This document shows positions 1 through 64,000 of a DNA stretch of 64,000 bases, one piece after another; positions within the stretch are counted from its first letter, which is position 1; the number at the start of each line of letters is the position of its first letter. The notes beneath the pieces were generated by a model. It did no database searches, was not told the DNA's origin, and was given only the letters and a program-made list of their open reading frames with translations. Location: the IMG/VR virus record IMGVR_UViG_3300009093_000039, positions 1-64,000 of that record; one strand, given 5' to 3'. The position numbers were made by a program, and so were the translations under genes. This stretch comes from a virus.

Positions 1-206
1 ACCCACGGGCCGAACTGGTTGACGATCAGCTCCGTGGTCAGCAGGTCGTCGATGGCCGACGCGATCCGCTTCTTGCCCATCGAGGTGAGCTTGAAGGTGT
101 CGCGGAACTTCGCGACGTCGAGGGCGGCGCTCAGGACGCTGGCACGCTGGATCGCGGCCAGGACGCAAGAGACACCGTTCACCAGCTTGTTTTCAGTCTT
201 CGACAT
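1..206 (-). CDS. Hypothetical protein, 3' end beyond the window
   Basis: The gene starts at ATG 206 behind a GGAGA ribosome-binding site and runs off the left edge, so only about 68 residues are visible (start MSKTENKLVNGV). The visible part has an alanine-rich helix and a stretch (TFKLTSMGKKRIASAIDDLL) that could be a winged-helix or helix-turn-helix segment, but this is weak. A CTGTAAAG promoter-like motif lies about 100 bases upstream. I do not recognise the family. Confidence 0.7.
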   Translation of the reverse strand, partial: MSKTENKLVNGVSCVLAAIQRASVLSAALDVAKFRDTFKLTSMGKKRIASAIDDLLTTELIVNQFGPW

Positions 207-300
207 TTCATTTCTCCAGGTAACCAAATGGTACGTTGACGAGGCCGGCTACCAGCATCCTCGCTCACGCCCGCAGTGGATGTCGCTGCGGGTCGACTCA

Positions 301-312
301 TTCTCTTTACAG
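301..312 (-). promoter_or_regulatory. CTGTAAAG promoter-like motif
   Basis: The minus strand reads CTGTAAAGAGAA upstream of the leftmost gene. The same CTGTAAAG core lies 23-40 bases before the start codons at 13468, 18260 and, on the plus strand, 18652. A 7-bp stem (CCCGCAG/CTGCGGG) lies between the motif and the gene start at 206. Promoter function is inferred from recurrence and position only. Confidence 0.4.
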
Positions 313-320
313 GACGGCCA

Positions 321-1091
321 TCACTCGTGGAAGTGGAAGCCGTGCGGGCCGCTCTCGTCCTCGTCCTCTTCGGTGTAGTCGGTGACGTCGGTGGTCGTGT
401 CCGGGTCGATGCCCAGGCCGTCCAGGATTTCGAGCCACGCGCGGTACGCCGTCTTCTGCGGATCGATGTCACACCGCATGCCTTCGGTGTAGACGACCCA
501 CGGCTTGGCCTTGCGCTCAGGGAACGGCATGCGGATCAGATAGAACTCTTGCCCATCATCCTGGTCGACGTAACCGATGTCGACCTTGATGACCGTGTCG
601 TTCTCGTTGGCGAAGAAGTCGAGTTCAACCAGGCCGTAGGAGGTGCCGGTGTTGATCTTGCGGCCGTAGCGGCACGGCCACGACTGGCGTTCCAGCGCCG
701 TCTTGACCATGTTCGCATTGACGAGGTCCTTTTCGCTCCGGGTCAGGGGTCGCACCTTCTTGCCCTTGAGCGCGCGTGCCACGATATCGAGTTCCTTGCG
801 CGTCGCATCATCCTTGCGGGGACGCGGATACAGCGCGATGGTCGTGCCCTTCTTCACGCGGTCGCCGGCCATGACCAGCACCTCGGCGCCCGGATAGAGC
901 GCGGGGCTCACCCAGTAGCGCTCGCCGTCGCGGTGATGCACGATCTTGATGGCGGGGTATCGCTGCGAGCGGCCTTCGGCCGGCAGGGCCGTGATCTTGC
1001 GCCCGTAGTTGCTGTTCTTGCGGCTGGTCTTGCCGTTGATGTTGAAGAGGGTGACGATGCCCTTGAACGGGGCCTTGATCTTGCGGCTCAT
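321..1091 (-). CDS. Hypothetical protein, 256 aa, acidic C-terminus
   Basis: The start is placed at ATG 1091 (MSRKIKAPFKGIV) behind AGAAAGG. The reading frame is open further upstream, but that part is low-complexity serine-rich translation overlapping the neighbouring terminator. The N-terminal half is basic. The last 30 residues are acidic and end in a His-rich tail (GPHGFHFHE). A central segment (NENDTVIKVDIGYVDQDDG) looks like beta structure. I recognise no family. It lies in the leftmost early minus-strand unit. Confidence 0.75.
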   Translation of the reverse strand: MSRKIKAPFKGIVTLFNINGKTSRKNSNYGRKITALPAEGRSQRYPAIKIVHHRDGERYWVSPALYPGAEVLVMAGDRVKKGTTIALYPRPRKDDATRKELDIVARALKGKKVRPLTRSEKDLVNANMVKTALERQSWPCRYGRKINTGTSYGLVELDFFANENDTVIKVDIGYVDQDDGQEFYLIRMPFPERKAKPWVVYTEGMRCDIDPQKTAYRAWLEILDGLGIDPDTTTDVTDYTEEDEDESGPHGFHFHE

Positions 1092-1128
1092 GACATGCCT
1101 TTCTAGGCTGGGTGGCGGACACAAACGG

Positions 1129-1158
1129 CAAGAGCCCCTCCAACTGGGAGGGCTCTGG
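1129..1158 (-). terminator. Hairpin, possible weak terminator
   Basis: On the minus strand AGAGCCCTCC pairs with GGAGGGGCTCT (one bulged C) directly after the small membrane-protein gene ending at 1162. Only a short T-poor tail follows, so termination may be partial. Confidence 0.5.
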
Positions 1159-1161
1159 CTG

Positions 1162-1407
1162 TCAGGGGTGAGGCTTGAGCTCGGGATAGAGAGCGACGAG
1201 CACGAGCAAGATGATGACGATGGCGAAGACGAGGCCAACCGAGGACATCATCTCATCGTGAGTGCGCTGCTCACGGATGTTGCTATCGCGCTCCTCGTAG
1301 TTCTCGATGAGATCGAGCTCGGACGAGGTGATGTCCTCGTCACGGTCGACGCAGCGCCGCAGCGCCTCTCGCTGCTCGAACGTGCTGCGGAGATGGCGGC
1401 GCTTCAT
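1162..1407 (-). CDS. Small single-pass membrane protein
   Basis: This 81-residue protein has a charged N-terminal half (residues 1-52, rich in E, R and D). It ends in one hydrophobic helix (about residues 53-75: SSVGLVFAIVIILLVLVALY) and a short ELKPHP tail. The topology suggests a C-terminally anchored inner-membrane protein with most of its length in the cytoplasm. Its ATG overlaps the stop of the upstream gene (ATGA), so the two are probably translationally coupled. Function is unknown. Small early membrane proteins of phages often act in host takeover or superinfection exclusion, but nothing here proves that. Confidence 0.75.
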   Translation of the reverse strand: MKRRHLRSTFEQREALRRCVDRDEDITSSELDLIENYEERDSNIREQRTHDEMMSSVGLVFAIVIILLVLVALYPELKPHP

Positions 1408-1643
1408 GATGGCCGATTGAGCACGCGGTCGACGCGGATCAGCGCGTCTTCGCCCTGAGCAGCGACGGCGCCGATCAGGTGCATGACGTTCTGCGCGTCA
1501 CCGCACGCGTTGGCATGCTCGAGGAACGTGCGATGCGGTTCGATCACCAGCGGGTTCTCGGTGACGGCGCCGAACTCGGCGTTGATGCGCTTGAGCCGCT
1601 CGGCATCGAGGCCGAACGTGGCGACAAGTTGGGGACGAGGCAT
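1404..1643 (-). CDS. Hypothetical protein, 79 aa
   Basis: ATG 1643 is chosen because GGAGGG lies just upstream. A longer reading starting at 1679 would place the start inside the terminator at 1678-1704. The protein (MPRPQLVATFGLDAERLKRINAEFG...) is helical and has no recognisable domain. It is coupled to the membrane-protein gene by an ATGA overlap. Confidence 0.7.
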   Translation of the reverse strand: MPRPQLVATFGLDAERLKRINAEFGAVTENPLVIEPHRTFLEHANACGDAQNVMHLIGAVAAQGEDALIRVDRVLNRPS

Positions 1644-1677
1644 GGGCAAACCCTCCAAGGTTGCGGACAGGAACGGC

Positions 1678-1704
1678 AAAAGGGGACCACGAGGGTCCCC
1701 TTTT
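1678..1704 (-). terminator. Intrinsic terminator, 11-bp perfect stem
   Basis: AAAAGGGGACC (1678-1688) pairs perfectly with GGTCCCCTTTT (1694-1704) around a 5-base loop. The A/T ends make it usable from both strands. It lies directly downstream of the gene 1723-1983 and should end transcripts from the promoter at 2074. Confidence 0.85.
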
Positions 1705-1722
1705 GATTGTGAGCGCCGGCGC

Positions 1723-1983
1723 TCAGTGCTTCCAGGCCGCGGCGACGATCTTCTTGAAGGCGCCGAACGGCGTCTTCGCGTCGGCGGTCACGGGCTTGCC
1801 GCGCTTCGTGACGCCCAGCGCCGTCGCGACGACCGTGCCGTCCTTGGTCGGCTTGATCGTCAGCTTCGGCAGGCCGTGGCCTGTGACGGTCACGCGGTTC
1901 GGGTAGGCGACGAAACGCACCTTGTGGACGTTGCCACCGACCTTGACGTTGGCGACGACGGGAGCGAAAGTGTTGGACTTCAT
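1723..1983 (-). CDS. Hypothetical protein, 86 aa, basic
   Basis: It starts at ATG 1983 behind AGAAAGG. It is a small basic protein (MKSNTFAPVVANVKVGG... ending KKIVAAAWKH) predicted to be mostly beta strands with a C-terminal helix. It is monocistronic: a strong promoter lies about 90 bases upstream and a perfect terminator follows. Early phage genes with their own strong promoter and terminator are often highly expressed, for example as host-takeover or DNA-binding proteins. This is inference from layout; the sequence itself is not recognised. Confidence 0.8.
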   Translation of the reverse strand: MKSNTFAPVVANVKVGGNVHKVRFVAYPNRVTVTGHGLPKLTIKPTKDGTVVATALGVTKRGKPVTADAKTPFGAFKKIVAAAWKH

Positions 1984-2073
1984 GATGGACCTTTCTAGAT
2001 CACGGATGGAACATTGCGCGGGATTGCGCGGGATCGGAAATTTCAGGGTCGGGATTCCCTATCCTGTGATTCC

Positions 2074-2148
2074 ATTGTAGACCAAAAATCGCCCCCAGGA
2101 CCACCCCAGGGGCGATTTTTCGTCACTTTTTGCTCAATTTTTGTGCAA
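2074..2148 (-). promoter_or_regulatory. Early promoter P1 (TACAAT -10 plus upstream element)
   Basis: On the minus strand a GGTCTACAATGGA box lies at about 2070-2082, with the -10 hexamer TACAAT at 2079-2074. The element TTTTTGC-N4-TTTTTGTGCAA (written as plus strand) occupies 2127-2148. The promoter at 11523-11597 has the same -10 context (GGTCTATAATGGA) and the same element, and the distance between the two parts is 48 bases in both. No good -35 hexamer is seen. The gene served starts at 1983. Confidence 0.65.
2084..2120 (-). terminator. Intrinsic terminator, 12-bp perfect stem, nested in P1
   Basis: AAAAATCGCCCC (2084-2095) pairs with GGGGCGATTTTT (2109-2120). It terminates the unit whose last gene ends at 2182. 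It sits inside the spacer of promoter P1, just upstream of the -10 box, so terminator and promoter share bases. Confidence 0.85.
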
Positions 2149-2181
2149 AATGCCCACTTTTCGGCCTCCCAGGGGCCGTTT

Positions 2182-2466
2182 TCAGTCCTCGGGAGGGCGT
2201 CGGAACTCCATATGCCGGACGAGGAAGGGGCGCGCATGGGCGTTGCACGCGCGCTGATCCGAGTGCTGGCCCTTGACCACGAACGCCTGTCGATGCAGGG
2301 GCTCGGCGACGGAGCGCAGGTGCTTGCCGTCGAAGACCCACCAGATGGTTCCGACTGCGAGCTTGTGCCCCGACTTCGCGACCAGCACCTTCGTCCCTGC
2401 CGGCCACGAGGAGCGCCAGATGTCGGAGTCACGAATGCGGGCGTCGTGCCAGACGAGCTTGGCCAT
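2182..2466 (-). CDS. Hypothetical protein, 94 aa
   Basis: A small basic protein (MAKLVWHDARIRDSD...). The centre (GTKVLVAKSGHKLAVGTIWWVFDGK) looks like a small beta-barrel, and the tail is rich in Arg and His. Its start overlaps the stop of the upstream gene by one base. It is the last gene of a unit of about 20 genes that begins at 11449. No family recognised. Confidence 0.75.
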   Translation of the reverse strand: MAKLVWHDARIRDSDIWRSSWPAGTKVLVAKSGHKLAVGTIWWVFDGKHLRSVAEPLHRQAFVVKGQHSDQRACNAHARPFLVRHMEFRRPPED

Positions 2467-2810
2467 CAGTCGTCGCCACCGGCCGGTCCGTACGCCTCGG
2501 ACCGAGACAGGGGCCTGGTCGCCGCAGGGTAGCAGTTGATGTCGGAGAGACCGAAGACGGGAAGGCCAGCGCGCTTCATCAGCGCGATGACCTGCTCGAC
2601 GGTGGCGCCCACGGCCTCCTTCTTCATGCCGAGGCCGAGGATGGCGCCGTTGATCTTGCGCGGCCCGCGCTTGGGCATCTCTCGATCATCGTCCGCCGCG
2701 TCCTCGTACTCGAAGCGAGGTAGCACGGCCGTGATCTGGTTCGCCTGCACCAGGATGTCGTTGCCGTCGAGGTTGGGGAGGATGAAGAAGGTCGGTTGGA
2801 GTTCGTTCAT
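2466..2810 (-). CDS. Hypothetical protein, 114 aa
   Basis: A protein of mixed composition (MNELQPTFFILPNLDGND...) with an acidic patch EYEDAADDDRE at about residues 34-44. A helical segment follows (GATVEQVIALMKRAGL), then a Gly/Asp tail. It overlaps its neighbours by 4 bases upstream and 1 base downstream, so it is translated as part of the operon. No family recognised. Confidence 0.75.
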   Translation of the reverse strand: MNELQPTFFILPNLDGNDILVQANQITAVLPRFEYEDAADDDREMPKRGPRKINGAILGLGMKKEAVGATVEQVIALMKRAGLPVFGLSDINCYPAATRPLSRSEAYGPAGGDD

Positions 2811-3169
2811 TGCGGTTCCTTGTTGGGGATGTGAGGCTTGCGGCGCATGATGCCCTTCCAGTCGAGGAAGCCATGCCGGCTGTACCAGGCCCGGAGTTGC
2901 TCGGCCGTCATGCTGGAGCCGATGCCAGGTGCGACCTCAAGCAGGAGCGTGATCTGCGCTTCGTCGGCAGCAGCCAGGACCTGCTTGAGCAGCTGCGTGG
3001 CATAGCCCTTGCCACGGAACTCGGCCGGCACGTTCACCCGCGTCAGCAGGTAGCCCTTGCCGTAGTACTCGCAGAGATCGGCGATCGCACACTGATAGTC
3101 GCTCAGCTTGATGGTGAAGCACGATTGGAGCTTCGGCTTCGCGAGTGGGTCCCACATTGGATCAGGCAT
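2807..3169 (-). CDS. GNAT-family N-acetyltransferase
   Basis: The protein is predicted to transfer an acetyl group from acetyl-CoA to an amine. The acetyl-CoA binding motif A is visible as VNVPAEFRGKGYATQLLKQVLAAAD (R-x-x-G-x-A type), followed by a beta strand (ITLLLEVAP). The typical C-terminal portion follows, with Y-S-R-H-G-F at about residues 97-102. At 120 residues it is a little short for GNAT, so the N-terminal substrate part is minimal. The target is unknown. Known phage GNATs modify host enzymes or antibiotic-type substrates. The family assignment is well supported, the role is not. Confidence 0.8.
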   Translation of the reverse strand: MPDPMWDPLAKPKLQSCFTIKLSDYQCAIADLCEYYGKGYLLTRVNVPAEFRGKGYATQLLKQVLAAADEAQITLLLEVAPGIGSSMTAEQLRAWYSRHGFLDWKGIMRRKPHIPNKEPQ

Positions 3170-3449
3170 CGTGCATGTCCTCCAGTTTGTCGAAACGAAA
3201 GTGATTGCCGCCGCCCTGCTGCACCTGGCGGATCAGCATGCCGACCGTCCTGGACCCTGCTTCCTTGAGCCCGAGGATCTCCCAATTGACGTACTTGTGC
3301 GGCGTCGGGCCTTTGACGTCGCGGCCAGCGTACTGTGCCTTGACGTGAGCCTCGGCGCTGGCCTGATCCAGGAAGCCGAGGTAGTGGCCAGGTTCAGGCA
3401 TCGACCCGCGGCTGTGGTAGATGGCTTGAATGACGAAGAGTTGGAGCAT
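3162..3449 (-). CDS. Hypothetical protein, 95 aa
   Basis: A small protein (MLQLFVIQAIYHSRG...) with a segment YLGFLDQASAEAHVKAQY that resembles short DUF-type phage proteins, then a C-terminal helix rich in Q and G. It overlaps the GNAT gene by 8 bases. No function can be given. Confidence 0.7.
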   Translation of the reverse strand: MLQLFVIQAIYHSRGSMPEPGHYLGFLDQASAEAHVKAQYAGRDVKGPTPHKYVNWEILGLKEAGSRTVGMLIRQVQQGGGNHFRFDKLEDMHDA

Positions 3450-3452
3450 TGG

Positions 3453-3857
3453 TTACCTCCTGTTGGCTGCTCGGTTCTTGATCGGGTCACGCTCGTGACG
3501 CCACCACGAGGCCAGGGCGCGGATTCGCGTGCGCTTGGCCTTGAAGCGCTCGTGATCCGCCTGCTGAAAGCTCATGAGCTTGCGGGTCTCGGATTCGCGC
3601 TCTTCGATCTGGCGCAGTTCTTCGGCCCACTCACGCATCGTTGCCAGTACGTCTTCGGGCACGAGCAACGTCTTGACCTGTCCCGTCGCCTTGTCGATGG
3701 CCGGCAACATGCCCTTGACCTGAGACCCAGGCATGTTGAAGCTGTGAGGCTTCGGCGCCGGATGCGGGTTCTTGACCCACAGCGCTCGGCCCACGTCCGA
3801 TCCTTCAAGGATGCGAATGGAGCACGGGCCGCGATCTTCCCACGGCTTGAATGTCAC
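3453..3857 (-). CDS. Hypothetical protein, GTG start, coiled and basic C-terminus
   Basis: I choose GTG 3857 (VTFKPWEDRGPC...): AAGGAG lies 8 bases upstream, and the GTG overlaps the ligase stop as GTGA, the coupling pattern used across this operon. The frame is open further upstream only as antisense-type translation across the ligase. The first 70 residues are globular. About residues 75-134 form a charged helix (DVLATMREWAEELRQIEERESETRKL...) ending in a basic tail, a plausible nucleic-acid or partner-binding arm. Following the ligase directly, it may act with it, but that is speculation. Confidence 0.7.
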   Translation of the reverse strand: MTFKPWEDRGPCSIRILEGSDVGRALWVKNPHPAPKPHSFNMPGSQVKGMLPAIDKATGQVKTLLVPEDVLATMREWAEELRQIEERESETRKLMSFQQADHERFKAKRTRIRALASWWRHERDPIKNRAANRR

Positions 3858-5755
3858 AGCTTGAACTCCTTCACGAGTTGCGGCCACGTCATGACCTTGA
3901 TGCCCTTCTCTCGCGCCTTGTCGACCTTGGAGCTCGCCTTGCCGCCTTCCTTGTACAGCAGGATCGTGGTCCTGGCGCCGAACGATCCGATGTCGGCACC
4001 GAGGCCTTCGGCCGTCTCTTCTTCGTCCTCGTCGCGGTAGCCCGTCCATGAGATGAACTGGCCACTGAGCGGCTCGCCGGCGGTCTTCTTCGCCTTGGCC
4101 TTGGGCAGCGACCCGTCGATCGACAGGTAGCGTTGATAGACCTCCAGCTCTTCGACGAAAGCAATCGTGCCCTTGCAGATGGCGCGCGCCATCGTGGCTT
4201 CGAAGCCATGAACGTCCACGATGCGCTTCTCCAGCGCCACGGGCTTCTTCGCCTTGATCCCAGCGACGAGATCGTCCATGCTGATGCCGCCGGCCTCGAG
4301 CGCCGAGAGCTTGCGGCCACCGACACCTGCGGGGTAGCACCGCGATGCGACCATGAGGTCCTTCATCGGGATGATTTTGCCCTTGAACGCCTTGTCGAAC
4401 TGCGCCTGGATGTTGGCCGCAGTCTTCTCGCCGAGGCCCGCGTGAAAGAATGCCGAGACGAGCTTGCCACGATGCCACTGATTGAGGTAGTGGGCAACGG
4501 AGTCGAAGCCCTGCTGCTGGAGAGTCGTCAGCGTCTTCGTGCCCAGCAGCTCGATACCCATCGTGGTCATGAACTTGTGCATGTTCAGGACATCGATACG
4601 CCCCTGCGTCCCGGCCGTCGCCTGCTTGACGACGAAGTGCTTGCCCTCCAGCTTGTGCGGGATCTCCGGCAGCTGGATCTTGCCAGCCTTGACGACGCCC
4701 ACGATCTTCGGGATCACGTCGCCCGAGCGGACGATCTTGATGATCGCGCTGGGGCCGATATTGCGCTCCAGCATCCAGGCAGCGTTGTGCACCGTCGCGT
4801 GCTTGATGGTGACGCCGCCGACACGCTTGGGCTCGATCTCGACCTTGGGAACGATGCGGCCGTGACCCGTCACCTGCCAGTGGATGCACTTGACCTTGGC
4901 CTCGACCGCGTCCGCCTCGCTGTTGATCTTGAAGGCGATGATGTCCTTCGGCTTGTCGTTGGTCTTGTAGCTGTACTGGAAGTCCGGGGCAGCGATGACC
5001 AGACCGTCCATCGCATACGGGCTGGCCTTGCGCCTTCGCGCCAGCATCGTGGCCAGGCCGTCGGCCGTCGGCTTCTGGATCAAGGTATGGGGCACGACCG
5101 TGAGTCCGCAACGCTTGGCGAAGTCGAGCCCCTCGAGCAGCTTCGTGTCGAAAGTGCCGAGGACGATGATGTCCGTGCGCCGGAGTGCGCGTTGCTCCTC
5201 GGCCGTCGGCGCCCCGGTCATACTGCGGTTGAGGATGCCGGCCACGAGATTGCGCGGGTTGTCGTACTTGTCGGCGTAGTACTTGTTGAACGTCGCCTCC
5301 GACATCACGGCCTCACACCTGAACCAATAGGTGCTGTTGTACTTGAGCGTCTTCGGGACGTTGATGTACGGCAGCAGGAAGCTGATGTCACCGCCGACGT
5401 TGCCGTCGCCACGGGTGATGAGGGTCGTGAACCAGCCGCCCTTGGCGCCGAGCAGCAACGACGAGCCATCTTCCTTGTCCATGGCGACCTTGTCGTCACC
5501 ATCGAGCCACTTGTCGATCTCGCCGGGGTAGCGCTTGTTGAGGCTCGGCATCTTCTGCGGCAGCTCACGCTTTGCCTTCTTCGACTTGACGGTGACGCCG
5601 GTCTTGCGAAGCTCCTTCCACTTGGGATCGAGGGCCAAGATCCAGTCCTCCAGCTCATCGAACTTGTAGTCCGACATGATGGGCTTGCCCGCCTCATAGG
5701 CGGCCTTGGCCTTTTTGTAGAGAACCTTCTGTTGTGCGAGGGTGGTGTGGATCAT
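3854..5755 (-). CDS. ligA: NAD+-dependent DNA ligase
   Basis: This 633-residue enzyme seals nicks using NAD+. The nucleotidyltransferase domain holds MPSLNKRY (residues 69-76, the family SLxN motif) and the KxDG motif AMDKEDGSS, with Lys94 as the adenylated residue. An OB-like middle and helix-hairpin-helix region follow. The last 80 residues (LSGQFISWTGYRDEDEEE... WPQLVKEFKL) fit a BRCT domain. The four-cysteine zinc finger usual in bacterial LigA is not visible, since the few cysteines are isolated. It overlaps the next gene by 4 bases. A phage-encoded NAD+ ligase makes lagging-strand joining independent of the host. Confidence 0.92.
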   Translation of the reverse strand: MIHTTLAQQKVLYKKAKAAYEAGKPIMSDYKFDELEDWILALDPKWKELRKTGVTVKSKKAKRELPQKMPSLNKRYPGEIDKWLDGDDKVAMDKEDGSSLLLGAKGGWFTTLITRGDGNVGGDISFLLPYINVPKTLKYNSTYWFRCEAVMSEATFNKYYADKYDNPRNLVAGILNRSMTGAPTAEEQRALRRTDIIVLGTFDTKLLEGLDFAKRCGLTVVPHTLIQKPTADGLATMLARRRKASPYAMDGLVIAAPDFQYSYKTNDKPKDIIAFKINSEADAVEAKVKCIHWQVTGHGRIVPKVEIEPKRVGGVTIKHATVHNAAWMLERNIGPSAIIKIVRSGDVIPKIVGVVKAGKIQLPEIPHKLEGKHFVVKQATAGTQGRIDVLNMHKFMTTMGIELLGTKTLTTLQQQGFDSVAHYLNQWHRGKLVSAFFHAGLGEKTAANIQAQFDKAFKGKIIPMKDLMVASRCYPAGVGGRKLSALEAGGISMDDLVAGIKAKKPVALEKRIVDVHGFEATMARAICKGTIAFVEELEVYQRYLSIDGSLPKAKAKKTAGEPLSGQFISWTGYRDEDEEETAEGLGADIGSFGARTTILLYKEGGKASSKVDKAREKGIKVMTWPQLVKEFKL

Positions 5756-6106
5756 TTACTTCCCCAGGAGTTCGGAACGATGGACCTTGCAGCGGCTGTG
5801 CATCACGTACTCGATCTTGAACGTGCGCTTGATCAGGCCGTGCGTGTCGAACCAGCTCGGCGTGCAGTCGTCGATCAGCTTCTGGACCTTGCGCGCTTGC
5901 GCCTTGGTCAGACGGTACTGCGTGAGCGAGTGTCCTTCATGCCCACGGTTGAAGAAGAGGGTGTTGCTGTGTCCCGACTCGAAGGCCTTGCTGCTTCCGG
6001 AGCCCGGGTACAGGGTCGCGATCATCCCGTTCTTGCACTTGATGCTCGCGATGTAGAAGCTCTGGAGAAGACCGTTGACCGTCTTCGGTTCCTTGGTGGT
6101 GCTCAT
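5756..6106 (-). CDS. Hypothetical protein, 116 aa
   Basis: ATG 6106 (MSTTKEPKTVNGLLQ) has GGAG 9 bases upstream and overlaps the stop of the preceding membrane-protein gene. The frame is open upstream, but that part is antisense-like. The protein is basic with a helical core (YRLTKAQARKVQKLIDDC) and three cysteines. Its stop directly abuts the ligase start. No family recognised. Confidence 0.75.
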   Translation of the reverse strand: MSTTKEPKTVNGLLQSFYIASIKCKNGMIATLYPGSGSSKAFESGHSNTLFFNRGHEGHSLTQYRLTKAQARKVQKLIDDCTPSWFDTHGLIKRTFKIEYVMHSRCKVHRSELLGK

Positions 6107-6357
6107 TGCTTGTGCTCCGGAGCGTTGATGGAGTGCGGCGGGATCGCCACGGGCTGACCGTCCTTGAGGCACGTGACCGGCTGGTTGATGCCGGAGGACG
6201 CGACCTCGTAGCCCTTGATGATGCACCAGTTCATGTCGTCGTGGTACGCATCCTGGGTGTAGGTCACCGGCTCCGAGTGCCAGGCGATGGCCGTGACAGC
6301 GATGACGATGAGCGCGAAGACCGGCATGATGTTGCCGTGGACGGTGCGACCGCTCAT
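6103..6357 (-). CDS. Small membrane or secreted protein, 84 aa
   Basis: The N-terminus has one hydrophobic helix (about residues 9-27, NIMPVFALIVIAVTAIAW). A soluble part of 55 residues with two cysteines (NWCIIKGYE ... VTCLKDGQ) follows and could form a disulfide in the periplasm. The start overlaps the stop of the upstream gene as ATGA. This gene and the one before it look like a pair: each is an N-terminal anchor plus a short two-cysteine exported domain. Function unknown. Confidence 0.75.
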   Translation of the reverse strand: MSGRTVHGNIMPVFALIVIAVTAIAWHSEPVTYTQDAYHDDMNWCIIKGYEVASSGINQPVTCLKDGQPVAIPPHSINAPEHKQ

Positions 6358-6635
6358 CGCTGCGCTCCCGAAGCCGGAACAGCAGGCAGCGGGATCGTCG
6401 CGCCGTCGGGCCCCATGCAGTCGGCGCCCTGAATCCATCGATCGCCCGAGCGATTGTGGTTCGTGCGCGGGGCGATGCCGAAGCCCAAGTTCTTGCAGAC
6501 CTGCGTGTCGCGCGCGAGGTCGGCCGCGTCGTAGTCGTGCCGGGGCGGCTTCTTCAAGTTGTTGAGAACGAGCGTCGTGGCCACAGCGCTCAGGGCCAAG
6601 ATGACGGCATACGGGAGATAGTCGATGGTTTTCAT
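6354..6635 (-). CDS. Small membrane-anchored protein with two cysteines, 93 aa
   Basis: Start at ATG 6635 (MKTIDYLPYAVILALSAVATT), behind a GGAAG ribosome site. Residues 8-25 form a transmembrane or signal-anchor helix. The rest (VCKNLGFGIAPRTNHN ... GADCMGPDGATIPLPA) has two cysteines, a likely exported disulfide. It is similar in plan to the protein encoded downstream, so the two may be diverged duplicates or partners, in the manner of spanin-like or envelope-modifying pairs. That idea is inference only. Confidence 0.75.
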   Translation of the reverse strand: MKTIDYLPYAVILALSAVATTLVLNNLKKPPRHDYDAADLARDTQVCKNLGFGIAPRTNHNRSGDRWIQGADCMGPDGATIPLPAVPASGAQR

Positions 6636-6703
6636 GGTGCTTCCTTTCTTCCTTCCAGTCAACGAAAGCGAGGCGACACCCTGGTCGCCTCGCGCTTTGC
6701 TCT

Positions 6704-7117
6704 TCAGTAGTACAGACGCCACGCCTCGTCGTCGAAGACGGGCGGGACGATGGAGAGTGGCCAGTCGACCACGTGAACGTCATCGTCGATGATCTTGATG
6801 CCTGCGGCCTTGATCTTGGCCAGCAGGTGCTCCGGCGCCGACGATCCCAGCGCTGCTGCGAGGTCATTGACCATGAGGTCGAATGCCTCGATCCTGACCT
6901 TGCGAGCCATCTCATGCAGCTCCTGCTGGTAGGCCTCGACCAGCTTCCAGTTCTCGTAGTTGAGCTGTGCCGGCGGAGTGCCTGGGTCTTGTACGCCGCC
7001 GTGCTTCCTGCGCACGGCGTTGAAGTCAGCCCAGCCGAACTTCGCGCTCAGGGCGTCGATGTGGGTCTGGAGCAGGGCTCGCGGATTCGGATTCAAGTTG
7101 CCAACGATGTCGTTCAT
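6704..7117 (-). CDS. Hypothetical protein, 137 aa
   Basis: ATG 7117 (MNDIVGNLNPNPRALLQ) follows AGGGGACC. The upstream-open frame runs through the previous gene and is rejected. It is a mostly helical acidic protein (ALLQTHIDALSAKFGW ... EAYQQELHEMARKVRIEAFDLMVNDLAAAL) with a beta-rich tail. A GGTAAATAG motif lies 26 bases upstream, so it may have its own promoter. No family recognised. Confidence 0.75.
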   Translation of the reverse strand: MNDIVGNLNPNPRALLQTHIDALSAKFGWADFNAVRRKHGGVQDPGTPPAQLNYENWKLVEAYQQELHEMARKVRIEAFDLMVNDLAAALGSSAPEHLLAKIKAAGIKIIDDDVHVVDWPLSIVPPVFDDEAWRLYY

Positions 7118-7142
7118 GATAGAGGTCCCCTTGCAGAGATCC

Positions 7143-7151
7143 CTATTTACC
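7143..7151 (-). promoter_or_regulatory. GGTAAATAG late-promoter-like motif
   Basis: The minus strand reads GACGGTAAATAGGG across the stop codon of the preceding gene, 26 bases before ATG 7117. The same GTAAATAG string occurs in plus-strand intergenic positions before genes at 22291, 29798 and 48998. It resembles the T4 late consensus TATAAATA. Function is inferred. Confidence 0.4.
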
Positions 7152-7505
7152 GTCTCGGGCGTGCGCCGCCCACGCTGCCTGGTCCTCCGCGTCGTCGAAG
7201 ACGGTATCATCGTCGGGCTCTTCGAGGATGCTGGGCGGCGGCTCGATGAATGCCCAGTCGGCAAGCGCGTAGACTTGCCTACTGCGATAGGAGACGACAG
7301 CGAAGGCGACCAGGATCACGTTGGCGATGATGTGGAGCACGACGAACTCCCACACCGGCGCCCTCAGCACACCGAAGTACAGGGCTGCCGCGCTGGCGAT
7401 GACGTAGGGCATGAACATCATCAGCCACGATTTGAATGCGCCCCATCGGAGACGCTTGATCTCTCGATCCCGGGCGTCCCGGATGCGTTGTCGGGTCGGG
7501 TTCAT
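7143..7505 (-). CDS. Two-pass membrane protein, 120 aa
   Basis: A basic N-terminus (NPTRQRIRDARDREIKRLRW) is followed by two hydrophobic helices (about residues 26-46 and 52-71) and an acidic cytoplasmic tail (EEPDDDTVFDDAEDQ). By the positive-inside rule both ends should lie in the cytoplasm. Its ATG overlaps the upstream stop. Function unknown. It is one of several small early membrane proteins in this block. Confidence 0.75.
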   Translation of the reverse strand: MNPTRQRIRDARDREIKRLRWGAFKSWLMMFMPYVIASAAALYFGVLRAPVWEFVVLHIIANVILVAFAVVSYRSRQVYALADWAFIEPPPSILEEPDDDTVFDDAEDQAAWAAHARDGK

Positions 7506-7855
7506 GTCTTGCTTCCCTTCATGATGCGGCCCAGCAGCTTGGCCGTGAACTTGTTGATCGTCGTCTTCTTGTACGGCACGGGCCTGTTGTGTTTCGCGTA
7601 GAAGGCCTTCACGGCCTCGTCGTCGACATCGAAGCGCTCGAACTCGGCGCGCGAGACTTGGACGACGGTGCCGTCCGGGTACTCGACATCGACCAGCTCG
7701 CCTTCGTTGTAGTACGGGACGAGGAAGCCCTTGAGGCCCAGCTCTTCGGCTTCGAGCTCACGCACGCGCTTGCGCGCCAGGGCCAGTTTCTTCTGCACGG
7801 CGGCGAGCCCGAGGGTCGCCTCCGATGCCTTGTAGGTGAAGCGATGCATTGCCAT
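7502..7855 (-). CDS. Hypothetical protein, 117 aa, coiled-coil N-terminus
   Basis: Start MAMHRFTYKASEATLG at 7855, behind AAGGAG; the second ATG (MHRF) is also possible. Residues 14-40 form a charged coiled-coil (LAAVQKKLALARKRVRELEAEEL). A small beta domain (VDVEYPDGTVVQVSRAEFERFDVDDE) and a basic helical tail follow. No family recognised. Confidence 0.75.
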   Translation of the reverse strand: MAMHRFTYKASEATLGLAAVQKKLALARKRVRELEAEELGLKGFLVPYYNEGELVDVEYPDGTVVQVSRAEFERFDVDDEAVKAFYAKHNRPVPYKKTTINKFTAKLLGRIMKGSKT

Positions 7856-7865
7856 CTTGATCTCC

Positions 7866-8387
7866 TTAGAACCATTCCTGGGCACCGCACTTGCAGCGCT
7901 GCCCGATCACACGGTCGGCCTTGTCCATGAAGTTCACCCACTTGTGAACGTGCTTCACGTCGTCGCCGGCCTGCAGGTGAGTCGGGACACGAATGTCCCG
8001 GCACTTGAAGACCACGACGCCGGGCTGCGCGTCCTGGAACAGCTTGAACATCCAGCGCCCGACGTTGCCGCGCTCGAAGTCCTTGCGCTCGTACTCGGCG
8101 AACTCCTCGATGACGTGATTGACCTCACGCAAGGTCTTGAACGTCGAGGCGGATGCGAAGGTGTCCGTGACCCAGTGTCCTTCCTCACGGTTGGGACCGA
8201 CATCACCTTGCCCCTTGACGAAGAAGAGGGTGTGGTCGCTGTTGGTGATGAAGAACAGCTTGCCCTGCATCCAGTACTTCGGCGGCGCATCGGTCGAGCT
8301 GGGCTCGCGTGGCTTCTTCTTCGCAGCTTTGCGATCCCGGAGCTCACGCTCGGCTGTGAGCCAGGCCAGGTTCTCGTTATCGTCCAT
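7866..8387 (-). CDS. Hypothetical protein, 173 aa, C-terminal Cys pair
   Basis: A basic N-terminal helix (TAERELRDRKAAKKKPRE) leads into a mixed alpha/beta domain. The C-terminus holds HVHKWVNF and CKCGAQEW. The histidines near 147-149 and the C-x-C could form a small metal site. It overlaps the following start by 11 bases. No known domain is recognised. Confidence 0.75.
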   Translation of the reverse strand: MDDNENLAWLTAERELRDRKAAKKKPREPSSTDAPPKYWMQGKLFFITNSDHTLFFVKGQGDVGPNREEGHWVTDTFASASTFKTLREVNHVIEEFAEYERKDFERGNVGRWMFKLFQDAQPGVVVFKCRDIRVPTHLQAGDDVKHVHKWVNFMDKADRVIGQRCKCGAQEWF

Positions 8388-8688
8388 GACTGTTCTCCTT
8401 GCGAACCGAGAAGTGGAAGGTGACGACCTGCGCGTCTTTCCAGAACAGCTGCCACGAATTGAGCTGTCCCGGTTGGATCACGCCGCTCTTGCACTCGGCG
8501 ACGATGTCGCGCCAGCGATCATCGATCAGGCGCTGAGCCATCGACGGATGGGCGAAGAGCGTGGCCTTCAGCGGCTCGTTCGTGAGCGAATCCGCGTCGT
8601 CCTCGTCCTCCATGTCCGCCTTGACGAAGAACTTGGAGGTGTCGCCGCTGACGATGAGGTAGCGGCTGCCCGACATGATCGTGCTCAC
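8377..8688 (-). CDS. Hypothetical protein, GTG start, 103 aa
   Basis: GTG 8688 overlaps the upstream stop as GTGA, with AAGGAG 8 bases before it. An internal ATG 12 bases further in (MSGSRYLIVSG) is the alternative. The protein starts with a beta strand, has an acidic patch (DMEDEDDAD), then mixed helix and strand, and ends basic. No family recognised. Confidence 0.7.
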   Translation of the reverse strand: MSTIMSGSRYLIVSGDTSKFFVKADMEDEDDADSLTNEPLKATLFAHPSMAQRLIDDRWRDIVAECKSGVIQPGQLNSWQLFWKDAQVVTFHFSVRKENSHGR

Positions 8689-9089
8689 AGCGAACGCTCC
8701 TTGAGGCACTGCGCGCACGTTGCGGCTGCGCGGTCGGCTGCGTTCTTCGCGTTGTGTGCCGTGCGCAGCATCTGGTCGGCGAAGTCGTCCATGGCGTCGA
8801 GCATGACCGCGTCGCTCTCCATGATGAACGAGAACGGGAACTGCGGGTCGTCCGTGTGCTCGTAGCCGCGCTTCCAGACGTCGGTCGTCAGCATGACGAA
8901 GCCGCGCGCCTTGCCCTCCGCGTCGAGAAGCGGCTTCGCCTTCTCGGCGTCGGCGCTGTGCCGCAGGTCTTCGTGCAGGTTGTTCCAGAAACGGAAGGCT
9001 CGCTCGTGGAACACCTGCGTGAGATCGGTGCCGACGGGTGCCGAGCTGATCTTGAAGCCCGCAGCTTGGAGTTGGGAGATGGTTGCCAT
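8685..9089 (-). CDS. Hypothetical protein, 134 aa
   Basis: The protein begins MATISQLQAAGFKIS and is largely helical. It has a hydrophobic segment (DPQFPFSFIMESDAVMLDAMDDFADQML) and a C-terminal C-x-x-C (CAQC) near residues 127-130. It is coupled to the next gene by a GTGA overlap. No family recognised. Confidence 0.75.
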   Translation of the reverse strand: MATISQLQAAGFKISSAPVGTDLTQVFHERAFRFWNNLHEDLRHSADAEKAKPLLDAEGKARGFVMLTTDVWKRGYEHTDDPQFPFSFIMESDAVMLDAMDDFADQMLRTAHNAKNAADRAAATCAQCLKERSL

Positions 9090-9098
9090 GTTGATTCC

Positions 9099-9419
9099 TT
9101 AGCAGACGTTGTTCGGGTTCTGGCCGGGCATCGCAGCGAACGCGGCCTGCCAGCGTTGGCACACCTTCTTCGTGTGAACCCACGAGAAGGGAAGGACGCA
9201 GCCGACGACGGCGGCAACGCCGGGGAGCTTCGACTCGGCGTCGGCCGTGTCAACGATCTCCTGCGTCGTCGCAGCGCGAACGAAGTTCCACTTCCGCGTC
9301 GCCGCGTAGTAGACGTAGATGTCGGCGCTGCGGTGTCCCTGCTCGTTGCAACGAGCCAGGATGATCTCTTCACCGCCGACGCAGCCGTGGACGGGAAGGT
9401 GCTGATGGACGAGCCGCAT
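9099..9419 (-). CDS. Hypothetical protein, 106 aa
   Basis: A small protein (MRLVHQHLPVHGC...) with four cysteines spread over its length and a beta-rich first half (IYVYYAATRKWNFV). It ends QNPNNVC. The stretch VGCVLPFSWVHTKK is mildly hydrophobic but too short for a clear membrane span. No family recognised. Confidence 0.7.
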   Translation of the reverse strand: MRLVHQHLPVHGCVGGEEIILARCNEQGHRSADIYVYYAATRKWNFVRAATTQEIVDTADAESKLPGVAAVVGCVLPFSWVHTKKVCQRWQAAFAAMPGQNPNNVC

Positions 9420-9420
9420 G

Positions 9421-9942
9421 TTAGCGCTCCTTGCGGCCGAAGCGTTCGACCAGGGCGCCGAGCTTGCGCTGCATGAGCTGCTGATCGACGACCTGGCGCG
9501 GCGTCGGCACGAACAGCGGCGGCGTCTTCGTCGTCAGCAGCGTGTTCGGATCGATGGCCCGCACACGCTCCTTGACGCGCTTGATGTTGAACTTCGGGTT
9601 CGCATCGACGTTGCGGACGTGCGCGAGGTTGAACGCCTTCAGCCACGTCTTCGTGCCGTCGGCGTTCGTGCCGAACCACGCGTTCCACTCGGTCATGTCC
9701 TTGCTGGTGATCTCGTACCAGCCGTTGCCGATCTCGAGCACGTCGGCGAAGCGATCCTGGGCGCGGCCTTCGCTGCTCTTGCGGAAGGCGGCCATCACTG
9801 CCTTCGAGCAGCGCAGCTTGAGGACGCTGTGCTGGCGGCCGTGCGCCGGTGCGAACCAGTAGCTGTACGTGCCATCGGGGTGCGCGTAGAACGTCTTGCC
9901 GTTCGTGGATTGGAGAGCGCGGTGCGGGTTGGTGTTCATCAT
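9421..9942 (-). CDS. Hypothetical protein, 173 aa, basic
   Basis: A basic protein (MMNTNPHRALQSTNGK...) with an N-terminal beta domain containing aromatic strands (TFYAHPDGTYSYWFAPAHG). A helical C-terminal part follows (RQVVDQQLMQRKLGALVERFGRKER). The high positive charge would suit nucleic-acid binding. No family recognised. Confidence 0.75.
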   Translation of the reverse strand: MMNTNPHRALQSTNGKTFYAHPDGTYSYWFAPAHGRQHSVLKLRCSKAVMAAFRKSSEGRAQDRFADVLEIGNGWYEITSKDMTEWNAWFGTNADGTKTWLKAFNLAHVRNVDANPKFNIKRVKERVRAIDPNTLLTTKTPPLFVPTPRQVVDQQLMQRKLGALVERFGRKER

Positions 9943-10000
9943 GATCTGTCTTTCGTTCGTTCGGTTGTGATGAATGTGAATGCGGTAGGTGGGGGCCCGA

Positions 10001-10279
10001 TCAGGGTCCGCCGTAGATGCGATCCTCGGCCTGGCGCCAGAGCTCGCGCTGGATGCAGTAGAAGACGACGCGCTCGACGCGGCCGGCCATCGGCTGCTTC
10101 CGCTCGATCTTCTTCATCGCCTTCTTCCAGCGACGCGAGCCCACGTTGATCTCGTTGACCGGCACGTGTGCGGCGCGCATCTGCTCGAAGGCGCTGCGGG
10201 TGCCGGGTTTCGGCCCCTGGTTCCAGGGCTTCGGTTGCGCCACCAGACGGTTGATGGCGCGCACTTTGAGGCTGCTCAT
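10001..10279 (-). CDS. Hypothetical protein, 92 aa, very basic
   Basis: ATG 10279 (MSSLKVRAINRLV) lies behind AAGGAA; an ATG 15 bases earlier lacks a ribosome site. The protein is rich in Lys, Arg and Trp (SRRWKKAMKKIERKQ), consistent with DNA or RNA binding. No domain recognised. Confidence 0.7.
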   Translation of the reverse strand: MSSLKVRAINRLVAQPKPWNQGPKPGTRSAFEQMRAAHVPVNEINVGSRRWKKAMKKIERKQPMAGRVERVVFYCIQRELWRQAEDRIYGGP

Positions 10280-10290
10280 GCTGATTCCTT

Positions 10291-10743
10291 TCAATGCCAG
10301 GCGATGGAGGCCGCGCGACGATACGCCTCGCGGGCGGTGGGGCCGTAGTACACGGCCATGTTGCTCGTGCTGTACTCGACGACGGCGCGGAACTGACGCT
10401 CCGGGTTCGCGTCCAGACGCGGGGCGACGACGATCTTCGTGCCGGTGCCGCGGATGGAGGCAACGACGGCGTCGCCCTTGACACGCTTGAACGTCACCTT
10501 GACGTTGCCCGCCAGCACCTTGATGACGCGCTGCACCTTCGTCTGGCGCACGTGCTTGCGCACGGCGATCGCCTTCTCCTTCTTCACCGGCGCGACCGGC
10601 GCGACGACGATCACCGGCTTCGGGCTCGCCTTCACGGCCTTGGCCTTGGCCTTGGGCACCGGCGTCGCCTTCTTGATCGGCGCCACGGGCTTGGCCTTGC
10701 GTGCGGGCTTGTCATCGAAAGAGAAGAGTTCGAAGTCAGACAT
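10291..10743 (-). CDS. Basic protein with Lys/Ala/Pro-rich linker, 150 aa
   Basis: Start MSDFELFSFDDKPARK at 10743. Residues 13-65 are a K-A-P-V repeat-like linker (KKATPVPKAKAKAVKASPKP), like the tails of nucleoid or histone-like proteins. A small beta domain follows (VKVTFKRVKGDAVVASIRGTGTKIVVAP), then a tyrosine-rich end. The composition fits a DNA-binding protein, possibly acting on the host nucleoid, but the family is unknown. Confidence 0.75.
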   Translation of the reverse strand: MSDFELFSFDDKPARKAKPVAPIKKATPVPKAKAKAVKASPKPVIVVAPVAPVKKEKAIAVRKHVRQTKVQRVIKVLAGNVKVTFKRVKGDAVVASIRGTGTKIVVAPRLDANPERQFRAVVEYSTSNMAVYYGPTAREAYRRAASIAWH

Positions 10744-10766
10744 GTGGATGCTCCTGCGTTGTGTGT

Positions 10767-11102
10767 TCAGCGGCTGCGACGGTCGAGGATGTCGCGCTTG
10801 GGTTTCGGTTGATGCGGCTGCATGATGCGCTTGTGGGGCACGAAGTCGAAGGCAGCGCTGTCTTCGTCTTCGCGGTCGATGTAGACAACGAGCGCCTTGA
10901 GGCCTTGGCTCGTCATCATGTACCCGACGACTGTCGCCGGCTCCCACATTCCGGGGAGTGCGCCTCTGACTCTGCAGTCGGCGCCGTTCTTCGGCAACGT
11001 CTTCAACAGCGCCGCCACGTCTTTGTCGGCGCTCCTGCGATCCAGCTCGTATGTGTCGAAGTCGACACGCTTGCGAACGGATTCGATCAGCTTCTTGTCC
11101 AT
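10767..11102 (-). CDS. Hypothetical protein, 111 aa
   Basis: ATG 11102 follows GAGGAG. The first 35 residues are helical (MDKKLIESVRKRVDFDTYELDRRSADKDVAALL). A beta part includes PATVVGYMMTSQGLKALVVYID, and the tail is Lys/Arg/Pro-rich. No family recognised. Confidence 0.75.
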   Translation of the reverse strand: MDKKLIESVRKRVDFDTYELDRRSADKDVAALLKTLPKNGADCRVRGALPGMWEPATVVGYMMTSQGLKALVVYIDREDEDSAAFDFVPHKRIMQPHQPKPKRDILDRRSR

Positions 11103-11140
11103 GTGCTCCTCATGCGGGCGGCGTCGCCGCCCTGTTCGTC

Positions 11141-11449
11141 TTAGAGCTTGCCGAGAACAGCGACGATCTGGTCGCACGTCGCGTTGCTGTGGATGTAGCG
11201 ATCCTTCAGGTTGAAGGACTGCAGGCTCGCGTCCGCGCTGTACCTGCACTCGTCGCTGTTGACATCGAGCACGTCGAGCACCATCTCCGTCGTCGGCATC
11301 GAGTCCTTCCACTTGATGACGACGATGACGCCGGGCTTGATCTTCTTCTGGTCGCGCTTGCCGATGGTCGGCAGCTTGTCGAAGATGATGCTCGCGGCGT
11401 CGTCGAGCATGTTGGCGCGTTGCTGTTTCGAGATGAGGCGCTTGGCCAT
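11141..11449 (-). CDS. Hypothetical protein, first gene after promoter P2
   Basis: ATG 11449 (MAKRLISKQQ) is chosen because the upstream-open frame runs back through the TATAAT promoter. The first 35 residues are helical and basic. The middle (KKIKPGVIVVIKWKDSMPTTEMVLDVLDVNSDECRY) looks like a small beta-barrel. It is the first gene of the long unit that ends at 2182, so it should be among the earliest and most strongly transcribed. No family recognised. Confidence 0.75.
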   Translation of the reverse strand: MAKRLISKQQRANMLDDAASIIFDKLPTIGKRDQKKIKPGVIVVIKWKDSMPTTEMVLDVLDVNSDECRYSADASLQSFNLKDRYIHSNATCDQIVAVLGKL

Positions 11450-11522
11450 GTGGGAACTCCGTTGTGAATGGGGAATGCGAGGGATCACCGGACCGCGGGC
11501 GAGCGAACCGTCCCTCGCCTCC

Positions 11523-11597
11523 ATTATAGACCCGGAAATGTGACAAAAACCGTGTTTCAGAGGGAAAATGCCCCGTTTTTGCCTCATTTTTGTGCAA
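11523..11597 (-). promoter_or_regulatory. Early promoter P2 (TATAAT -10 plus upstream element)
   Basis: The minus strand has a perfect TATAAT at 11528-11523 in the context GGGTCTATAATGGAG. The shared element TTTTTGC-N4-TTTTTGTGCAA (plus-strand reading) is at 11576-11597. Spacing between element and -10 box is 48 bases, exactly as in P1. TTGTCA lies only 12 bases from the -10, too close for a normal -35. The intergenic stretch is AT-rich against a GC-rich genome. Confidence 0.75.
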
Positions 11598-11647
11598 TTT
11601 TGAGCCAAAAACGGGTCAAAAACGGGTGTTTCGGGCCTTGACAGGGC

Positions 11648-11683
11648 GAAAAAATCCCCGTCACCAGGGGCCCAGTGACGGGG
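11648..11683 (-). terminator. Intrinsic terminator
   Basis: On the minus strand CCCCGTCAC pairs with GTGACGGGG across a 10-base loop and is followed by ATTTTTT. It lies about 50 bases after the stop at 11734 and about 120 bases before promoter P2, separating two early transcription units. Confidence 0.9.
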
Positions 11684-11733
11684 TGGAAAGCACAGGGGTC
11701 TGCGCTAGGAGGAAAGCAAGCGGTGGACCGGGG

Positions 11734-12393
11734 TCAGCCGAGCGCCTTCTTGAGGAAGGCGACGACCTTCTCCTTGCCCTTGAGCTCCTTGACCATGTGC
11801 TGGATCTCGGGGCGGGTGAAGTTCTGGCGGCCGCGGATGCGGTTGAGGGCGTCGACGTCCGGCAGGTCCTTGACCGCGTTGACGAACATGACGAAGCCGG
11901 CGTCCAGGGCATTCGGGTCGCGCTCTTCGGCCTGGTCCTGGTTGCGGCTGGCGTCGGCCAGCTCCTGCACGGATACGACCTCGGCGCCGGAGTCCTTGAT
12001 CGTGCGAGCGGCCGTGGCGTCACGAATCTGCTTCGCGCGCTCGGACAGGCGCTCGCGCTCGTCGGCGGCGCCGTCTTCGCTCATGATGGCGCGGGCCTTC
12101 TCTTCGCTGATGAGCGTCAGCAGGCCGTTGTTCACGGCGTTGCGGAACTCGGAGCTCTCCAGCAGCTGGGCGCGCGGGATCTGGTCCGTGATGCGGATCG
12201 GCAGCCACGTCATCGGCAGGAACAGGTCGTCGACCTTCGTGCCGTTGCGCTTCGGGATGCCGATGTGGACCTCGCCGGCCTGGCGGGCCGCGCTGTTGGC
12301 GCTGCCGTTCAGTGCCCAGATGGCCTTGGTGTGGTCGCCTTCTTCGAGAGAGGCAATGGTGATTTCGTCGTCGAGGGAAGGAATGAAGGACAT
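11734..12393 (-). CDS. Hypothetical protein, 219 aa
   Basis: An acidic protein (MSFIPSLDDEITIASLEEGDHTKAIWALNGS...). The N-terminal 90 residues look beta-rich. A long charged helical region follows (EEKARAIMSEDGAADERERLSERAKQIRDATAARTI). The C-terminal 35 residues (FTRPEIQHMVKELKGKEKVVAFLKKALG) form a basic helical bundle. It is the last gene before a strong terminator. No family recognised; size and composition would fit a scaffold-like or regulatory protein, but that is a guess. Confidence 0.75.
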   Translation of the reverse strand: MSFIPSLDDEITIASLEEGDHTKAIWALNGSANSAARQAGEVHIGIPKRNGTKVDDLFLPMTWLPIRITDQIPRAQLLESSEFRNAVNNGLLTLISEEKARAIMSEDGAADERERLSERAKQIRDATAARTIKDSGAEVVSVQELADASRNQDQAEERDPNALDAGFVMFVNAVKDLPDVDALNRIRGRQNFTRPEIQHMVKELKGKEKVVAFLKKALG

Positions 12394-12494
12394 GATGGTG
12401 TGCGCTATGCGCGAGAAGTTGATGAAGCAGTTGCCGTGTGGTGCTGTTGGAAGGCGTGTCTACGCTCTACTTTTGTCGCCGATTCGGAACGCGG

Positions 12495-12866
12495 CTAGGG
12501 CGCGTCCGTTCCCTCGACGTTGCGCGCTTGTCGCGCCTTGGTCCTGCGCTCGAGCGCCGTCAGCGCGCTCTTCACGTAGTGCTTGGCGATCTTGTTCTCC
12601 TGGTCGGGCATCTTCGCGTCGAGGACGCCGATGCGGTGGTACAGGATCGCCAGCAGGTGTTCGTTGGTCAGGCCGTTGATGCCCAGCGTGTGCGGGTTGC
12701 CGTTCTGGAACTGCAGCCGTGCGACAGCGAGACCATCGCGATCGCAGTCGACTCCTTCGGGCATGACCGGGGTCGTCGGTGGGTCCACGTAGTAGACGAA
12801 GCCGCCTTCGTCGTCGGCCGTGACCTTGCAGCCGAGGTGGTCGGTGTAGAACGGGTCGGCCATCAT
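12495..12866 (-). CDS. Acb2/Tad1-hairpin-like protein, candidate cyclic-nucleotide sponge
   Basis: The C-terminal 70 residues follow a pattern I associate with the phage Acb2/Tad1 hairpin family: FQNG near residue 53, G-x-N-G-L-T-N-E-x-L-L-A-I, then E-N-x-x-A, then L-x-x-R-T-K-A-R-x-x-R-N-V-E-G-T. Known members bind cyclic di- and trinucleotides or cADPR-type signals and so block CBASS or Thoeris defence. The N-terminal 45 residues (MMADPFYTDHLGCKVTADD...) are extra. It is coupled to the upstream gene by a 4-base overlap. The family match is from memory of the motif pattern, and sponge activity is inferred. Confidence 0.55.
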   Translation of the reverse strand: MMADPFYTDHLGCKVTADDEGGFVYYVDPPTTPVMPEGVDCDRDGLAVARLQFQNGNPHTLGINGLTNEHLLAILYHRIGVLDAKMPDQENKIAKHYVKSALTALERRTKARQARNVEGTDAP

Positions 12867-13468
12867 TCCTCCGCGTCGGCGTTGAGGTTGATCGTGCCCG
12901 TCGGCGCCTTGCGCTTCGTCGGCTTGGAGTCGGCACCGCTCATGCTGAGGTCGAGGCTGAAGTTCAGCGGGTCGTCCTCCGGGTCTTCCTTCTGCCCGAC
13001 CACCTTCTCCACGGCGGGATCAGGTTGCACGCGATCCGGCTCGGCCACGGAGTCCATGACTGCCGCGTCCTCGGCGTCGAGCGTCGGCGAACTCGCCTTC
13101 GACTCGGAGTTGGGCACGCGGGTCGCGGTCTTGATGTTGGCCGCCACGTCGTTCATGGCCGCCTTGTAGCCGCGGGCGTAGCCGATGTCGGTCGCCAGCG
13201 TCGCCGTCGCCTGGAACGCCATGTCCAGGCACGCCTGCATGTCCTTGATCGCGGCCGTGAGGTTCGGGTACGTGATCTTCGACACGAAGTCGTCGGGGCT
13301 CACTTCGTTCTGGCCGCGAGGGATGAAGCCGAGGACGACGCCGCGGCTCTTGTCGTAGTAGCCGGCGAGCTGCAGCGCGGGAATGCCGTGCTCGACGTTC
13401 GGCTTCGACAGGTCGATGGTCTGCGGCTGCTGTTCCGCCGGCTGACTTTGTTGCTCGTTCGTGCTCAT
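12863..13468 (-). CDS. Hypothetical protein, 201 aa
   Basis: ATG 13468 (MSTNEQQSQPAEQQ) has AAGGAG and, about 25 bases upstream, a CTGTAAAG motif. The N-terminus is a Gln/Pro-rich disordered tail. A domain follows (PALQLAGYYDKSRGVVLGFIPRGQNEVSPDDF...). The C-terminus is acidic and disordered with a basic KPTKRK patch. It is coupled to the putative sponge gene downstream. No family recognised. Confidence 0.75.
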   Translation of the reverse strand: MSTNEQQSQPAEQQPQTIDLSKPNVEHGIPALQLAGYYDKSRGVVLGFIPRGQNEVSPDDFVSKITYPNLTAAIKDMQACLDMAFQATATLATDIGYARGYKAAMNDVAANIKTATRVPNSESKASSPTLDAEDAAVMDSVAEPDRVQPDPAVEKVVGQKEDPEDDPLNFSLDLSMSGADSKPTKRKAPTGTINLNADAEE

Positions 13469-13490
13469 GGGTGGTAACTCCTTGTGTATG

Positions 13491-13502
13491 GTTTCTTTAC
13501 AG
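13491..13502 (-). promoter_or_regulatory. CTGTAAAG promoter-like motif
   Basis: The minus strand reads AAACTGTAAAGAAACC about 25 bases before ATG 13468. The TAA in it is also the stop of the NADAR C-terminal frame. The motif is shared with positions 301, 18291 and 18606. Promoter role inferred. Confidence 0.45.
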
Positions 13503-13646
13503 TTTCTCCAGGGCACGAAGTTCGGCCCTGCGTTCCATCAACAGGATGCCCAGCCAGTTCTCTCCGACGCCGTTGCACTGACCCCAAAAGGTGTCGCCGT
13601 GCTTGTTGCCCTCGATCAGCAATGCGTCACCGGTGTCGAGTAACCA
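13497..13646 (-). other. C-terminal part of NADAR gene in the +1 frame
   Basis: Reading on from Arg codon 13650-13648 and skipping A13647 gives WLLDTGDALLIEGN..., then GDTFWGQCNGVGENWLGILLMERRAEL, ending at TAA 13499-13497. This matches the usual end of NADAR proteins (TGD..L.E ... D..WG ... N.LG..LM..R). The first frame stops 22 bases after the shift point. The gene is therefore frameshifted, either by programmed slippage, by mutation or by a base-call error. Confidence 0.7.
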
Positions 13647-13944
13647 TGCGCGCGTAGTCAGAGCCATGCGAGAACTTCGCGTGGATGATATTGCGCATGT
13701 ACTTGACGCGCTCGGTGTCCCAGTTGGCCCTCATGAGCACGTGGTGACCAATGCGTTTCGCGTCAGCGGGTGTCTTCGCGTCCCTGATCCGACGGCGGCC
13801 AGCATCGTTCGCGCACTTCGCCCACTGGTAGGCGTGCTCGCTCGACTTGAAGAAGATCGAGCGGTACAGCGTTGAGTACTCCGTGTCGAAGTTCGACAGG
13901 AACATGTACTCGCCACGGAAGCTGTCGATGACTTGGACACTCAT
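13627..13944 (-). CDS. NADAR (YbiA-like) protein, N-terminal part, frameshifted
   Basis: The frame from ATG 13944 gives MSVQVIDSFRGEYMFLSNF, the start of the NADAR fold. SSEHAYQWAKC follows (residues 39-49), with the family's conserved E-H-x-Y-Q. Proteins of this family cleave N-glycosidic bonds in riboflavin intermediates or ADP-ribosylated bases. DNA-guanine de-ADP-ribosylation by NADAR antagonises DarT-type toxins. The frame ends early (VTRHR) after 105 residues, while full-length members have about 150. The missing end is present in the +1 frame. It lies next to a helicase and a candidate sponge, suggesting a counter-defence role. Confidence 0.75.
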   Translation of the reverse strand: MSVQVIDSFRGEYMFLSNFDTEYSTLYRSIFFKSSEHAYQWAKCANDAGRRRIRDAKTPADAKRIGHHVLMRANWDTERVKYMRNIIHAKFSHGSDYARMVTRHR

Positions 13945-13952
13945 AGTGACTC

Positions 13953-15482
13953 CTAGTAAGTGGTGAGGCTGAACCGAGGCCTTGTGGCCGCCACGTAGAG
14001 ACAGCGGTAGGCTTCGCGCTCGTTCTGGTTGCAAAGGATGTCAGCCTGGTCGACGTAGATGTGGTCGAGCGTTGATCCCTGCAGCCGGTGCACCGTCAGC
14101 GCGTAGCCATACCGGATCGCGTGGAACTGGTTCTTCATCTGCCAGAAGCGATCCCACAGCATCTTGCGCTCGTGTGCCTTGGTGGCGCGACCGGCCTTCG
14201 ATGCACGCTCCGACAGGAACATGGAGAGCACAGAAGAGCCGTCGTCATCCGGCACGTACAGCACGAGTGGCGAGTCCTGCAACGTGATGGCTCTGGCCTC
14301 GATCTTGCCTTCGGGGAAGTCGAAGACGCGACTACCGATGGCCTTGATGTTGTACTCCTCGTCTGTGTAGGCGATGACTTGACCGTTCGAGTCGACAATG
14401 GGCTCGGCCAGCATGATGAGGTCGTCGGTATCGTACTCGTTGAGGAAGCCGAGACTCTTGCGGATCATCTTGTTGTAGGCGACGACCGTCTTGTTGCGCC
14501 AGGCAGCGACCTTGGTCGTGCGCCAGTCTTGCAGCTGCAACTTCTTGATCTCGTCGAACATGGCCTTGCGGTCGATGACGAACACGCCTTCGCGCCCATC
14601 GTTGTCGTTCGCAATGGGAGACTGCGAGTAGTCCTTGTTGCGCAGGCAGTCGCGGACCTTGACCGACAGGTGCAGCAGCTGATTGTCGAAGCGCTTGACC
14701 TCGGTGAGCCGCGACTTCCATTGCTTCGGCGCCATCTTCCAGACGCGCGACTGGCTCTCGCCGACCGGGTTGAGCTGTGCGGGGTCGCCGCCGAAGATGA
14801 CACGCCAGCCATGCGACTCGGAAAGTTCCTTCAGCATGTCAGCGAGCATCTTCGGCACCATGCCGGCCTCGTCAATGACGAGGATGGGTGCGTGGCCGAG
14901 GTCGGGCAATCGGCCCGAGTTCGAGAGCACCTTCTTGTCGCCCTCGTTCACCATCCTCAGACCCAGCAGCGAGTACGTGGTCTTGCACATCTCGCCGATG
15001 AAGTCGGCCAGCACCTTCGTCGCCTTGTTGGTCGGAGCGCTGAAGTAGAACGAGTGGCCCGGATACTTGGCGAGCTTCTGCTGGAGGAATGACTTGCCGG
15101 TGCCGGCGAAGCCTTCGAGGACGAAGAACGGTTCTTCAGTCTTGAGCCACGCCGTGATCTTGGCCCAGGCTTCGGCTTGACCCGCGGTCATCTCGAACTC
15201 GCCGGCCTTGTTGTCGTCCAGCTTCTTGTCCTTCGGCGGGATGAAGGCCGGGTCCTGTCGTCCAGGAATGGCAATAGGCGACGCAGTGACCGGAGTCCTG
15301 GCCGCCATCTGCGTGTCCAGCAGGCGCGTCATCGTGTTCGGTGGCGCAGGCTTGAAGCCCTGCCTTCGATCCTGCTCGTAGACCAGGGTGTCGAGCGTCA
15401 TGTGGACGGTAGCTTCGTCCTTCAAGCGCCAGTGGTCGAGCAGCAGCCCGAGCAGCGCTTTCGGATCTCTCAGGTCAGACAT
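13953..15482 (-). CDS. Dda/RecD-like SF1B DNA helicase
   Basis: This 509-residue protein unwinds DNA by ATP hydrolysis in the SF1B family that includes T4 Dda and RecD. Walker A is GFAGTGKS (residues 124-131). Walker B/DEAG is in PILVIDEAGM, motif III is in GGDPAQLNPVGE, and motifs V-VI are in YALTVHRLQGSTLDHIYVD with a late ATRPR. ATG 15482 (MSDLRDPKALLG) is chosen; the open frame upstream overlaps the preceding gene in antisense-like composition. About 95 N-terminal residues precede the motor. It overlaps the upstream gene by 8 bases and may act in replication start, recombination or removal of bound proteins. Confidence 0.88.
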   Translation of the reverse strand: MSDLRDPKALLGLLLDHWRLKDEATVHMTLDTLVYEQDRRQGFKPAPPNTMTRLLDTQMAARTPVTASPIAIPGRQDPAFIPPKDKKLDDNKAGEFEMTAGQAEAWAKITAWLKTEEPFFVLEGFAGTGKSFLQQKLAKYPGHSFYFSAPTNKATKVLADFIGEMCKTTYSLLGLRMVNEGDKKVLSNSGRLPDLGHAPILVIDEAGMVPKMLADMLKELSESHGWRVIFGGDPAQLNPVGESQSRVWKMAPKQWKSRLTEVKRFDNQLLHLSVKVRDCLRNKDYSQSPIANDNDGREGVFVIDRKAMFDEIKKLQLQDWRTTKVAAWRNKTVVAYNKMIRKSLGFLNEYDTDDLIMLAEPIVDSNGQVIAYTDEEYNIKAIGSRVFDFPEGKIEARAITLQDSPLVLYVPDDDGSSVLSMFLSERASKAGRATKAHERKMLWDRFWQMKNQFHAIRYGYALTVHRLQGSTLDHIYVDQADILCNQNEREAYRCLYVAATRPRFSLTTY

Positions 15483-16068
15483 CGATCTGCCCTCTCTTGT
15501 AGTTGACGTGGACCGCGCGGTGCATCGCGACCAGCATGTATTTGGCGAAGGCCTTGGGCCCGATGTGCTTTCCGGCGCCGATGAGGATGACCGGACACGA
15601 AGGCCAGCGTGCCATGACATCGCGCGCCTTCTCGACCTGCACGTCGCTGGACTCGAGGCCCAGGTTGGACAGCACCAGCAGCGTCGGGTCGAGCTCCTGT
15701 TGCTTCCTCAACGGCACAGCGTGTCGGAACTCCCCTGTCGACCGATCGAGTTCGTCGTGGTAGATCGGCAGCCACTGGACGTTGGCATGTCGGTTCTGTC
15801 GCACGTGGGCCTCGACCAGCATGGCTGCGAAGTACTCGGCCCGCAGGATGTCGGACGCGGTGACGACGAAGGTCTGCGCGTTGATCGGGTTCAGGTTCCA
15901 GAGCCCGACCGAGTGGATCTGCGACTCGAGGGTGAGTCCATCGATCTCGGTCGGGTACCAACGGAACTCGGACTGGCGCCACACAGGTGACGGTACTGCG
16001 TAGCGCAAGAAGTGGCGATCGCATTTGACTTGCATCCCCTTCTTTACAATCTTCTCTTCGGCGTTCAT
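15475..16068 (-). CDS. Hypothetical protein between two helicases, 197 aa
   Basis: ATG 16068 shares bases with the upstream stop (GTGATG); GTG 16071 is an alternative. A segment LDPTLLVLSNLGLESSDVQVEKARDVMARWPSCPVILIGAG looks like a Rossmann or ASCE strand-helix-strand with a DnaC-like flavour, but no Walker A is present. It is embedded in a three-gene overlapping helicase set, so a loader or accessory role is plausible. That is inference only. Confidence 0.75.
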   Translation of the reverse strand: MNAEEKIVKKGMQVKCDRHFLRYAVPSPVWRQSEFRWYPTEIDGLTLESQIHSVGLWNLNPINAQTFVVTASDILRAEYFAAMLVEAHVRQNRHANVQWLPIYHDELDRSTGEFRHAVPLRKQQELDPTLLVLSNLGLESSDVQVEKARDVMARWPSCPVILIGAGKHIGPKAFAKYMLVAMHRAVHVNYKRGQIDV

Positions 16069-18260
16069 CACTTTCCTTTCAGCGTCGCCTTGGCCTTCAG
16101 AGCCTCGAACGCGGTTTCATGGCGTGCCAAAGTTGCCTGCCGAGCCTTGGAGTCGGGCGCCTTCTTCAAGTTCGCGCGCGCGGCGATGACACGAGCACGA
16201 GCCTTGTCGACTTCGCTGCTGAGATCCTTGTCATACTTGCGGTTCACTTCCTGCGTCCGCTGGCGTTGATGCTCGCGCGCTTCCTCACCCATGAGCTTCA
16301 CGTGGCTGAGTGTCGTCAGCGGTGGCTTGTTCACCTCCTTCTTGAAAGACCGGATACCGATCTTGGTCGCCAGCAGACGTGCGCTCGACTCGTATGGGAT
16401 GACCATGAGCACAGGATCAGCAGCGTCTGGATCACGCAAGGATGTCCGGTACAAGGTCTGCACCAGATTCTCGATGCTGTGATCTTGGTCAACGTCGTAG
16501 TCGGGGATGAGCATGCGGTAGAAGCGTGTCTGAGTAGGACTCGGGTTCAGTGCAGCCATGTGCGTGAAGGCGCACATCTTCGAGTAGCGGTTGATGCCGT
16601 GCAGTGCAGGCGACTGCGGTACCGTGAAGGTCGAAGTCTTGAGCCGATCGTACAAGCTCTCCTTCAGACGCGTCCTCCACAGGTCGGGGATCAATGCTGA
16701 ATCACGCAGGTGCTTGTCGTCGTAGACATCGGAGTTCGAGTGGCCAGCCTTGCGATCAAGCGTCCCGTGCGCAAGCGTGAACTTGACGGTGCGCAGGTAA
16801 CGCGTGCCGTTCGGCAGCCACACCTTCTTGTCGTTGACGTTGAGGGTCAACAGCGACCGCTGTCCGGGCTTGCCATACTTGTTCATCCAGCGCCGCACGA
16901 TCACGGCTGCGTAGAAGAGCAAGACCCACAGCGGCGGCACTGCCCAGTCGCGTAGTCGTGCGTCGATGTCGGGATCTTCTGACACGGACGGGCCATTGAC
17001 CTGTGCCAGGTTGTAGACGATCTCTCTGTGACTCAGGCTTCGGTCAAGTGCGCCACGTGCCTGGACCTCAAGTGCACGTGGCAAGACCATGCCGGTCGTC
17101 AGCAACGTCGAGGTCAGGTTCTCTTTGTAGGCTTTGGGGCCAGGCCGCGATGGCATGTCCGAGTTCAGGAGCGTTGCCACGTGAAGACGCTCTGCCGCAG
17201 ACTTACGCAAGCGTTCAGAGCGTTCCTTGATGGCAGCGAGTGCGGGTCCGAGCTTCTTCGGCTTCAGCATCGGCACGAGCTTGTGACCGTCCTTCTTCAA
17301 GAAGTGGTACATCTGGCTGTCGGTGAAGAAGGCCGAGGTCAAGATCACGTGCTGGTAGTTGTCGAACAACGCTGTCGGCCGCATGACGATCTGAACGCTG
17401 ATCTTCTCCTTGCTCGCCAGCGGCTCGTACATCTCGTCGAGGTTGACGGTCGACAGGATGTAGATGGAACCTCGACCTGTCTCTGCGTACTCACGGTACA
17501 TGGCGAGCATGGCCTTGACCTCGGGCGGTAGCAGCGACTTGAGCTTGACTCCGAAGATTTCGAGGATGCGCTTGAGCGGCTCGACCTGCTTGATGCGGTA
17601 GAGCGTGTGAGGAACGACACCGGCTGCGAGTTGGATCGGAGGCAGCTCACGCTTCTTGCGGAAGGCAGGTGTCTCAGAGTCGACCGTGTCGACCGTCAGC
17701 GACTTCCAAAGCATCGACCACTGATCCTTCGGGATCTTGAAGTCGCTCGGCTGCATCACGCACTTGCGCGCCTCGTCGAAGACGACGATCATCTTGCCAA
17801 GCAGTGCGAAGCCATGACCCGTCTGATCCTGACGGTTGATCCGCACGAACGACTCATGTGTCGTCATCACCACGTGACCGAGCTGCGCGTTTGCCTGCAA
17901 GCTGTGGCTGAAGCCCACGCGGTACTTCGTGTCCACATACTGCTGTCGAGTGATGAGGTCGAACATGTAGTTCAGTGCCACCGTCGGTTGGTCACCGATC
18001 ACCTTGTACGGTGTGGAATGAAATGCCTCCGACACGCGATGAGGTTCGGCCACCACCTGCACCTTTGCCAGCATGAGTTCGTAGCCGACCTTGCTCTGCA
18101 GTCGTCGGTATGTCTCGTGCAACAGTCGTGCGGTCGGAGCCACATAGACCAGGATGTAGTCACCTCCGTCGCGCAAGAGCTTCGCAGCCTTGTTCACGAA
18201 GTACTCCGTCTTCCCGGCTCCCGGCATCGCATCGATGTAGTGGAACGTGCGTGTGTTCAT
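16068..18260 (-). CDS. Large DEAR-box ATPase/helicase-like protein
   Basis: The 730-residue protein begins with a P-loop at once: YIDAMPGAGKTEY (Walker A, residues 11-18). YILVYVAPTARLL (motif Ia-like) follows, then MIVVFDEARK (Walker B as DEAR). The C-terminal half has candidate motifs DADPVLMVIPYESSARLLAT and a long charged coiled-coil tail (EEAREHQRQRTQEVNRKYDKD... ALKAKATLKGK). It looks like an SF2-type helicase or translocase of phage origin. It is the first gene of the minus-strand block, about 30 bases from a CTGTAAAG motif. Its substrate is unknown. Confidence 0.7.
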   Translation of the reverse strand: MNTRTFHYIDAMPGAGKTEYFVNKAAKLLRDGGDYILVYVAPTARLLHETYRRLQSKVGYELMLAKVQVVAEPHRVSEAFHSTPYKVIGDQPTVALNYMFDLITRQQYVDTKYRVGFSHSLQANAQLGHVVMTTHESFVRINRQDQTGHGFALLGKMIVVFDEARKCVMQPSDFKIPKDQWSMLWKSLTVDTVDSETPAFRKKRELPPIQLAAGVVPHTLYRIKQVEPLKRILEIFGVKLKSLLPPEVKAMLAMYREYAETGRGSIYILSTVNLDEMYEPLASKEKISVQIVMRPTALFDNYQHVILTSAFFTDSQMYHFLKKDGHKLVPMLKPKKLGPALAAIKERSERLRKSAAERLHVATLLNSDMPSRPGPKAYKENLTSTLLTTGMVLPRALEVQARGALDRSLSHREIVYNLAQVNGPSVSEDPDIDARLRDWAVPPLWVLLFYAAVIVRRWMNKYGKPGQRSLLTLNVNDKKVWLPNGTRYLRTVKFTLAHGTLDRKAGHSNSDVYDDKHLRDSALIPDLWRTRLKESLYDRLKTSTFTVPQSPALHGINRYSKMCAFTHMAALNPSPTQTRFYRMLIPDYDVDQDHSIENLVQTLYRTSLRDPDAADPVLMVIPYESSARLLATKIGIRSFKKEVNKPPLTTLSHVKLMGEEAREHQRQRTQEVNRKYDKDLSSEVDKARARVIAARANLKKAPDSKARQATLARHETAFEALKAKATLKGK

Positions 18261-18290
18261 CGTTGTTCTCCTGTCCCCTTCCTTTACAGT

Positions 18291-18300
18291 CTTTGCCCTT
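18291..18300 (-). promoter_or_regulatory. CTGTAAAG promoter-like motif, leftward
   Basis: The minus strand reads GACTGTAAAGGAAGGG 31 bases before ATG 18260. It is nearly identical to the rightward copy at 18606 (GACTGTAAAGAAGTGG). Promoter role inferred. Confidence 0.5.
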
Positions 18301-18605
18301 CGGGCAGCTGCTAGGAACGGACTGTGAAAGTATATGGGAACCTCTGTATCTTAAAAGATGGAGCAACCATATACTTTCGTTCCGAAATTCAGGGGTTACA
18401 TGCAGCAATTCGTGCCCGCAGGGCGACCTCCTTGTGGAGGCGAAGCCGACACAAGAATGCTGCATCCATCCCCTTGACGGTCCTCCAGGTGCTACGGAAA
18501 GAAGTTGGTTCCGGTCTCTATGTGGCCGCTGCTTTGGCAGCTCACTTTTGGGTCGTGTGCAACAAGTGAGTCCTCACAGGAGCCCAGTCTGCACACGTTG
18601 ACGAG

Positions 18606-18617
18606 ACTGTAAAGAAG
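18606..18617 (+). promoter_or_regulatory. CTGTAAAG promoter-like motif, rightward
   Basis: ACTGTAAAGAAG lies 35 bases before ATG 18652, the first gene of the plus-strand block. It mirrors the leftward copy at 18291, making a divergent pair. Promoter role inferred. Confidence 0.5.
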
Positions 18618-18651
18618 TGGTGTCTGTCCCCAACCCACACATGAGTCTCAC

Positions 18652-19383
18652 ATGAGCAACGAACTGAAGAGCGCAATGAAGGCATCCAACCTCCCGGTCG
18701 ACAGCGGCCACTTCGACATCGAGATCAACGTGCTCGACGACGATGGCAAGTCGGTCAAGAAGCTGTCGGAGTTCGGGTCGACCATCGTCAGCTGGAGCTT
18801 CGAGGCGGCGCCACCTCCGCCCGATCTCGGACCCGAGGCCGACGACTCCGACCTGCACTTCGATGACCCGTCCGACGACCAGGGTCCCGAGACCGACGCG
18901 CACGGTCGCGTCACTCGTCCGGTGCTCAGCAGCGAGGAGCTGGCCGACGACGACGAAGACGATGATGGTGATGACGATGATTCGGACGATGACGAAGACC
19001 GGGGCGAGCTCGTCGACGACTACCGCGAGCTCGTGCTGACCCACCAGATCACCGGCGCCTCCTTCCGCGAGATCAACAAGTGGATCTTCGGCCAGAACCC
19101 GCGGCCCAGCGCCTCGGTGAAGATCAGCTACTACGTCGAGATCACGGACCCCGAGGTCAAGGACGCTGTGCCCGAGAAGCACTACATCTTCACGCACACG
19201 TTCTACGGCCTGTTCTACAGCCCGGAGGACATCAGCGGCAATCGCCAGATCGGCGGCCAGAAGCAAGGTCCGCTGCTGCTGGTGACCAAGATGGAAGTCC
19301 TGGGCTCCGACTGCTACGGTGACCCGGCTGACGCGGAGACGCTCGGTCGCATCATGCAAGAGTACGCGGCCGGGACGCACTGA
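18652..19383 (+). CDS. Acidic hypothetical protein, 243 aa
   Basis: This is the first gene of the plus-strand block. A folded N-terminal part (residues 1-55) is followed by a disordered, extremely acidic region (about residues 95-125, runs of D and E). The C-terminal domain contains LTHQITGASFREINKWIF and YIFTHTFYGLFYSPEDIS. The acid-rich linker could mimic DNA. It lies 2 bases before the SbcD-like nuclease gene, so a recombination or replication role is possible. No family recognised. Confidence 0.75.
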   Translation: MSNELKSAMKASNLPVDSGHFDIEINVLDDDGKSVKKLSEFGSTIVSWSFEAAPPPPDLGPEADDSDLHFDDPSDDQGPETDAHGRVTRPVLSSEELADDDEDDDGDDDDSDDDEDRGELVDDYRELVLTHQITGASFREINKWIFGQNPRPSASVKISYYVEITDPEVKDAVPEKHYIFTHTFYGLFYSPEDISGNRQIGGQKQGPLLLVTKMEVLGSDCYGDPADAETLGRIMQEYAAGTH

Positions 19384-19385
19384 CC

Positions 19386-20408
19386 ATGTTCGTCGGCATC
19401 GGTGACCTCCACCTGACCGACAGCACCGGCAAGGGCGGGCTCTCGAACTACATCGAAGACCACGACATGATGGTCGCTCGATTGGTCGAATCCCAGCCCA
19501 TGCGGTACGCGGTCAAGCACGGGATCAGTGACCTCGTGTTCCTGGGCGACCTCTGCGAGTCGACCCGCCTCTCTTACAGCGCCCAGCTTGCGATGGCGTA
19601 CATCATCCGCAAGGCGAAGAAGCACGGCATCCACTGCTGGTTCTACCTGGGCAACCACGACCTGTTCTCCGAAGATCCGGCCATCGGGCACAGCCTCGAA
19701 GTCCTGAAGCTGTGGGGCTTCGACAACGTGACGGTCATCACGGAGGTCACCGACTGTGACATCGGCGGCATTCCGTGTCGAGTCCTGCCGTGGCCTCACT
19801 CCAGGTTCTCGAAGTCGCGGTTCAACCTGGCGCACATCGATGTAGCAGGATCGAAGACCGACAGCGGCAGGCTCAACGACAAGGAGGGCCTCAACACCAG
19901 CAAGGCGCACGCTTTGATCGGTCACATCCACACGAGCCAGCGCGTGCGCAACTCGGTGTACCCCGGCACCCTGTATCAGACGAACTTCGGGGAGGACGCA
20001 TCCAAGTTCTTCGCCGTCGTGAAGGACGACGATGGGTTCGATGTCGAGCTCATCCCGGTCAAGCCCACGTACACCCTCCACACGATCGAGTGCGAGTCGA
20101 AGGCTGATCTCAAGAACGTGCCGACGGGCAAGGAGCACCTGGTCAAGCTCATCGTGCGCTCGTCGAAGATGCAGGCGCAGGACTGGGCGCACCTCAACGT
20201 CGTCAAGGTCATGGCCGCCAAGACCGATGTCGAAGCCATGCAGGCCCGTGTCGCCGAGTACTTCAGCGAGGTCAGTGGCGGCCGCAGCGTCGAGGTCAGC
20301 TCGGACGAGTTCTTCGAGGCATGGCTGGAGAACCAGACACGGCCTGACGAACTGAAGCAACGCACGCTCGCACTTCGCAAGCGTCTCCTGTCAGGAGTAG
20401 GACAATGA
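19386..20408 (+). CDS. SbcD/Mre11-like recombination nuclease (T4 gp47 type)
   Basis: A 340-residue calcineurin-like phosphoesterase that should process DNA ends with an SbcC/Rad50-type ATPase. The metal-binding motifs are in order: GDLHL (residues 6-10), FLGDLCES, FYLGNHDLF and IGHIHTSQ. PGTLYQTNFGE is also typical of Mre11/SbcD, and the rest forms the capping domain. The partner ATPase (gp46/SbcC) is not in this window. The next gene starts inside its stop by 4 bases. Confidence 0.88.
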   Translation: MFVGIGDLHLTDSTGKGGLSNYIEDHDMMVARLVESQPMRYAVKHGISDLVFLGDLCESTRLSYSAQLAMAYIIRKAKKHGIHCWFYLGNHDLFSEDPAIGHSLEVLKLWGFDNVTVITEVTDCDIGGIPCRVLPWPHSRFSKSRFNLAHIDVAGSKTDSGRLNDKEGLNTSKAHALIGHIHTSQRVRNSVYPGTLYQTNFGEDASKFFAVVKDDDGFDVELIPVKPTYTLHTIECESKADLKNVPTGKEHLVKLIVRSSKMQAQDWAHLNVVKVMAAKTDVEAMQARVAEYFSEVSGGRSVEVSSDEFFEAWLENQTRPDELKQRTLALRKRLLSGVGQ

Positions 20409-20854
20409 AACGCAAGGCAATCAGCTACGATCATCGAGACCTGCAAGCCGGCGACAAGGGCGTGCTCATAAGCCTTGTCCACGACTTCCAGACCGGCCAA
20501 CTGATCGAGTACCGGACGGGGTACGAAGTGTCGACAGGCCCCATGATCGGCTTCCACGTCAGGCCCGGCTGCATCGTGTACCGGATGCCGAATCATCACA
20601 TCAAGGCCACCGGCGAGTACACGAAGACCATGAGCGTGGAACGCATCGGTCAGTACGAGCTCATGCGCGTCAAGGCCCAGCATGGCATGCGGTTCTACGC
20701 GAGCATGTTCACGATCCCGCTGCGCTACCATCACGATCGCGCCGAGTTCTGGCAGCAGCTGTACCGTCGCTTGTCCAGGCAACGCTGCTCGAATCCTGAG
20801 ATCAGCAATCTCTACGCGCGTATCGGCGAGCCGTTGACCAAGCCCAACTTCTAG
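20405..20854 (+). CDS. Hypothetical protein, 149 aa
   Basis: A basic protein (MKRKAISYDHRDLQAGDKGVLISL...) with a beta-rich first half and several histidines (MPNHHIKATG, LRYHHDRAEFW). The C-terminal helix is basic. It is coupled to the nuclease gene by an ATGA overlap and ends in TAG. No family recognised. Confidence 0.75.
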   Translation: MKRKAISYDHRDLQAGDKGVLISLVHDFQTGQLIEYRTGYEVSTGPMIGFHVRPGCIVYRMPNHHIKATGEYTKTMSVERIGQYELMRVKAQHGMRFYASMFTIPLRYHHDRAEFWQQLYRRLSRQRCSNPEISNLYARIGEPLTKPNF

Positions 20855-20863
20855 GAGACGATC

Positions 20864-21382
20864 ATGACATTCTGTGATCCGGGTCAAGACCCGTTCCGTA
20901 CCGGACAGTCGCTGCCGACGCAAGGTGTCGACTCGTTCGGCGAAGACTGCAGGTGCGACTGCCATCGCATCCCCGGTGTCATGCACATCATGGCGTGCTG
21001 CCAGCCGAAGATCCTCCGGTACCTGACCGAGGACGACATGAAACCGAGGGAGCTCGCGATCTCCGAGATCAATATGGACGAGAAGGGCCAGATCACGGGC
21101 AAGGTCAGAACCGTGATCGGTGGCGTCGACCCGAGCACTGCCGTGGCCAGCGGTGACGTCATCACGATGGGATCGCAGCTGGGCAAGAGCGGGCAGGTCT
21201 TCGTCAACGGCGTCGGCTGGATCGACTCGCCGGTCAAGCTCGAGCTCAACCCCGGTATCGTCTCCAAGATGGCATCGGTGATCCATCTCCTGAAGCACGC
21301 GACCATCACGTGTCCGTCGGTCGGCGACGCTGAACTCGCACGTCAACTGCTGGATGACATCGCCAAGGAGCTGAAGCAATGA
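20864..21382 (+). CDS. Hypothetical protein with Cys/His cluster, 172 aa
   Basis: The N-terminal 50 residues contain a dense metal-ligand set (DCRCDCHRIPG ... HIMACC), probably one zinc site. A strand-rich middle follows (SEINMDEKGQITGKVRTVIGG), with a helical end. It overlaps the following gene by 4 bases. No known family recognised. Confidence 0.75.
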   Translation: MTFCDPGQDPFRTGQSLPTQGVDSFGEDCRCDCHRIPGVMHIMACCQPKILRYLTEDDMKPRELAISEINMDEKGQITGKVRTVIGGVDPSTAVASGDVITMGSQLGKSGQVFVNGVGWIDSPVKLELNPGIVSKMASVIHLLKHATITCPSVGDAELARQLLDDIAKELKQ

Positions 21383-21783
21383 GCCGCAAGCAACGCCACG
21401 AGAACCAAGTGGTGGAGGCCCTGAAGCGCGCGCAAGCCGATCACGATGCTGCCTGCTCCTACATCATGGCCGGCTTCGCCTTCGACTACCCGCACTCGGC
21501 ACTGCTCCACTTCAACACGAGCCCGAACCTGGCGCGCGGTGACGGCAACATGTTCTACCGGCAGCCCAATGAACTCGTGGCCATCAAGTACCTGGGTCAG
21601 CCACGTGACCTCGACCAAGAGCGAGGCTCGGTCACCCATTACGACGATGGCATGACCGAGATCAAGGCTCCGTCGGGTCCGGGCGGCCCACTCATCACCA
21701 CACTGATGCCAACCAGCCTCCACGATGAGATGGTCAAGCATCCCGACATCATCAAGTTCGCGAAGGAGCAGCGCCATGGCTGA
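21379..21783 (+). CDS. Hypothetical protein, 134 aa
   Basis: Begins with a helix (MSRKQRHENQVVEALKRAQADHDAACSYIMAG). A Gly/Pro-rich segment (KAPSGPGGPLITTL) and a C-terminal helix follow. It overlaps its neighbours by 4 and 8 bases. No family recognised. Confidence 0.75.
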   Translation: MSRKQRHENQVVEALKRAQADHDAACSYIMAGFAFDYPHSALLHFNTSPNLARGDGNMFYRQPNELVAIKYLGQPRDLDQERGSVTHYDDGMTEIKAPSGPGGPLITTLMPTSLHDEMVKHPDIIKFAKEQRHG

Positions 21784-22054
21784 CCTCAAAGCCGGTTTCA
21801 CCTATTACGAGTCGGGCGCATGGCCCGCAACCGAAGTCAAGGTCATCAACGTCGGCATCAACGTCCTGGTTTCGAAGCCGGACGGCACCGGCGCGCGCTA
21901 CGCGTCAAGGATCAACCTGCACCCGACTCGCATGGCTGCCGACGAAGCTACGCTGGCCGAGAAGCGCGTGCAGCTTGCGAACTTCGAGCTCCGCACCGAG
22001 GAACTCAGGGCCGAGGTTGCGTCACTGATGTCGAAGAAGGGACAGGGAGCATGA
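21776..22054 (+). CDS. Small protein with C-terminal coiled-coil, 92 aa
   Basis: MADLKAGFTYYESGAWPATEVKVINVG starts a small beta domain. Residues 54-85 are a heptad-like helix (ADEATLAEKRVQLANFELRTEELRAEVASLM). ATG 21776 lies inside the end of the upstream gene. Oligomerisation through the coil is likely. Function unknown. Confidence 0.75.
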   Translation: MADLKAGFTYYESGAWPATEVKVINVGINVLVSKPDGTGARYASRINLHPTRMAADEATLAEKRVQLANFELRTEELRAEVASLMSKKGQGA

Positions 22055-22266
22055 CTCACTGCGTCGCTGTGAACAAAGAGCTCGTGGTCTCGAAGTGTCC
22101 GCTTGAAGCCGGGAAGTGCTACTGGCAACATCGTCAGACCGGCGAATGCATGTCGACCACGAACGAGATGACGGTCCAGGAGTTCTGCGCTCACGTCGGA
22201 CTCAAGGGCCATCCGACGGAAGATCAGGTGGGTCGCTTCATGATTAAACTTCGGTCGGTGCTGTAA
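22051..22266 (+). CDS. Small Cys-rich protein, 71 aa
   Basis: Four cysteines in the first half (HCVAVNKE, SKCPLEAGKC, GECMST) probably bind zinc. A helical end follows (QEFCAHVGLKGHPTEDQVGRFMIKL). It overlaps the previous gene by 4 bases. Its TAA stop forms part of the CTGTAAATAG motif before the polymerase gene. Confidence 0.7.
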   Translation: MTHCVAVNKELVVSKCPLEAGKCYWQHRQTGECMSTTNEMTVQEFCAHVGLKGHPTEDQVGRFMIKLRSVL

Positions 22267-22270
22267 ATAG
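22261..22270 (+). promoter_or_regulatory. CTGTAAATAG late-promoter-like motif
   Basis: CTGTAAATAG overlaps the stop of the small Cys-rich gene, 20 bases before the DNA polymerase start. It resembles T4 late TATAAATA and the CTGTAAAG motif used by the early genes. Role inferred. Confidence 0.45.
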
Positions 22271-22290
22271 AGGGACACAAAGGATCACCG

Positions 22291-25200
22291 ATGCTTGAGA
22301 AGACGATCACCTACAAGTCAGGTACCAACCCGCACGACTGGAACCTGACCCTCCCCATCGACCCCAACTACAGCAACCAGAAGCGTCGCGTTCTGGTCGT
22401 GCTGCAGACGGTCGACAGCCGCGACCTCAAGGAAGAGGGACTGCTGGCGTCGAAGCAGACACGTACCGCCTTCGTCGAATCGGTGAAGATGGCACGCAAA
22501 ATGGCTCGCCTTCGCAACTCGAATCTACCCGACTTCGGGTGGGCCGTCGTCAACTACAACGCACGTCGGCACCTCCACCTCAAGGACCAGGCGAAGGCCG
22601 AAGCCGAGTCGGAGTTCAAGGCCAGGCTCCAGACCATCATCAAGAAGCTCAACCCGACGCACATCCTCTTCAGCGGGGACGTGCAGAAGCTGTACCCGAG
22701 CATCAAGCATGCTCAGCTGAAGAACGGCTGGGTGCACGAGATCGACGGACGCAAGGTCGTGTCGACCGTCGACTTCAGCCGGCTGCTGGAGAAGGTCGGG
22801 CTCTACGCCAACCTGCTGGGCTTCTGGTGCCAGCACCTCGCCAACCTGCTCGTCGGCACGTTGCCGCATAGCCTGGCGGGCCTCGAAGTCAAGCCGGTCC
22901 TGGTCGACACGATCAAGAAGTTCGACCAGATGATGGTCGAGTGGGATGCGGTGGCTGATCGTGGCGGCGAGTTCGGGCTCGACACCGAGACCAAGAACCT
23001 GACGGTGAACAAGAACCGCATCTTCACGATGCAGATGACGTTCGACCACAGCCCCAATAAGGGTTACGTCCTGCCCATCGACCACCCGCACGCGGACAAC
23101 CCGTTCTCGATCGACGAACGGAAGTACATCAAGCGCGAGCTCAAGCACAGGTTCGGCGACATGAAGCGCAAGTGCCTCATGATCTGCTTCAACGGTGCCT
23201 TCGACCTGCGCGTCATTCGCAAGGCGCTGCACCTCGACATCATCGGCATGCCCATTTGGGAGTGCATGGCAGGCGAGCACAACCTCGACGAGAACTGCTC
23301 GAGTCTCAAGTACGTGGGCGTCTACGGCGACGGCGTGGGCAAGAAGCGCATGAGCGCCAACGGCCTGGCCGGTGTCTTCGCCTCCTACGGCAACGACTTC
23401 TATCTGCTCGAGTCCGGGTTCACGAAGGAAGATCGAGCCACGGTCGCGAACGTGAGTCCGAAGGACAAGGACTTCCTGCGGTACGCCGCAATGGACACGG
23501 TCTCGATGCTCGGCATCAAGCGTTCGCAGATCGAGCGCGCGGGCTTCCAGACCGTCGACGGCAAGAACTATCGGCCGCTCTTCATCCGCCACATGCTGTG
23601 TCAGATGAGCGACACGATCCACCAGCTGTCCCACCTGAAGGAAGCTGGCTCGCTCGTCAACCGCAAGTACCTGCGCTCGCTCCTGCATCCCGACTCGGTG
23701 CTGGTCAAGGCCATCGCAGAACTGGGCGACGAGTTCAAGACCTTCCCCGAAGTCAAGGAAGCGAACAAGCAACTGCTGGCCGAGGCCGGCTTCAAGACCG
23801 GTGGCCTGTTCGGTTCCGGCAACGCTGCCTGGACATTCTCGTTCACGAAGCCGAAGCACAAGGCCAAGCTGTTCTTCGATGTCATGGGCATGGAGGCCAT
23901 CAACAAGACCGAGAAGGGGGAGCCCTCGGTCGACAAGGAGTTCATCGAGACCTACAAGGATCGGAACTTCCTGGTTGCCAAGTTCGGCGAGTACACCGCG
24001 GCGTCGAAGATGCTGGGCACCAACGTCAAGGGATGGCTCAAGCTGCTGAAGGCGATCGACGGCCTGTTCGACGATCACCTCCGCTCCGACATCGTGTTCT
24101 TCGATGTCGACACGGGTCGACTCGCAAGCCGAAATCCCAATCTCCAGAACATCCCGACTCGCGGCAAGCTGTCGAAGATCATCAAGGAAATGTTCATCAC
24201 TGCCGATGGTCATCTCCAGATCCGGTTCGACTACTCGGCGCACGAGGTACGTGGCTGGTCTATCGTTGCGCTCGACAAGATCCTGGCGGCGACGTTCAAG
24301 GTCGGCCAGGGTCTGCGCCAAGCCTGGATCAAGAAGCATCCGCCGATGATCCTCGTCAACTCGAAGGGCGAGCCCATCAAGCTGCCGATGGCGAAGGAGA
24401 TCCGCGAGACCTACGAGGCCGAGCTCAAGAAGTGCAAGGACAAGGCTCGCATCACGTTGCTGAAGCGCGTGATCGAGACCGACGACATCGCCACGCGCTT
24501 GAAGAAGGAAGGCGACGTCCACATCCAGAACGTCTACCGGTTCTTCAACAAGTGGGTCGAGAAGTCGGACCCACTGCGCGACGCCATCAAGGCCGTCGTC
24601 TTCGGTACCATCTACGGCAAGTCGGCATCGACCCTCGGGCACGACACGAAGAAGGCCGAGTTCGATGCGCTGAAGGAGAAGATGGGCGTCGCCTACAAGG
24701 CCGGCAACAAGAAGGAGCTGGCTGATCTCGAAGAGCAGTACCGCGCGCTCATGGAGGACGACCGCGAGGACTACGCGCAGAACATCATCGACAAGATGTT
24801 CTCGGCGTTCAAGATGGGTCACAAGTGGCTGCAGCGCATGAGTGACAAGGCGGAGAACGAGCAGCACGTCTACAGCCCGATCTATCGCATCCGTCACCTG
24901 TGGGCCTCCCTCACCAAGGATCGCCAGATCGTGAGCCGCCAGGTGCGTCGTGGTATGAACGCGCCGATTCAAGGCTTCGCATCCGAGGTCGCGGTCAAGG
25001 GCAGTCGTCTGGTCATGATGAACTACTACCGGTTGCAGCCGAAGCTCAAGGCCATGATCGGTCTCGACGCCAAGGCGAAGTTCCCGGTCAGGTTCAACCG
25101 CATCGTCCACGACGCATCGTACTTCACGGTGCCGTACTCGATGGTGCTGCCGTTCATGCACATCCTCCAGTACGATGCGACCTACGGCGTGACCAAGGCC

Positions 25201-25554
25201 TACAAGGACGAGTTCGATCTCGAGTTCACGGTCGAGCCCGAGATCGAAATGGAAATCGGCGTCCAGGACACGAAGAGCCGTAAGTGGGGCTGGGCTCTGC
25301 CTGAGCTCTTCGCCCACATCGAGGCCGCGGTCGACGATGGCGTGAAGGCTGGCTACCTGACCGAGTCGAAGGACGAGATCATGAAGCAGATCCTCCAGCC
25401 ATACCGGAGCGACGAGTGCCTCGCGTTCTTGAACAAGCGCTTCCCGTACCTGGGCGTCGACCTCGAAGCCGAGATCAAGGAAGCGCTGGCCGTCTTCGAC
25501 AAGGACTACCGCAAGCGCGCGAAGGCCAAACCGAAAGAGAAGGAAGCAGCATGA
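22291..25554 (+). CDS. DNA polymerase, family A-like, with 3'-5' exonuclease
   Basis: The 1087-residue replicative polymerase has an N-terminal domain of about 220 residues of unclear type. A DEDDy proofreading domain follows: LDTE (D231, E233), NGAFD (N301-D305) and Y398-x3-D402. The polymerase domain shows motif A DYSAHEVR (D647), motif B K767-AVVFGTIYG (Y775) and RRGMNAPIQGFASEVAVK. Motif C reads IVHDAS: Asp941 is kept but the usual following Glu is Ala942. A charged insertion lies between motifs A and B. The next gene overlaps by 4 bases. It should copy the phage genome, which may contain modified guanine. Confidence 0.9.
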   Translation: MLEKTITYKSGTNPHDWNLTLPIDPNYSNQKRRVLVVLQTVDSRDLKEEGLLASKQTRTAFVESVKMARKMARLRNSNLPDFGWAVVNYNARRHLHLKDQAKAEAESEFKARLQTIIKKLNPTHILFSGDVQKLYPSIKHAQLKNGWVHEIDGRKVVSTVDFSRLLEKVGLYANLLGFWCQHLANLLVGTLPHSLAGLEVKPVLVDTIKKFDQMMVEWDAVADRGGEFGLDTETKNLTVNKNRIFTMQMTFDHSPNKGYVLPIDHPHADNPFSIDERKYIKRELKHRFGDMKRKCLMICFNGAFDLRVIRKALHLDIIGMPIWECMAGEHNLDENCSSLKYVGVYGDGVGKKRMSANGLAGVFASYGNDFYLLESGFTKEDRATVANVSPKDKDFLRYAAMDTVSMLGIKRSQIERAGFQTVDGKNYRPLFIRHMLCQMSDTIHQLSHLKEAGSLVNRKYLRSLLHPDSVLVKAIAELGDEFKTFPEVKEANKQLLAEAGFKTGGLFGSGNAAWTFSFTKPKHKAKLFFDVMGMEAINKTEKGEPSVDKEFIETYKDRNFLVAKFGEYTAASKMLGTNVKGWLKLLKAIDGLFDDHLRSDIVFFDVDTGRLASRNPNLQNIPTRGKLSKIIKEMFITADGHLQIRFDYSAHEVRGWSIVALDKILAATFKVGQGLRQAWIKKHPPMILVNSKGEPIKLPMAKEIRETYEAELKKCKDKARITLLKRVIETDDIATRLKKEGDVHIQNVYRFFNKWVEKSDPLRDAIKAVVFGTIYGKSASTLGHDTKKAEFDALKEKMGVAYKAGNKKELADLEEQYRALMEDDREDYAQNIIDKMFSAFKMGHKWLQRMSDKAENEQHVYSPIYRIRHLWASLTKDRQIVSRQVRRGMNAPIQGFASEVAVKGSRLVMMNYYRLQPKLKAMIGLDAKAKFPVRFNRIVHDASYFTVPYSMVLPFMHILQYDATYGVTKAYKDEFDLEFTVEPEIEMEIGVQDTKSRKWGWALPELFAHIEAAVDDGVKAGYLTESKDEIMKQILQPYRSDECLAFLNKRFPYLGVDLEAEIKEALAVFDKDYRKRAKAKPKEKEAA

Positions 25555-26072
25555 AGCTCCGAGCCATCAAGCGTCGGACCGACAAGCACTACTACGGCAT
25601 GTGGACGATCCGCTGGCCTCTCAAGCCGCAGCCCGTCGTCCCCATCGCCGACCCCGTCTCCAAGCACGCGCTCATGATGACGAGCGAGCTGGGTGCTCTC
25701 TACGGAGCGACGAAGCTGCCTCCAGGTTGTGAGGCCCAGGGTATCGTTGTCCGTGAGGCATCGTCGATCCCCAAGCGCTTGCAGTGCAAGGACATCCCCG
25801 ACCTGCCGATCCTCGAACTCCTGCGCGATCTCCCCAACTGGAAGGTCGCCGGTCTGTTCCATGTCCAACGCCAAGGCTGTCCGTGGCCGGGCTTCGAGAA
25901 CTCGGTGACGCCAGCCTTTCCTCAAGGGGACAAGACGCCACCCAAGCTCGTGCTCGCAAAGATGAGGTCGCTCATTGCCCGCGGTCTCATTGATGGCTGT
26001 GCCTGCAACTGCCGCGGTGACTTCGCACTCACAGAGAAAGGACGCGCCCTCGTTGGCGCGCGCAAGACATGA
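25551..26072 (+). CDS. Hypothetical protein, 173 aa
   Basis: ATG 25551 overlaps the polymerase stop (ATGA). The protein is basic at the N-terminus (MKLRAIKRRTDKHYYGMW). The C-terminal 55 residues (PPKLVLAKMRSLIARGLIDGCACNCRGDFALTEKGRALVG) look like a winged-helix with a C-x-C insert, so it may bind nucleic acid. Polymerase accessory function is possible from position only. Confidence 0.7.
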   Translation: MKLRAIKRRTDKHYYGMWTIRWPLKPQPVVPIADPVSKHALMMTSELGALYGATKLPPGCEAQGIVVREASSIPKRLQCKDIPDLPILELLRDLPNWKVAGLFHVQRQGCPWPGFENSVTPAFPQGDKTPPKLVLAKMRSLIARGLIDGCACNCRGDFALTEKGRALVGARKT

Positions 26073-26725
26073 AGCTCAGAGGCTACATGGCCCTCGGTGG
26101 AGGGCAAGAGGTCGTGTTCCCTCACTTCACGCAGTATGAAGGTGAGGGCGTGGGTCCGAAACGAGGTCGGTGGAAGATGGACACCGACCTTGAGACCCAC
26201 ACGCTGTCGATCCCATCGCGGGACAAGCAGGTGCAGCTGTTCTTCAACCACGGCGCTCAGTGGCTGCCGGCCCGTGGACATCCCGACTTCCGGGACATGA
26301 TGTCCATCATCGACTCGACCGATGGTCAGAACTACAGGGAGAAGTTGCGTCACGTGCTCGGAGCATTGCAACCCGACTTCATCGGTGTTGTAAATAATGT
26401 CTCCACCTCGACGCATCGAAGCCTTGCCTTCCTTGCCGGTGAGACGCCCATTCACTTCTACGGTCTGCACGACCTGAAGCACAAGGGCTCCTACCTCGCG
26501 TGGTCAACCGACCTGAAGGACATCCAGCAGCTGCTGGTATCCGACTCCGACCCTCTGCGGTATCTGTTCTACCGCTTTCCAACCCTGGCGTACGACACCT
26601 TGTTCCTACCGCAAGAGCGCATCTGCGCGCAGTGGTGGACGTGGATCAAGCGCACCGACTTCAATGCGCTCCAGCCCTTCAATGCTCTGGAGCGCAGGCT
26701 GTTCGGCCAACCCATGGAACTCTGA
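26069..26725 (+). CDS. Hypothetical protein, 218 aa
   Basis: A mixed alpha/beta protein (MKLRGYMALGGGQEVVFPHF...) lying between polymerase and primase genes, coupled by a 4-base overlap upstream and 2 bases from the primase start. Segments such as LGALQPDFIGVVNN and YLAWSTDLKDIQQLL suggest a folded enzyme-like core. No motif is recognised. Confidence 0.75.
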   Translation: MKLRGYMALGGGQEVVFPHFTQYEGEGVGPKRGRWKMDTDLETHTLSIPSRDKQVQLFFNHGAQWLPARGHPDFRDMMSIIDSTDGQNYREKLRHVLGALQPDFIGVVNNVSTSTHRSLAFLAGETPIHFYGLHDLKHKGSYLAWSTDLKDIQQLLVSDSDPLRYLFYRFPTLAYDTLFLPQERICAQWWTWIKRTDFNALQPFNALERRLFGQPMEL

Positions 26726-26727
26726 CG

Positions 26728-27711
26728 ATGGACAGTCGTAAACTGGAGCACGTGATCCGAGAGCTCGGCCACTACTCTGGTCCGAAGAAGCGTGGGTCTG
26801 GTGACACCACGTTCGTCTCGTGTCCGTTCCACTCCGAGAACACACCGAGTGGACGCATCTTCCACTCGCAGTCGACCAAGAGTCCCGGCTTCTTCAAGTG
26901 CTATGGCTGTGGCAAGACTGCGCCTTGGGATGAAGTAGCGCCGATGCTCGGCCTCAAGGCCTACAAGTGGGCACCGCCCAGCGAGCAGTATGCCCACACC
27001 CTGCGCGAACGCAGGCAGGACCCCGGCGAGGTCAAGCTCGTCTTCTATCCGCTGCCCGCAGGCAAGGTCTGGCGAGAGATCAAGACCGACTTCCTGCTCG
27101 AAGTTGTGAAGGCACGCATGTGCCGTGCGATCTACGACGACGGGATCAGGAGCGCCAAGATGCTCTACTTCCCGGTCATGGTCAAGGGTGAGCTCAGGGG
27201 CTACATCCGTGCACGGACACGCAAGGACAAGAACGGGAAGCCCAGCTATCTGAACTCGCGTGGTGGCTGGTCGCATGACTACGGGCTATTCCTCTACGAC
27301 CAGGCCGTAGCATTGATGAATAAGCTCGGCCTCAAGACCATCGTGCTGTGCGAAGGCCCGCGCGATGCTCTGCGCTTGCAGACGCTGGGCATCCCAGCCA
27401 TCTCGATCCTGGGCACGCAGTCGTGGTCGACACGCAAGAGCCAACTGATCGAGATGACCGGCGCTGAACGCATCGTCCTAGCATTTGACGGAGATGACGC
27501 GGGCATCAAGGCAACGGAGCTGGCACAGCCGACGCTCGAGACGATGGTGAAGGTCGTGGTCTTCGATCTCTGTGGCAAGGACAGCCCGTACTGGCCGTAC
27601 CGTGACGAGGAAGAGCCTACCAAGGCAGCAAAGGCCGCGGGCGTCGACCTGTGGGACCCGGGCAACATGCCCATGAAGAAAGTGAAGCAGCTGAGAGCGC
27701 TATGTATCTGA
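26728..27711 (+). CDS. DnaG-type DNA primase (CHC2 zinc finger + TOPRIM)
   Basis: This 327-residue primase makes RNA primers for replication. The zinc ribbon has ligands C32-x2-H35 and C58-x2-C61 (CPFH ... CYGC). The catalytic TOPRIM domain has the conserved Glu in IVLCEGPRDALRL and the D-x-D in VLAFDGDDAG. It is shorter than bacterial DnaG and lacks a clear helicase-binding C-terminal domain. ATG 26728 is chosen; the longer open frame overlaps the previous gene. The replicative helicase is not in this window. Confidence 0.9.
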   Translation: MDSRKLEHVIRELGHYSGPKKRGSGDTTFVSCPFHSENTPSGRIFHSQSTKSPGFFKCYGCGKTAPWDEVAPMLGLKAYKWAPPSEQYAHTLRERRQDPGEVKLVFYPLPAGKVWREIKTDFLLEVVKARMCRAIYDDGIRSAKMLYFPVMVKGELRGYIRARTRKDKNGKPSYLNSRGGWSHDYGLFLYDQAVALMNKLGLKTIVLCEGPRDALRLQTLGIPAISILGTQSWSTRKSQLIEMTGAERIVLAFDGDDAGIKATELAQPTLETMVKVVVFDLCGKDSPYWPYRDEEEPTKAAKAAGVDLWDPGNMPMKKVKQLRALCI

Positions 27712-28076
27712 AGCCGATCCTGAGACAAGACTGTCCTGACTGCGGTCTGCCCCTGAAGACGAAAGAGACCCGCTTCGAGGCTCGCAAGCGTCGGTGTGAC
27801 GAGGGTCATGTCCATTTCACGCTTGGCCTGCGCTTCATCGACCGTCCGTCGTACAACAAGTTCGATGTGGCACGGCAGCATAAGCGGCCCAGCCCTACGG
27901 ATGCTGACGTGCGATTCCTCGAACCGGGTGATCCGCCGGAGCCGCCTCCGAGGCCGGAGCCTGAACCGGAGTCCGAACCCGAGGACACGAGCTCCGGACC
28001 TCGACAGTACATCAAGACCGGACACTTCGTGTCCACCAACGAATACGGTGGACGCGTCTACCGAATGAGGTGGTGA
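27702..28076 (+). CDS. Zinc-ribbon protein with Pro/Glu-rich linker, 124 aa
   Basis: The N-terminus (MYLKPILRQDCPDCGLPL ... RRCDEGHVHF) has a C-x2-C and a C-x3-H pair, a short zinc ribbon. Residues 70-100 are a proline/glutamate-rich linker (PPEPPPRPEPEPESEPED), and the C-terminal 25 residues are basic. It overlaps the primase gene by 10 bases. It resembles the zinc-ribbon protein at 34191 in design. Function unknown. Confidence 0.75.
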   Translation: MYLKPILRQDCPDCGLPLKTKETRFEARKRRCDEGHVHFTLGLRFIDRPSYNKFDVARQHKRPSPTDADVRFLEPGDPPEPPPRPEPEPESEPEDTSSGPRQYIKTGHFVSTNEYGGRVYRMRW

Positions 28077-28077
28077 C

Positions 28078-28437
28078 ATGAACGATCTGGTACCACGTAC
28101 CTACGTCGATGAGAGACGAGAGCTCCGAGCGCCGCCGACCCGCATCTTCCTGCTGTGGATCAATGCGGTGCTGACCGAGCAGGAGCTGCTCAAGATCAAG
28201 GAGTCGATCAACAGTTTTATCGACGCCGAAGTGACGCCTACGTGGACCCTGGTCAAGTTCGATGCCGAGGTTTCCGTTGCGGCCATCAAGCACGTCCTCA
28301 AGCCGGAGCACAAGTACCTCCTGCAGCTGAACGCTGATGCGACAGTTCTGAGCGCCAACTTCAACCTCGAAGCCAAACAAGCCAAGATGATGCGCGAGTT
28401 CCTCGATCGAGGCCGCAAGCTCTTGCTCTCGAAATAG
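28078..28437 (+). CDS. Hypothetical protein, 119 aa
   Basis: A mostly helical protein (MNDLVPRTYVDERREL... INAVLTEQELLKIKESINSFID) with a strand-rich middle and a helical tail. It is followed by a TAG stop, then 10 bases to the DpdA-like gene. No family recognised. Confidence 0.75.
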   Translation: MNDLVPRTYVDERRELRAPPTRIFLLWINAVLTEQELLKIKESINSFIDAEVTPTWTLVKFDAEVSVAAIKHVLKPEHKYLLQLNADATVLSANFNLEAKQAKMMREFLDRGRKLLLSK

Positions 28438-28447
28438 AAAGAAGACG

Positions 28448-29785
28448 ATGCGACAGCTTCCGAAGCCCGGATACTATTGGGCGCCTGCTGCCATGGAGCA
28501 GCTCTACAACCAGTCTCTCATCAAGAAGCCGTTCCACGGCTCGTATGAGCCGCACATGTACCGCAAGGAGATCGAGGGCAAGGCTGCCGGCGTCCGCATC
28601 ATGGAGGGCATGGGTCAGCGCATCGCTCACAGCGCGCGCATCAAACTCAAGGACGCCTGGCATCCGGGTCGCGAGCTGCTGCAGCGCACGCACTTCGGCC
28701 TCTACAACGCGCAGGACAAGGTGATGAAGGAGTCGCACCTTCATCAAGCACGTGAGCTCGGCAAGCTGTGCTACCGCATCCAGGACTCGGGCGGCTTCCA
28801 GCTCTTCACCGGCCTGAAGGACTTCATCGATCCTATCGAGCTGACAGCGCTGCACGACACGTTCGCCGACTCGGGCGTCGGTCTCGACCTCCCGCTCTCG
28901 CTCGTCGACGATCCGATCCTGGTGCAAGCCGGCGCCCGGATGCTGGCCGCGAATTCCAAGGTCATGGTCAAGGCGCGCAAGGCCAAGTGGGCGCTGATGA
29001 ACGTGAGCCACGGCCTGACACCGCAGCTCCGCGCCAAATGGCAGAAGATCGCGCTCGCCGAGCCGATGGACAGCCTGTGCATCGCAGGCCTGCGCGGCTC
29101 GATCCTCGACACCGCGGTGGGCGCGAACCCGATGGCGATCGCGGCCCACATGCTGGTGGGCATGCTCCATCCGGCCGACTACAAGCACTACCACTTGCTG
29201 GGTCTGAGCTCTGTCATCGGCATGAGCCTCGCGGCCGTGATCGCGAACCTGCACCAGAAGGTCGTGACCTCGGACTCGACGACGTATCTGAACGGCCAGC
29301 AGTTCAAGAACTTCATCAACGGGACGATCCCGCCGCGCGAAGGGAACTACGGCCGCATCAAGTGCAGCTGCCCCATCTGCAACTTCATCGAGTACGAGTA
29401 CTGGATGGATGGCTTCCCGACGCTGATGCTGCTGCACAACGCGGAGCAGATCAACAAGGGCTGCGAGACCTTGAATGGCCTGGCTTCGATCGCCATCGCC
29501 AAGAAGCTGAAGGGCACTGAGATCGCGCGCTTCTTCTACAAGGCAGGCGTCGGTTTCGACAAGCGCGTGCTGCCGGCCATGGGTCGCGCCTTCGATCTGA
29601 TCCTCCAGACTAAGAAGTACGAGCAGGCCTGTGCCATCGACTACTCGGTGAAGAAGACAGCGATGGGCACGCTCTTCGACACCGTGAAGACGGTTCCGAA
29701 GGAAGACCTGAGCCGACAGTACTGGATCATCAAGCGCTATGGGAAGTACCACAAGACGGACTTCTTTGCAGGGCTCAAACCGTAA
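28448..29785 (+). CDS. dpdA: DNA 7-deazaguanine transglycosylase (DpdA, TGT-like)
   Basis: This 445-residue protein belongs to the tRNA-guanine transglycosylase superfamily. RIQDSGGFQLF holds the TGT signature with catalytic Asp113. GLDLP near residue 145 fits the second Asp region. The zinc ligands are C306-x-C308-x2-C311 and H330 (in LLHN). In phages carrying preQ0 genes, this family swaps guanine in DNA for a 7-deazaguanine to evade restriction. The queC, queE and folE genes follow within 2.5 kb and queD lies further on, supporting DpdA rather than a tRNA enzyme. It ends in a CCGTAAATAG motif. Confidence 0.88.
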   Translation: MRQLPKPGYYWAPAAMEQLYNQSLIKKPFHGSYEPHMYRKEIEGKAAGVRIMEGMGQRIAHSARIKLKDAWHPGRELLQRTHFGLYNAQDKVMKESHLHQARELGKLCYRIQDSGGFQLFTGLKDFIDPIELTALHDTFADSGVGLDLPLSLVDDPILVQAGARMLAANSKVMVKARKAKWALMNVSHGLTPQLRAKWQKIALAEPMDSLCIAGLRGSILDTAVGANPMAIAAHMLVGMLHPADYKHYHLLGLSSVIGMSLAAVIANLHQKVVTSDSTTYLNGQQFKNFINGTIPPREGNYGRIKCSCPICNFIEYEYWMDGFPTLMLLHNAEQINKGCETLNGLASIAIAKKLKGTEIARFFYKAGVGFDKRVLPAMGRAFDLILQTKKYEQACAIDYSVKKTAMGTLFDTVKTVPKEDLSRQYWIIKRYGKYHKTDFFAGLKP

Positions 29786-29789
29786 ATAG
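29780..29789 (+). promoter_or_regulatory. CCGTAAATAG late-promoter-like motif
   Basis: CCGTAAATAG overlaps the DpdA stop codon, 8 bases before ATG 29798, and also supplies the AGGAG-like ribosome site. With so little room it can only be a promoter for an mRNA starting at or past the ATG, so here its function is doubtful. Confidence 0.3.
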
Positions 29790-29797
29790 GAGTTCCT

Positions 29798-30217
29798 ATG
29801 CACGTACTTGTCCACGCGGCCTCGGCCATCCCGTTCCTGCTCACCGGCCACTACGGTGCCGCCGCCATGTGTGTCGCACCTGACCTCGTGTGGCTGCCGG
29901 TCGAGCGCAAGTTCCGCAAGTCGGGCTTCCACGACTGGTACGTCTGGTCCTGGACCCTGACCGAGAACGAGTTGATCCCGTACCGACTCGTCCACTCGCT
30001 GCTGGTCATCGCCTTCGTGGCCGCATTCAGCTACTGCGCATTCGGCACCGCCTGGTGGTGCCTCGGCTGGCTCGTTCACGTCTGCCTCGACATCCCCAGC
30101 CACGCTGGCGTCATGCAGCCGCGCCCTCTCTTCCCCTTCAACTGGAAATGGCCCCATGCCCTCGTCCTTCCATACGTCCTGCGTCGTGCAGGACAAGACC
30201 GAACCCGTCGTGACTGA
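29798..30217 (+). CDS. Membrane protein with conserved His/Asp residues, 139 aa
   Basis: Hydrophobic segments lie at about residues 5-28, 66-85 and 87-103. H/D motifs (HVLVHAASAIPF, CVAPDLVWLP, RLVHSLLVI, WLVHVCLDIPSHAG) resemble YdjM-type membrane-bound metal-dependent hydrolases. It sits between dpdA and queC, so it may belong to the deazaguanine pathway or may just be a passenger. Its 3' end overlaps the queC-like start by about 60 bases. The function is not established. Confidence 0.6.
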   Translation: MHVLVHAASAIPFLLTGHYGAAAMCVAPDLVWLPVERKFRKSGFHDWYVWSWTLTENELIPYRLVHSLLVIAFVAAFSYCAFGTAWWCLGWLVHVCLDIPSHAGVMQPRPLFPFNWKWPHALVLPYVLRRAGQDRTRRD

Positions 30218-30725
30218 CCTCTGGCGCATCCGGCAGTCGAGCCGCACCGCCATCCTCTTCTCGGGTGGCTGGGACAGCCTGTACTGTCTGATCGAAGCCG
30301 AGCGTCGCATCGAGCAGCCCGACCTGCTGTTCTTCGACTACGGCCAGTCGTACCTGGAGCGCGAGATGATCGCGGTGCAATCGATGGAGAAGGAAGGCCT
30401 GAAGCGCCTCAAGTACATCAAGTACCCGCCGATCCCGACGCAGGACGGGAAGCCCGGCATCTTCGACAACCGCAACGGCCGGTTCCTCGAAGCCGCGGCC
30501 GCCATCGGCTACCAGCGCGTCTACTTCGGGTCTCGCAACCTGATCCCGCTCTTCGACAAGTACGGCGACTCGAACCGTATGTGGGCCAAGCGTCAAGGCC
30601 TGGAACTGGGCATCGAAGTCCCGACCCCCGCAACGCTCGTGCTCAAGCGCCAGATCATCAAGGCGTGCAAGCGAGTGTTCCCCGCCTACAGCCAACACGT
30701 CTTCTCGACCGAGGGCCTCTCGTGA
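30156..30725 (+). CDS. queC: QueC-like preQ0 synthase (PP-loop ATPase)
   Basis: QueC converts 7-carboxy-7-deazaguanine to preQ0 with ATP and ammonia. The PP-loop is FSGGWDSL (residues 35-42), and the following LLFFDYGQSYLEREM fits the family. At 189 residues it is shorter than bacterial QueC, and the C-terminal four-cysteine zinc site is absent. ATG 30156 overlaps the upstream gene; GTG 30210 is an alternative start. The next gene starts as GTGA on its stop. The missing zinc ligands leave open a changed substrate or role. Confidence 0.78.
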   Translation: MPSSFHTSCVVQDKTEPVVTDLWRIRQSSRTAILFSGGWDSLYCLIEAERRIEQPDLLFFDYGQSYLEREMIAVQSMEKEGLKRLKYIKYPPIPTQDGKPGIFDNRNGRFLEAAAAIGYQRVYFGSRNLIPLFDKYGDSNRMWAKRQGLELGIEVPTPATLVLKRQIIKACKRVFPAYSQHVFSTEGLS

Positions 30726-31585
30726 AACAGACAGTCATCCCCATCCAGCGTGTGATCCAGAACGTCGATCGCATCGTCAAGCCGTCCGAGCTCGACAACT
30801 CGCCTCTGCTCTACGTCACCGGCGCGCCATTCCTCACCATCCAAGGCGAGGGGCCGGAAGCAGGCAAGCCCGCGTGGTTCGTTCGCCTCGCGGGCTGCAA
30901 CTTCGGCGACAAGACCACGGCTGAGAAGAGCCCCGGCATGTGCGCCTTCTGCGACACGAACTTCAAGCTCAGCGAAGCCACGGAGTACGATCCCAGCTTC
31001 CTGCTTCGCTCCATCATCGAGGACGAGCGCTTCGACGCCAGCCAGATCCTGGTCATCACGGGTGGCGAGCCGACGCTCCAAGTCCAGACGCTGCTGCGCT
31101 TCATGAACGTGGCGGCGCCGTTCTTCTCCCGCATCCAGATCGAGACCAACGGCACGCAGGCGCGCTTCTTCCGCCAGGCCGAGAACACGGCCTTCGGTCT
31201 CCGCGAGATGCTGGACAAGACGACCATCGTCGTGAGCCCGAAGGCCTCCGAGCTCACCGGCACCTACACGCCGACAAGCGAGACCGTGCTCCGCAACGTC
31301 TTCGACTCGACGGCGCTCAAGTTCCTCATCAGCGCCGATGACCCGCTGTACAACAAGGTGCCCCAGTGGGCCCAGGTCTTCGCACGCGAGCACCGCATCC
31401 CGCTCTACGTGAGCCCGATCGCCGTCTACAAGAAGCCGTACCAGGGCGAGATCAGTTCGGCCTGGGATCACGACCTCATCGACCCCGTGGCGACGGCCAG
31501 GAACTACGGCTACGCCGCCCAGTACGCCATCGAGAACGGCCTCCGGCTCTCGATCCAGCAACACCTCTTCTGCGCAATCGCATGA
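30722..31585 (+). CDS. queE: QueE, 7-carboxy-7-deazaguanine synthase (radical SAM)
   Basis: QueE rearranges carboxytetrahydropterin to 7-carboxy-7-deazaguanine. The cluster-binding cysteines are C59-x14-C74-x2-C77 (AGCNFG ... CAFCDTNF), the C-x14-C-x2-C form known from proteobacterial QueE. TIQGEGPEAGKPAWFVRL and VITGGEPTLQ (SAM binding) are also typical. The GTG 30722 start overlaps the queC stop. At 287 residues it is slightly longer than bacterial versions. Confidence 0.9.
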   Translation: MKQTVIPIQRVIQNVDRIVKPSELDNSPLLYVTGAPFLTIQGEGPEAGKPAWFVRLAGCNFGDKTTAEKSPGMCAFCDTNFKLSEATEYDPSFLLRSIIEDERFDASQILVITGGEPTLQVQTLLRFMNVAAPFFSRIQIETNGTQARFFRQAENTAFGLREMLDKTTIVVSPKASELTGTYTPTSETVLRNVFDSTALKFLISADDPLYNKVPQWAQVFAREHRIPLYVSPIAVYKKPYQGEISSAWDHDLIDPVATARNYGYAAQYAIENGLRLSIQQHLFCAIA

Positions 31586-32301
31586 CCGACATGACCAAGA
31601 CCGACTACAGCCTGGGCTTCCAGGTCCACCAGCACCTGAAGGCCCAAGGCGTCGAGACGCCGATGAGCCCGCAGGTCGGCCGCAACGGCATCATCGACGT
31701 CAATGGCGACTCGACGCCGATGACCAACGCTGAACGCAAGGCCAAGATCCGGTACCACTTCCACGCCATCATGGAGACGCTGGGTCTCGATCTCACCGAC
31801 GACAGCCTGTGCGACACGCCCGAGCGCGTCGCCAAGATGTACGTCGACGAAATCTTCTACGGCCTCGACTACGCGAAGTTCCCGAAGGCGACGGTGGTCT
31901 CGAACAAGATCGGCTACAACGAGATGGTGCTGGAACGCAGCGTCAGCGTGCAGTCGAACTGCGAGCATCACTTCGTCATCATCGCCGGCAAGTGCCACGT
32001 CGCCTACCTGGCGAAAGACAAGGTGCTCGGCCTCTCCAAGCTGAACCGCATCGTCGAGTTCTTCTCGAAGCGACCGCAGATCCAGGAGCGGCTGACGATG
32101 CAGATCTACCATGCGCTGCAGTTCGTCCTCGGCACCGACGATGTCGCCGTCGTGATCGAAGCCGAGCACTACTGCGTCAAGAGCCGCGGCGTCCGCGACG
32201 AGGGATCTTCGACCGTGACATCGAAGCTCGGCGGCAAGTTCATGGAAGCCCCGGAGCTCCGCGCCGAGTTCATGCGCTTCATCCCCACCTTCAAGGACTG
32301 A
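31582..32301 (+). CDS. folE: GTP cyclohydrolase I (FolE)
   Basis: FolE makes dihydroneopterin triphosphate from GTP, the first step of the deazaguanine pathway. The zinc ligands are in SNCEHHF (C127, H130) and HYCVKSRGV (C188). FSKRPQIQERLTMQI and the GTDDVAVVIEA core are typical of the family. A 50-residue N-terminal extension precedes the enzyme. ATG 31582 overlaps the queE stop. Confidence 0.93.
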   Translation: MTDMTKTDYSLGFQVHQHLKAQGVETPMSPQVGRNGIIDVNGDSTPMTNAERKAKIRYHFHAIMETLGLDLTDDSLCDTPERVAKMYVDEIFYGLDYAKFPKATVVSNKIGYNEMVLERSVSVQSNCEHHFVIIAGKCHVAYLAKDKVLGLSKLNRIVEFFSKRPQIQERLTMQIYHALQFVLGTDDVAVVIEAEHYCVKSRGVRDEGSSTVTSKLGGKFMEAPELRAEFMRFIPTFKD

Positions 32302-32303
32302 CC

Positions 32304-32990
32304 ATGTACCAACACCTGACTGCTTCGCAGATGCAGCAGGTCCTGAGCAGGACCAGCGAGCACAACTTCGCGTTCAACATCGAGCGCTACAACGAGAGCA
32401 ACAAGCTCCCGGTCTCGACCGAGACCAGCCTGTACGGTCTCTTCGACAAGAACAAGGTGCCGGAGTCCGCCGACCAGCGCCTGTACCACTTCCGGTACGA
32501 ACTCGACAAGCACATGAAGTCGCTCTACGAGATCTACTGGAAGGTCCGTCTCATCGGCCACTACGAGACGCCGGACGAGGTCAAGCTGGGCGTCGGCTAC
32601 CGCGGCTTCGAGCAGCTGCTCTTCGAGATGCTCTCGCGTGCGCAGCAGACGATGAAGGAGACGTTCGGCGAGCACTCGTTCGACGCACCGTGGGCGCGAC
32701 TGCTCGAGTTCAACCGCCTGTGCAGCAACGATCTCGAGTCGGCCCGCAAGGACGTGATGGTCGAGTTCGCCTCCGGCCTCGGTGCCCTCATGATCGCGTG
32801 CCGGTCCGAAGCCATGAAGTTCGGCATGCCGATGGAGAACGTGCTCGAAGCCATCATCGGCGCACAGCAGGAAGGCTTCTCCATCGCGTCGGCGATCAAG
32901 ACCACGCTCTTCGGCTGCAAGCCGGACGAGCCCTTCTTCGACATGAGCGACATCAACGTCTCCATGTCCGACAACAAGTTCCACAAGTGA
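32304..32990 (+). CDS. All-alpha NTP pyrophosphatase-like protein (MazG/HisE type)
   Basis: The protein is fully helical. The segment EFASGLGALMIACRSEAMKFGMPMENVLEAIIGAQQEG resembles the second half of MazG/HisE-type all-alpha NTP pyrophosphatases, where E..D helices bind Mg-NTP. The first half (SLYEIYWKVRLIGHYETPDEV) would carry the other acidic residues. It lies between FolE and a Nudix gene, so nucleotide-pool control is likely. The family call is moderate. Confidence 0.5.
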   Translation: MYQHLTASQMQQVLSRTSEHNFAFNIERYNESNKLPVSTETSLYGLFDKNKVPESADQRLYHFRYELDKHMKSLYEIYWKVRLIGHYETPDEVKLGVGYRGFEQLLFEMLSRAQQTMKETFGEHSFDAPWARLLEFNRLCSNDLESARKDVMVEFASGLGALMIACRSEAMKFGMPMENVLEAIIGAQQEGFSIASAIKTTLFGCKPDEPFFDMSDINVSMSDNKFHK

Positions 32991-33039
32991 GCCCTGAGCT
33001 CTAATCCGAGCGCAAGCTCATCACCACACTGAGGTTCCC

Positions 33040-33960
33040 ATGAACGCTCCGAAGATCAAGTACGCCCTGTGCGTCGCACTGTCCGCTCTCCAGCCCAGCT
33101 ACCAGGCCATCTACGGCTCCGACGGCAAGCCGAGTTCGGGTTCGCGCCCGATGTCGCTGCCGATCGACTCCAGCTTCTACTCGCTGGACAACACGCAGCT
33201 GCGCCTCGTCGACCGCGCCTACTGCGAGTCCGACACGAGCCTGCGCCAGATCATCCCCTACATCCTCTGCATCGACGACGACTACCGCGTGTTCACCTAC
33301 AGCCGCGGCGGCGCCGGCGGCGAAGGCCGGCTCATCGGCAACCTCAGCATCGGCCTGGGCGGCCACATGGACGAAGCGATCCCCGCCGCCACGAACTTCG
33401 CGACCTGGCTGAGCATCGAGGGTAACCGCGAACTCGCGGAAGAAGCCGGCCTGCCCGAGCAGACCCTGAGCTTCACGCACCTGCTGGCCGACACCAACGA
33501 GGTCGGCTGCGTGCACTGCGGCGTCGTCGCCATCCGCTACGTCAGCGCGGCCGAGAAGGCGGCGATCAACCCCGAAGCCGGCCAGATCGACAACAGCGAA
33601 TGGCTGACGATCGCCGAACTCGAGAAGGTCCAGGAACGCCTCGAAGGCTGGTCCAAGCTCGCGCTGCCGCTGGCCAAGGCCTACATCGACCAGGTGGAAT
33701 CCAACGATCGCCTGCGCGCTGCGCAAGCCACGATCGGTGTCACCGAGTCGGGCGTGATGCTCCGTGGTTCCGCTGCCGAGATCGCGGCCCGCGGCACCGA
33801 CGCGCATCCGAACAGCGTCGCGAACCTGCTGGGCGGCTCGGCCGGCACGGCCACGACGGACTTCGGCGCCAACATGACCGACGCCGAGCACCAGGACGTG
33901 GCGCGTGACCTGGCCGACGAAGCGCCGGTCGACGACGAGCCGGAAGACGAAGGAGTCTGA
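33040..33960 (+). CDS. Nudix hydrolase-like protein, 306 aa
   Basis: The segment GLGGHMDEAIPAATNFATWLSIEGNRELAEEAGL (residues 105-138) carries a stretched Nudix box with R130-E-L and E134-E-x-G137. The spacing from the first Gly is longer than the canonical 23-residue box. An acidic, disordered C-terminal 100 residues (ending DDEPEDEGV) follows. It may hydrolyse a nucleoside diphosphate derivative. The lengthened box means activity should not be assumed. Confidence 0.65.
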   Translation: MNAPKIKYALCVALSALQPSYQAIYGSDGKPSSGSRPMSLPIDSSFYSLDNTQLRLVDRAYCESDTSLRQIIPYILCIDDDYRVFTYSRGGAGGEGRLIGNLSIGLGGHMDEAIPAATNFATWLSIEGNRELAEEAGLPEQTLSFTHLLADTNEVGCVHCGVVAIRYVSAAEKAAINPEAGQIDNSEWLTIAELEKVQERLEGWSKLALPLAKAYIDQVESNDRLRAAQATIGVTESGVMLRGSAAEIAARGTDAHPNSVANLLGGSAGTATTDFGANMTDAEHQDVARDLADEAPVDDEPEDEGV

Positions 33961-33963
33961 GCC

Positions 33964-34188
33964 ATGAGGATCAACGTCGAGGAAGTGATGGCGCACGTCG
34001 AGGCTCTTCGCACCCTCGACGCTGTTCCCTTCGATCAGCTCCAGGTCTTCAACAACGGCCAGCAGGTCGTGATCAGTGACGAGGTGAAGGAGCGCTGGCG
34101 CTATGTCGGTCTCTCCAACACCTCGTTCATCCGCGACTTCCTGGTCCACGAGGAACCGGCGCTCTCCGAGTACCTGAAGAAGGGCTGA
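33964..34188 (+). CDS. Hypothetical protein, 74 aa
   Basis: A small acidic protein (MRINVEEVMAHVEALRTLD ... LSEYLKKG) with helices at both ends. It lies 3 bases after the Nudix gene. No family recognised. Confidence 0.7.
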   Translation: MRINVEEVMAHVEALRTLDAVPFDQLQVFNNGQQVVISDEVKERWRYVGLSNTSFIRDFLVHEEPALSEYLKKG

Positions 34189-34190
34189 CC

Positions 34191-34634
34191 ATGGGTGGCG
34201 GACCACGCAGACTGAGCTGTCCCGACTGCGGGTCCGTCATGGCCAACGCAGGTCGCAAGGGCCAGGTCATAGCACACGATTGCCCGAAAGGTCACAAGTA
34301 TTGGTCGGTCGACAAGCAGTTCGTGGACCCCATGGCATACCAGATCGCGCAGAACCTACACGTGCGCAAGATCCGAAAGCGCCGCAAGCGTGTTGAGCTT
34401 GGCGGCGCTTGTGGCGTTCCTGTGCACCAGACCAGGTTGACGGCCACGCAGTTCCGTGCTCTGCCTGGTTCCGAGTTGCCACCGAGGCGGAACTATAAAG
34501 AGAGTGCGAAGAAGGAACCGAAGCCTGTTGAAGCCAAGGACCTTCCCAAGGAAGTACAGAGGCGGCTTGAGCCGCAGAAGAGTCACACGTGCGACGAGCC
34601 TACTCCGGGTCGTCGCATCTACACGATGAGATGA
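34191..34634 (+). CDS. Basic zinc-ribbon protein, 147 aa
   Basis: The start MGGGPRRLSCPDCGSVMANAG ... HDCPKGHKYW gives a C-x2-C / C-x3-H zinc ribbon. A long Lys/Arg-rich region (VRKIRKRRKRVELGG, KEPKPVEAKDLPKEVQRR) follows. This is the same plan as the protein encoded at 27702, suggesting paralogues. Nucleic-acid binding is likely. Function unknown. Confidence 0.75.
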   Translation: MGGGPRRLSCPDCGSVMANAGRKGQVIAHDCPKGHKYWSVDKQFVDPMAYQIAQNLHVRKIRKRRKRVELGGACGVPVHQTRLTATQFRALPGSELPPRRNYKESAKKEPKPVEAKDLPKEVQRRLEPQKSHTCDEPTPGRRIYTMR

Positions 34635-34644
34635 GAGGCTGACC

Positions 34645-35226
34645 ATGATGGAGTTCCCGTTCTACTCGACCAAGACGTACAGCGAGGCGTTCCCGGTCGC
34701 GTACCGCCAGTGGCGTGCCGACAGCCACTGCAACGTCGTGCACGGCTACGCGCTGTCGATCCATCTCGAGTTCGGCGCCGCTGACCTGGACGCCCGCAAC
34801 TGGGTGGTCGACTTCGGATCGCTCAAGCCGCTGAAGGACGATTTCGAGGACTGGTTCGACCACACGCTGCTGGTGGCGCAGGACGATCCGCAACGCGATA
34901 CCCTGATCGCACTTCGCGCTCATGGTCTGGCCAAGGTGGTCGAGGTCGAACGCACCGGCTGCGAAGGCCTCTCGGACTTCATCTTCGACTACCTCAACGG
35001 GCCAGACGGCTGGTTGAAGATCCACGGCTACTGGCCGCGTGTCGTCTGCACCAAGGTCGAGGTCCGCGAGACCAAGTCCAACATGGCAATGCGGTGTCTG
35101 ACGCAGAGCGACTGCCTGCGCTGGTCGCAGACACGTATGCAGGCACACGTCCACACCGGCGGGGCGAAGACGACGGGTGCGGTCGATGACGATACTCGAC
35201 TCCGTCAACAAGCGGAGCGTGCATGA
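34645..35226 (+). CDS. queD: QueD-like 6-carboxytetrahydropterin synthase
   Basis: The motif FRQWRA-type stretch is seen as [24 protein letters not shown], with candidate catalytic Cys29. [10 protein letters not shown] and FDHTLL (D72, H73) follow, and [12 protein letters not shown] carries the C-terminal Glu region. The first zinc His of classical QueD (AAH) is Tyr here and HGH is HGY, features of a QueD subgroup I recall from phages and bacteria. It supplies the second pathway step and lies 2.3 kb from folE. ATG 34645 or 34648 may be used. Confidence 0.8.
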
Positions 35227-36728
35227 TGGCCGACGATCACAGCACGTTCGTACTGAACGTCAAGCGGGAGATGAAGGGCTGCTGGATCAGGTCGTCGCCC
35301 GAGCGCAAGATGCAGGTCGTCGGGCTGGTCGCGAACTTCCACTACCGCGACGGCACGAAGAACCCCGAGTCGCCGAGGGGAACGATCCACATCACCCCCG
35401 GCAACCTCAACGATCTCCTGGCCTATGCCATGAGTCTCAACGACAAGGAACAGACGATGAACACGAACTACATGCACGCCAGTGCTCCCGAAGGCTGCCT
35501 CTGCGGCGACTGCACGCTGGCCAAGGAAGCGTGCCCGGCCTGTCACAAGGCCGGCTGGTCGCGTGCGCATCCTGACTTCAGCCAGGCGACCGAGAAGTCG
35601 GAGCCGAAGCAGCGTGGTGTCACCCCGAGCATGGTCATCGTCGACGATGCAGCGTTCTTCCCGGAGCCGACGACGCCGGAAGCTGCACCGGACGTGCAGT
35701 ACGAGACGATGATGCGCCACATCCGTGACAACGGCCGCTACAAGGGTGATCGCACGGGTACCGGCACCACCTCGATCTTCGGCTACCAGCTGCGCTACGA
35801 CCTGAGCAAGGGCTTCCCGCTCGTGACGACCAAGAAGGTGGCCCTCAAGTCGGTCATCACCGAACTGTTGTGGTTCCTGCGCGGCGACACCAACGTCAAG
35901 TGGCTGCAGGAACGCGGCTGCACGATTTGGGACGAGTGGGCCGACAAGGACGGCAACCTCGGTCCCGTCTACGGTGCGCAGTGGCGCGCGTGGCCCGGCC
36001 AGGTCGATGTCACGGCTCCCGGCGGCGCCGTGCCTCCCGGCTGCAACACGCTGGTCGAAATCGCCAGCACGGACATCGACGGCAAGGGCCGCCCGCCCGC
36101 CACTGTGTACCAGAAACCCATCGACCAGATCGACTGGGTCATCAACCGCCTGAAGACGAACCCGGACTGCCGGCGCATCATCGTCTCGGCCTGGAACGTG
36201 GCCGAGCTCTCGAAGATGGCGCTCATGCCCTGCCACTGCCTGTTCCAGTTCTACTCGCACGAGCTGACGGTGGACGAGCGCGCGAAGCTGTACGAAGGCC
36301 CGGGCCTGGTCGGCTCCTGGTCGCTGCATGACGAGGATGCGGCAGCGATCGAAGCCCACATGCACAAGTTCCTGGACGAGCAGCAGGTGCCGCGTCGCGC
36401 CCTCAGCTGCCAGCTGTACCAGCGCAGCTGCGATACGTTCCTGGGCGTGCCGTTCAACATCGCCAGCTACGCGATGCTGACGCACATGATCGCGCAGCAG
36501 GTCGGCATGGCCGTCGGCGACTTCGTGTGGACCGGCGGCGACGTCCACCTGTACAAGTCGCACACCCAACAGGTGGAAACGCAACTCGCGCGCGTGGGTG
36601 AAGCGTATCCCTTCCCCACGCTCCGCCTCAAGCGCAAGCCCGAGTCGATCTTCGACTACGAGCCCGAGGACTTCGAGGTGCTGAACTACCGGCACCATCC
36701 GTCCATCAAGGCACCGGTGGCCGTCTGA
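35223..36728 (+). CDS. thyA: Thymidylate synthase with Cys-rich N-terminal extension
   Basis: The C-terminal 345 residues are a ThyA-type synthase making dTMP from dUMP. The conserved blocks are [28 protein letters not shown] with catalytic Cys337, [18 protein letters not shown] and [10 protein letters not shown]. The catalytic core has about 35 extra residues before the Cys compared with E. coli. Residues 1-155 are an extension with a possible zinc site ([20 protein letters not shown]). An internal ATG at 35458 with AAGGAA could give a shorter form. DHFR follows 12 bases later. Confidence 0.92.
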
Positions 36729-36740
36729 CCAGGGCTCGAC

Positions 36741-37292
36741 ATGAAGATCGTACTCATCGCCGCGATGGCGGAAGGCCGAGTCATCGGCCGCTCGGACTCG
36801 AATTCGATCCCGTGGCATCTGCCCGAGGACATGGCCCATTTCAAGGCCACGACCACGGGTCGCTACGTGGTGATGGGTCGTCGAACCTGGGAATCGATCC
36901 CGCCCAAGTACCGGCCGCTGCCGTACCGTGAGAACATCGTCATCAGTCGCCAGCCGGGCTACGAGGCCAAGGGCGCTCACGTCTTCACGGACTTGATGAA
37001 CGCGCTTCGTGTCCTCGATGATCGGTGCGATGCCGGCGTGCCGATCTACATCGCTGGCGGCGCGCAGATGTACGAGCAGGCGCTGCCATACGCTCACGAG
37101 CTGCTGCTTACGACGCTGCACGAACGGATCGACGGTGACGTCCTGTTCCCGTTCTGGCATCGCGAGCATTGGTACGCGAACGACATCGACTCACGTACTG
37201 CTGCTGACGGTCGCAAGTTCGCTGTCACCCGCTGGTTGCGCCACAACGGTCTGGCGCGGCCGGTTCACCAAATCGATCGGGAGGACGCATGA
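36741..37292 (+). CDS. folA: Dihydrofolate reductase
   Basis: DHFR regenerates tetrahydrofolate used by the adjacent thymidylate synthase. The fold signatures are clear: IAAMAEGRVIGRS, SIPWHLPEDMAHFK (substrate site), VVMGRRTWESIP (NADPH binding), NIVISRQPGY and IYIAGGAQMYEQALP. Length is 183 residues with a short basic C-terminal tail. The next gene overlaps its stop by 4 bases. Confidence 0.95.
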   Translation: MKIVLIAAMAEGRVIGRSDSNSIPWHLPEDMAHFKATTTGRYVVMGRRTWESIPPKYRPLPYRENIVISRQPGYEAKGAHVFTDLMNALRVLDDRCDAGVPIYIAGGAQMYEQALPYAHELLLTTLHERIDGDVLFPFWHREHWYANDIDSRTAADGRKFAVTRWLRHNGLARPVHQIDREDA

Positions 37293-37603
37293 CCAACGAA
37301 GAAAGCAAGAAGAAAGTCGAGACGCCGCTGCTGGTCAAGAACAGCCTGACGCCCGAGGTGCTGCGCAGTCGTGCAGTCGGCACCAAGACGGGCACGATGC
37401 TCGAGGTCACGGTTCGCGTCCCGCTCGACGCGTGTCTCATGGCAGTCGAGAAGCGTCGCATGTACCGGTTCGACGGCAACCCGCTGGACGATGTGCTGAC
37501 GGGTGACGCCATCATCGGTCTCGGCGAAGTCGTGTGGGACAACACCGACCAGGACTGGATCGACGTTCACGACCGCGTCGACGGCGAAGACGAGGACGAC
37601 TGA
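37289..37603 (+). CDS. Hypothetical protein, 104 aa
   Basis: Small protein (MTNEESKKKVETPLLVKNS...) with a strand-rich middle (GTMLEVTVRVPLDACLMAV) and a very acidic end (HDRVDGEDEDD). It is coupled to DHFR upstream and to the next gene downstream (TGATGG). No family recognised. Confidence 0.7.
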   Translation: MTNEESKKKVETPLLVKNSLTPEVLRSRAVGTKTGTMLEVTVRVPLDACLMAVEKRRMYRFDGNPLDDVLTGDAIIGLGEVVWDNTDQDWIDVHDRVDGEDEDD

Positions 37604-37836
37604 TGGCCGTCGAACTTCGCTACCTGGCTGCGATCGTGGCACGCGGTACAGAGGTCCCCGCCGACGGGTCATACCTCGGCATCCAGGCTACCAACGTGTG
37701 CCAGTTCGCGGCTCTCGACAAGGCCGGCGCAGGTCGCACCTACCAGTTCGAGACCGAGAAGGCGCCAAGCGGCCGCAGTTGCGGCGTCACGGTCACCGTC
37801 AAAGACGGCGTTCCGCACTCCAGTTCTGACGACTGA
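37603..37836 (+). CDS. Hypothetical protein, 77 aa
   Basis: Start at ATG 37603, sharing a base with the upstream stop. A small beta-rich protein (MAVELRYLAAIVARGTEVPADG...). It is the last gene of the replication/nucleotide unit, 5 bases before a strong terminator. No family recognised. Confidence 0.7.
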   Translation: MAVELRYLAAIVARGTEVPADGSYLGIQATNVCQFAALDKAGAGRTYQFETEKAPSGRSCGVTVTVKDGVPHSSSDD

Positions 37837-37841
37837 TCGAA

Positions 37842-37873
37842 GGGCACACGGTGGCAACTCCGTGTGCCCTTTT
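37842..37873 (+). terminator. Intrinsic terminator, 10-bp perfect stem
   Basis: GGGCACACGG (37842-37851) pairs with CCGTGTGCCC (37860-37869) around TGGCAACT, followed by TTTT. It closes the replication/nucleotide block and marks the change to the topoisomerase and virion genes. Confidence 0.92.
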
Positions 37874-37883
37874 GCATTCCTGG

Positions 37884-37897
37884 GTCCCAATTTTATG
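37884..37897 (+). promoter_or_regulatory. GTCCCAATTTTATG motif, possible promoter
   Basis: The string GTCCCAATTTTATG directly follows the terminator and precedes the topoisomerase gene. A near-copy (GTCCAATTTTATG) lies at 54801 before the HNH gene, and a weaker one (GCAATTTCATG) at 62017. Recurrence in intergenic positions suggests a regulatory site. Confidence 0.35.
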
Positions 37898-37939
37898 CGC
37901 ATACGACGCTGTCACTACGCATCAAACAAAGGACCCATC

Positions 37940-39565
37940 GTGGAAGTCTACGAACTCACCGCCAGTCAGCTGACCTCGCTGCTCCAGATCCTTGGCGCGC
38001 TGGTCGCGGACTACATCTCGAACCCCAAGGCCGCGATGAAGGCCGACCTCAAGCCCTACGTCAAGGCGGCTCCGAAGTGGAAGACGCTGCCGGGGCTGAC
38101 TGATGCCATCCAGGCTGCGACCTCGGGCACCAACAAGATCGAGGCTCTGGTCGAACTCGGTCGCGAGCTCAAGTCCGCGTTCCCCGAGTTCAAGGCCAAC
38201 AACGCGTACACGACTCCGGAACTGCGGATGCTGAACGCGCTGCGCACCTACCTGACCTCGGACTCCGTGTCGGCGCTGAAGTTTATTCGTGAGAACGCGT
38301 CGACCTTCGGCTCCCCGGAGATGGCCGCCATCTTCACGCCGCCGATCCCGAAGGCCGACAACCAGGCGCTGCGCAAGGTCGTCAAGTCGCTGGTCGGTCG
38401 CGACGGCACGCACCTGACTCGCCAAGAGTCGGAGATGCTGAAGGAGACGAACCCGAAGCAATACGCGCAGTACGTCGAGCATCGCAAGGCCCACAACGCG
38501 GAGTTCAAGGCCACGCTGTCGAACCTGATCCGCAAGAGCGGTGAGGACAAGGCCGACTATCAGAAGGTCTACAAGCAGATCACGAGCATGGGCTTCACCC
38601 ACTCGATGGTGCCCGGCTTCGACGGCCTGATCGACGACAAGGGCAACTGGTACACGAAGGACGGCGAGCTCATCGGTGGTGTGCCGAACCTCAACACCTA
38701 CACCCACGTCGCGATGAACGACGGCAAGGACCCGGAAGCCAACTGGGTCTTCAAGGCCTACAAGGTCGACGGCGAAGTCGCCTACGGCTACACGGCCAAC
38801 TTCCGTCGCTCGCAGTCGAGCGCCAAGTACGAGCACGTGGCCGACCTGATGCGCAACATCGGCTCGATCCAGAACGCGTGGCGTGCCAAGATCAAGAAGT
38901 GGAACCCGGCTGACAAGCTGTGCGTCTCCGCTGTCGTGCTCGAGATCCTCTACACCTACGCTGCTCGCATCGGTTCGGCCCCTGGCCGCGGTGCCGGCAC
39001 GCTGCTGGTCAAGAACGCGTCGATCACGCAAGCCGGCGTCAATCTCGCCTACATCGGCAAGGACTCGATCCCGACGAAGCACATCATCCGCAAGGCCGAC
39101 AGCCCGGAGCACGCGCTGCTGGTGAAGCGCCTGCTCGAACTCATCGGCGACAAGAAGCCGTCGATGTGGCTCTACACCGTGAACGTCAACGGCCGCATCG
39201 CCAGAGTCAGCCCGGCCGATGTCAACAAGGCGTTCCACACGTTCGGCGCACCCGAGTCGGTGACGGTCCACAAGCTGCGCACGTGTCGCGGTACCACGCT
39301 CTTCAAGCAGCTGATCGACAAGGACGCGCAGACGCGTCGGCCGCCCTCGAACGAGAAGGAAGCGCTCGAGCGGTACAAGGCCATGACCGCCAAGGTCGGC
39401 GAGCTGCTGAATCACAAGCGTGGCGTCGGCACCGAGAAGGAAAGCGTGACCGGCACGACTGCGGCGCTGTCCTACATCGACGGTGACCTGCAAGCCGAGC
39501 TGTGGGCCCGCTGGGGCTTCCGCCCACCCAGCTTCCTGGAGAAGCTTCTCCGCGATGACTCGTGA
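37940..39565 (+). CDS. DNA topoisomerase IB-like protein
   Basis: GTG 37940 (VEVYELTASQL) is chosen: AAAGGA lies 8 bases upstream, while earlier in-frame starts fall in the terminator. The C-terminal half has the type IB/tyrosine-recombinase catalytic set: R343 in AARIGSAPGRGAGTLL, Lys374 in YIGKDS, HKLRTCRG (R447, R450) and SYID with candidate nucleophile Tyr512. It should relax supercoils ahead of forks without ATP. The N-terminal 230 residues are unfamiliar, and the IB DNA-cap motif VPGFDGLIDDKGNWY is only suggestive. A phage tyrosine recombinase is less likely because the SYID context and lack of integrase features favour topoisomerase IB. Confidence 0.75.
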   Translation: MEVYELTASQLTSLLQILGALVADYISNPKAAMKADLKPYVKAAPKWKTLPGLTDAIQAATSGTNKIEALVELGRELKSAFPEFKANNAYTTPELRMLNALRTYLTSDSVSALKFIRENASTFGSPEMAAIFTPPIPKADNQALRKVVKSLVGRDGTHLTRQESEMLKETNPKQYAQYVEHRKAHNAEFKATLSNLIRKSGEDKADYQKVYKQITSMGFTHSMVPGFDGLIDDKGNWYTKDGELIGGVPNLNTYTHVAMNDGKDPEANWVFKAYKVDGEVAYGYTANFRRSQSSAKYEHVADLMRNIGSIQNAWRAKIKKWNPADKLCVSAVVLEILYTYAARIGSAPGRGAGTLLVKNASITQAGVNLAYIGKDSIPTKHIIRKADSPEHALLVKRLLELIGDKKPSMWLYTVNVNGRIARVSPADVNKAFHTFGAPESVTVHKLRTCRGTTLFKQLIDKDAQTRRPPSNEKEALERYKAMTAKVGELLNHKRGVGTEKESVTGTTAALSYIDGDLQAELWARWGFRPPSFLEKLLRDDS

Positions 39566-39572
39566 GGACCAG

Positions 39573-39950
39573 ATGAAACTCCAAGCCAAATCCCGTCTGC
39601 AAATGACAGCAGCAAAAGTGTCGGAGCCTACTGCGACACTGATCCGCAATCTGCTGGTGAAGCGCTGGGGAGCCAAAGCTCACGGCCAGTGGGGAAATTC
39701 CAATCCCTACGAAGACTTCCAGCAGATGACCTGTCAGCTCGATCCGAGCAAGATCGAGGACGTTGTGAAGACCTTCGAGTCCAACGGCTGGAAGGTTGAA
39801 CGCAATCTCGAGTACGCGACTGACCCGAAAGCGGTGCGACTCCTGTACCAAGGAGCGGTCGTCGCTACCGTGACCATCAACGGAAAAGGTTACGTCTGGA
39901 TCACTGGCCCGAAGAAGGCTAAGCAGTCTACTCTTCCGTACTACGACTGA
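39573..39950 (+). CDS. Hypothetical protein with LQAKSRL leader, 125 aa
   Basis: ATG 39573 (MKLQAKSRLQMTAAK) lies behind GAGGA; ATG 39555 upstream is less likely. The first ten residues belong to a leader motif shared with six other proteins up to 55.4 kb. The rest contains PYEDFQQMTCQLDPSKIEDVVKTFESNGWKVERN and a strand-rich end (VVATVTINGKGYVWITGP). No family recognised. The leader suggests virion or capsid targeting, by inference. Confidence 0.75.
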   Translation: MKLQAKSRLQMTAAKVSEPTATLIRNLLVKRWGAKAHGQWGNSNPYEDFQQMTCQLDPSKIEDVVKTFESNGWKVERNLEYATDPKAVRLLYQGAVVATVTINGKGYVWITGPKKAKQSTLPYYD

Positions 39951-39962
39951 TGTGAGCTGAAC

Positions 39963-40844
39963 ATGCCGACACCGTACATCAAGAAACTGAGCCGCGAAGG
40001 CAAGGGCTCCGTGCCCGAACTCGAGAAGAAGTGGGACGACGCCAAGGAAGCGGCTGGCAAGCAAGGCCACGCCAAGGACTACGGTTACGTCACCAACATC
40101 TTCAAGAAGATGAGCCATGCGTCGCTCGAGCTCCAGGCCAAGAGCCGCCTGCTGGCCACCGAAGGCCACTGGGAAGAAGGCTTCGGTCGCATCGACTACT
40201 ACGACGAGAACGGCACGATGGCTGCCGTGATCCGCGTCCAGCAGCAAGGTCGCAAGAACGTCGACGTGTTCGAGGTCGACATTCCGGGCAAGCCGAAGAA
40301 GTACTTCGGGTCGATGTCGACGGGTGCAACCCACCAGGACCTGTACGACGCGAAGGCCTACGTCGTAAAGGAATGCAAGGGCAAGGGTCTCGTGGCCTCG
40401 CACGTGCAGACAACAGCCAGCGCCGCCAGCGACAAGATTTTCGAGCTCTACATCAGCTACGAAGATCCGCGCCAGGGCGGCGACCTCGCGTCGGCCCGCA
40501 TCAAGATCGACCACTGCGTCGATGCCGAGCAGGCCAAGCGCGTCTTCCGCAAGGAGAAGGGTCACAAGTACCCGAAGTTCAAGATCATCCGCTGCGTCGA
40601 GATCGGCCCACCGACGAAGCTCAACATGAGCCTGATCGTTGCGTCGCTGAGCGCCGACCTCAAGAACGCAATCACAAGGATCGCCATCTACAACCTGAAG
40701 AGCCCGACTCCGGTCTCCAAGGTCACCGAACTGGTGATGAAGGACCCGCGGGTCAAGGCGCTGATGAAGGGCGTGGACCCTGATCTGGTCAAGACCTACG
40801 TCTCGAAGGTGTGGGACGACTTCGAGTCCGCGGTCAGCAACTGA
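39963..40844 (+). CDS. Modular protein with internal LELQAKSRLLA motif, 293 aa
   Basis: Residues 1-50 form a helical module (PTPYIKKLSREGKGSVPEL... YVTNIFKKM) of a type I associate with large-phage proteins. Residues 54-64 are SLELQAKSRLLA, the leader motif found at other N-termini. The remaining 230 residues are alpha/beta (YYDENGTMAAVIRVQQQGRKNVDV) with a helical end. The internal motif may mark a cleavage site between two modules. Function unknown. Confidence 0.75.
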   Translation: MPTPYIKKLSREGKGSVPELEKKWDDAKEAAGKQGHAKDYGYVTNIFKKMSHASLELQAKSRLLATEGHWEEGFGRIDYYDENGTMAAVIRVQQQGRKNVDVFEVDIPGKPKKYFGSMSTGATHQDLYDAKAYVVKECKGKGLVASHVQTTASAASDKIFELYISYEDPRQGGDLASARIKIDHCVDAEQAKRVFRKEKGHKYPKFKIIRCVEIGPPTKLNMSLIVASLSADLKNAITRIAIYNLKSPTPVSKVTELVMKDPRVKALMKGVDPDLVKTYVSKVWDDFESAVSN

Positions 40845-40855
40845 AGGAGGCCAAC

Positions 40856-42112
40856 GTGCCGCTGATGGACAACCGTTCCAATCTGACGCCTGCGAACATG
40901 CGGGCGTCGGATGTCGCCAAGACGATGGTCGAGCACGTGGCATCGATGCAACAGCAGCGCATGATCGCTGCGTTTCGTGTCCAGGGGTTCAAGGCCATCC
41001 TCTACTCGCGACTGAGCCAGGGCATCGCCTGCACCTGCAAGGGTGCGGAGAAGGCGGTGGGCCTGAAGTTGAATCCCGATGGTAAGGCCGACACAGGCAC
41101 GATCAATCGCGTGCTGACCGGTGAATCCAAGTTCGGCGTCGGCGCCTACAACCCGCTGTCGCCGGATTCCGAGTTCGACGACATCGACAACTTCCACGAC
41201 CACGAGACGAGCCCGAACAACGCGACCAATCAGTTCCTCGGTGACCTGCGGCGCGCGGGTCCCGACGACGGAACAAACAACCTGGTGACCGACGAACCGA
41301 CGATGACCGAGACTGGCATGTTCAGTCCCGACATCGACGCGCTGCTGCGCGACTTCGACTACGGATCGATCGGTCTCACCGACGTGAGCTGCCCACTGTG
41401 CTTCGGATCGGGGTACATCGGCGGCTTCTCGCCTTTCCGGGGCTGGCGTCAGGTCGTGGATGCGACCCGGATGCAGACCACGTCGACTCTCGACCTGACG
41501 ACGAGCCCGCTGGCCCTACGGCCCGGTACCTTCACGTTCGTCATGGTCCTGCCTCTCGGTGCTGCCGTCGTCGACTGCTTCCGCGTCATGAACGGCGACC
41601 GCATGGTCAGGGCGCAGATCCTGATCGACGGAACCGACACGATGAACAAGCGTGTCCTCAACTGGTTTGACGGTCGGCCTCACACCATCACGATCAACAG
41701 CCAGGACCCGGTCACGCACTTCGAGGCCCAGGCCGGTCTCAACCCCGAGCCGGTGTACTTCGAGTTCCCGAAGAAGGGCAAGAGCCAGGACATCTCGGTG
41801 TTCGAGAAGACCGAGCCGTTCCAGATCCTCATGAGCCCGGAGTGCCCGGAAGTCCAGACCCTGGACATCATCGCCGAGTCGCAATCGGGGCGGCTGCTGA
41901 TCGTCGGTACAGTCAACCCGTGGACGACGCGCGATCGCAACTTCCTCGGTCAAGAGGTCCAGGTGCGAGTCGCGCAGCCGGCCGAGCTCTGGCGCATCCT
42001 CCCAGTCCGTGGTCACGTCATGGTCAAGGAGCAGACGACCAACGCTGCGACGCCGTCGAAGGCGAACACGATCAGCGGCATCACCGACGGTGGCAGCAGC
42101 TTCACGTTCTGA
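40856..42112 (+). CDS. Putative virion structural protein, 418 aa
   Basis: GTG 40856 (VPLMDNRSNLTPANM) follows AAGGAGG; an ORF open further upstream lacks a ribosome site. The protein has an ACTCKGAEK segment and CPLCFGSGYIGGFSPF, a C-x2-C glycine-rich motif typical of some phage virion proteins. A long beta-rich C-terminal half follows. Its size, beta structure and position among probable virion genes suggest a baseplate or tail component. The specific role is unknown. Confidence 0.6.
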   Translation: MPLMDNRSNLTPANMRASDVAKTMVEHVASMQQQRMIAAFRVQGFKAILYSRLSQGIACTCKGAEKAVGLKLNPDGKADTGTINRVLTGESKFGVGAYNPLSPDSEFDDIDNFHDHETSPNNATNQFLGDLRRAGPDDGTNNLVTDEPTMTETGMFSPDIDALLRDFDYGSIGLTDVSCPLCFGSGYIGGFSPFRGWRQVVDATRMQTTSTLDLTTSPLALRPGTFTFVMVLPLGAAVVDCFRVMNGDRMVRAQILIDGTDTMNKRVLNWFDGRPHTITINSQDPVTHFEAQAGLNPEPVYFEFPKKGKSQDISVFEKTEPFQILMSPECPEVQTLDIIAESQSGRLLIVGTVNPWTTRDRNFLGQEVQVRVAQPAELWRILPVRGHVMVKEQTTNAATPSKANTISGITDGGSSFTF

Positions 42113-42126
42113 CCAGAGAGAACAAG

Positions 42127-42774
42127 ATGGAACTCCAACTGAAAGCCAAGGCGCGCCTCCTGAGCGCGGAACAACCGATGGACCCGAGTCCGCTGTTCAT
42201 GCCGGAGCGGCTGGTCATGCTCGACTGCGAGATGACCGGCCTCGATCCGAAGAAGGACGACATCATCCAGCTCACGGCTCTGAAGCTCGAATGGAACGGC
42301 AAGGCGTACGCCCGACCCGATTACTTCGATGACGACGAGTCGACGCTGAACCTGTTCATCCACACCGACCTGGCGCCGACCTCGGACTTCGCGCGCAAGC
42401 ACCTGACCGAGATCTACCGCAAGGCCAACGAGTCGAAGATCGACTACAAGATGGCGCGGTCGTTGCTCGAGCAGTGGCTCGGAACGTGGAAAGGCAAGGT
42501 CAGTCCGTGCGGCGACTGCGTGCCCACCGACATCCTGTTCCTCTACATGAAGAACGTGATCGATCTCAGCCACTACGATGGCGACACGCCGGTCGACGGC
42601 ACGTTCCACTACGAGTACTTCGACATGAACGCCATCAAGGCAGTGGCGCGGCAGAAGGCCGGACGCAAGTTCGACCGCGACGTCCCTCGGCTGCCGGGCG
42701 ATCATGATGCGCTGGTCGACTGCAAGAACCAGCTGGCGGAGATGAACGCCATCATCGCGGAGCTGATGCGATGA
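42127..42774 (+). CDS. DEDDh exonuclease (oligoribonuclease/DnaQ-like) with leader
   Basis: After an 18-residue leader (MELQLKAKARLLSAEQPM) comes an exonuclease core. MLDCEMTGLDPKKDDIIQL holds D-x-E (D33, E35), and the C-terminal GDHDALVDCKNQLAEM provides the His and last Asp. The first motif is closest to oligoribonuclease. It should degrade short single-stranded nucleic acids 3' to 5'. The leader is shared with proteins of unrelated function, so it is not part of the enzyme and may direct packaging into the virion. Confidence 0.82.
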   Translation: MELQLKAKARLLSAEQPMDPSPLFMPERLVMLDCEMTGLDPKKDDIIQLTALKLEWNGKAYARPDYFDDDESTLNLFIHTDLAPTSDFARKHLTEIYRKANESKIDYKMARSLLEQWLGTWKGKVSPCGDCVPTDILFLYMKNVIDLSHYDGDTPVDGTFHYEYFDMNAIKAVARQKAGRKFDRDVPRLPGDHDALVDCKNQLAEMNAIIAELMR

Positions 42775-43757
42775 CCAAAGTCAAGCAGCTACACGCGGCC
42801 GCAAGGCTCGAACTCATCGAAGCGCTCCTGGCTGTTGAAGCCAAGCAGGTGGGCGACGGTGGCAACGTCAGCGTCGAAGCATTCCTCAAGCGCATGGGGC
42901 AGATGGGCGCTGGCCTGATGCCGGTCAAGGGCAACGACTGCAGGGCGACCGTGATTCGCAGTCTCGCTCATGAGCTCGAGCGCAACCACGAGATCGTGAT
43001 CGTCGGTGAGCCCGGCCATCCGATCCACACCTTCACCGTCGGTGTCAATGGTCAGCCCGTGGCCGACTCGTATCACGGGCGTTACCACGACGGGATCTAC
43101 ACCTGCACGTTGTCGAACGGCGAGCACGCCGATCTTCAGACGCTGTACACCATCAACGTCCACGACTTCATCGCCAAGTATGTCGATCCGCTCCAAGTCC
43201 ATGGTCACGTGGTTCCTCGTCCCGACGGCCTTCGCACTAAGTGCGGCGGCCCTTCTTCTCGTCTGGCGTGCGCCATGTGCGCCCGTGAGGTCGAGCTGCT
43301 CGCAGGAGGCATCCATCCCCTGATGGTCGAAGCCGAGAAGATGAGCGCCAGGATCGAGCTCGAAGCGCAGCGCGAGCAGATCGAGGCTCGGAAGCACATC
43401 GATGACCTGCCGTTCCACCTCGACCTCAAGCTCGGGTTCGCATCCGAGGAGCAGTACCGTGCGATGGCTCACTTCCTGGCAGCTGTCGAATGGGAAGGCA
43501 CCGCCGGTCACAGCGTCGTCGTCGGCATGTTCGTCGACGGCGATGGTTCCGATCGGATGCAGGTCAAGGGCATCCCGCCTGAGATGATGAAGGTCGGTCA
43601 GGACATGGCCCGCCTCAGCTGCGAACACGGCGACAACCTGATGCTCAACATCGGGCCCGACAGCGCCCAAGCCTACAACGACCGATACGGCTCCGACGGT
43701 CAAGTACGAACCTACACACGCGACGTCGTGTATCCCGAACCTGACGACAAGGAATGA
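42771..43757 (+). CDS. Hypothetical protein with leader-like N-terminus, 328 aa
   Basis: The first residues (MTKVKQLHAAARLELIEALL) fit the leader pattern loosely (L-x-A-A-x-R-L). A middle part contains Cys residues (TKCGGPSSRLACAMCAREV), a possible zinc site. C-terminal segments (HSVVVGMFVDGDGSDRMQVKG) look alpha/beta. Coupled to the exonuclease gene by a 4-base overlap. No family recognised. Confidence 0.75.
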   Translation: MTKVKQLHAAARLELIEALLAVEAKQVGDGGNVSVEAFLKRMGQMGAGLMPVKGNDCRATVIRSLAHELERNHEIVIVGEPGHPIHTFTVGVNGQPVADSYHGRYHDGIYTCTLSNGEHADLQTLYTINVHDFIAKYVDPLQVHGHVVPRPDGLRTKCGGPSSRLACAMCAREVELLAGGIHPLMVEAEKMSARIELEAQREQIEARKHIDDLPFHLDLKLGFASEEQYRAMAHFLAAVEWEGTAGHSVVVGMFVDGDGSDRMQVKGIPPEMMKVGQDMARLSCEHGDNLMLNIGPDSAQAYNDRYGSDGQVRTYTRDVVYPEPDDKE

Positions 43758-44947
43758 ACATGCCCTCCAATCAGACCACGAAGTTCCGCAGCCTCGAAGA
43801 GGTCAAGCGCTTCCTGCAAGAGCAGACCAAGGAGTTCGACCTCGACCGTCAGATGGTCGACCGCGGACTCAGCCAGATCGCACGCGTCGTCAAGGCCTCT
43901 CCGGTCATCGCGCTCGACGTGAAGACGCTCGACATCAGCGGTGACGGCAAGAAGCGTCGCCGCACCATGAACATCGACTTCCCCGAGGTCGAGGTCCCGA
44001 ACGCCGACGAGCTGAAGCAGCACTACGCGCTGACCGAGCGGCTCAGCGAGCGCTACAAGTTCCTCGTGAACGCGGAGAACGAGTTCAAGATGAACATGCG
44101 GGGCGAGAACTCGAAGCAGTTCCAGGAAGTCCTGGGCGGCTTCCAGAAGCTCAAGACGCAGATCGAGGACTCGCTCAAGACCCTGTTCCAGGCGCTGGCC
44201 AAGATCGCTGAAGGACACGCACCGAAGCAGTACAAGAACTTCGTCAAGGCGCTGGCCGAAGAAATCGAGAACAACAAGTACATCGAGTGCGAGTCGCTGC
44301 AGACGATGACGTACGCCGCGCTCGACAAGGAAGACCAGCTGGTCTTCTGCGGCTACATCATCCTCCAGAACGCGGTGAACGACGAGGGCAAGGACGTGCC
44401 CCACCTCTACATCGCGGTCAAGTGGACGGTCGGCGGCAACGTCGAGCTCTTCATCGACCACGACTTCGTGCCGCCGGGCAAGCTCGAAGGCGGGCACACC
44501 ATCACCAGCCTGACGACGGCCGCGCAGGCCATCGCCAAGCAGATGAGCCTCGAAGGCTTCTCCAGCCAGATCGGCAACCTCCCGGTCTCGATGCAGATTC
44601 GCGAGCCGGCCGGTGGCCTGCGCCGTGAAGCCTTCTCGGCAGCCGAGGCCATCGAGTCGGTCGATGCCGCACGCGACGAGCTGATCTTCACGCTCAACAC
44701 GAACGACCCTGCGAAGGTGGCCGAGGCTCAGGCCCAAATCTTCCTCGAACTCAAGGCGATCGTGAAGCGCAAGAAGGGCACGCAGATTCGCGTCCGGCGC
44801 GACCAGAACGTGCTGACCTTCACGTTCTCGAACATGGACCACTCCGAGGGCGTCCATCCGATCGACCTCGAGTTCATGGAAGACAAGTACAAGCTGAGCC
44901 CGACGAAGGTGCGCAAGCTCTGCAACATCATCAACGAAGGCGACTGA
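43754..44947 (+). CDS. Hypothetical protein, 397 aa
   Basis: A largely helical N-terminal region (FRSLEEVKRFLQEQTKEFDLDRQMVDRGLSQIARVV ... KQFQEVLGGFQKLKTQIEDSLKTLFQALAKI) suggests coiled-coil assembly. An alpha/beta domain follows (YIAVKWTVGGNVELFIDHDFVPPG), with a basic C-terminus. It could be a virion or scaffold-type protein, given neighbours. No family recognised. Confidence 0.75.
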   Translation: MNMPSNQTTKFRSLEEVKRFLQEQTKEFDLDRQMVDRGLSQIARVVKASPVIALDVKTLDISGDGKKRRRTMNIDFPEVEVPNADELKQHYALTERLSERYKFLVNAENEFKMNMRGENSKQFQEVLGGFQKLKTQIEDSLKTLFQALAKIAEGHAPKQYKNFVKALAEEIENNKYIECESLQTMTYAALDKEDQLVFCGYIILQNAVNDEGKDVPHLYIAVKWTVGGNVELFIDHDFVPPGKLEGGHTITSLTTAAQAIAKQMSLEGFSSQIGNLPVSMQIREPAGGLRREAFSAAEAIESVDAARDELIFTLNTNDPAKVAEAQAQIFLELKAIVKRKKGTQIRVRRDQNVLTFTFSNMDHSEGVHPIDLEFMEDKYKLSPTKVRKLCNIINEGD

Positions 44948-44948
44948 G

Positions 44949-45485
44949 ATGGGACCGAACCAACTGCTGGCCGAGACCTACGACGAGTACATCAAGCGTC
45001 TTCGAGACCTGGACGTCGCCGAGATCGCCAGCGGTGAGTTCGGCGTCATCTTCCAGCACCCGACGATGAAGGACGTGGCGGTCAAGATCGTCAAGGCCGA
45101 CGATGCGTACATGCAGTACGTCGCGTTCTGTCGCAAGAACAAGGGCAACCCGTGGCTGCCCGAGATCATCGATGTCAACGAGTCGACGCTGGACGACAAG
45201 CGAATCGACATCGTGTTCATGAAGGTTCTGAAGCCCGCGACCGACAAGGATGTGGTCCTGGGCTTTCAGACGCTGGCGCCGGGTGCTGACCTCAAGCGCT
45301 TCAGTGAGCAGACCCGACTCTCGTACCCGGAGTGGATGCAGGCTGTCCGCTTCGCCAAGGGCATCGATGAGCGACAGCTCTGCGTCTTCATGGCCAAGCA
45401 CTTCAACCGGCTGGACCTCTACACACGCAACTTCATGATGCGTGGTACCCAGCTCGTCTTCAACGATCCGCTCTCACCGTCATGA
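44949..45485 (+). CDS. Protein-kinase-like small protein, 178 aa
   Basis: Features of the kinase fold appear in order. A glycine-rich loop-like stretch IASGEFGVIFQHP is followed by DVAVKIVKA (AVK, Lys46). A strand VFMKVLKP comes next, and then RLDLYTRNFMMRGTQLVFNDP, matching the catalytic loop (D156, N161) and the metal-binding Asp (D173 in place of DFG). It is much shorter than a normal kinase and has an HFNRLDL rather than HRD start. It might phosphorylate a host or phage protein, or be a pseudokinase. Confidence 0.5.
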   Translation: MGPNQLLAETYDEYIKRLRDLDVAEIASGEFGVIFQHPTMKDVAVKIVKADDAYMQYVAFCRKNKGNPWLPEIIDVNESTLDDKRIDIVFMKVLKPATDKDVVLGFQTLAPGADLKRFSEQTRLSYPEWMQAVRFAKGIDERQLCVFMAKHFNRLDLYTRNFMMRGTQLVFNDPLSPS

Positions 45486-46444
45486 CCAAACCCAAAGAAC
45501 TTCGCGCCGCGACAAGGCTCGCGGCCAAGATCGACATCGATATGGCTCTGCAGCGGCTGCACGAACGCCGCAACGGCCTGCCGTACTCGGGTCTTGCCTG
45601 GTCGGAAGCCCGCGGTCGCGAGCTCGCTGCCTCCGATGAAGACCTCGACCGCGTGGTCCCGCGTCACGATGGCATGAGCGCCGATCACGAGCTCGCGGTC
45701 GCGGTCGACAAGCTGGATCGGATGCCGGAGCGTCGGCACAACTTCGATCCCGAGTCCGTGGACATCGGCTCGATGGATCGCCCGGTCGGTGAAGAGCTGG
45801 TGCGCAAGCTGACCGCTGATACCGAGCGCGAGTTCACCGTTCAGCTCGCAGACAGCTACAACGAAGAAGACGGCACGATGAACATCGTCAGCTTCGACGT
45901 CATGGCCTTGTCGACCGAGCAGGCAATCGAACGCGCAGAAGCCAAGCTCGCGAGCCTCAAAGCTGCGGGTGCCAAGGTCGTCAAGGCCGCGATCTCGCAG
46001 CAGGTGCTGCTCGACGCCTACAAGCGACGGACGCAGGCTGGCCGCGAGACCGGCTTCGGCGGCGGCGTCCTGCTCTACAGCCAGGCCACGGGTCGCTTCC
46101 TGTTCATCAAGCGTTCGGAGACTGGCGACTGCCCTGGCACCTGGTGTGTTCCCGGCGGCGGCATCGAGGATGGCGAGACCATCGATCAGGGCACGAAGCG
46201 CGAGCTCTCGGAAGAGTGCGGCTACGATGAGCCCATCGAACTGCTGTTCATGCATCGCGACGTCCAGCCCAACTTCATCTTCCACAACCATATGGCTGTC
46301 GTGCCCGACGAGTTCGAGCCCACGCTCAACGAAGAGCACACAGACTACAAGTGGTGCGGCGCTGACGAGCTGCCCGAGCCCATGCACCCGAGGCTCGAGC
46401 ACGCGATGTCGGAGTGGACTCGCAAGAACGGAGCCCAGGAATGA
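45482..46444 (+). CDS. Nudix hydrolase with leader and N-terminal extension
   Basis: The C-terminal 150 residues are a clear Nudix domain. GFGGGVLLYSQATGRFLFIKRS precedes the box GGGIEDGETIDQGTKRELSEECGY, which has all Nudix residues. The N-terminus MTKPKELRAATRLAAKID resembles the leader family, and the next 150 residues are charged and mostly disordered. The hydrolase should cleave a nucleoside diphosphate-linked substrate. The leader suggests it may act in the particle or be targeted there. It overlaps neighbours by 4 bases on each side. Confidence 0.85.
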   Translation: MTKPKELRAATRLAAKIDIDMALQRLHERRNGLPYSGLAWSEARGRELAASDEDLDRVVPRHDGMSADHELAVAVDKLDRMPERRHNFDPESVDIGSMDRPVGEELVRKLTADTEREFTVQLADSYNEEDGTMNIVSFDVMALSTEQAIERAEAKLASLKAAGAKVVKAAISQQVLLDAYKRRTQAGRETGFGGGVLLYSQATGRFLFIKRSETGDCPGTWCVPGGGIEDGETIDQGTKRELSEECGYDEPIELLFMHRDVQPNFIFHNHMAVVPDEFEPTLNEEHTDYKWCGADELPEPMHPRLEHAMSEWTRKNGAQE

Positions 46445-47448
46445 ACATCACCGAAGTCAAGTCGCTGCTGACGCGGCTCAGCTTCACGGAGCTGAGCCTC
46501 ATCAAGGCTGACGAGGAAGCAGCGACCTACACCTTCAAGTTCCGCTTCTTCAACCCGAAGGTCATCTCGGTCAAGCCGACGATGGCGGCCAAGGGTACGG
46601 TCGCCGTCTACGACATCCCGGATGTGGGCAAGCTCGGCGTCAGCCCCAGCAACAACGTCGTGCGTTTCATCGACGCCGGCAAGCGCACCGAGAAGAAGGC
46701 GACTGACACCCACCTGTCCAAGTCGAGCGGTGTGACCCCGGAACTCGAGGCCATGTACCAGAAGGCGCAGGTCTCGGATTCCAAGCGGCAAGCCTTCATG
46801 AAGGCGCTGTGGGAGTACTACAACGAGCACAAGTTCCAGGGCCGCATGAAGCTGCCGAAATTGGTCTCGGACGCAAAGGTTCCGGGCATCGGCAGTCGCC
46901 CATCGACACGCGGTTTGCACGTCGGAGAAGCCGGTTTTCGGACCAAATTCCTCTGGTTCAATACGATCATGTGGAACGCCCGTTTGCCCTTCTTTCTGGA
47001 GGTTTTTCTCCACGAAATGTGCCACCAGGCGGTGTGGACGGTGGATCACGTACACGACCGCACAGCGCAGGGCCACGGGCCGGATTGGCAGCGTTGGATG
47101 GTGCACGTTGGCCTCGACCCCCGACGCTTCGATCCCACCGACGACTACGAGTACAAGACCGGCCTGCAGCGCACACAGGAGGAAGAGAAGAACACGGATC
47201 AGTATGGTCCGCGTGTCGACGCCTCGTACTTCAAGTCGTTGCACAAGATGGACGGCTTCGTCCCGGGCCCTGCGATCCTGGAAAAGAACGGTCGTGCCAT
47301 CAAGGGCGAACTCGACAAGGCGGGCAAGACCTACGCGTTCAAGTTCCGGCTCCACTACACGGGCGCTCCCGTGCAGATCACGTGGCCGTCGCTCGCCAAG
47401 TTCAATGAGCAGGGGCTTCCCCGTCTCTATCACGTACCCAAAGGCTGA
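46441..47448 (+). CDS. SprT-like zinc metalloprotease
   Basis: The catalytic zinc motif is FLHEMCHQAVW (H191-E-x2-H195), followed by GHGPDWQRWMVHVGL with H212 as third ligand, the SprT/Spartan arrangement. Residues 1-90 and 230-335 are extra domains. SprT-like proteases degrade proteins crosslinked to DNA. A phage copy could clear DNA-protein crosslinks or mature particle proteins. Codons in the catalytic stretch (about 46855-47010) look less GC-biased than flanking sequence. It is coupled to the Nudix gene. Confidence 0.82.
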   Translation: MNITEVKSLLTRLSFTELSLIKADEEAATYTFKFRFFNPKVISVKPTMAAKGTVAVYDIPDVGKLGVSPSNNVVRFIDAGKRTEKKATDTHLSKSSGVTPELEAMYQKAQVSDSKRQAFMKALWEYYNEHKFQGRMKLPKLVSDAKVPGIGSRPSTRGLHVGEAGFRTKFLWFNTIMWNARLPFFLEVFLHEMCHQAVWTVDHVHDRTAQGHGPDWQRWMVHVGLDPRRFDPTDDYEYKTGLQRTQEEEKNTDQYGPRVDASYFKSLHKMDGFVPGPAILEKNGRAIKGELDKAGKTYAFKFRLHYTGAPVQITWPSLAKFNEQGLPRLYHVPKG

Positions 47449-48932
47449 TGATGCAAAAGCTCTACGTCTTCACCAAGGACGGGTCCGACATCTCGAACCA
47501 GTTCACGCCGGCGCTGCAAGCAGGTGAGACCGTGACATCGATCTCGGTCGGTGCCGTCACGCCTGCGGACACGGGTGCGCCGACCCTGACCGTGACCAGC
47601 GGCACCGCGCTGCCTGTCGCATTCACGGCCACCGGTGGCTCGACTGGCGTGAGCTACGGCTGGCCGCTGACGTTCGTGACCAACCTGCGCACGTTCGTGC
47701 TCACGGTGGCGCTCAACGTCATCTCCGATTCGTTCGATCCGTACCCGAACGCAGACCCCGACTCGTACCAGGACCTCGTGGGTTCGATCCAGGCGGGCAA
47801 GAGCGCGGTCGCGGTCGCTGCCATCCCGTTCCCCAACACGTTCGATCCCAGCGGTGGTTACGTGCTGTGGGACATCCTGGACGAGACGGGCACCGTCTAC
47901 GCCTCGGGCAATGCCTTCGACATGCGCATCATGGCTACGGGCGTTGCCAACACGGTGATCGCTCGCTCGGTCATCAACGTGCCGTCGTCGATCCCGCCGT
48001 CGGTCGGCAAGCCTTACCAGCTGCGCTATACGCTGCGAGTCGGCGAGCAGAACATCTACCAGTTCGAAGCCATCACGGTCGAAGGTCTGATCGATGTGCA
48101 GCTGGGTTGCCAGCCTTCGATCGAGATGCAGGGTGATCCCGCGACCGTCCTGTTCGCGACCAAGGACCTGTACCAGAACTACGTGGTGGAGCTGCGTCAA
48201 GGCGGTCAGGTGCTGGCTTCGATGCCGGTCCTCAACCCGGAGAAGATCGCGGGCGGCTACTGCGTGAGCGCCACCATCGACACGACGAGTCTCCCGCCCA
48301 GCTGCGTGCCGTATCAGATCAACTGGAAGTTCTGGAACGTGCCGGCGCAGACCTTCCGTCAGGCCACCGAGCTGTGGATCGTCACCGACTCGATGATCCA
48401 AGCCATCGAGGATGTGAAGGCGAAGATCAACAAGGCACGCACGACGCTGTATGGCACGCCGGACTCCCTGTTCCCGTCGACCGAGATCATGAAGTGGCTG
48501 CGCCGCGGCATGGACTTCTTCAACGGCTACGCGGGCGTCTTCTCCAGCCTGACGATGACGAACGCCATGGGGCCGGTGCGCGAGTACTGGCTGCTGTGCG
48601 CAGAGAAGTACGCGCTCGAAGCGCAGTATCTCCTGGAGGGTGAGAAGGCATTCAACTTCAGCGGCGCCAACATCAGTCTCGATGTGGATCGCACGCAGTA
48701 CCTCGACAACATGGCCTCGAAGATCCAGTCGGCACTGGACAACGAGCTCAAGCCGTTCAAGCAGAACCTCATCATCAAGGGGAACCAAAACGGGGATGGA
48801 TCGGGCCCCAATGGAGACGGCAACTTCGGCGCCCTGCAGCGTGGCGCCATGGGAGCGGTGGGCATCACCATCAGTCCCGCGAGCCTGTACGGCGGTGCCT
48901 ACGGAGCATACCGTGGGCTCCCGTACTTCTGA
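47448..48932 (+). CDS. Putative virion structural protein, 494 aa
   Basis: The N-terminal 330 residues are strand-rich with Thr/Ser/Gly-rich repeats (SVGAVTPADTGAPTLTVTSG) and Ig-like segments. The C-terminal part has helices (IEDVKAKINKARTTLYGT ... MKWLRRGMDFFNGYAG) and a Gly/Tyr-rich end (SLYGGAYGAYRGLPYF). This layout is common in tail or neck proteins that reach across a particle surface. No specific family can be named. A GTAAATAG motif follows directly. Confidence 0.6.
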   Translation: MMQKLYVFTKDGSDISNQFTPALQAGETVTSISVGAVTPADTGAPTLTVTSGTALPVAFTATGGSTGVSYGWPLTFVTNLRTFVLTVALNVISDSFDPYPNADPDSYQDLVGSIQAGKSAVAVAAIPFPNTFDPSGGYVLWDILDETGTVYASGNAFDMRIMATGVANTVIARSVINVPSSIPPSVGKPYQLRYTLRVGEQNIYQFEAITVEGLIDVQLGCQPSIEMQGDPATVLFATKDLYQNYVVELRQGGQVLASMPVLNPEKIAGGYCVSATIDTTSLPPSCVPYQINWKFWNVPAQTFRQATELWIVTDSMIQAIEDVKAKINKARTTLYGTPDSLFPSTEIMKWLRRGMDFFNGYAGVFSSLTMTNAMGPVREYWLLCAEKYALEAQYLLEGEKAFNFSGANISLDVDRTQYLDNMASKIQSALDNELKPFKQNLIIKGNQNGDGSGPNGDGNFGALQRGAMGAVGITISPASLYGGAYGAYRGLPYF

Positions 48933-48939
48933 TTCAAAC

Positions 48940-48948
48940 GGTAAATAG
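48940..48948 (+). promoter_or_regulatory. GGTAAATAG late-promoter-like motif
   Basis: GGTAAATAG lies 8 bases after the virion gene stop and about 50 bases before ATG 48998. It is the best-placed intergenic copy of the motif on this strand. Role inferred. Confidence 0.45.
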
Positions 48949-48956
48949 AGGTCAAC

Positions 48957-48990
48957 GGGTCCCAAGCGGACCCTTTGGCGACTCCAAAGG
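48957..48990 (+). promoter_or_regulatory. Overlapping alternative hairpins covering a ribosome site
   Basis: GGGTCC (48957-48962) pairs with GGACCC (48968-48973), followed by TTT. CCTTTGG (48972-48978) pairs with CCAAAGG (48984-48990). The two stems share bases 48972-48973, so they compete. The second stem covers part of the AAAGGAAAG ribosome site of the glycosyltransferase gene. This looks like a translational or attenuation control. Confidence 0.5.
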
Positions 48991-48997
48991 AAAGTTC

Positions 48998-50131
48998 ATG
49001 AACTTCGGTCACGCACCACATCACCACCACCATTGTCCTCGTGTCCTCTTCGTCCTCAAGGCCAGGCCCAGCGGTGGCTACGGCACTTGGGGCTACAGTG
49101 CCAACGGCGGCCTGCTCCCTTCGGGCATGAGCGTCAGCGTCAAGCAGATGGTCAAGGCTCTGGAAGACATGGGCATCGAGGCCAAGCTCGTCCAGGTCCA
49201 GGACAACAACTTCATCCACCAGGAGGTCGTGTCCTACGCGCCGACCCATGTCATCATCGAAGGCTTTTGGGTCGTGCCCGACAAGTTCAAGGTGCTGGCG
49301 GCCATGAATCCCGAGATCGAGTGGATGGTCCGCTGTCACTCGAACACCGAGTTCCTGGCTCACGAGGGCACGGTGTTCGGCTGGGCGCTGGACTACCTGG
49401 AGCGCGGCATCACCGTCGGCTTCAACAGCCCCGACGCGGCGCGCGAGATCCGCGAACTCGTGCGCGACTCGGATGTCGAGCGGCCCGGTCGCATCGTCTA
49501 CCTGCCGAACTACTACGACTTCAACACGCACCTGTCGCTTCCGCGCGAGTGGCTGCAGCTCCTGGTCATCCGTCACCAGAAGGTCAAGCACCACGGCGAG
49601 TTCCACGTCGGTTGCTTCGGCGCCATCCGTCCGCTGAAGAACAACATGAACCAGGCGCTGGCAGCCCTCAAGGTCGCATCGCGGCTGGGCCTCAAGCTCA
49701 AGTTCTACATCAACGCGAGCCGCATCGAGAACAAGGGCGACGCGCTGCTGCGGAGCCTGAAGTCCCTGTTCGAGCGCATGAAGCCGCACGAGCTGGTCGA
49801 GGTCCCGTGGATGGACCATCACGACTTCATGAAGCTGCTGACCGAGATGGACATCGTCTCCCAGGTGTCGAACTCGGAGACCTTCAATATCGTGCTCGCC
49901 GACTCCGTGGTCTGCGACGTGCCGGTCGTCGGCGCCAACATCCCGTGGCTCGACGATGCCTACCAGGCCGACCCGAACAACGTGACCGAGATCGCGAACG
50001 TGATGCATCACACCTGGATCAAGAGCGGCAACGACTCGGTCCAGCAGCGCCAGAAGCGTACCCTCATCCAGTACGTGCGCAAGAGCGCCGACATCTGGCG
50101 CGACTACCTGATCCACGACCGCGCCTGCTGA
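48998..50131 (+). CDS. Glycosyltransferase, GT-B fold
   Basis: The N-terminal domain begins CPRVLFVLKARPSGGYGTWGYSANGGLLPSG, typical of GT4-like enzymes. The C-terminal donor domain has VGCFGAIRPLKNN, and VSNSETFNIVLADSVVCDVPVVGANIPWLDD with the E-x7-E-type sugar-nucleotide site. It should move a sugar to an unknown acceptor. Candidates are the phage DNA base or a virion/host surface component. Its start carries a natural run of five histidines (HAPHHHHHC). Two competing hairpins overlap its ribosome site. Confidence 0.82.
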   Translation: MNFGHAPHHHHHCPRVLFVLKARPSGGYGTWGYSANGGLLPSGMSVSVKQMVKALEDMGIEAKLVQVQDNNFIHQEVVSYAPTHVIIEGFWVVPDKFKVLAAMNPEIEWMVRCHSNTEFLAHEGTVFGWALDYLERGITVGFNSPDAAREIRELVRDSDVERPGRIVYLPNYYDFNTHLSLPREWLQLLVIRHQKVKHHGEFHVGCFGAIRPLKNNMNQALAALKVASRLGLKLKFYINASRIENKGDALLRSLKSLFERMKPHELVEVPWMDHHDFMKLLTEMDIVSQVSNSETFNIVLADSVVCDVPVVGANIPWLDDAYQADPNNVTEIANVMHHTWIKSGNDSVQQRQKRTLIQYVRKSADIWRDYLIHDRAC

Positions 50132-50165
50132 GCACCGAATCCGATCAACTACTGGAATGGAACAC

Positions 50166-52523
50166 ATGGACAAAACTGACAACACCGCCGCAGTTGCAAT
50201 CGCTGACGCAGGCAACGCGGTGCCGGCCCCGAAGATCCAGTCGAAGGCTCGTGTCACCAAGCGTGACGGATCGCTGCAAGAGCGCGACATCGACAAGATC
50301 CACGCGGTGCTCGAGTGGGCAGTCAACGGCGACGAGAACATGGGCCCGATCCGTGGGGTCTCGGTCGCCGACATCGAGGCCAATGCAGAGCTGCAGTTCT
50401 TCGACAAGATGAAGACCAGCCAGATCCATGACACGCTGATCGCGTCGGCGCGCGACCTCATCTCCGAGGACACGCCGAACTACGACCAGGTGGCAGCACG
50501 CCTGGTCTGGTTCAAGGTCCGGAAGGAAGCGTTCGGGCAGAACCATCCGCCGCACCTCAGCTACGTCATCGCCAAGAACGTGAAGATGAAGTTCTACGAT
50601 CCGGCGATCTACGAGCTGTACGACGAAGACGAGATCGACCAGCTGAACCGCATGATCGATCACACGCGTGACGACCTGTTCCGCTACGCAGGCGCCGAGC
50701 AGATGCGACTCAAGTACCTGTGTCAGAACCGCAAGACCCGGAAGCCCACCGAGTCGTTCCAGTTCCCGTACATCATGGTCGCGGCCACGCTGTGCAGCAA
50801 CGAGCCGCGCGAGACGCGGATGAAGTCTATCAAGGACTACTACGACGCGATCTCGACGCACAGCCTGTCGGAGCCGACTCCGGTCATGGCTGGCGTCCGC
50901 ACCCTCGTCAAGCAGTTCTCCAGCTGTGTCGTCATCAGCGCTGGCGACAGCCTCGATTCGATCGAGCGCGCTGGCCAGGCCATCCTGCGCTACGCATCGA
51001 AGAAGGCCGGCATCGGCATCGACGGCGGCCGCATCCGTGCTGTCAACCAGCCGATCCGCGGCGGCGAAGCCATCAGCACCGGCCAGATCCCGTTCATCAA
51101 GAAGTTCAACGGCGACCTGAAGTCCAGCGCCCAGGGCGGCGTCCGCGGCGCGAGTGCCACCTACAACTACATGTTCTGGCACCTCGAGTGGGAGTCCCTC
51201 ATCGAGCTCAAGAACGAGAAGGGCACCGACGAGACGCGCGTCCGGACCCTGGACTACGTGCCGGCCTTCAACGGCCTGTTCTTCGAGCGCTGGTCGCAGG
51301 ACAAGCACGTCACGCTCTTCAGCCCGGAGGAAGTCCCCGGCCTCTATGAAGCCTTCTACAGCCCGGACCTCAAGAAGTTCAAGGCTCTGTACGAGAAGTA
51401 CGAGGCCGACCCGAAGATCACGAAGCGCCAGATCCCTGCCGCCGAGATGGCGCAGAAGTTCCTACTCGAGCGCTTCGAGACCGGCCGTGTCTACTGCATG
51501 TTCGCCGACACGGTCAACACGCAGACGCCGTTCCTGGAAGCGGTGACGAGCACCAATCTGTGCGTCGAAATCTGTCTGGCGACGACGCCGGTCAGCGCCG
51601 AAGACCACAGCGTCGGTCGCATCGCCCTCTGCACCCTGGGCGCCATCAACCTGGGCAAGGTCGACCTCAGCACGCAGGCCGGCAAGGACGAGCTGCGTCG
51701 CGTCTGCCGTATCGCGGTCCGCACCAAGGACTCGCTGCTCAGCTACCAGGATTATCCGCTAGAAGAAGCGCGTCTGTCGGTCGAGGAGTACCGACCGCTC
51801 GGTATCGGCGTCATCGGCTTCGCGCACTGGATGGTGCGTCACGGTCTCCGCTGGGGCGAGGCCAAGACCATCGCCATGGTCAACGAGCTGTACGAGCACA
51901 TCAGCTACTACCTGATCGAAGCATCGGTCGAGCTGGCCGAAGAGCTGGGCCCGTGCAAGAAGCGCACGAAGTACAGCGATGGCTGGTTCCCGTGGGAGGA
52001 CTCGAAGCTGGTGCTGCCCAAGACTCTCGACTGGGAAGCGCTGCGTAAGCGCATGAAGGCCGCTGGCGGTACGCGCAACGCAACCCTCATGGCTGGCATG
52101 CCCAGCGAGACCAGCAGCCAGCTGGCGAACGAGACCAACGGCGACGAACCGCCGAAGAGCCTGGTCACGGTCAAGGACTCGAAGGACGGATCGCTGCCGC
52201 AGGTGGTGCCGGAGTTCGCGAAGTACAACCACCTGTACGAAACCCAGTGGGAAGTCGATCCTGTGGCGTACCTGAAGACGCTGGCTCCGCAGCAGCACTA
52301 CTACGATCAGGCCATCTCGATCAACAACAGCTTCGACCCGATGAAGATGGCGCGCGATCCGAAGACGGGCAAGGTCCTGCTGTCCACGTTCGCTTCCATC
52401 TTCACGCTCATGTACGACCTCGGCTACAAGACTGCGTACTACTCGAACGTGCGCAAGCCGCCGAAGCTCGGCGTCGAGGAAACCGAAGACGACGGCTGCG
52501 AGTCCGGCGCCTGCAAGATTTGA
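50166..52523 (+). CDS. nrdA: Ribonucleotide reductase, large subunit (class Ia)
   Basis: NrdA reduces ribonucleotides with NrdB. The N-terminal part holds an ATP-cone-like segment (RVTKRDGSLQERDIDKIHAVL). Catalytic features include FSSCVVISAGDS, TSTNLCVEICL (Cys and Glu of the active site) and LCTLGAINLGK. The C-terminal swinging pair is CESGAC. At 785 residues it is full length. The start is ATG 50166 with GGAA upstream; ATG 50157 is also in frame. NrdB follows 9 bases later. Confidence 0.95.
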   Translation: MDKTDNTAAVAIADAGNAVPAPKIQSKARVTKRDGSLQERDIDKIHAVLEWAVNGDENMGPIRGVSVADIEANAELQFFDKMKTSQIHDTLIASARDLISEDTPNYDQVAARLVWFKVRKEAFGQNHPPHLSYVIAKNVKMKFYDPAIYELYDEDEIDQLNRMIDHTRDDLFRYAGAEQMRLKYLCQNRKTRKPTESFQFPYIMVAATLCSNEPRETRMKSIKDYYDAISTHSLSEPTPVMAGVRTLVKQFSSCVVISAGDSLDSIERAGQAILRYASKKAGIGIDGGRIRAVNQPIRGGEAISTGQIPFIKKFNGDLKSSAQGGVRGASATYNYMFWHLEWESLIELKNEKGTDETRVRTLDYVPAFNGLFFERWSQDKHVTLFSPEEVPGLYEAFYSPDLKKFKALYEKYEADPKITKRQIPAAEMAQKFLLERFETGRVYCMFADTVNTQTPFLEAVTSTNLCVEICLATTPVSAEDHSVGRIALCTLGAINLGKVDLSTQAGKDELRRVCRIAVRTKDSLLSYQDYPLEEARLSVEEYRPLGIGVIGFAHWMVRHGLRWGEAKTIAMVNELYEHISYYLIEASVELAEELGPCKKRTKYSDGWFPWEDSKLVLPKTLDWEALRKRMKAAGGTRNATLMAGMPSETSSQLANETNGDEPPKSLVTVKDSKDGSLPQVVPEFAKYNHLYETQWEVDPVAYLKTLAPQQHYYDQAISINNSFDPMKMARDPKTGKVLLSTFASIFTLMYDLGYKTAYYSNVRKPPKLGVEETEDDGCESGACKI

Positions 52524-52532
52524 GGAACAAAG

Positions 52533-53603
52533 ATGCGACCCCTTTACTCCAACCCGAGCCAGCTCTTCTTCGCGCCGGAAGGCAAGCCCATCGCGCGCTA
52601 CGACAAGCCGCGCTACCCGATCTTCGACAAGCTCAACAAGTTGATGCGCAGCTTCAACTGGGAGCCCGAGACGGTGACCATGTCCGGGGAGCGACGGTCC
52701 TACAACTCGATGACCGACGCCGAGCAGTTCATCTTCACGTCGGGCCTCCAGCGTGCGATCATGCTGGATACGAAGCAAGGCGAGGAGCCGACTCTGGTCT
52801 TCGGCCCCAGCTGCACGGACCCGAGCCTGAGCAACTGCATCACGACCTGGCAGCAGTTCGAGACCATCCACAGCGAGAGCTACACGCACATCCTGCAAGC
52901 CGTGTACCCTGACGGCGGCACTGCCGTGGTGGATGCGATCCCTGGCATCACCGCCATCACGGACTGCGCGGCCGCGATCTCCGATGCCTACGATCGGATG
53001 AAGACGAACCCGACGAAGGAGAACCTGTATCTCGCGCTGTGCGAGGCCAACGCGCTGGAGGCCCTACGCTTCTTCAACTTCTTCGCCACGGTCTTCAACT
53101 TCAAGAAGCGCCTGCTGTGTTCGGGTTCGGGTGACGTCGTGAAGCTGATCGCTCGTGACGAGAACATCCACCTGTCGCTGGTCATGCACATCCTGAAAGC
53201 GCTGCCGAAGGACGATCCGGAGTTCGTGCAGATCATCGGCGACAACCGCGAGCGCGCGCTGCAGATCTACCGCACGGCGGCCGACCAGGAGAAGCAGTGG
53301 GCGCAGTACCTGTTCTCGCATGGCCCGATCCTGGGTCTCAACGAGGGCATCCTCTGCGACCACATCGACTACCGTGAGATCAAGGCCACGAACGGCATCG
53401 GCCTCACGAGCCGCAAGCTGCCTCCGCTGAACATCAGCTACATGGAGGAGTTCGTGGACGGCTCGGACAAGGTGCAGGCGGCGCCGCAGGAAGACGGCGC
53501 ACTCGAGTACCTGTCGGCGGCATCGCTGTTCAACGACATGGAGAGCTTCAAGCCGAAGCTCTCCGGTCGCAAGCTGAGCCTTGAAGAGCTGGTGGCGGTA
53601 TGA
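52533..53603 (+). CDS. nrdB: Ribonucleotide reductase, small subunit (class Ia)
   Basis: NrdB houses the di-iron tyrosyl-radical centre. Metal ligands are visible in FETIHSESYTHIL (E and H, with the radical Tyr in SYTHI, as in E. coli Y122), EALRFFNFF and RDENIHLSL (second E-x2-H). Length is 356 residues. The final residues (GRKLSLEELVAV) are the tail that contacts NrdA. The next gene starts inside its stop as ATGA. Confidence 0.95.
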   Translation: MRPLYSNPSQLFFAPEGKPIARYDKPRYPIFDKLNKLMRSFNWEPETVTMSGERRSYNSMTDAEQFIFTSGLQRAIMLDTKQGEEPTLVFGPSCTDPSLSNCITTWQQFETIHSESYTHILQAVYPDGGTAVVDAIPGITAITDCAAAISDAYDRMKTNPTKENLYLALCEANALEALRFFNFFATVFNFKKRLLCSGSGDVVKLIARDENIHLSLVMHILKALPKDDPEFVQIIGDNRERALQIYRTAADQEKQWAQYLFSHGPILGLNEGILCDHIDYREIKATNGIGLTSRKLPPLNISYMEEFVDGSDKVQAAPQEDGALEYLSAASLFNDMESFKPKLSGRKLSLEELVAV

Positions 53604-53890
53604 GCGACTGGATTCCCGATCCTGCACGCCGGCGTATCGTCTGTGCCGCGATCCTGTTCGAGCAGGGCATGATCGTCGGCCCGCGGCACTACGACGCGGT
53701 CATGATGGCGCAGTACAAGGCGATGGGGCTCAAGCAGACGGAGGCCGACGGCATCCAGGGCTTCATCGATCAGTTCGGCACCTTCTTCGATCGTGAGCAG
53801 GCCTTCGAGATCGCGACTCGTCAAGGTCAGATCCGTCACAAGACCGGCAACCCGGACTCCACCGAACTCTTCAGCGAGGACCTGTACTAG
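53600..53890 (+). CDS. Hypothetical protein downstream of nrdB, 96 aa
   Basis: A small alpha/beta protein (MSDWIPDPARRRIVCAAILFEQGMIVG...). The stretch FFDREQAFEIATRQGQI resembles short phage proteins often encoded near nrdB, and RIVCAAILFEQGMIVGPRHYD resembles their first half. It ends in TAG. No enzyme motif seen. Confidence 0.75.
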   Translation: MSDWIPDPARRRIVCAAILFEQGMIVGPRHYDAVMMAQYKAMGLKQTEADGIQGFIDQFGTFFDREQAFEIATRQGQIRHKTGNPDSTELFSEDLY

Positions 53891-53891
53891 C

Positions 53892-53921
53892 GAAGGGTCA
53901 CTTTCATGGTCACCCTTCTTT
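53892..53921 (+). terminator. Hairpin after nrdB unit, weak terminator candidate
   Basis: GAAGGGT (53892-53898) pairs with ACCCTTC (53912-53918) around a 13-base loop and is followed by TTT. The long loop and short T-run make it weak. Confidence 0.4.
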
Positions 53922-53935
53922 CGAGGAGCGTGACC

Positions 53936-54124
53936 ATGAACTTCTTTCGGCTCCCGTTTTTCGTCTCCCATCTCGGTTCCCTGCCGTTCTACAGGCGGTG
54001 GTACGGAGGTAGGTGGCTCAACGTCTGGACGAGTGCTTGCGGCCCGAATGTGTGGCAGCCTACGACCGTCCCTACCCCGTCGACTGCGGTCGGCACACCC
54101 ATCATTGAGGACTGGACAAAATGA
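53936..54124 (+). CDS. Small basic aromatic protein, 62 aa
   Basis: ATG 53936 (MNFFRLPFFVSHLG) follows GAGGAG. The first 25 residues are hydrophobic and aromatic (FFRLPFFVSHLGSLPFYRRWY). The rest is Thr/Pro-rich. It overlaps the next gene by 4 bases. Function unknown; a membrane-active role alongside the following membrane protein is possible. Confidence 0.6.
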   Translation: MNFFRLPFFVSHLGSLPFYRRWYGGRWLNVWTSACGPNVWQPTTVPTPSTAVGTPIIEDWTK

Positions 54125-54465
54125 GCGAAGACAACACCACACAATCGGCCGTGACCGAGACCACAACCGTGAAGACCGAAGTCACGGTGCAGCCGCCCAA
54201 GGAAGTGAGCATGATCGTCGCGACCATGACCATGCTGTGGGACTGGTTCGACAAGCGCGATGTCGAGAAGCACATCGTGGCGATGGCGACGCTGTTCGTC
54301 ACCTTCGGCGTCATCAAGTGGTCGATGCACTACGCCGACGTGAACGAGGCTCGCAACGGCACCGACATCGGCCTCATCATCGCGGCCATCAACGTGCCGC
54401 TGGCTGCATTCCAGACCGCGGTCATCAAGTGGTACTTCGAAGCCCGCACGGGTGGGGGTGTGTGA
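54121..54465 (+). CDS. Two-pass membrane protein, holin-like
   Basis: The N-terminal 28 residues are Thr/Val-rich and soluble. Hydrophobic stretches lie at about residues 54-69 (HIVAMATLFVTFGVIKW) and 82-103 (IGLIIAAINVPLAAFQTAVIKWYF), with a charged loop between. Size and topology fit a class II-type holin, but there is no adjacent lysozyme, so this is a guess. Overlaps both neighbours. Confidence 0.6.
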   Translation: MSEDNTTQSAVTETTTVKTEVTVQPPKEVSMIVATMTMLWDWFDKRDVEKHIVAMATLFVTFGVIKWSMHYADVNEARNGTDIGLIIAAINVPLAAFQTAVIKWYFEARTGGGV

Positions 54466-54797
54466 TGGTCCGATCTATCAGCGATCAAGTCGAGCTGCTG
54501 CAAGCTCTCGAAGTCACGGACGACGAGTCGTTCCTGCCGGGCGACCGCATGGTCAAGGGCTGCATCATCAAGACCCGTGGCAAGACCATCGTTCGCGACT
54601 CGTCCGACCTCGCCAACGAGCACGATGCGCACGAACCCTTCATCGTGTGGGAGTGCGCGGGTGGTCCGATCCTGGTCTGCGGCGACGACACGCTCTACAG
54701 GCTGTCGAAGCTCGAGTGCCTCATGGTCAGAGCCAGGGTCATGTCGGTCAACTACCTGGACGGACGGTACAACAGTCACGATCGACAAGGCGGCTGA
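54465..54797 (+). CDS. Hypothetical protein, 110 aa
   Basis: ATG 54465 shares a base with the upstream stop. A small beta-rich protein (GDRMVKGCIIKTRGKTIVRDS ... EPFIVWECAGGPILVCGDDTLY) with three cysteines. No family recognised. Confidence 0.7.
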   Translation: MVRSISDQVELLQALEVTDDESFLPGDRMVKGCIIKTRGKTIVRDSSDLANEHDAHEPFIVWECAGGPILVCGDDTLYRLSKLECLMVRARVMSVNYLDGRYNSHDRQGG

Positions 54798-54800
54798 AAG

Positions 54801-54813
54801 GTCCAATTTTATG
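54801..54813 (+). promoter_or_regulatory. GTCCAATTTTATG motif, second copy
   Basis: GTCCAATTTTATG ends at the ATG of the HNH gene. It is nearly identical to the string at 37884. Here AAAGG lies just before it as a ribosome site, so part of the similarity may reflect translation rather than transcription. Confidence 0.3.
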
Positions 54814-55170
54814 GTCATGCAACGCAGACCCAACGTCCGCCGGCGTGCTGATGGCACCGCCCGCATTCAGCGTGAGTCCTACTCGACCACGCAAACCGAC
54901 TGGTGGGAGATTCGCAAGCGTGTGTGGGATCGCGACGATGGCAAGTGCCAAGACCGGCGCTCAGGCCGTGCGTGTGGAGCACCTGGAAAGGACGTCCACC
55001 ACATCCTGAAGCTGTCTGCCGGTGGCACCACGACCATGAGCAATCTCATCACGCTTTGCGGCGCTTGCCACGACGCGCGACACACGCACCTGCAGCGTGG
55101 CAACCACGAGCGGCCGAAGCCGAAGAACCCGTGGGGTCGCAAACCCGCCCTCAAACCCTATCGCCCGTGA
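54811..55170 (+). CDS. HNH endonuclease
   Basis: A 119-residue protein with the HNH core CQDRRSGRACGAPGKDVHHILKLSAGGTTTMSNLITLCGACHDARH. The H-H pair lies in VHHI, Asn in MSNLITLC, and the last His in CHDARH. Cysteines C-x2-C flank it and may bind zinc. The N-terminus is basic (MVMQRRPNVRRRADG), and ATG 54817 is an alternative start. It could be a free-standing homing nuclease or a DNA-cutting packaging accessory. Its site is unknown. Confidence 0.88.
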   Translation: MVMQRRPNVRRRADGTARIQRESYSTTQTDWWEIRKRVWDRDDGKCQDRRSGRACGAPGKDVHHILKLSAGGTTTMSNLITLCGACHDARHTHLQRGNHERPKPKNPWGRKPALKPYRP

Positions 55171-55177
55171 GGTCAAG

Positions 55178-55381
55178 ATGATCCTCCAGCTCAAAGCCAA
55201 GTCCAGGCTCATGGCCAAGATCGGCCCCATCAAGCACGGCGACTTCCACAAGTGGCTGGGCAAGAGCGAGGACGAACCCATCACCGAAGCGGACATCGCG
55301 AAAGGCAAGGCGGCCGGCGGCCATCCCGCAAAGATGGCTGAGTTCGCCGAGACCTCCAAACACTGGGATCACAGCAAATGA
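55178..55381 (+). CDS. Short protein with LQLKAKSRL leader, 67 aa
   Basis: The leader MILQLKAKSRLMAK is followed by a compact module GPIKHGDFHKWLGKSEDEPITEADIAKGKAAGGHPAKMAEFAETSKHW, of a helical type seen in other large-phage proteins. ATG 55178 overlaps nothing upstream. The next gene starts within its stop by 4 bases. The leader plus tiny module suggests a packaged or targeted polypeptide. Confidence 0.75.
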   Translation: MILQLKAKSRLMAKIGPIKHGDFHKWLGKSEDEPITEADIAKGKAAGGHPAKMAEFAETSKHWDHSK

Positions 55382-56130
55382 ATCTCGAACTCCAAGCCAA
55401 GCAACGCCTGCTCGCCAGCTCGACCTACGACCAGCCGACGCAGCCCGTGTCCAACTCGGCCACCTTCTTCGCCAGCGTCGATGACGACTCGCGGCGCGTG
55501 ATCGAGACCGAGCTGGGTGATGCACGCCGTGGTCACGCCGCCGCAAAGGCCCGTGGTCACACCGATGCGGTGACCGCTTACGAGAACCTGATCTCCGAGC
55601 TCGAGCGCGCGTCCAAGCCGGTCACGGCCAACGACACGTCGGACTTCGGATCGCTGCCGACCTCGAACCCGAGCGACCTGCCCGCCACAGACCACGAGGC
55701 GGAAGCCGCAGACGACGTGATCCTGGGCGCCGACACGAGCTCCGCGCAGCAGCCGTGCATCATGGAAGGCGACGTCGATCCCGCTGATCCGAACGGCGAA
55801 GACCCGCTGAAGCTCGACACGACGGCCAGCCGCCTCTTCACCGAAGCCGAGGTGCGTGAAGCCGGCAAGCGCTATCGCGCGGAACTCGAGGCCGAAGCCG
55901 GCCGACCGCTCAGCGACGACGAGGTGATCGCCATGGCGAATGCGAAGACGCTGGCGTCGACCGAAGATCCGATCTCCGACGGCGCGGCCTTCGACATGCT
56001 CATCGACGGCGACGACGAGGAAGACGAGCCGGTCGTGCAGGAGCTGACGAACAACGACGGTGGCGTCGAGCCGCCGACCGATCAGCCGCTCCTCATCGAC
56101 GACGTGAGCCAAGGCCCTCCCACCATCTAG
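55378..56130 (+). CDS. Acidic protein with LELQAKQRLLA leader, 250 aa
   Basis: The leader MNLELQAKQRLLASS is followed by a strongly acidic, mostly disordered chain with helical parts (SRRVIETELGDARRGHAAAKARGH, TEAEVREAGKRYRAELEAEAGR). It ends in TAG after DVSQGPPTI. Acidity and leader resemble phage internal or scaffold proteins removed on maturation, but this is inference. Confidence 0.75.
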   Translation: MNLELQAKQRLLASSTYDQPTQPVSNSATFFASVDDDSRRVIETELGDARRGHAAAKARGHTDAVTAYENLISELERASKPVTANDTSDFGSLPTSNPSDLPATDHEAEAADDVILGADTSSAQQPCIMEGDVDPADPNGEDPLKLDTTASRLFTEAEVREAGKRYRAELEAEAGRPLSDDEVIAMANAKTLASTEDPISDGAAFDMLIDGDDEEDEPVVQELTNNDGGVEPPTDQPLLIDDVSQGPPTI

Positions 56131-56139
56131 GAGTCCCAC

Positions 56140-56832
56140 ATGGGCCCGTACTCGAAGCTGCTCCAGCGGCCACCAGGGCCTCTGGACTTCCCGCACAACT
56201 TCAACCCGCACGCTGTAAATATCTGGTTTGCAGCGTGCTCGGGTCTTCCCTCCGACACACGGTCAGCATGGGTTACCGCTCTCCAACGCTACAAGGAGGG
56301 TTGTAAATCGGCTGGCCTGTTGCCATTTGTGATGCCGGAAGCGGACACCAACATCGCAATCAGGAACTACCTCTGGACCCAGCGCCGGCACCTGGTCAGG
56401 TTCTTGAATGTGAGCCGACTGATGCGGGGCCTGAGCCCGTGGCACAACTTGGAGCGGCAGGCCCGAATCGAGAGCTACGGCTTCTCGATCCTCGTGCAAG
56501 CGCAGTTCAAGATCGAAGACCCCGAGTGGCACACCCGGCTGTTCCGTATGCCCGGCGGTTACAGGTTCAGCCGCATCCGCGATTCGGAGCGCCGCTACCG
56601 GTGCGAGCTCGACCCTGGTCTGCTCGTCTTCGTCTACAACCGCGAGACCCTGAATCCACGGCAGTGGTTCATCGGCTACGAAATCAGGGCGCCGCTCGTG
56701 CCGGTCTACGCGCCAGGCATGAACACGGGTCCCGATCTCCGTGCCAAGGAGCAGTTCATCCTCGATGAGCTGTGGAAGCCGCTGATGAACACGTACCGAG
56801 CTCGCGACTCGACAGGAGTGCGACACCTATGA
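56140..56832 (+). CDS. Hypothetical protein, 230 aa
   Basis: A basic, tryptophan-rich protein (MGPYSKLLQRPPGPLDFPHNFNPHAV...), with LWTQRRHLVRFLNVSRLMRGLSPWHN near the middle. The C-terminal half is rich in Arg and Tyr. It contains GCTGTAAATAT within codons for A-V-N-I, presumably by chance. It overlaps the next gene by 4 bases. No family recognised. Confidence 0.75.
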   Translation: MGPYSKLLQRPPGPLDFPHNFNPHAVNIWFAACSGLPSDTRSAWVTALQRYKEGCKSAGLLPFVMPEADTNIAIRNYLWTQRRHLVRFLNVSRLMRGLSPWHNLERQARIESYGFSILVQAQFKIEDPEWHTRLFRMPGGYRFSRIRDSERRYRCELDPGLLVFVYNRETLNPRQWFIGYEIRAPLVPVYAPGMNTGPDLRAKEQFILDELWKPLMNTYRARDSTGVRHL

Positions 56833-57194
56833 CCTACGTCAGCTTCGACTACCGCTACCAGGGAGCGTCTGGCGAATGCGCGGGCACCAGCTTCAAGCAG
56901 GCACTCGACCACGCCAAGAATGATTTCCTGAAGCGGCGCGGCTACCCAATCACGCATCCCAAGTTCAAGATCATGAAGGCTGAACTCCGGGATGCACCGT
57001 TCCTGCTCAGCCTCAGTCCGCTCGCGGCCCGCAGGTACAAGGAACTCTATCTCGCGTTTCGGGAGGGACAACTCCGAGGCGACGAAATCAAGACACTGGA
57101 TGACTTCCAGGCCATCATCAAGTCCAAAGAGGAATTCAATGAACGCCATCGCATCGGAACGCATCGGCCAACCGCTCCTGCCGTTGCCCGTTAG
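56829..57194 (+). CDS. Hypothetical protein, 121 aa
   Basis: ATG 56829 (MTYVSFDYRYQGASGECAGTSF) overlaps the previous stop. An alpha/beta protein with an early strand pair and helices (FKQALDHAKNDFLKRRG ... GDEIKTLDDFQAIIKSKEEFNERH). Its end overlaps the helicase gene by 56 bases. No family recognised. Confidence 0.7.
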   Translation: MTYVSFDYRYQGASGECAGTSFKQALDHAKNDFLKRRGYPITHPKFKIMKAELRDAPFLLSLSPLAARRYKELYLAFREGQLRGDEIKTLDDFQAIIKSKEEFNERHRIGTHRPTAPAVAR

Positions 57195-60048
57195 CAAGCT
57201 CAGGGCGGCCCTGGTGAAGCGGCCGCGCACGAACCTGGTACCCAACAGCCAGTTCGACGTCACCAAGGAGCAGAAGCAGCAGGGCTTCCTCGGTGTCTTC
57301 AACTGGATGTACAGCGGTGACCCGCGCAAGACGATGCTGAAGCTCGCCTTCGCACCGCTGATGAACATGTCGGCCATGCCGGTCGGCAAGATGCCTGCCG
57401 CCAAGACGCCGGAGCAGCGCAAGGACCGCAAGAACCTCAACCAGGCCATCGCCGAGTGGGAGAAGAAGCGCATCGACTGGGGCCTGAACCAGTACACGTC
57501 GCTGCGCAAGGTCAACGCCGGCAACGACTCGCACTTCCTGCTGAAGCTGCCGGTCGTCCAGCTGACGACTGCGAGCCCTGAATCGGTCGACTTCGTGCTG
57601 CAGCTGTTCGGCGGCGAGTCCATGACCGACGAAGCCCGCAACAAGTACATCGAAGTCTGCCAGGCCGGCCTCACATCCGAGACTCCGCAGTACACCCTGT
57701 TCCCGGGTTCGCAGGTCGTGGCCAAGGCCGGCATCAAGGCCGACGCGACCACGATGTTCAGCCAGTGCCTGCGCGGCGTCGGCTACCAGGTTGACAGCCG
57801 CCATGTCACGATCTTCCTCGAGTTCGTCATCAAGCCGGTCGAGGCCTGCTACCTGATCTCGACCGACTGGGCCGAGATCCGTCCGGTCGACCTGTACCCG
57901 CTGTTCACGATGTGGGTCGAGGCCGAGTACGTCAGCCGTCAGTACGGCAAGAGCGCGACCTCGATCTCTCGCATCGCCGAGACGCTGCCGAAGCATCTCG
58001 AGTCCGACGAGCGCGTGGACGAGAACAACATCACCATCAACCTGAAGGGCGAGCCGATCTGGATTCCGCGTGCCTGCAACAACACGAACAAGTACGAGTC
58101 CATGTTCAGCGCTGCCGGTCAACAAGGTGACGGCGAGTTCGCGCTGCGCCGGATGGGCTCGGCTGGCAAGCCGCAGCTCCCGATCAACATCCCGATCCTG
58201 ACCGACTGGGTGAACAACAAGTTCACGTACTCGGACTCGACCGGCAAGCCGCAAGTTCTCGACCTGGCGCACATGCGCAAGTGCAACGCGTCGATGGCCA
58301 TGAACCTGCTGAAGCGCCCGATCCCGGATGCATTCATCACGCGCATGAGCCACTACGCGGAGGCCTGCAACCTGAGCATCGTGGCCCGGAACTACGGCGC
58401 CAAGATCGAGGACTTCCCCGGCGCGAGCGACGACCTCAGCATCGAGGACTACGCGAAGTTCGCCTTCAAGCAGTACTACGAGCTGACGAACGCGCAGTTC
58501 ATGACCGGCTACTGGCTGATGGACAGCCTCAACGTCGTTGGAGGCGACCACAACTCGCCTGACGTGGAAGCCGAGCTCGCGATCCAGCCCGTCGCACGGT
58601 TCATCGTCACGCTCGCGGCCACGATGGTGAGGAACATCGAGTCGCTGTTCGTCAAGTACGCCGTGACCACGATGACCGACCAGCTGGGTCAGATCCAGGT
58701 GCTCGCTGCCTACGGCGCTGATCTCGCCACGACGACGGTGCAGGCCGCGGCCATCAACAAGCCGGCCGCTCTGCAAGGCGTGGACAAGAACTGGACTCCG
58801 CCGGCAGCCCCGCTGCTGACGCGCAAGTTCAGCGAGGAAGAGTCGGGTCTTCTGCCCCACCAAGCCAAGATCCGCAACATCATGCGCGGTCGTCCTGACC
58901 TCGCTGCGTGGCCGGTCGACGCCGGTGGTGGCAAGTCGATGCTGGCGATCACGGACATCCTGTACGAGATCGCGCACGGCGAGTCGTCGCCCTACCTCGT
59001 GATGTGCCCCAGCCACCTGGTGGCCAACTACGTGTCGGAAATCGTCGAGTTCACCGACGGCAAGATCAACGTGATTCCGATCACGAGCTACAACGTGCGC
59101 ACTTCGGGCCTCCCGCGCCTGAAGGAGATCATGGAAGCGGCGCCGATCAACACCATCCTGGTGGTCGACTACGACGCGCTGAAGTTCCGCTCGCGCGCGA
59201 CCGTCTACGGCACGTCGACCATCACGGTCTACCCGGTCATCGACCTGATTCGTCAGTTCCAGCCTGGCTACGTCCTCATGGACGAATCGCACTTCCTGCG
59301 CAACACGGGCTCGGCTCGCATGAAGTCGGTGATGACCCTGGTCGCCGACATCAAGAAGAAGCGCATCGCTTCGGGCACGATGAACCCGGATTCGCCGTCC
59401 GACCTCCCCGGCCAGATGGCTATCCTGGACCCGACGGTCTTCGGCACCCGTGCGCAGTTCAACGAGAAGTACGGCGCGAAGATCAGCGGTCAGCGCGTGC
59501 TGCAGTGGAACCAGACCGGCCCGAATGCGGTCTCGACCGTGCTGTCGAAGCTGAAGGAGACTGTGGTGTGGGCGCCGGCGAAGCGCAAGGAATGGGCTTG
59601 CGCCCTGCCCCCGCGCTCCGACCAGTTCTCCATGGTGACGCTGACGCCTCGGCAGAAGGAGATGTACGACGCGATCTTCGACGACATGATCTCGAGCATC
59701 CGCAAGGCCGCCGAGACCGACAAGAACGCGAAGGCACTTCTGGAGAAGCTGACGGGCAAGAAGGCGACTGCCGAGGACGAAGAGAAGTTCGGCGACCTCG
59801 GCGACGTGAACCCGGATGCCGACGACGACTCGGAAGACGACGTGGACGACATCGGTCCGGCCATCCAGCCGTACCTGGCCGACATCGAGCGCTTCGTCAC
59901 GAACCCGGCCTTCCATCCGTACGCCAAGAACGGCTTCATCAACGCTGAAGGCCAACGTGTGCCGCCGCTCTCGGGCGACGACCTCAAGAGCCCGAAGGCG
60001 CTGCTGCTGGCGCGTCGACTGCGCGAGTACCTCGACACGCACGACTAG
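57139..60048 (+). CDS. SNF2-type helicase, N-terminal part ending at in-frame amber
   Basis: ATG 57139 (MNAIASERIGQPLLPLP) follows GAGGA. The first 570 residues are of unknown type. The first helicase lobe follows: DAGGGKSM (Walker A, K599), VMCPSHLV, VVDYDAL, the Walker B box MDESHF (715-720) and ASGTMNPDSP (motif III). An acidic insertion lies near residues 880-915. The frame stops at TAG 60046-60048 (codon 970), right before KALVFTNY, the motif IV strand of the second lobe. The second lobe continues in the same frame, so the protein is split or read through. Confidence 0.85.
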   Translation: MNAIASERIGQPLLPLPVSKLRAALVKRPRTNLVPNSQFDVTKEQKQQGFLGVFNWMYSGDPRKTMLKLAFAPLMNMSAMPVGKMPAAKTPEQRKDRKNLNQAIAEWEKKRIDWGLNQYTSLRKVNAGNDSHFLLKLPVVQLTTASPESVDFVLQLFGGESMTDEARNKYIEVCQAGLTSETPQYTLFPGSQVVAKAGIKADATTMFSQCLRGVGYQVDSRHVTIFLEFVIKPVEACYLISTDWAEIRPVDLYPLFTMWVEAEYVSRQYGKSATSISRIAETLPKHLESDERVDENNITINLKGEPIWIPRACNNTNKYESMFSAAGQQGDGEFALRRMGSAGKPQLPINIPILTDWVNNKFTYSDSTGKPQVLDLAHMRKCNASMAMNLLKRPIPDAFITRMSHYAEACNLSIVARNYGAKIEDFPGASDDLSIEDYAKFAFKQYYELTNAQFMTGYWLMDSLNVVGGDHNSPDVEAELAIQPVARFIVTLAATMVRNIESLFVKYAVTTMTDQLGQIQVLAAYGADLATTTVQAAAINKPAALQGVDKNWTPPAAPLLTRKFSEEESGLLPHQAKIRNIMRGRPDLAAWPVDAGGGKSMLAITDILYEIAHGESSPYLVMCPSHLVANYVSEIVEFTDGKINVIPITSYNVRTSGLPRLKEIMEAAPINTILVVDYDALKFRSRATVYGTSTITVYPVIDLIRQFQPGYVLMDESHFLRNTGSARMKSVMTLVADIKKKRIASGTMNPDSPSDLPGQMAILDPTVFGTRAQFNEKYGAKISGQRVLQWNQTGPNAVSTVLSKLKETVVWAPAKRKEWACALPPRSDQFSMVTLTPRQKEMYDAIFDDMISSIRKAAETDKNAKALLEKLTGKKATAEDEEKFGDLGDVNPDADDDSEDDVDDIGPAIQPYLADIERFVTNPAFHPYAKNGFINAEGQRVPPLSGDDLKSPKALLLARRLREYLDTHD

Positions 60049-62013
60049 AAGGCTCTGGTCTTCACCAACTACAACGAGTCCACCGACTCGCTGTTCGAGG
60101 CGATGCCTGACGACCTCAAGGCTTGCGGGCTGCTCTACAAGACCAGCAGCAAGACCGAGATGGTCAACGCCTTCAAGAAAGATCCGAAGATCCGCTGGAT
60201 GATCGGCATCCGCAAGAGCTTGGAAGTCGGTCTGAATCTGCAGCAGGCCGGCATGCTGATCCGCATGGAAGGCGTGTGGACGCCGGGTGAACAGGAGCAA
60301 GGTGACTCGCGTATCGAACGCCCGAACTTCTCGAAGGGCGGCGACAAGCGCGAAGAGCTGATCTTCGACACCATCGTGGCTGACAAGACGATCGACATCA
60401 CGAAGGCCGCGCGCCTGCGTGCCAAGATCGTGCAGCTCGCGAAGTTCGACAACCCGACGAACCCGAACTACCAGGCGATCCCGGAGATCCCCGTCATTCC
60501 GATGACGCTGGACACCATCGTCACGATGAACGACTTCGACTCGAACCTTGCTGCCTACAAGGACTCGATGGAGATGCTCAGCGAGACGGTGAAGGCCGAG
60601 AACCGCGAGTACAAGGAGAAGATGATTGCCGAGGGCGGCTTCAAGTTCACGCAAGTCGCACAAGCGCCTACACCTCCGGGTGCGGCACTGCTGGCTCGCG
60701 TGCCTTACGCCCAGGGTACCGAGCTCTACAAGGCGTCGGAGATGGGCCTGGTCCGGGTCGACAACTACCTGGGCATGGAACTCACCGGCGAGGACGACGA
60801 GGACGAGGTGCCGACCGGCGACGACGATGACGACTCGAAGGACAGCGCCGTCATCAAGGCTCAGCGTGCCAAGGTCATGGGCATGCGATGCCACTGCGAG
60901 TTCGGCGACGGCACGATCTTCGGCGCTGCTGCACTCGGCAAGGGCAACTTCATCTCTCGCGTTCACGTGCTGCTCGAAGACGGGTCCAAGGCGCGTGGTC
61001 TCAAGGCCACCAACGTCTTCGTCATGACTCGGACCGAGACCAATGGCATCGACATGCGCAACAAGATCGCGCAGGCGGCCGGTCTGGAAATGACCGCGCC
61101 GATCACGGTGCAGGGCTTGGTCGTCAAGCAGGCGAAGATCAGCCAGCGCCAGATCGACCTGAAGAAGAAGGCCGAAGAGAAGGAGAAGCTGAAGAACCAG
61201 GTGAAGATCCTCGACCGCAAGTCGAAGATGAGCATCGGGCTGCAGCTGTCGATGCTGAACGGCTACATGCGTCTCACCTACGACATCGGCACGAACCAGT
61301 CGGCGGTCAAGGCACTCGAGGCCGTGGGCTTCCGTCGCGATCCGGCCTACATGCAAGCGCGTATCAAGAATGCGCGCGTGCTCCTCAAGCAGGCTGAAGT
61401 GTGGGCCGAAGCCGGCTTCGAGGTCGACGACAAGGTCGACAACGACGCGTTCGACGTGCTGACGCAGGAACTGACCGGTGGCAACATCGCGACTTCCCGG
61501 CGCTACGCGCGGCTCATGGCTGGTGGCAACTTCCGCAACTACATGCGGCAGGAGTTCAAGCCGCGTGCCGACAAGAAGAGCCTCTGCCTCTTCGCACTCG
61601 TGACCGACGGTGGCGACACCGACCCGATCGCGATCCGTGAAGCCGAGAAGAACGGGGTCAACCCGAACTTCGGTGTCGCCTACATGTGTCTGCCCTACGG
61701 CGGCGGTTTCCCCGGCACCAAGCTGGCGACCTCCAGCCGCTACAAGGTGCCGGGCATGACGTGGCGCCTGGCCGATCCGACCCTGTCGGTCTTCGTCAAC
61801 AATCTCAGCGGTGCAGCCAAGGTCATCAACCAACTGCTGCAAGCCGGCGTCAAGGTCATGAACGGCGACGAGCTGAAGCTGCAGGCGAAGAAGGTCAAGA
61901 AGCTGGTGCCGAAGGATGACGACACGCTCGATTTCCGAGTCGATGCTGCGCCGGAGGCTGGAGGCGAGGACGAAGAAGAAGTGCAACCGCAACGTCGTGG
62001 TCGCAAGGGCTGA
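60049..62013 (+). CDS. SNF2-type helicase, C-terminal part in the same frame
   Basis: Directly after the amber codon the frame is open for 654 codons. It holds motif IV KALVFTNYNES, motif V GLNLQQAGMLIR and motif VI GDSRIER (R1058 and R1061 of the joined chain). The first ATG in the frame is at 60103 (MPDDLKACGLLYK), behind a poor GAGGCG site. A start there would lose motif IV. About 540 residues follow, including an acidic patch, a charged helical part (QRQIDLKKKAEEKEKLKNQVKIL) and a BRCT-unlike C-terminal part. The joined protein would be 1624 residues plus the amber codon. Confidence 0.8.
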   Translation, partial: KALVFTNYNESTDSLFEAMPDDLKACGLLYKTSSKTEMVNAFKKDPKIRWMIGIRKSLEVGLNLQQAGMLIRMEGVWTPGEQEQGDSRIERPNFSKGGDKREELIFDTIVADKTIDITKAARLRAKIVQLAKFDNPTNPNYQAIPEIPVIPMTLDTIVTMNDFDSNLAAYKDSMEMLSETVKAENREYKEKMIAEGGFKFTQVAQAPTPPGAALLARVPYAQGTELYKASEMGLVRVDNYLGMELTGEDDEDEVPTGDDDDDSKDSAVIKAQRAKVMGMRCHCEFGDGTIFGAAALGKGNFISRVHVLLEDGSKARGLKATNVFVMTRTETNGIDMRNKIAQAAGLEMTAPITVQGLVVKQAKISQRQIDLKKKAEEKEKLKNQVKILDRKSKMSIGLQLSMLNGYMRLTYDIGTNQSAVKALEAVGFRRDPAYMQARIKNARVLLKQAEVWAEAGFEVDDKVDNDAFDVLTQELTGGNIATSRRYARLMAGGNFRNYMRQEFKPRADKKSLCLFALVTDGGDTDPIAIREAEKNGVNPNFGVAYMCLPYGGGFPGTKLATSSRYKVPGMTWRLADPTLSVFVNNLSGAAKVINQLLQAGVKVMNGDELKLQAKKVKKLVPKDDDTLDFRVDAAPEAGGEDEEEVQPQRRGRKG

Positions 62014-62031
62014 CCGCAATTTCATGAGACA

Positions 62032-62053
62032 GGGTGGGACTACGGTCTCACCC
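62032..62053 (+). terminator. Hairpin with UACG tetraloop between virion genes
   Basis: GGGTGGGAC pairs with GTCTCACCC (one G-T wobble) around the loop TACG, the stable C(UNCG)G type. Little T follows, so it could stabilise an mRNA end or be a weak terminator in the 69-base gap between genes. Confidence 0.5.
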
Positions 62054-62082
62054 GCTCTCTGATCCACACAAAGGACTGTGAC

Positions 62083-62832
62083 ATGTCGAATCTCTCTGTG
62101 ATTCCGCTGAAGAAGGCGATGGCCGAAGCCGGCTTTCTGATCTCCGAAGGCGAAGGCTTCCTCAAGCACGAGTTCCAGATGGCTCGTGACTACCTGACCA
62201 ACATCGGGATGGGCCACATCGGCGACAACTTCCACGAGTTCGAGGCCGAGCTGGCCAAGGGCGCGCACGCGCTGGTCTCCGGCGTCACGCACCTCGTGGC
62301 CAAGGTCGAAGAGAAGGCGAAGGACCGCTTCGACCCCGAGACCGGGAAGAAGATCGTGGAGCCGCCGCTGAACAACAGCCCGCTGCTGAACACCGATCCG
62401 ATCCCCGGGTCCACCGCCAACACCATCTCGGTCGCCGATCTGCACGCCGCGCATCAAGCGCCGCCGGTCGCCGTCGCCGAACAGCCGGGCTTCAGCTTCG
62501 AAGGCCAGCCGGTCGACACCGAAGAAGACGAAGCGACGGAAGAAGCCGAGCAAGCCGCTGCCGCCGAGAAGGCCGCAGCCGAAGCTGCTGCGGTGCAAGC
62601 TGCCGAAGCCCAGGAAGCCCAGGCTGCGATCGAACGCCAGGCGGCTGCCGAAGCCCAAGCCAAGGCTGAAGCCGAAGCGGCTGCTGCCGCGGAAGCCAAG
62701 GCCAAGGCTGATGCGGAAGCCGAGAAGGCCGCTGCGGTCGCTGCTCAACAGGCTGCCGACTCGCAGGTGCAAGCCTCGACCGATCCGACGCACGTCGAGT
62801 CGACCGCCAACCAGACCGAAACCAAGGAGTAA
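62083..62832 (+). CDS. Ala/Glu-rich coiled-coil protein, 249 aa
   Basis: The N-terminal 100 residues are folded (MSNLSVIPLKKAMAEAGFLISEGEGFLKHEF...). Residues 145-225 are an alanine/glutamate/lysine repeat (EAEQAAAAEKAAAEAAAVQ...) predicted to be a long single helix or coiled-coil. Position before a virion-like gene and a protease-like gene suits a scaffold or core protein. Composition is low complexity, so no family match is claimed. Confidence 0.7.
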   Translation: MSNLSVIPLKKAMAEAGFLISEGEGFLKHEFQMARDYLTNIGMGHIGDNFHEFEAELAKGAHALVSGVTHLVAKVEEKAKDRFDPETGKKIVEPPLNNSPLLNTDPIPGSTANTISVADLHAAHQAPPVAVAEQPGFSFEGQPVDTEEDEATEEAEQAAAAEKAAAEAAAVQAAEAQEAQAAIERQAAAEAQAKAEAEAAAAAEAKAKADAEAEKAAAVAAQQAADSQVQASTDPTHVESTANQTETKE

Positions 62833-62835
62833 CGC

Positions 62836-63261
62836 ATGGCCCGAATCGTCGGTAACGGTGGCGGCTCTGGTGGCCTCGGCGCTTCGGGCTCCGGCTCGGG
62901 CGTCGCCCGCCAGCGCGCCCCCTTCGGTCGTGTCACCATCGTCGCGGATGCCGATGGTGACATCATCTACCTGCCCATCACGGCGCTGATGGTGCACAAC
63001 GGCCAGCTGTACCAGGGCATCTTCGCGCAGGCGGCCGCCATCACCGGCGGCACCGTGCAGATCGATACCACGCTGGTCGAGCCTGACCTCGCGCTCAACC
63101 ACTCGCAGGACACTCCTGCGGCTGGCGAGCCGAGCCACTGGCATCCCGACACCACGGTCGCGGTCGGCAACGGCATCTCCAAGCTCACGACTCCGGTCGC
63201 GACCGCACTCCGCATCACCTTCGCCAAGAAGGGCACGATGCTCTTCCTCGCAGGAGTCTGA
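62836..63261 (+). CDS. Beta-rich virion-type protein, 141 aa
   Basis: A glycine/serine-rich N-terminus (GNGGGSGGLGASGSGSG) is followed by strands (GRVTIVADADGDIIYLPITALMVHNGQLYQGIF) and a His-containing loop (GEPSHWHPD). This architecture fits a decoration or head/tail surface protein. Position beside the protease-like gene supports a head role. No specific family. Confidence 0.6.
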   Translation: MARIVGNGGGSGGLGASGSGSGVARQRAPFGRVTIVADADGDIIYLPITALMVHNGQLYQGIFAQAAAITGGTVQIDTTLVEPDLALNHSQDTPAAGEPSHWHPDTTVAVGNGISKLTTPVATALRITFAKKGTMLFLAGV

Positions 63262-63262
63262 C

Positions 63263-64000
63263 ATGGGTGGCCGTTTTCCCGCACAGTACTTCGACCGCGA
63301 GGAGCGTGATCGCATGCTCACGGCCGCCACGCTCATCAAGGGCGTGGGCGTCAGCGAGGAGCCGGCCTTCGATGCAGATGCGAAGCCGGATACCGAAGCG
63401 GCCGAGATGGTTCGCAAGCTCGACTTCGAGACGTGGCTGCCGTTCGCGGCAAAGACGTACCACATCAGTCCTCACATCGAGGACTACATCATGAAGTCGA
63501 TGCCGATCTGCCCGTCGGATTTCCCGAATCGGAACGGCATCGGCTTCCCGCTGCAAGAGCTCATCGCCTTCCAGCCGCCTCCGATGAACCGCCAGGTCTA
63601 CAAGGCCTGGACCGGCTGCCCGATTCACCTCGAGCACGACAACGAGGACTGGACCAAGGCCTACGGTGTCATGTTCGACACGGCACTGACCAAGATCACG
63701 AACTTCGGGCGCGGCAAGCACTGGAAGGTCATGGGTCTGGTCGGCGTCGACAAGAACAAGTACCCCGACATCGCGAAGGAGCTGCTCGAAGGCAAGATCA
63801 CGACCGGCTCGATGGGTGCGCTGGCTGACAGGTTCTCGTGCGCGGTCTGCGGTCGCGAAGCCACGGAGAACAAGTTCATGAACTGCAACCACGTGGGCTC
63901 CACCAAGGAGGTCAACTGGAAGCTCGTGGACTACATGGGCAAGCAGCGCATCGCGTACCTCAACGCTCACGGCCTGTCGCCGATCGAGTACTCCATCGTC
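63263..64000 (+). CDS. Possible prohead protease or head-assembly protein, 3' end missing
   Basis: ATG 63263 follows AGGAG and the frame is open to the window edge (246 codons). After an N-terminal region comes KAWTGCPIHLEHDNEDWTKAYGVMFDTAL, then LVGVDKNKYPDIAKELLEGKITTGSMGAL, and FSCAVCGREATENKFMNCNH. I recall this GCPIH..HDN / VD..K.P..A...EGK.. / SMG / CS.CG pattern from phage prohead-protease-type proteins. The His and the Ser of SMG would then be catalytic candidates. The family call is tentative and the C-terminus is not seen. Confidence 0.5.
   Translation, partial: MGGRFPAQYFDREERDRMLTAATLIKGVGVSEEPAFDADAKPDTEAAEMVRKLDFETWLPFAAKTYHISPHIEDYIMKSMPICPSDFPNRNGIGFPLQELIAFQPPPMNRQVYKAWTGCPIHLEHDNEDWTKAYGVMFDTALTKITNFGRGKHWKVMGLVGVDKNKYPDIAKELLEGKITTGSMGALADRFSCAVCGREATENKFMNCNHVGSTKEVNWKLVDYMGKQRIAYLNAHGLSPIEYSIV

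Follow-up and report, generated by a model that had tools for sequence, protein, structure and literature searches.

What is the same short peptide doing on seven otherwise unrelated phage proteins, all but once at their first residues? An earlier note on the window (the whole stretch of DNA analysed, bases 1-64000 of a virus record of 139,364 bases) listed these seven instances and read them as the mark of a sorting or cleavage signal. All seven are present as described (Table 1), and the peptide, hereafter the tag, has the consensus h-x-A-[A/K]-x-R-L-x-A. The capsid protein of the record is 55-68% identical to those of the Burkholderia phages BcepSauron and BcepSaruman and of the Achromobacter phage Motura, and 34-38% identical to those of PaBG, Y3, Lu11 and others. 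We name these capsid-defined relatives the PaBG/Motura group (labels such as G001 or L014 are our own handles).

Tag carriers in the record and its relatives

We searched for tags with a regular expression ([LIMVF].A..RL, restricted to residues 1-26) and with a profile trained without the genome under study (score ≥ 8), and derived expected counts from windows inside the proteins searched. The 175 genes of the record were called with a codon-usage script, whose calls are rough for small fragments. The regular expression matched 15 of these genes, where the internal rate predicts 0.65, and one match (at 10001, minus strand) is probably due to chance. The profile trained on other genomes only identified 14 N-terminal carriers, against 0.00 expected. 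Eight further tags lie past the window, reaching 77.7 kb.

Table 1. Tags and associated features of the record (positions in bases; profile, score of the tag with the profile).
Feature	Position	Gene	Strand	Support
N-terminal tag MKLQAKSRLQM, 125-aa protein of unknown function	39573..39605	39573-39950	+	profile 20.7
Leader module MPTPYIKKL..EGKGSVPELEKKWD..DYGYVTNIFKKM ahead of internal tag	39963..40115		+	module then tag, four lineages
Internal tag LELQAKSRLLA, residues 55-65 of 293-aa protein (SLELQAKSRLLA = residues 54-65)	40125..40157	39963-40844	+	
N-terminal tag MELQLKAKARLLS, RNase_T-type exonuclease	42127..42165	42127-42774	+	profile 19.6
N-terminal tag MTKVKQLHAAARLEL, 328-aa protein	42771..42815	42771-43757	+	profile 8.2
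N-terminal tag MTKPKELRAATRLAA, Nudix hydrolase	45482..45526	45482-46444	+	profile 14.3
N-terminal tag MILQLKAKSRLMA, 67-aa protein	55178..55216	55178-55381	+	profile 15.3; G002 homologue tagged
N-terminal tag MNLELQAKQRLLA, 250-aa acidic protein	55378..55416	55378-56130	+	profile 29.8; G001 and G002 homologues tagged
Head maturation (prohead) protease	63263..64000 (runs on to 64051)		+	phrog_18299, E 1.6e-69
Tag beyond window, MTKLQAKSRLVAA	64056			
Tag beyond window, MNDIKLKAKSRLGS	64434			
Tag beyond window, MKLHAKSRLLAL	73063			
Tag beyond window, MKLQAKARLSS	73386			
Tag beyond window, MKLQAKSRLLAF	74457			
Tag beyond window, MKLEAETRLML	75310			
Tag beyond window, MEIQLQAKARLSAF	77434			
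Tag beyond window, MDIQAKARLQEM	77744			

The two matches that had been called loose are genuine, e.g., the G001 homologue of the Nudix protein at 45482 begins MTHKELRAAMRL. The copy inside the 39963 gene is also genuine: a leader module of about 50 residues (EGKGSxxxLEKKWD..YxxxxxIFKKM) stands before it, homologous in four lineages and with the tag after it at the same place in each. In the form EGKGSxxLEKKWD..YxxVTxIFKKM this module recurs N-terminally in the window (39963-40115), in G001_72804, G016_56790 and G007_224640, and in Motura_108240, where it heads a Nudix homologue in place of the tag.

The same profile test identified 13 N-terminal carriers in Motura, 11 in G002, seven in G001, seven among the 26 genes of G003 and four in G007. 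The signal is weaker in BcepSauron (at the strictest threshold, four carriers where 1.08 are expected). The search of relatives that the earlier note had proposed thus extends the tag to BcepSauron, Motura and many IMG/VR contigs. PaBG, Y3 and the more distant relative Lauda gave zero tags of the LxAKxRL form with the profile. The bodies behind the tags fall in separate sequence clusters in the window, and in dozens of unrelated clusters across relatives. A literature search, which did not reach subscription papers, found no published description of the motif.

Position among head genes, virion link and possible cleavage

The tag is confined to one strand of the record: 14 of the 91 genes on the strand of the capsid gene carry it, versus none of the 84 on the opposite strand (p 6e-5). 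Hence, the tag is not equally common in early proteins, the outcome that the earlier note had said would refute its reading. All 14 N-terminal carriers lie less than 30 kb from the major capsid gene (p 2.7e-6), and Motura shows the same strand bias (12/57 versus 1/232, p 1.4e-8). The gene at 63263, previously noted as a possible protease, encodes a homologue of head maturation proteases. It is directly followed by the tagged genes 64056 and 64434, a scaffold-like gene (65461), a virion protein gene and the major capsid gene (67741; phrog_2522, E 2.3e-87). We infer the scaffold role of 65461 from its position and composition, and its place between protease and capsid gene is conserved. The phage has the combination of a prohead protease and a separate scaffold-like gene that is looked for in the use of a T4-type capsid-targeting signal (CTS).

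The scaffold-like family (65461-66987; L001:1461-2987) contains repeated STSTHFxNE and GGSTHFxN peptides, and the tagged gene 64434 joins the tag with ASTSLH, suggesting a link to this family. The gap before the scaffold-like gene (64764-65300; L001:764-1300) holds an open frame missed by the gene caller (MKTHLSDPSQRAYVGTLVAMLQPG..., about 170 aa, untagged). The N-termini of 19 of the 34 major capsid proteins resemble the tag above the 95th percentile and those of scaffold proteins are also alike, a modest likeness in which homologous sequences amount to about one observation. We regard it only as a lead toward a putative receptor of the tag.

Could the tag send proteins elsewhere, to a membrane or replication compartment, or to some other late structure such as the tail tube or baseplate? 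Genes that we take from their sequence to encode the tail sheath (70541) and tube (72536) are interleaved with tagged genes, and several carriers, e.g., that of gene 75310, have hydrophobic stretches that might span a membrane. Yet, the tail proteins that we recognised are untagged, as are the presumed thymidylate synthase, ribonucleotide reductase and topoisomerase, also named from sequence. DNA replication proteins lack the tag, which argues against import into a replication compartment. Soluble Nudix, Acb1 and exonuclease proteins have no clear role in a tail, and tags adjoin the head protease and the scaffold. We therefore consider a destination other than the head unlikely.

A link to the virion comes from PaBG, where gp83 (PaBG_00083, 54998-55960), a carrier of the tag variant of this phage (see below), is band 9 of the published virion proteome (PMC7412058, Table 1). 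This identification assumes that gp numbers equal locus tags, which agrees for the capsid protein and the sheath, and there is a gap of 21 Da between the predicted mass and that in the list. The chance of finding at least one of the six PaBG carriers among the 14 listed virion proteins is p 0.24, so the presence of gp83 is consistent with packaging, not decisive.

The virion proteins of PaBG are proteolytically processed, and its capsid protein loses 20% of its mass (PMC7412058). A-x-E, the typical site of gp21-type proteases (PMC10052503, PMC9026906), is found in the N-termini of 25 of 32 distinct capsid protein sequences. Relative to the bodies, the stretch just past the tag is enriched 2.2-fold in A-x-E and 5.4-fold in [VIL]-x-A-A. 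This enrichment, the A-x-E of capsid N-termini and the protease gene adjoining two carriers would fit a motif that is simply the recognition site of the head protease, all carriers being substrates and targeting a by-product or absent. Glu, however, occupies +4 after only 15 of 113 tags, and it pairs with Ala at +2 no more often than expected (8 versus 10 expected), so that a fixed A-x-E cut after every tag is unsupported. Furthermore, a cleavage site requires no N-terminal place. A recognition site as the whole explanation is accordingly improbable in our view. Removal of the tag by the head protease as a general rule is plausible, if somewhat doubtful, and some carriers may be trimmed while others are left intact.

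Conservation of the peptide and lineage dialects

The codons of matching tag residues differ as much as genome usage predicts: their synonymous identity is 0.377 in the record (0.452 expected) and 0.363 in Motura (0.333 expected). Hence, selection acts on the peptide and the conserved unit is the peptide, the DNA varying freely in its codons. The motif lies mostly at the first codons, as would a DNA or RNA element at the starts of late genes or the trace of recent recombination copying one 5' end. Such origins are rejected by the codon test, by the copy conserved 55 residues into four homologous proteins and by the variable offset of the tag from the start codon, and we give them almost no weight. 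Hydrophobic residues of the tag alternate as in a beta-strand (z +18.8 at 170 degrees, a value partly due to the residues fixed in the search pattern). An amphipathic helix is ruled out, the moment at 100 degrees being below that of shuffles (z -3.0).

Tags within one phage, on unrelated bodies, are more similar at the variable positions (0.441) than tags of different phages (0.285). In 2000 shuffles of the labels the difference reached 0.031 at most, with a standard deviation of 0.0095, against the 0.155 observed. Tags on homologous bodies of different phages have a mean similarity of 0.414, from pairs that include close relatives. Each lineage thus has its own dialect of the tag. Some depart from the consensus: five proteins of contig L061 carry MKLTAH[YF], which lacks RL altogether; six proteins of PaBG share [IV]K[IV]NLxEAxA, and in a held-out ranking five of them came top among 277; and the dialect of Y3 is x[IL]x[IV]SLSA[KR], for which three of five carriers came top among 260. 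The last two dialects were spotted by inspection, which makes the held-out ranks somewhat favourable. We propose that they are equivalent to the LxAKxRL tag in place and use; peptides of this length do not allow homology to be judged. A search of 2.9 million viral contigs with strict DNA patterns for the dialects gave matches only in the PaBG/Motura group or in unplaceable contigs. Chance, or common ancestry of the bodies, has next to nothing in its favour beyond the few carriers that are homologous between phages, given the 14 carriers against 0.00 expected and the separate clusters of the bodies in the window.

A probable address for packaging, and its putative cargo

The exonuclease and the Nudix enzyme named in the earlier note are confirmed by Pfam (PF00929, 2.7e-6; PF00293, 1.8e-17). 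Scans of Pfam and PHROG found no domain for most carrier bodies; those recognised are Nudix (in five genomes including Y3), RNase_T exonuclease, Acb1 and DarA_C. Some Nudix homologues of PaBG, Motura and Lauda are untagged. Residues 121-302 of the Nudix protein 45482-46444 match part of a portal-protein PHROG (phrog_15528, 1.8e-11), which hints at portal-Nudix fusions elsewhere.

The Acb1 homologue of PaBG (NC_022096, 182632-183165; L143:2632-3162), annotated as RNA ligase LigT, matches PF23474 (1.9e-14), has a tag of the PaBG dialect and lies near the head protease gene. It is possibly a head-packaged anti-CBASS enzyme, Acb1 being a type of counter-defence enzyme that would suit preloading. 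DarA_C (PF18789) was absent from the window's own carriers in the domain scan; among relatives, two tagged proteins have it (E 5.8e-14 and 1.6e-10). In L015 it is a separate gene that opens with a tag (MRIEAKQRLLAS, MRIEAKQRLLASHQFKYAM). In L014 it is fused behind a tagged homologue of gene 75310 (junction IDAFKAFSKTIVASKEFKYAM) and the place of its tag reads AFSKTIVAS, with no intact tag. The tag is present when DarA_C is its own gene and absent when it is fused, as expected of a sorting signal, for which one tag per polypeptide chain is predicted.

The C-terminal part of gene 74457 has the look of an ADP-ribosyltransferase in its sequence; a single-sequence structure prediction of this gene (pLDDT 31) was unusable. 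The prediction for gene 75310 from six homologues (pLDDT 50) had no fold match in PDB at E ≤ 0.001, and its sequence had no match there. A module W[WF]xxLxxxxQxxYLxxHPxSK[YF] often stands right after the tag or near the C-terminus of tagged proteins (G016_33273, L024_16119, L047_15492, L055_16213, gene 75310 and others) and is repeated in BcepSauron. The tagged L022:6658-7305 and L024:6219-6728 have a zinc-metallopeptidase-like HEFGH motif, with a weak zincin-family match below the cut-off.

The tag is probably a capsid-targeting signal, like the T4 CTS in function and from a separate sequence family. The sorting part of the earlier reading is well supported: the bodies are unrelated, the place is N-terminal, the carriers cluster with head genes, the lineages have dialects, DarA_C gains and loses the tag with gene fission and fusion, gp83 is in the virion and the cargo types fit; the cleavage part is only plausible. 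The untagged Nudix homologues, the lack of a tag of this form in Lauda, the chance level for gp83 and the modest likeness of capsid and scaffold N-termini count against a capsid-targeting signal. Carriers made late would be bound via the tag inside the prohead, where the candidate receptors are the scaffold-like 65461, the protease and the N-terminus of the capsid protein. They would be enclosed when the shell forms and remain in the head, some perhaps trimmed by the head protease. Ejection would then occur along with the DNA, and the proteins would act early in counter-defence or take-over. Receptor and tag would change together, giving each lineage its own dialect.

Several known systems resemble this one in part. 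The CTS of the T4 internal proteins IPI, IPII and IPIII is an N-terminal peptide of 10-19 residues that by itself suffices for packaging foreign proteins in T4 (PMC9026906, PMC10229621). As here, it sits on otherwise unrelated proteins of a phage with a protease and a separate scaffold, and its cargo is variable, in T4 including counter-restriction proteins. In contrast, the tag is on about 8% of the proteome, not on few proteins, occurs in lineage dialects, sometimes has a leader module first and shows no general L/I-x-E cleavage. The IPI-III propeptides have no obvious sequence resemblance to the tag; such peptides are too short for a homology test, and we do not claim membership of the CTS family. 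Phage P1 packages the counter-restriction protein DarB with an N-terminal signal (PMC9024508), and its DarA, located inside the head, has its N-terminus cut by Pro (PMC12810830). DarA_C occurs among the carriers of relatives, but no consensus emerged from Dar N-termini in one study (PMC9024508) whereas the tag is common to carriers and strongly conserved. For myoviruses, packaging of Nudix and ART domains in the head has been suggested (PMC9503650). Head proteins of SPN3US and phiKZ have N-terminal propeptides cut after AxE by a T4 gp21-like protease (PMC10052503). Unlike the tag, these propeptides are mostly of 111-254 residues, with two of 20-24, and no single short motif has been described in them. 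Encapsulation peptides of microcompartments and encapsulins are short and terminal, and bring unrelated enzymes into a protein shell; they are cellular and typically amphipathic helices, whereas the tag is strand-like in its hydrophobic periodicity.

Phage proteins injected with the DNA are mostly unknown and usually unreadable from sequence. If the tag is a packaging address, it would name, for each phage of a large and poorly known group of jumbo phages, around 12 proteins as candidates for injection, many of them lacking any known domain and likely to counter host immunity. The tag would then also be a second capsid-targeting code, independent from that of T4, whose natural dialects offer a guide to the receptor and a possible means of loading heads with proteins. 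The odds seem to us evenly balanced that the code is general, each lineage of the PaBG, Motura and BcepSauron group having a short strand-like N-terminal dialect and a co-evolving receptor, such that a gene gaining the local dialect becomes preloaded cargo. If so, the head would hold a fast-changing counter-defence arsenal that includes Nudix, Acb1 and DarA_C, and sequence alone would be enough to read off head cargo not yet known.
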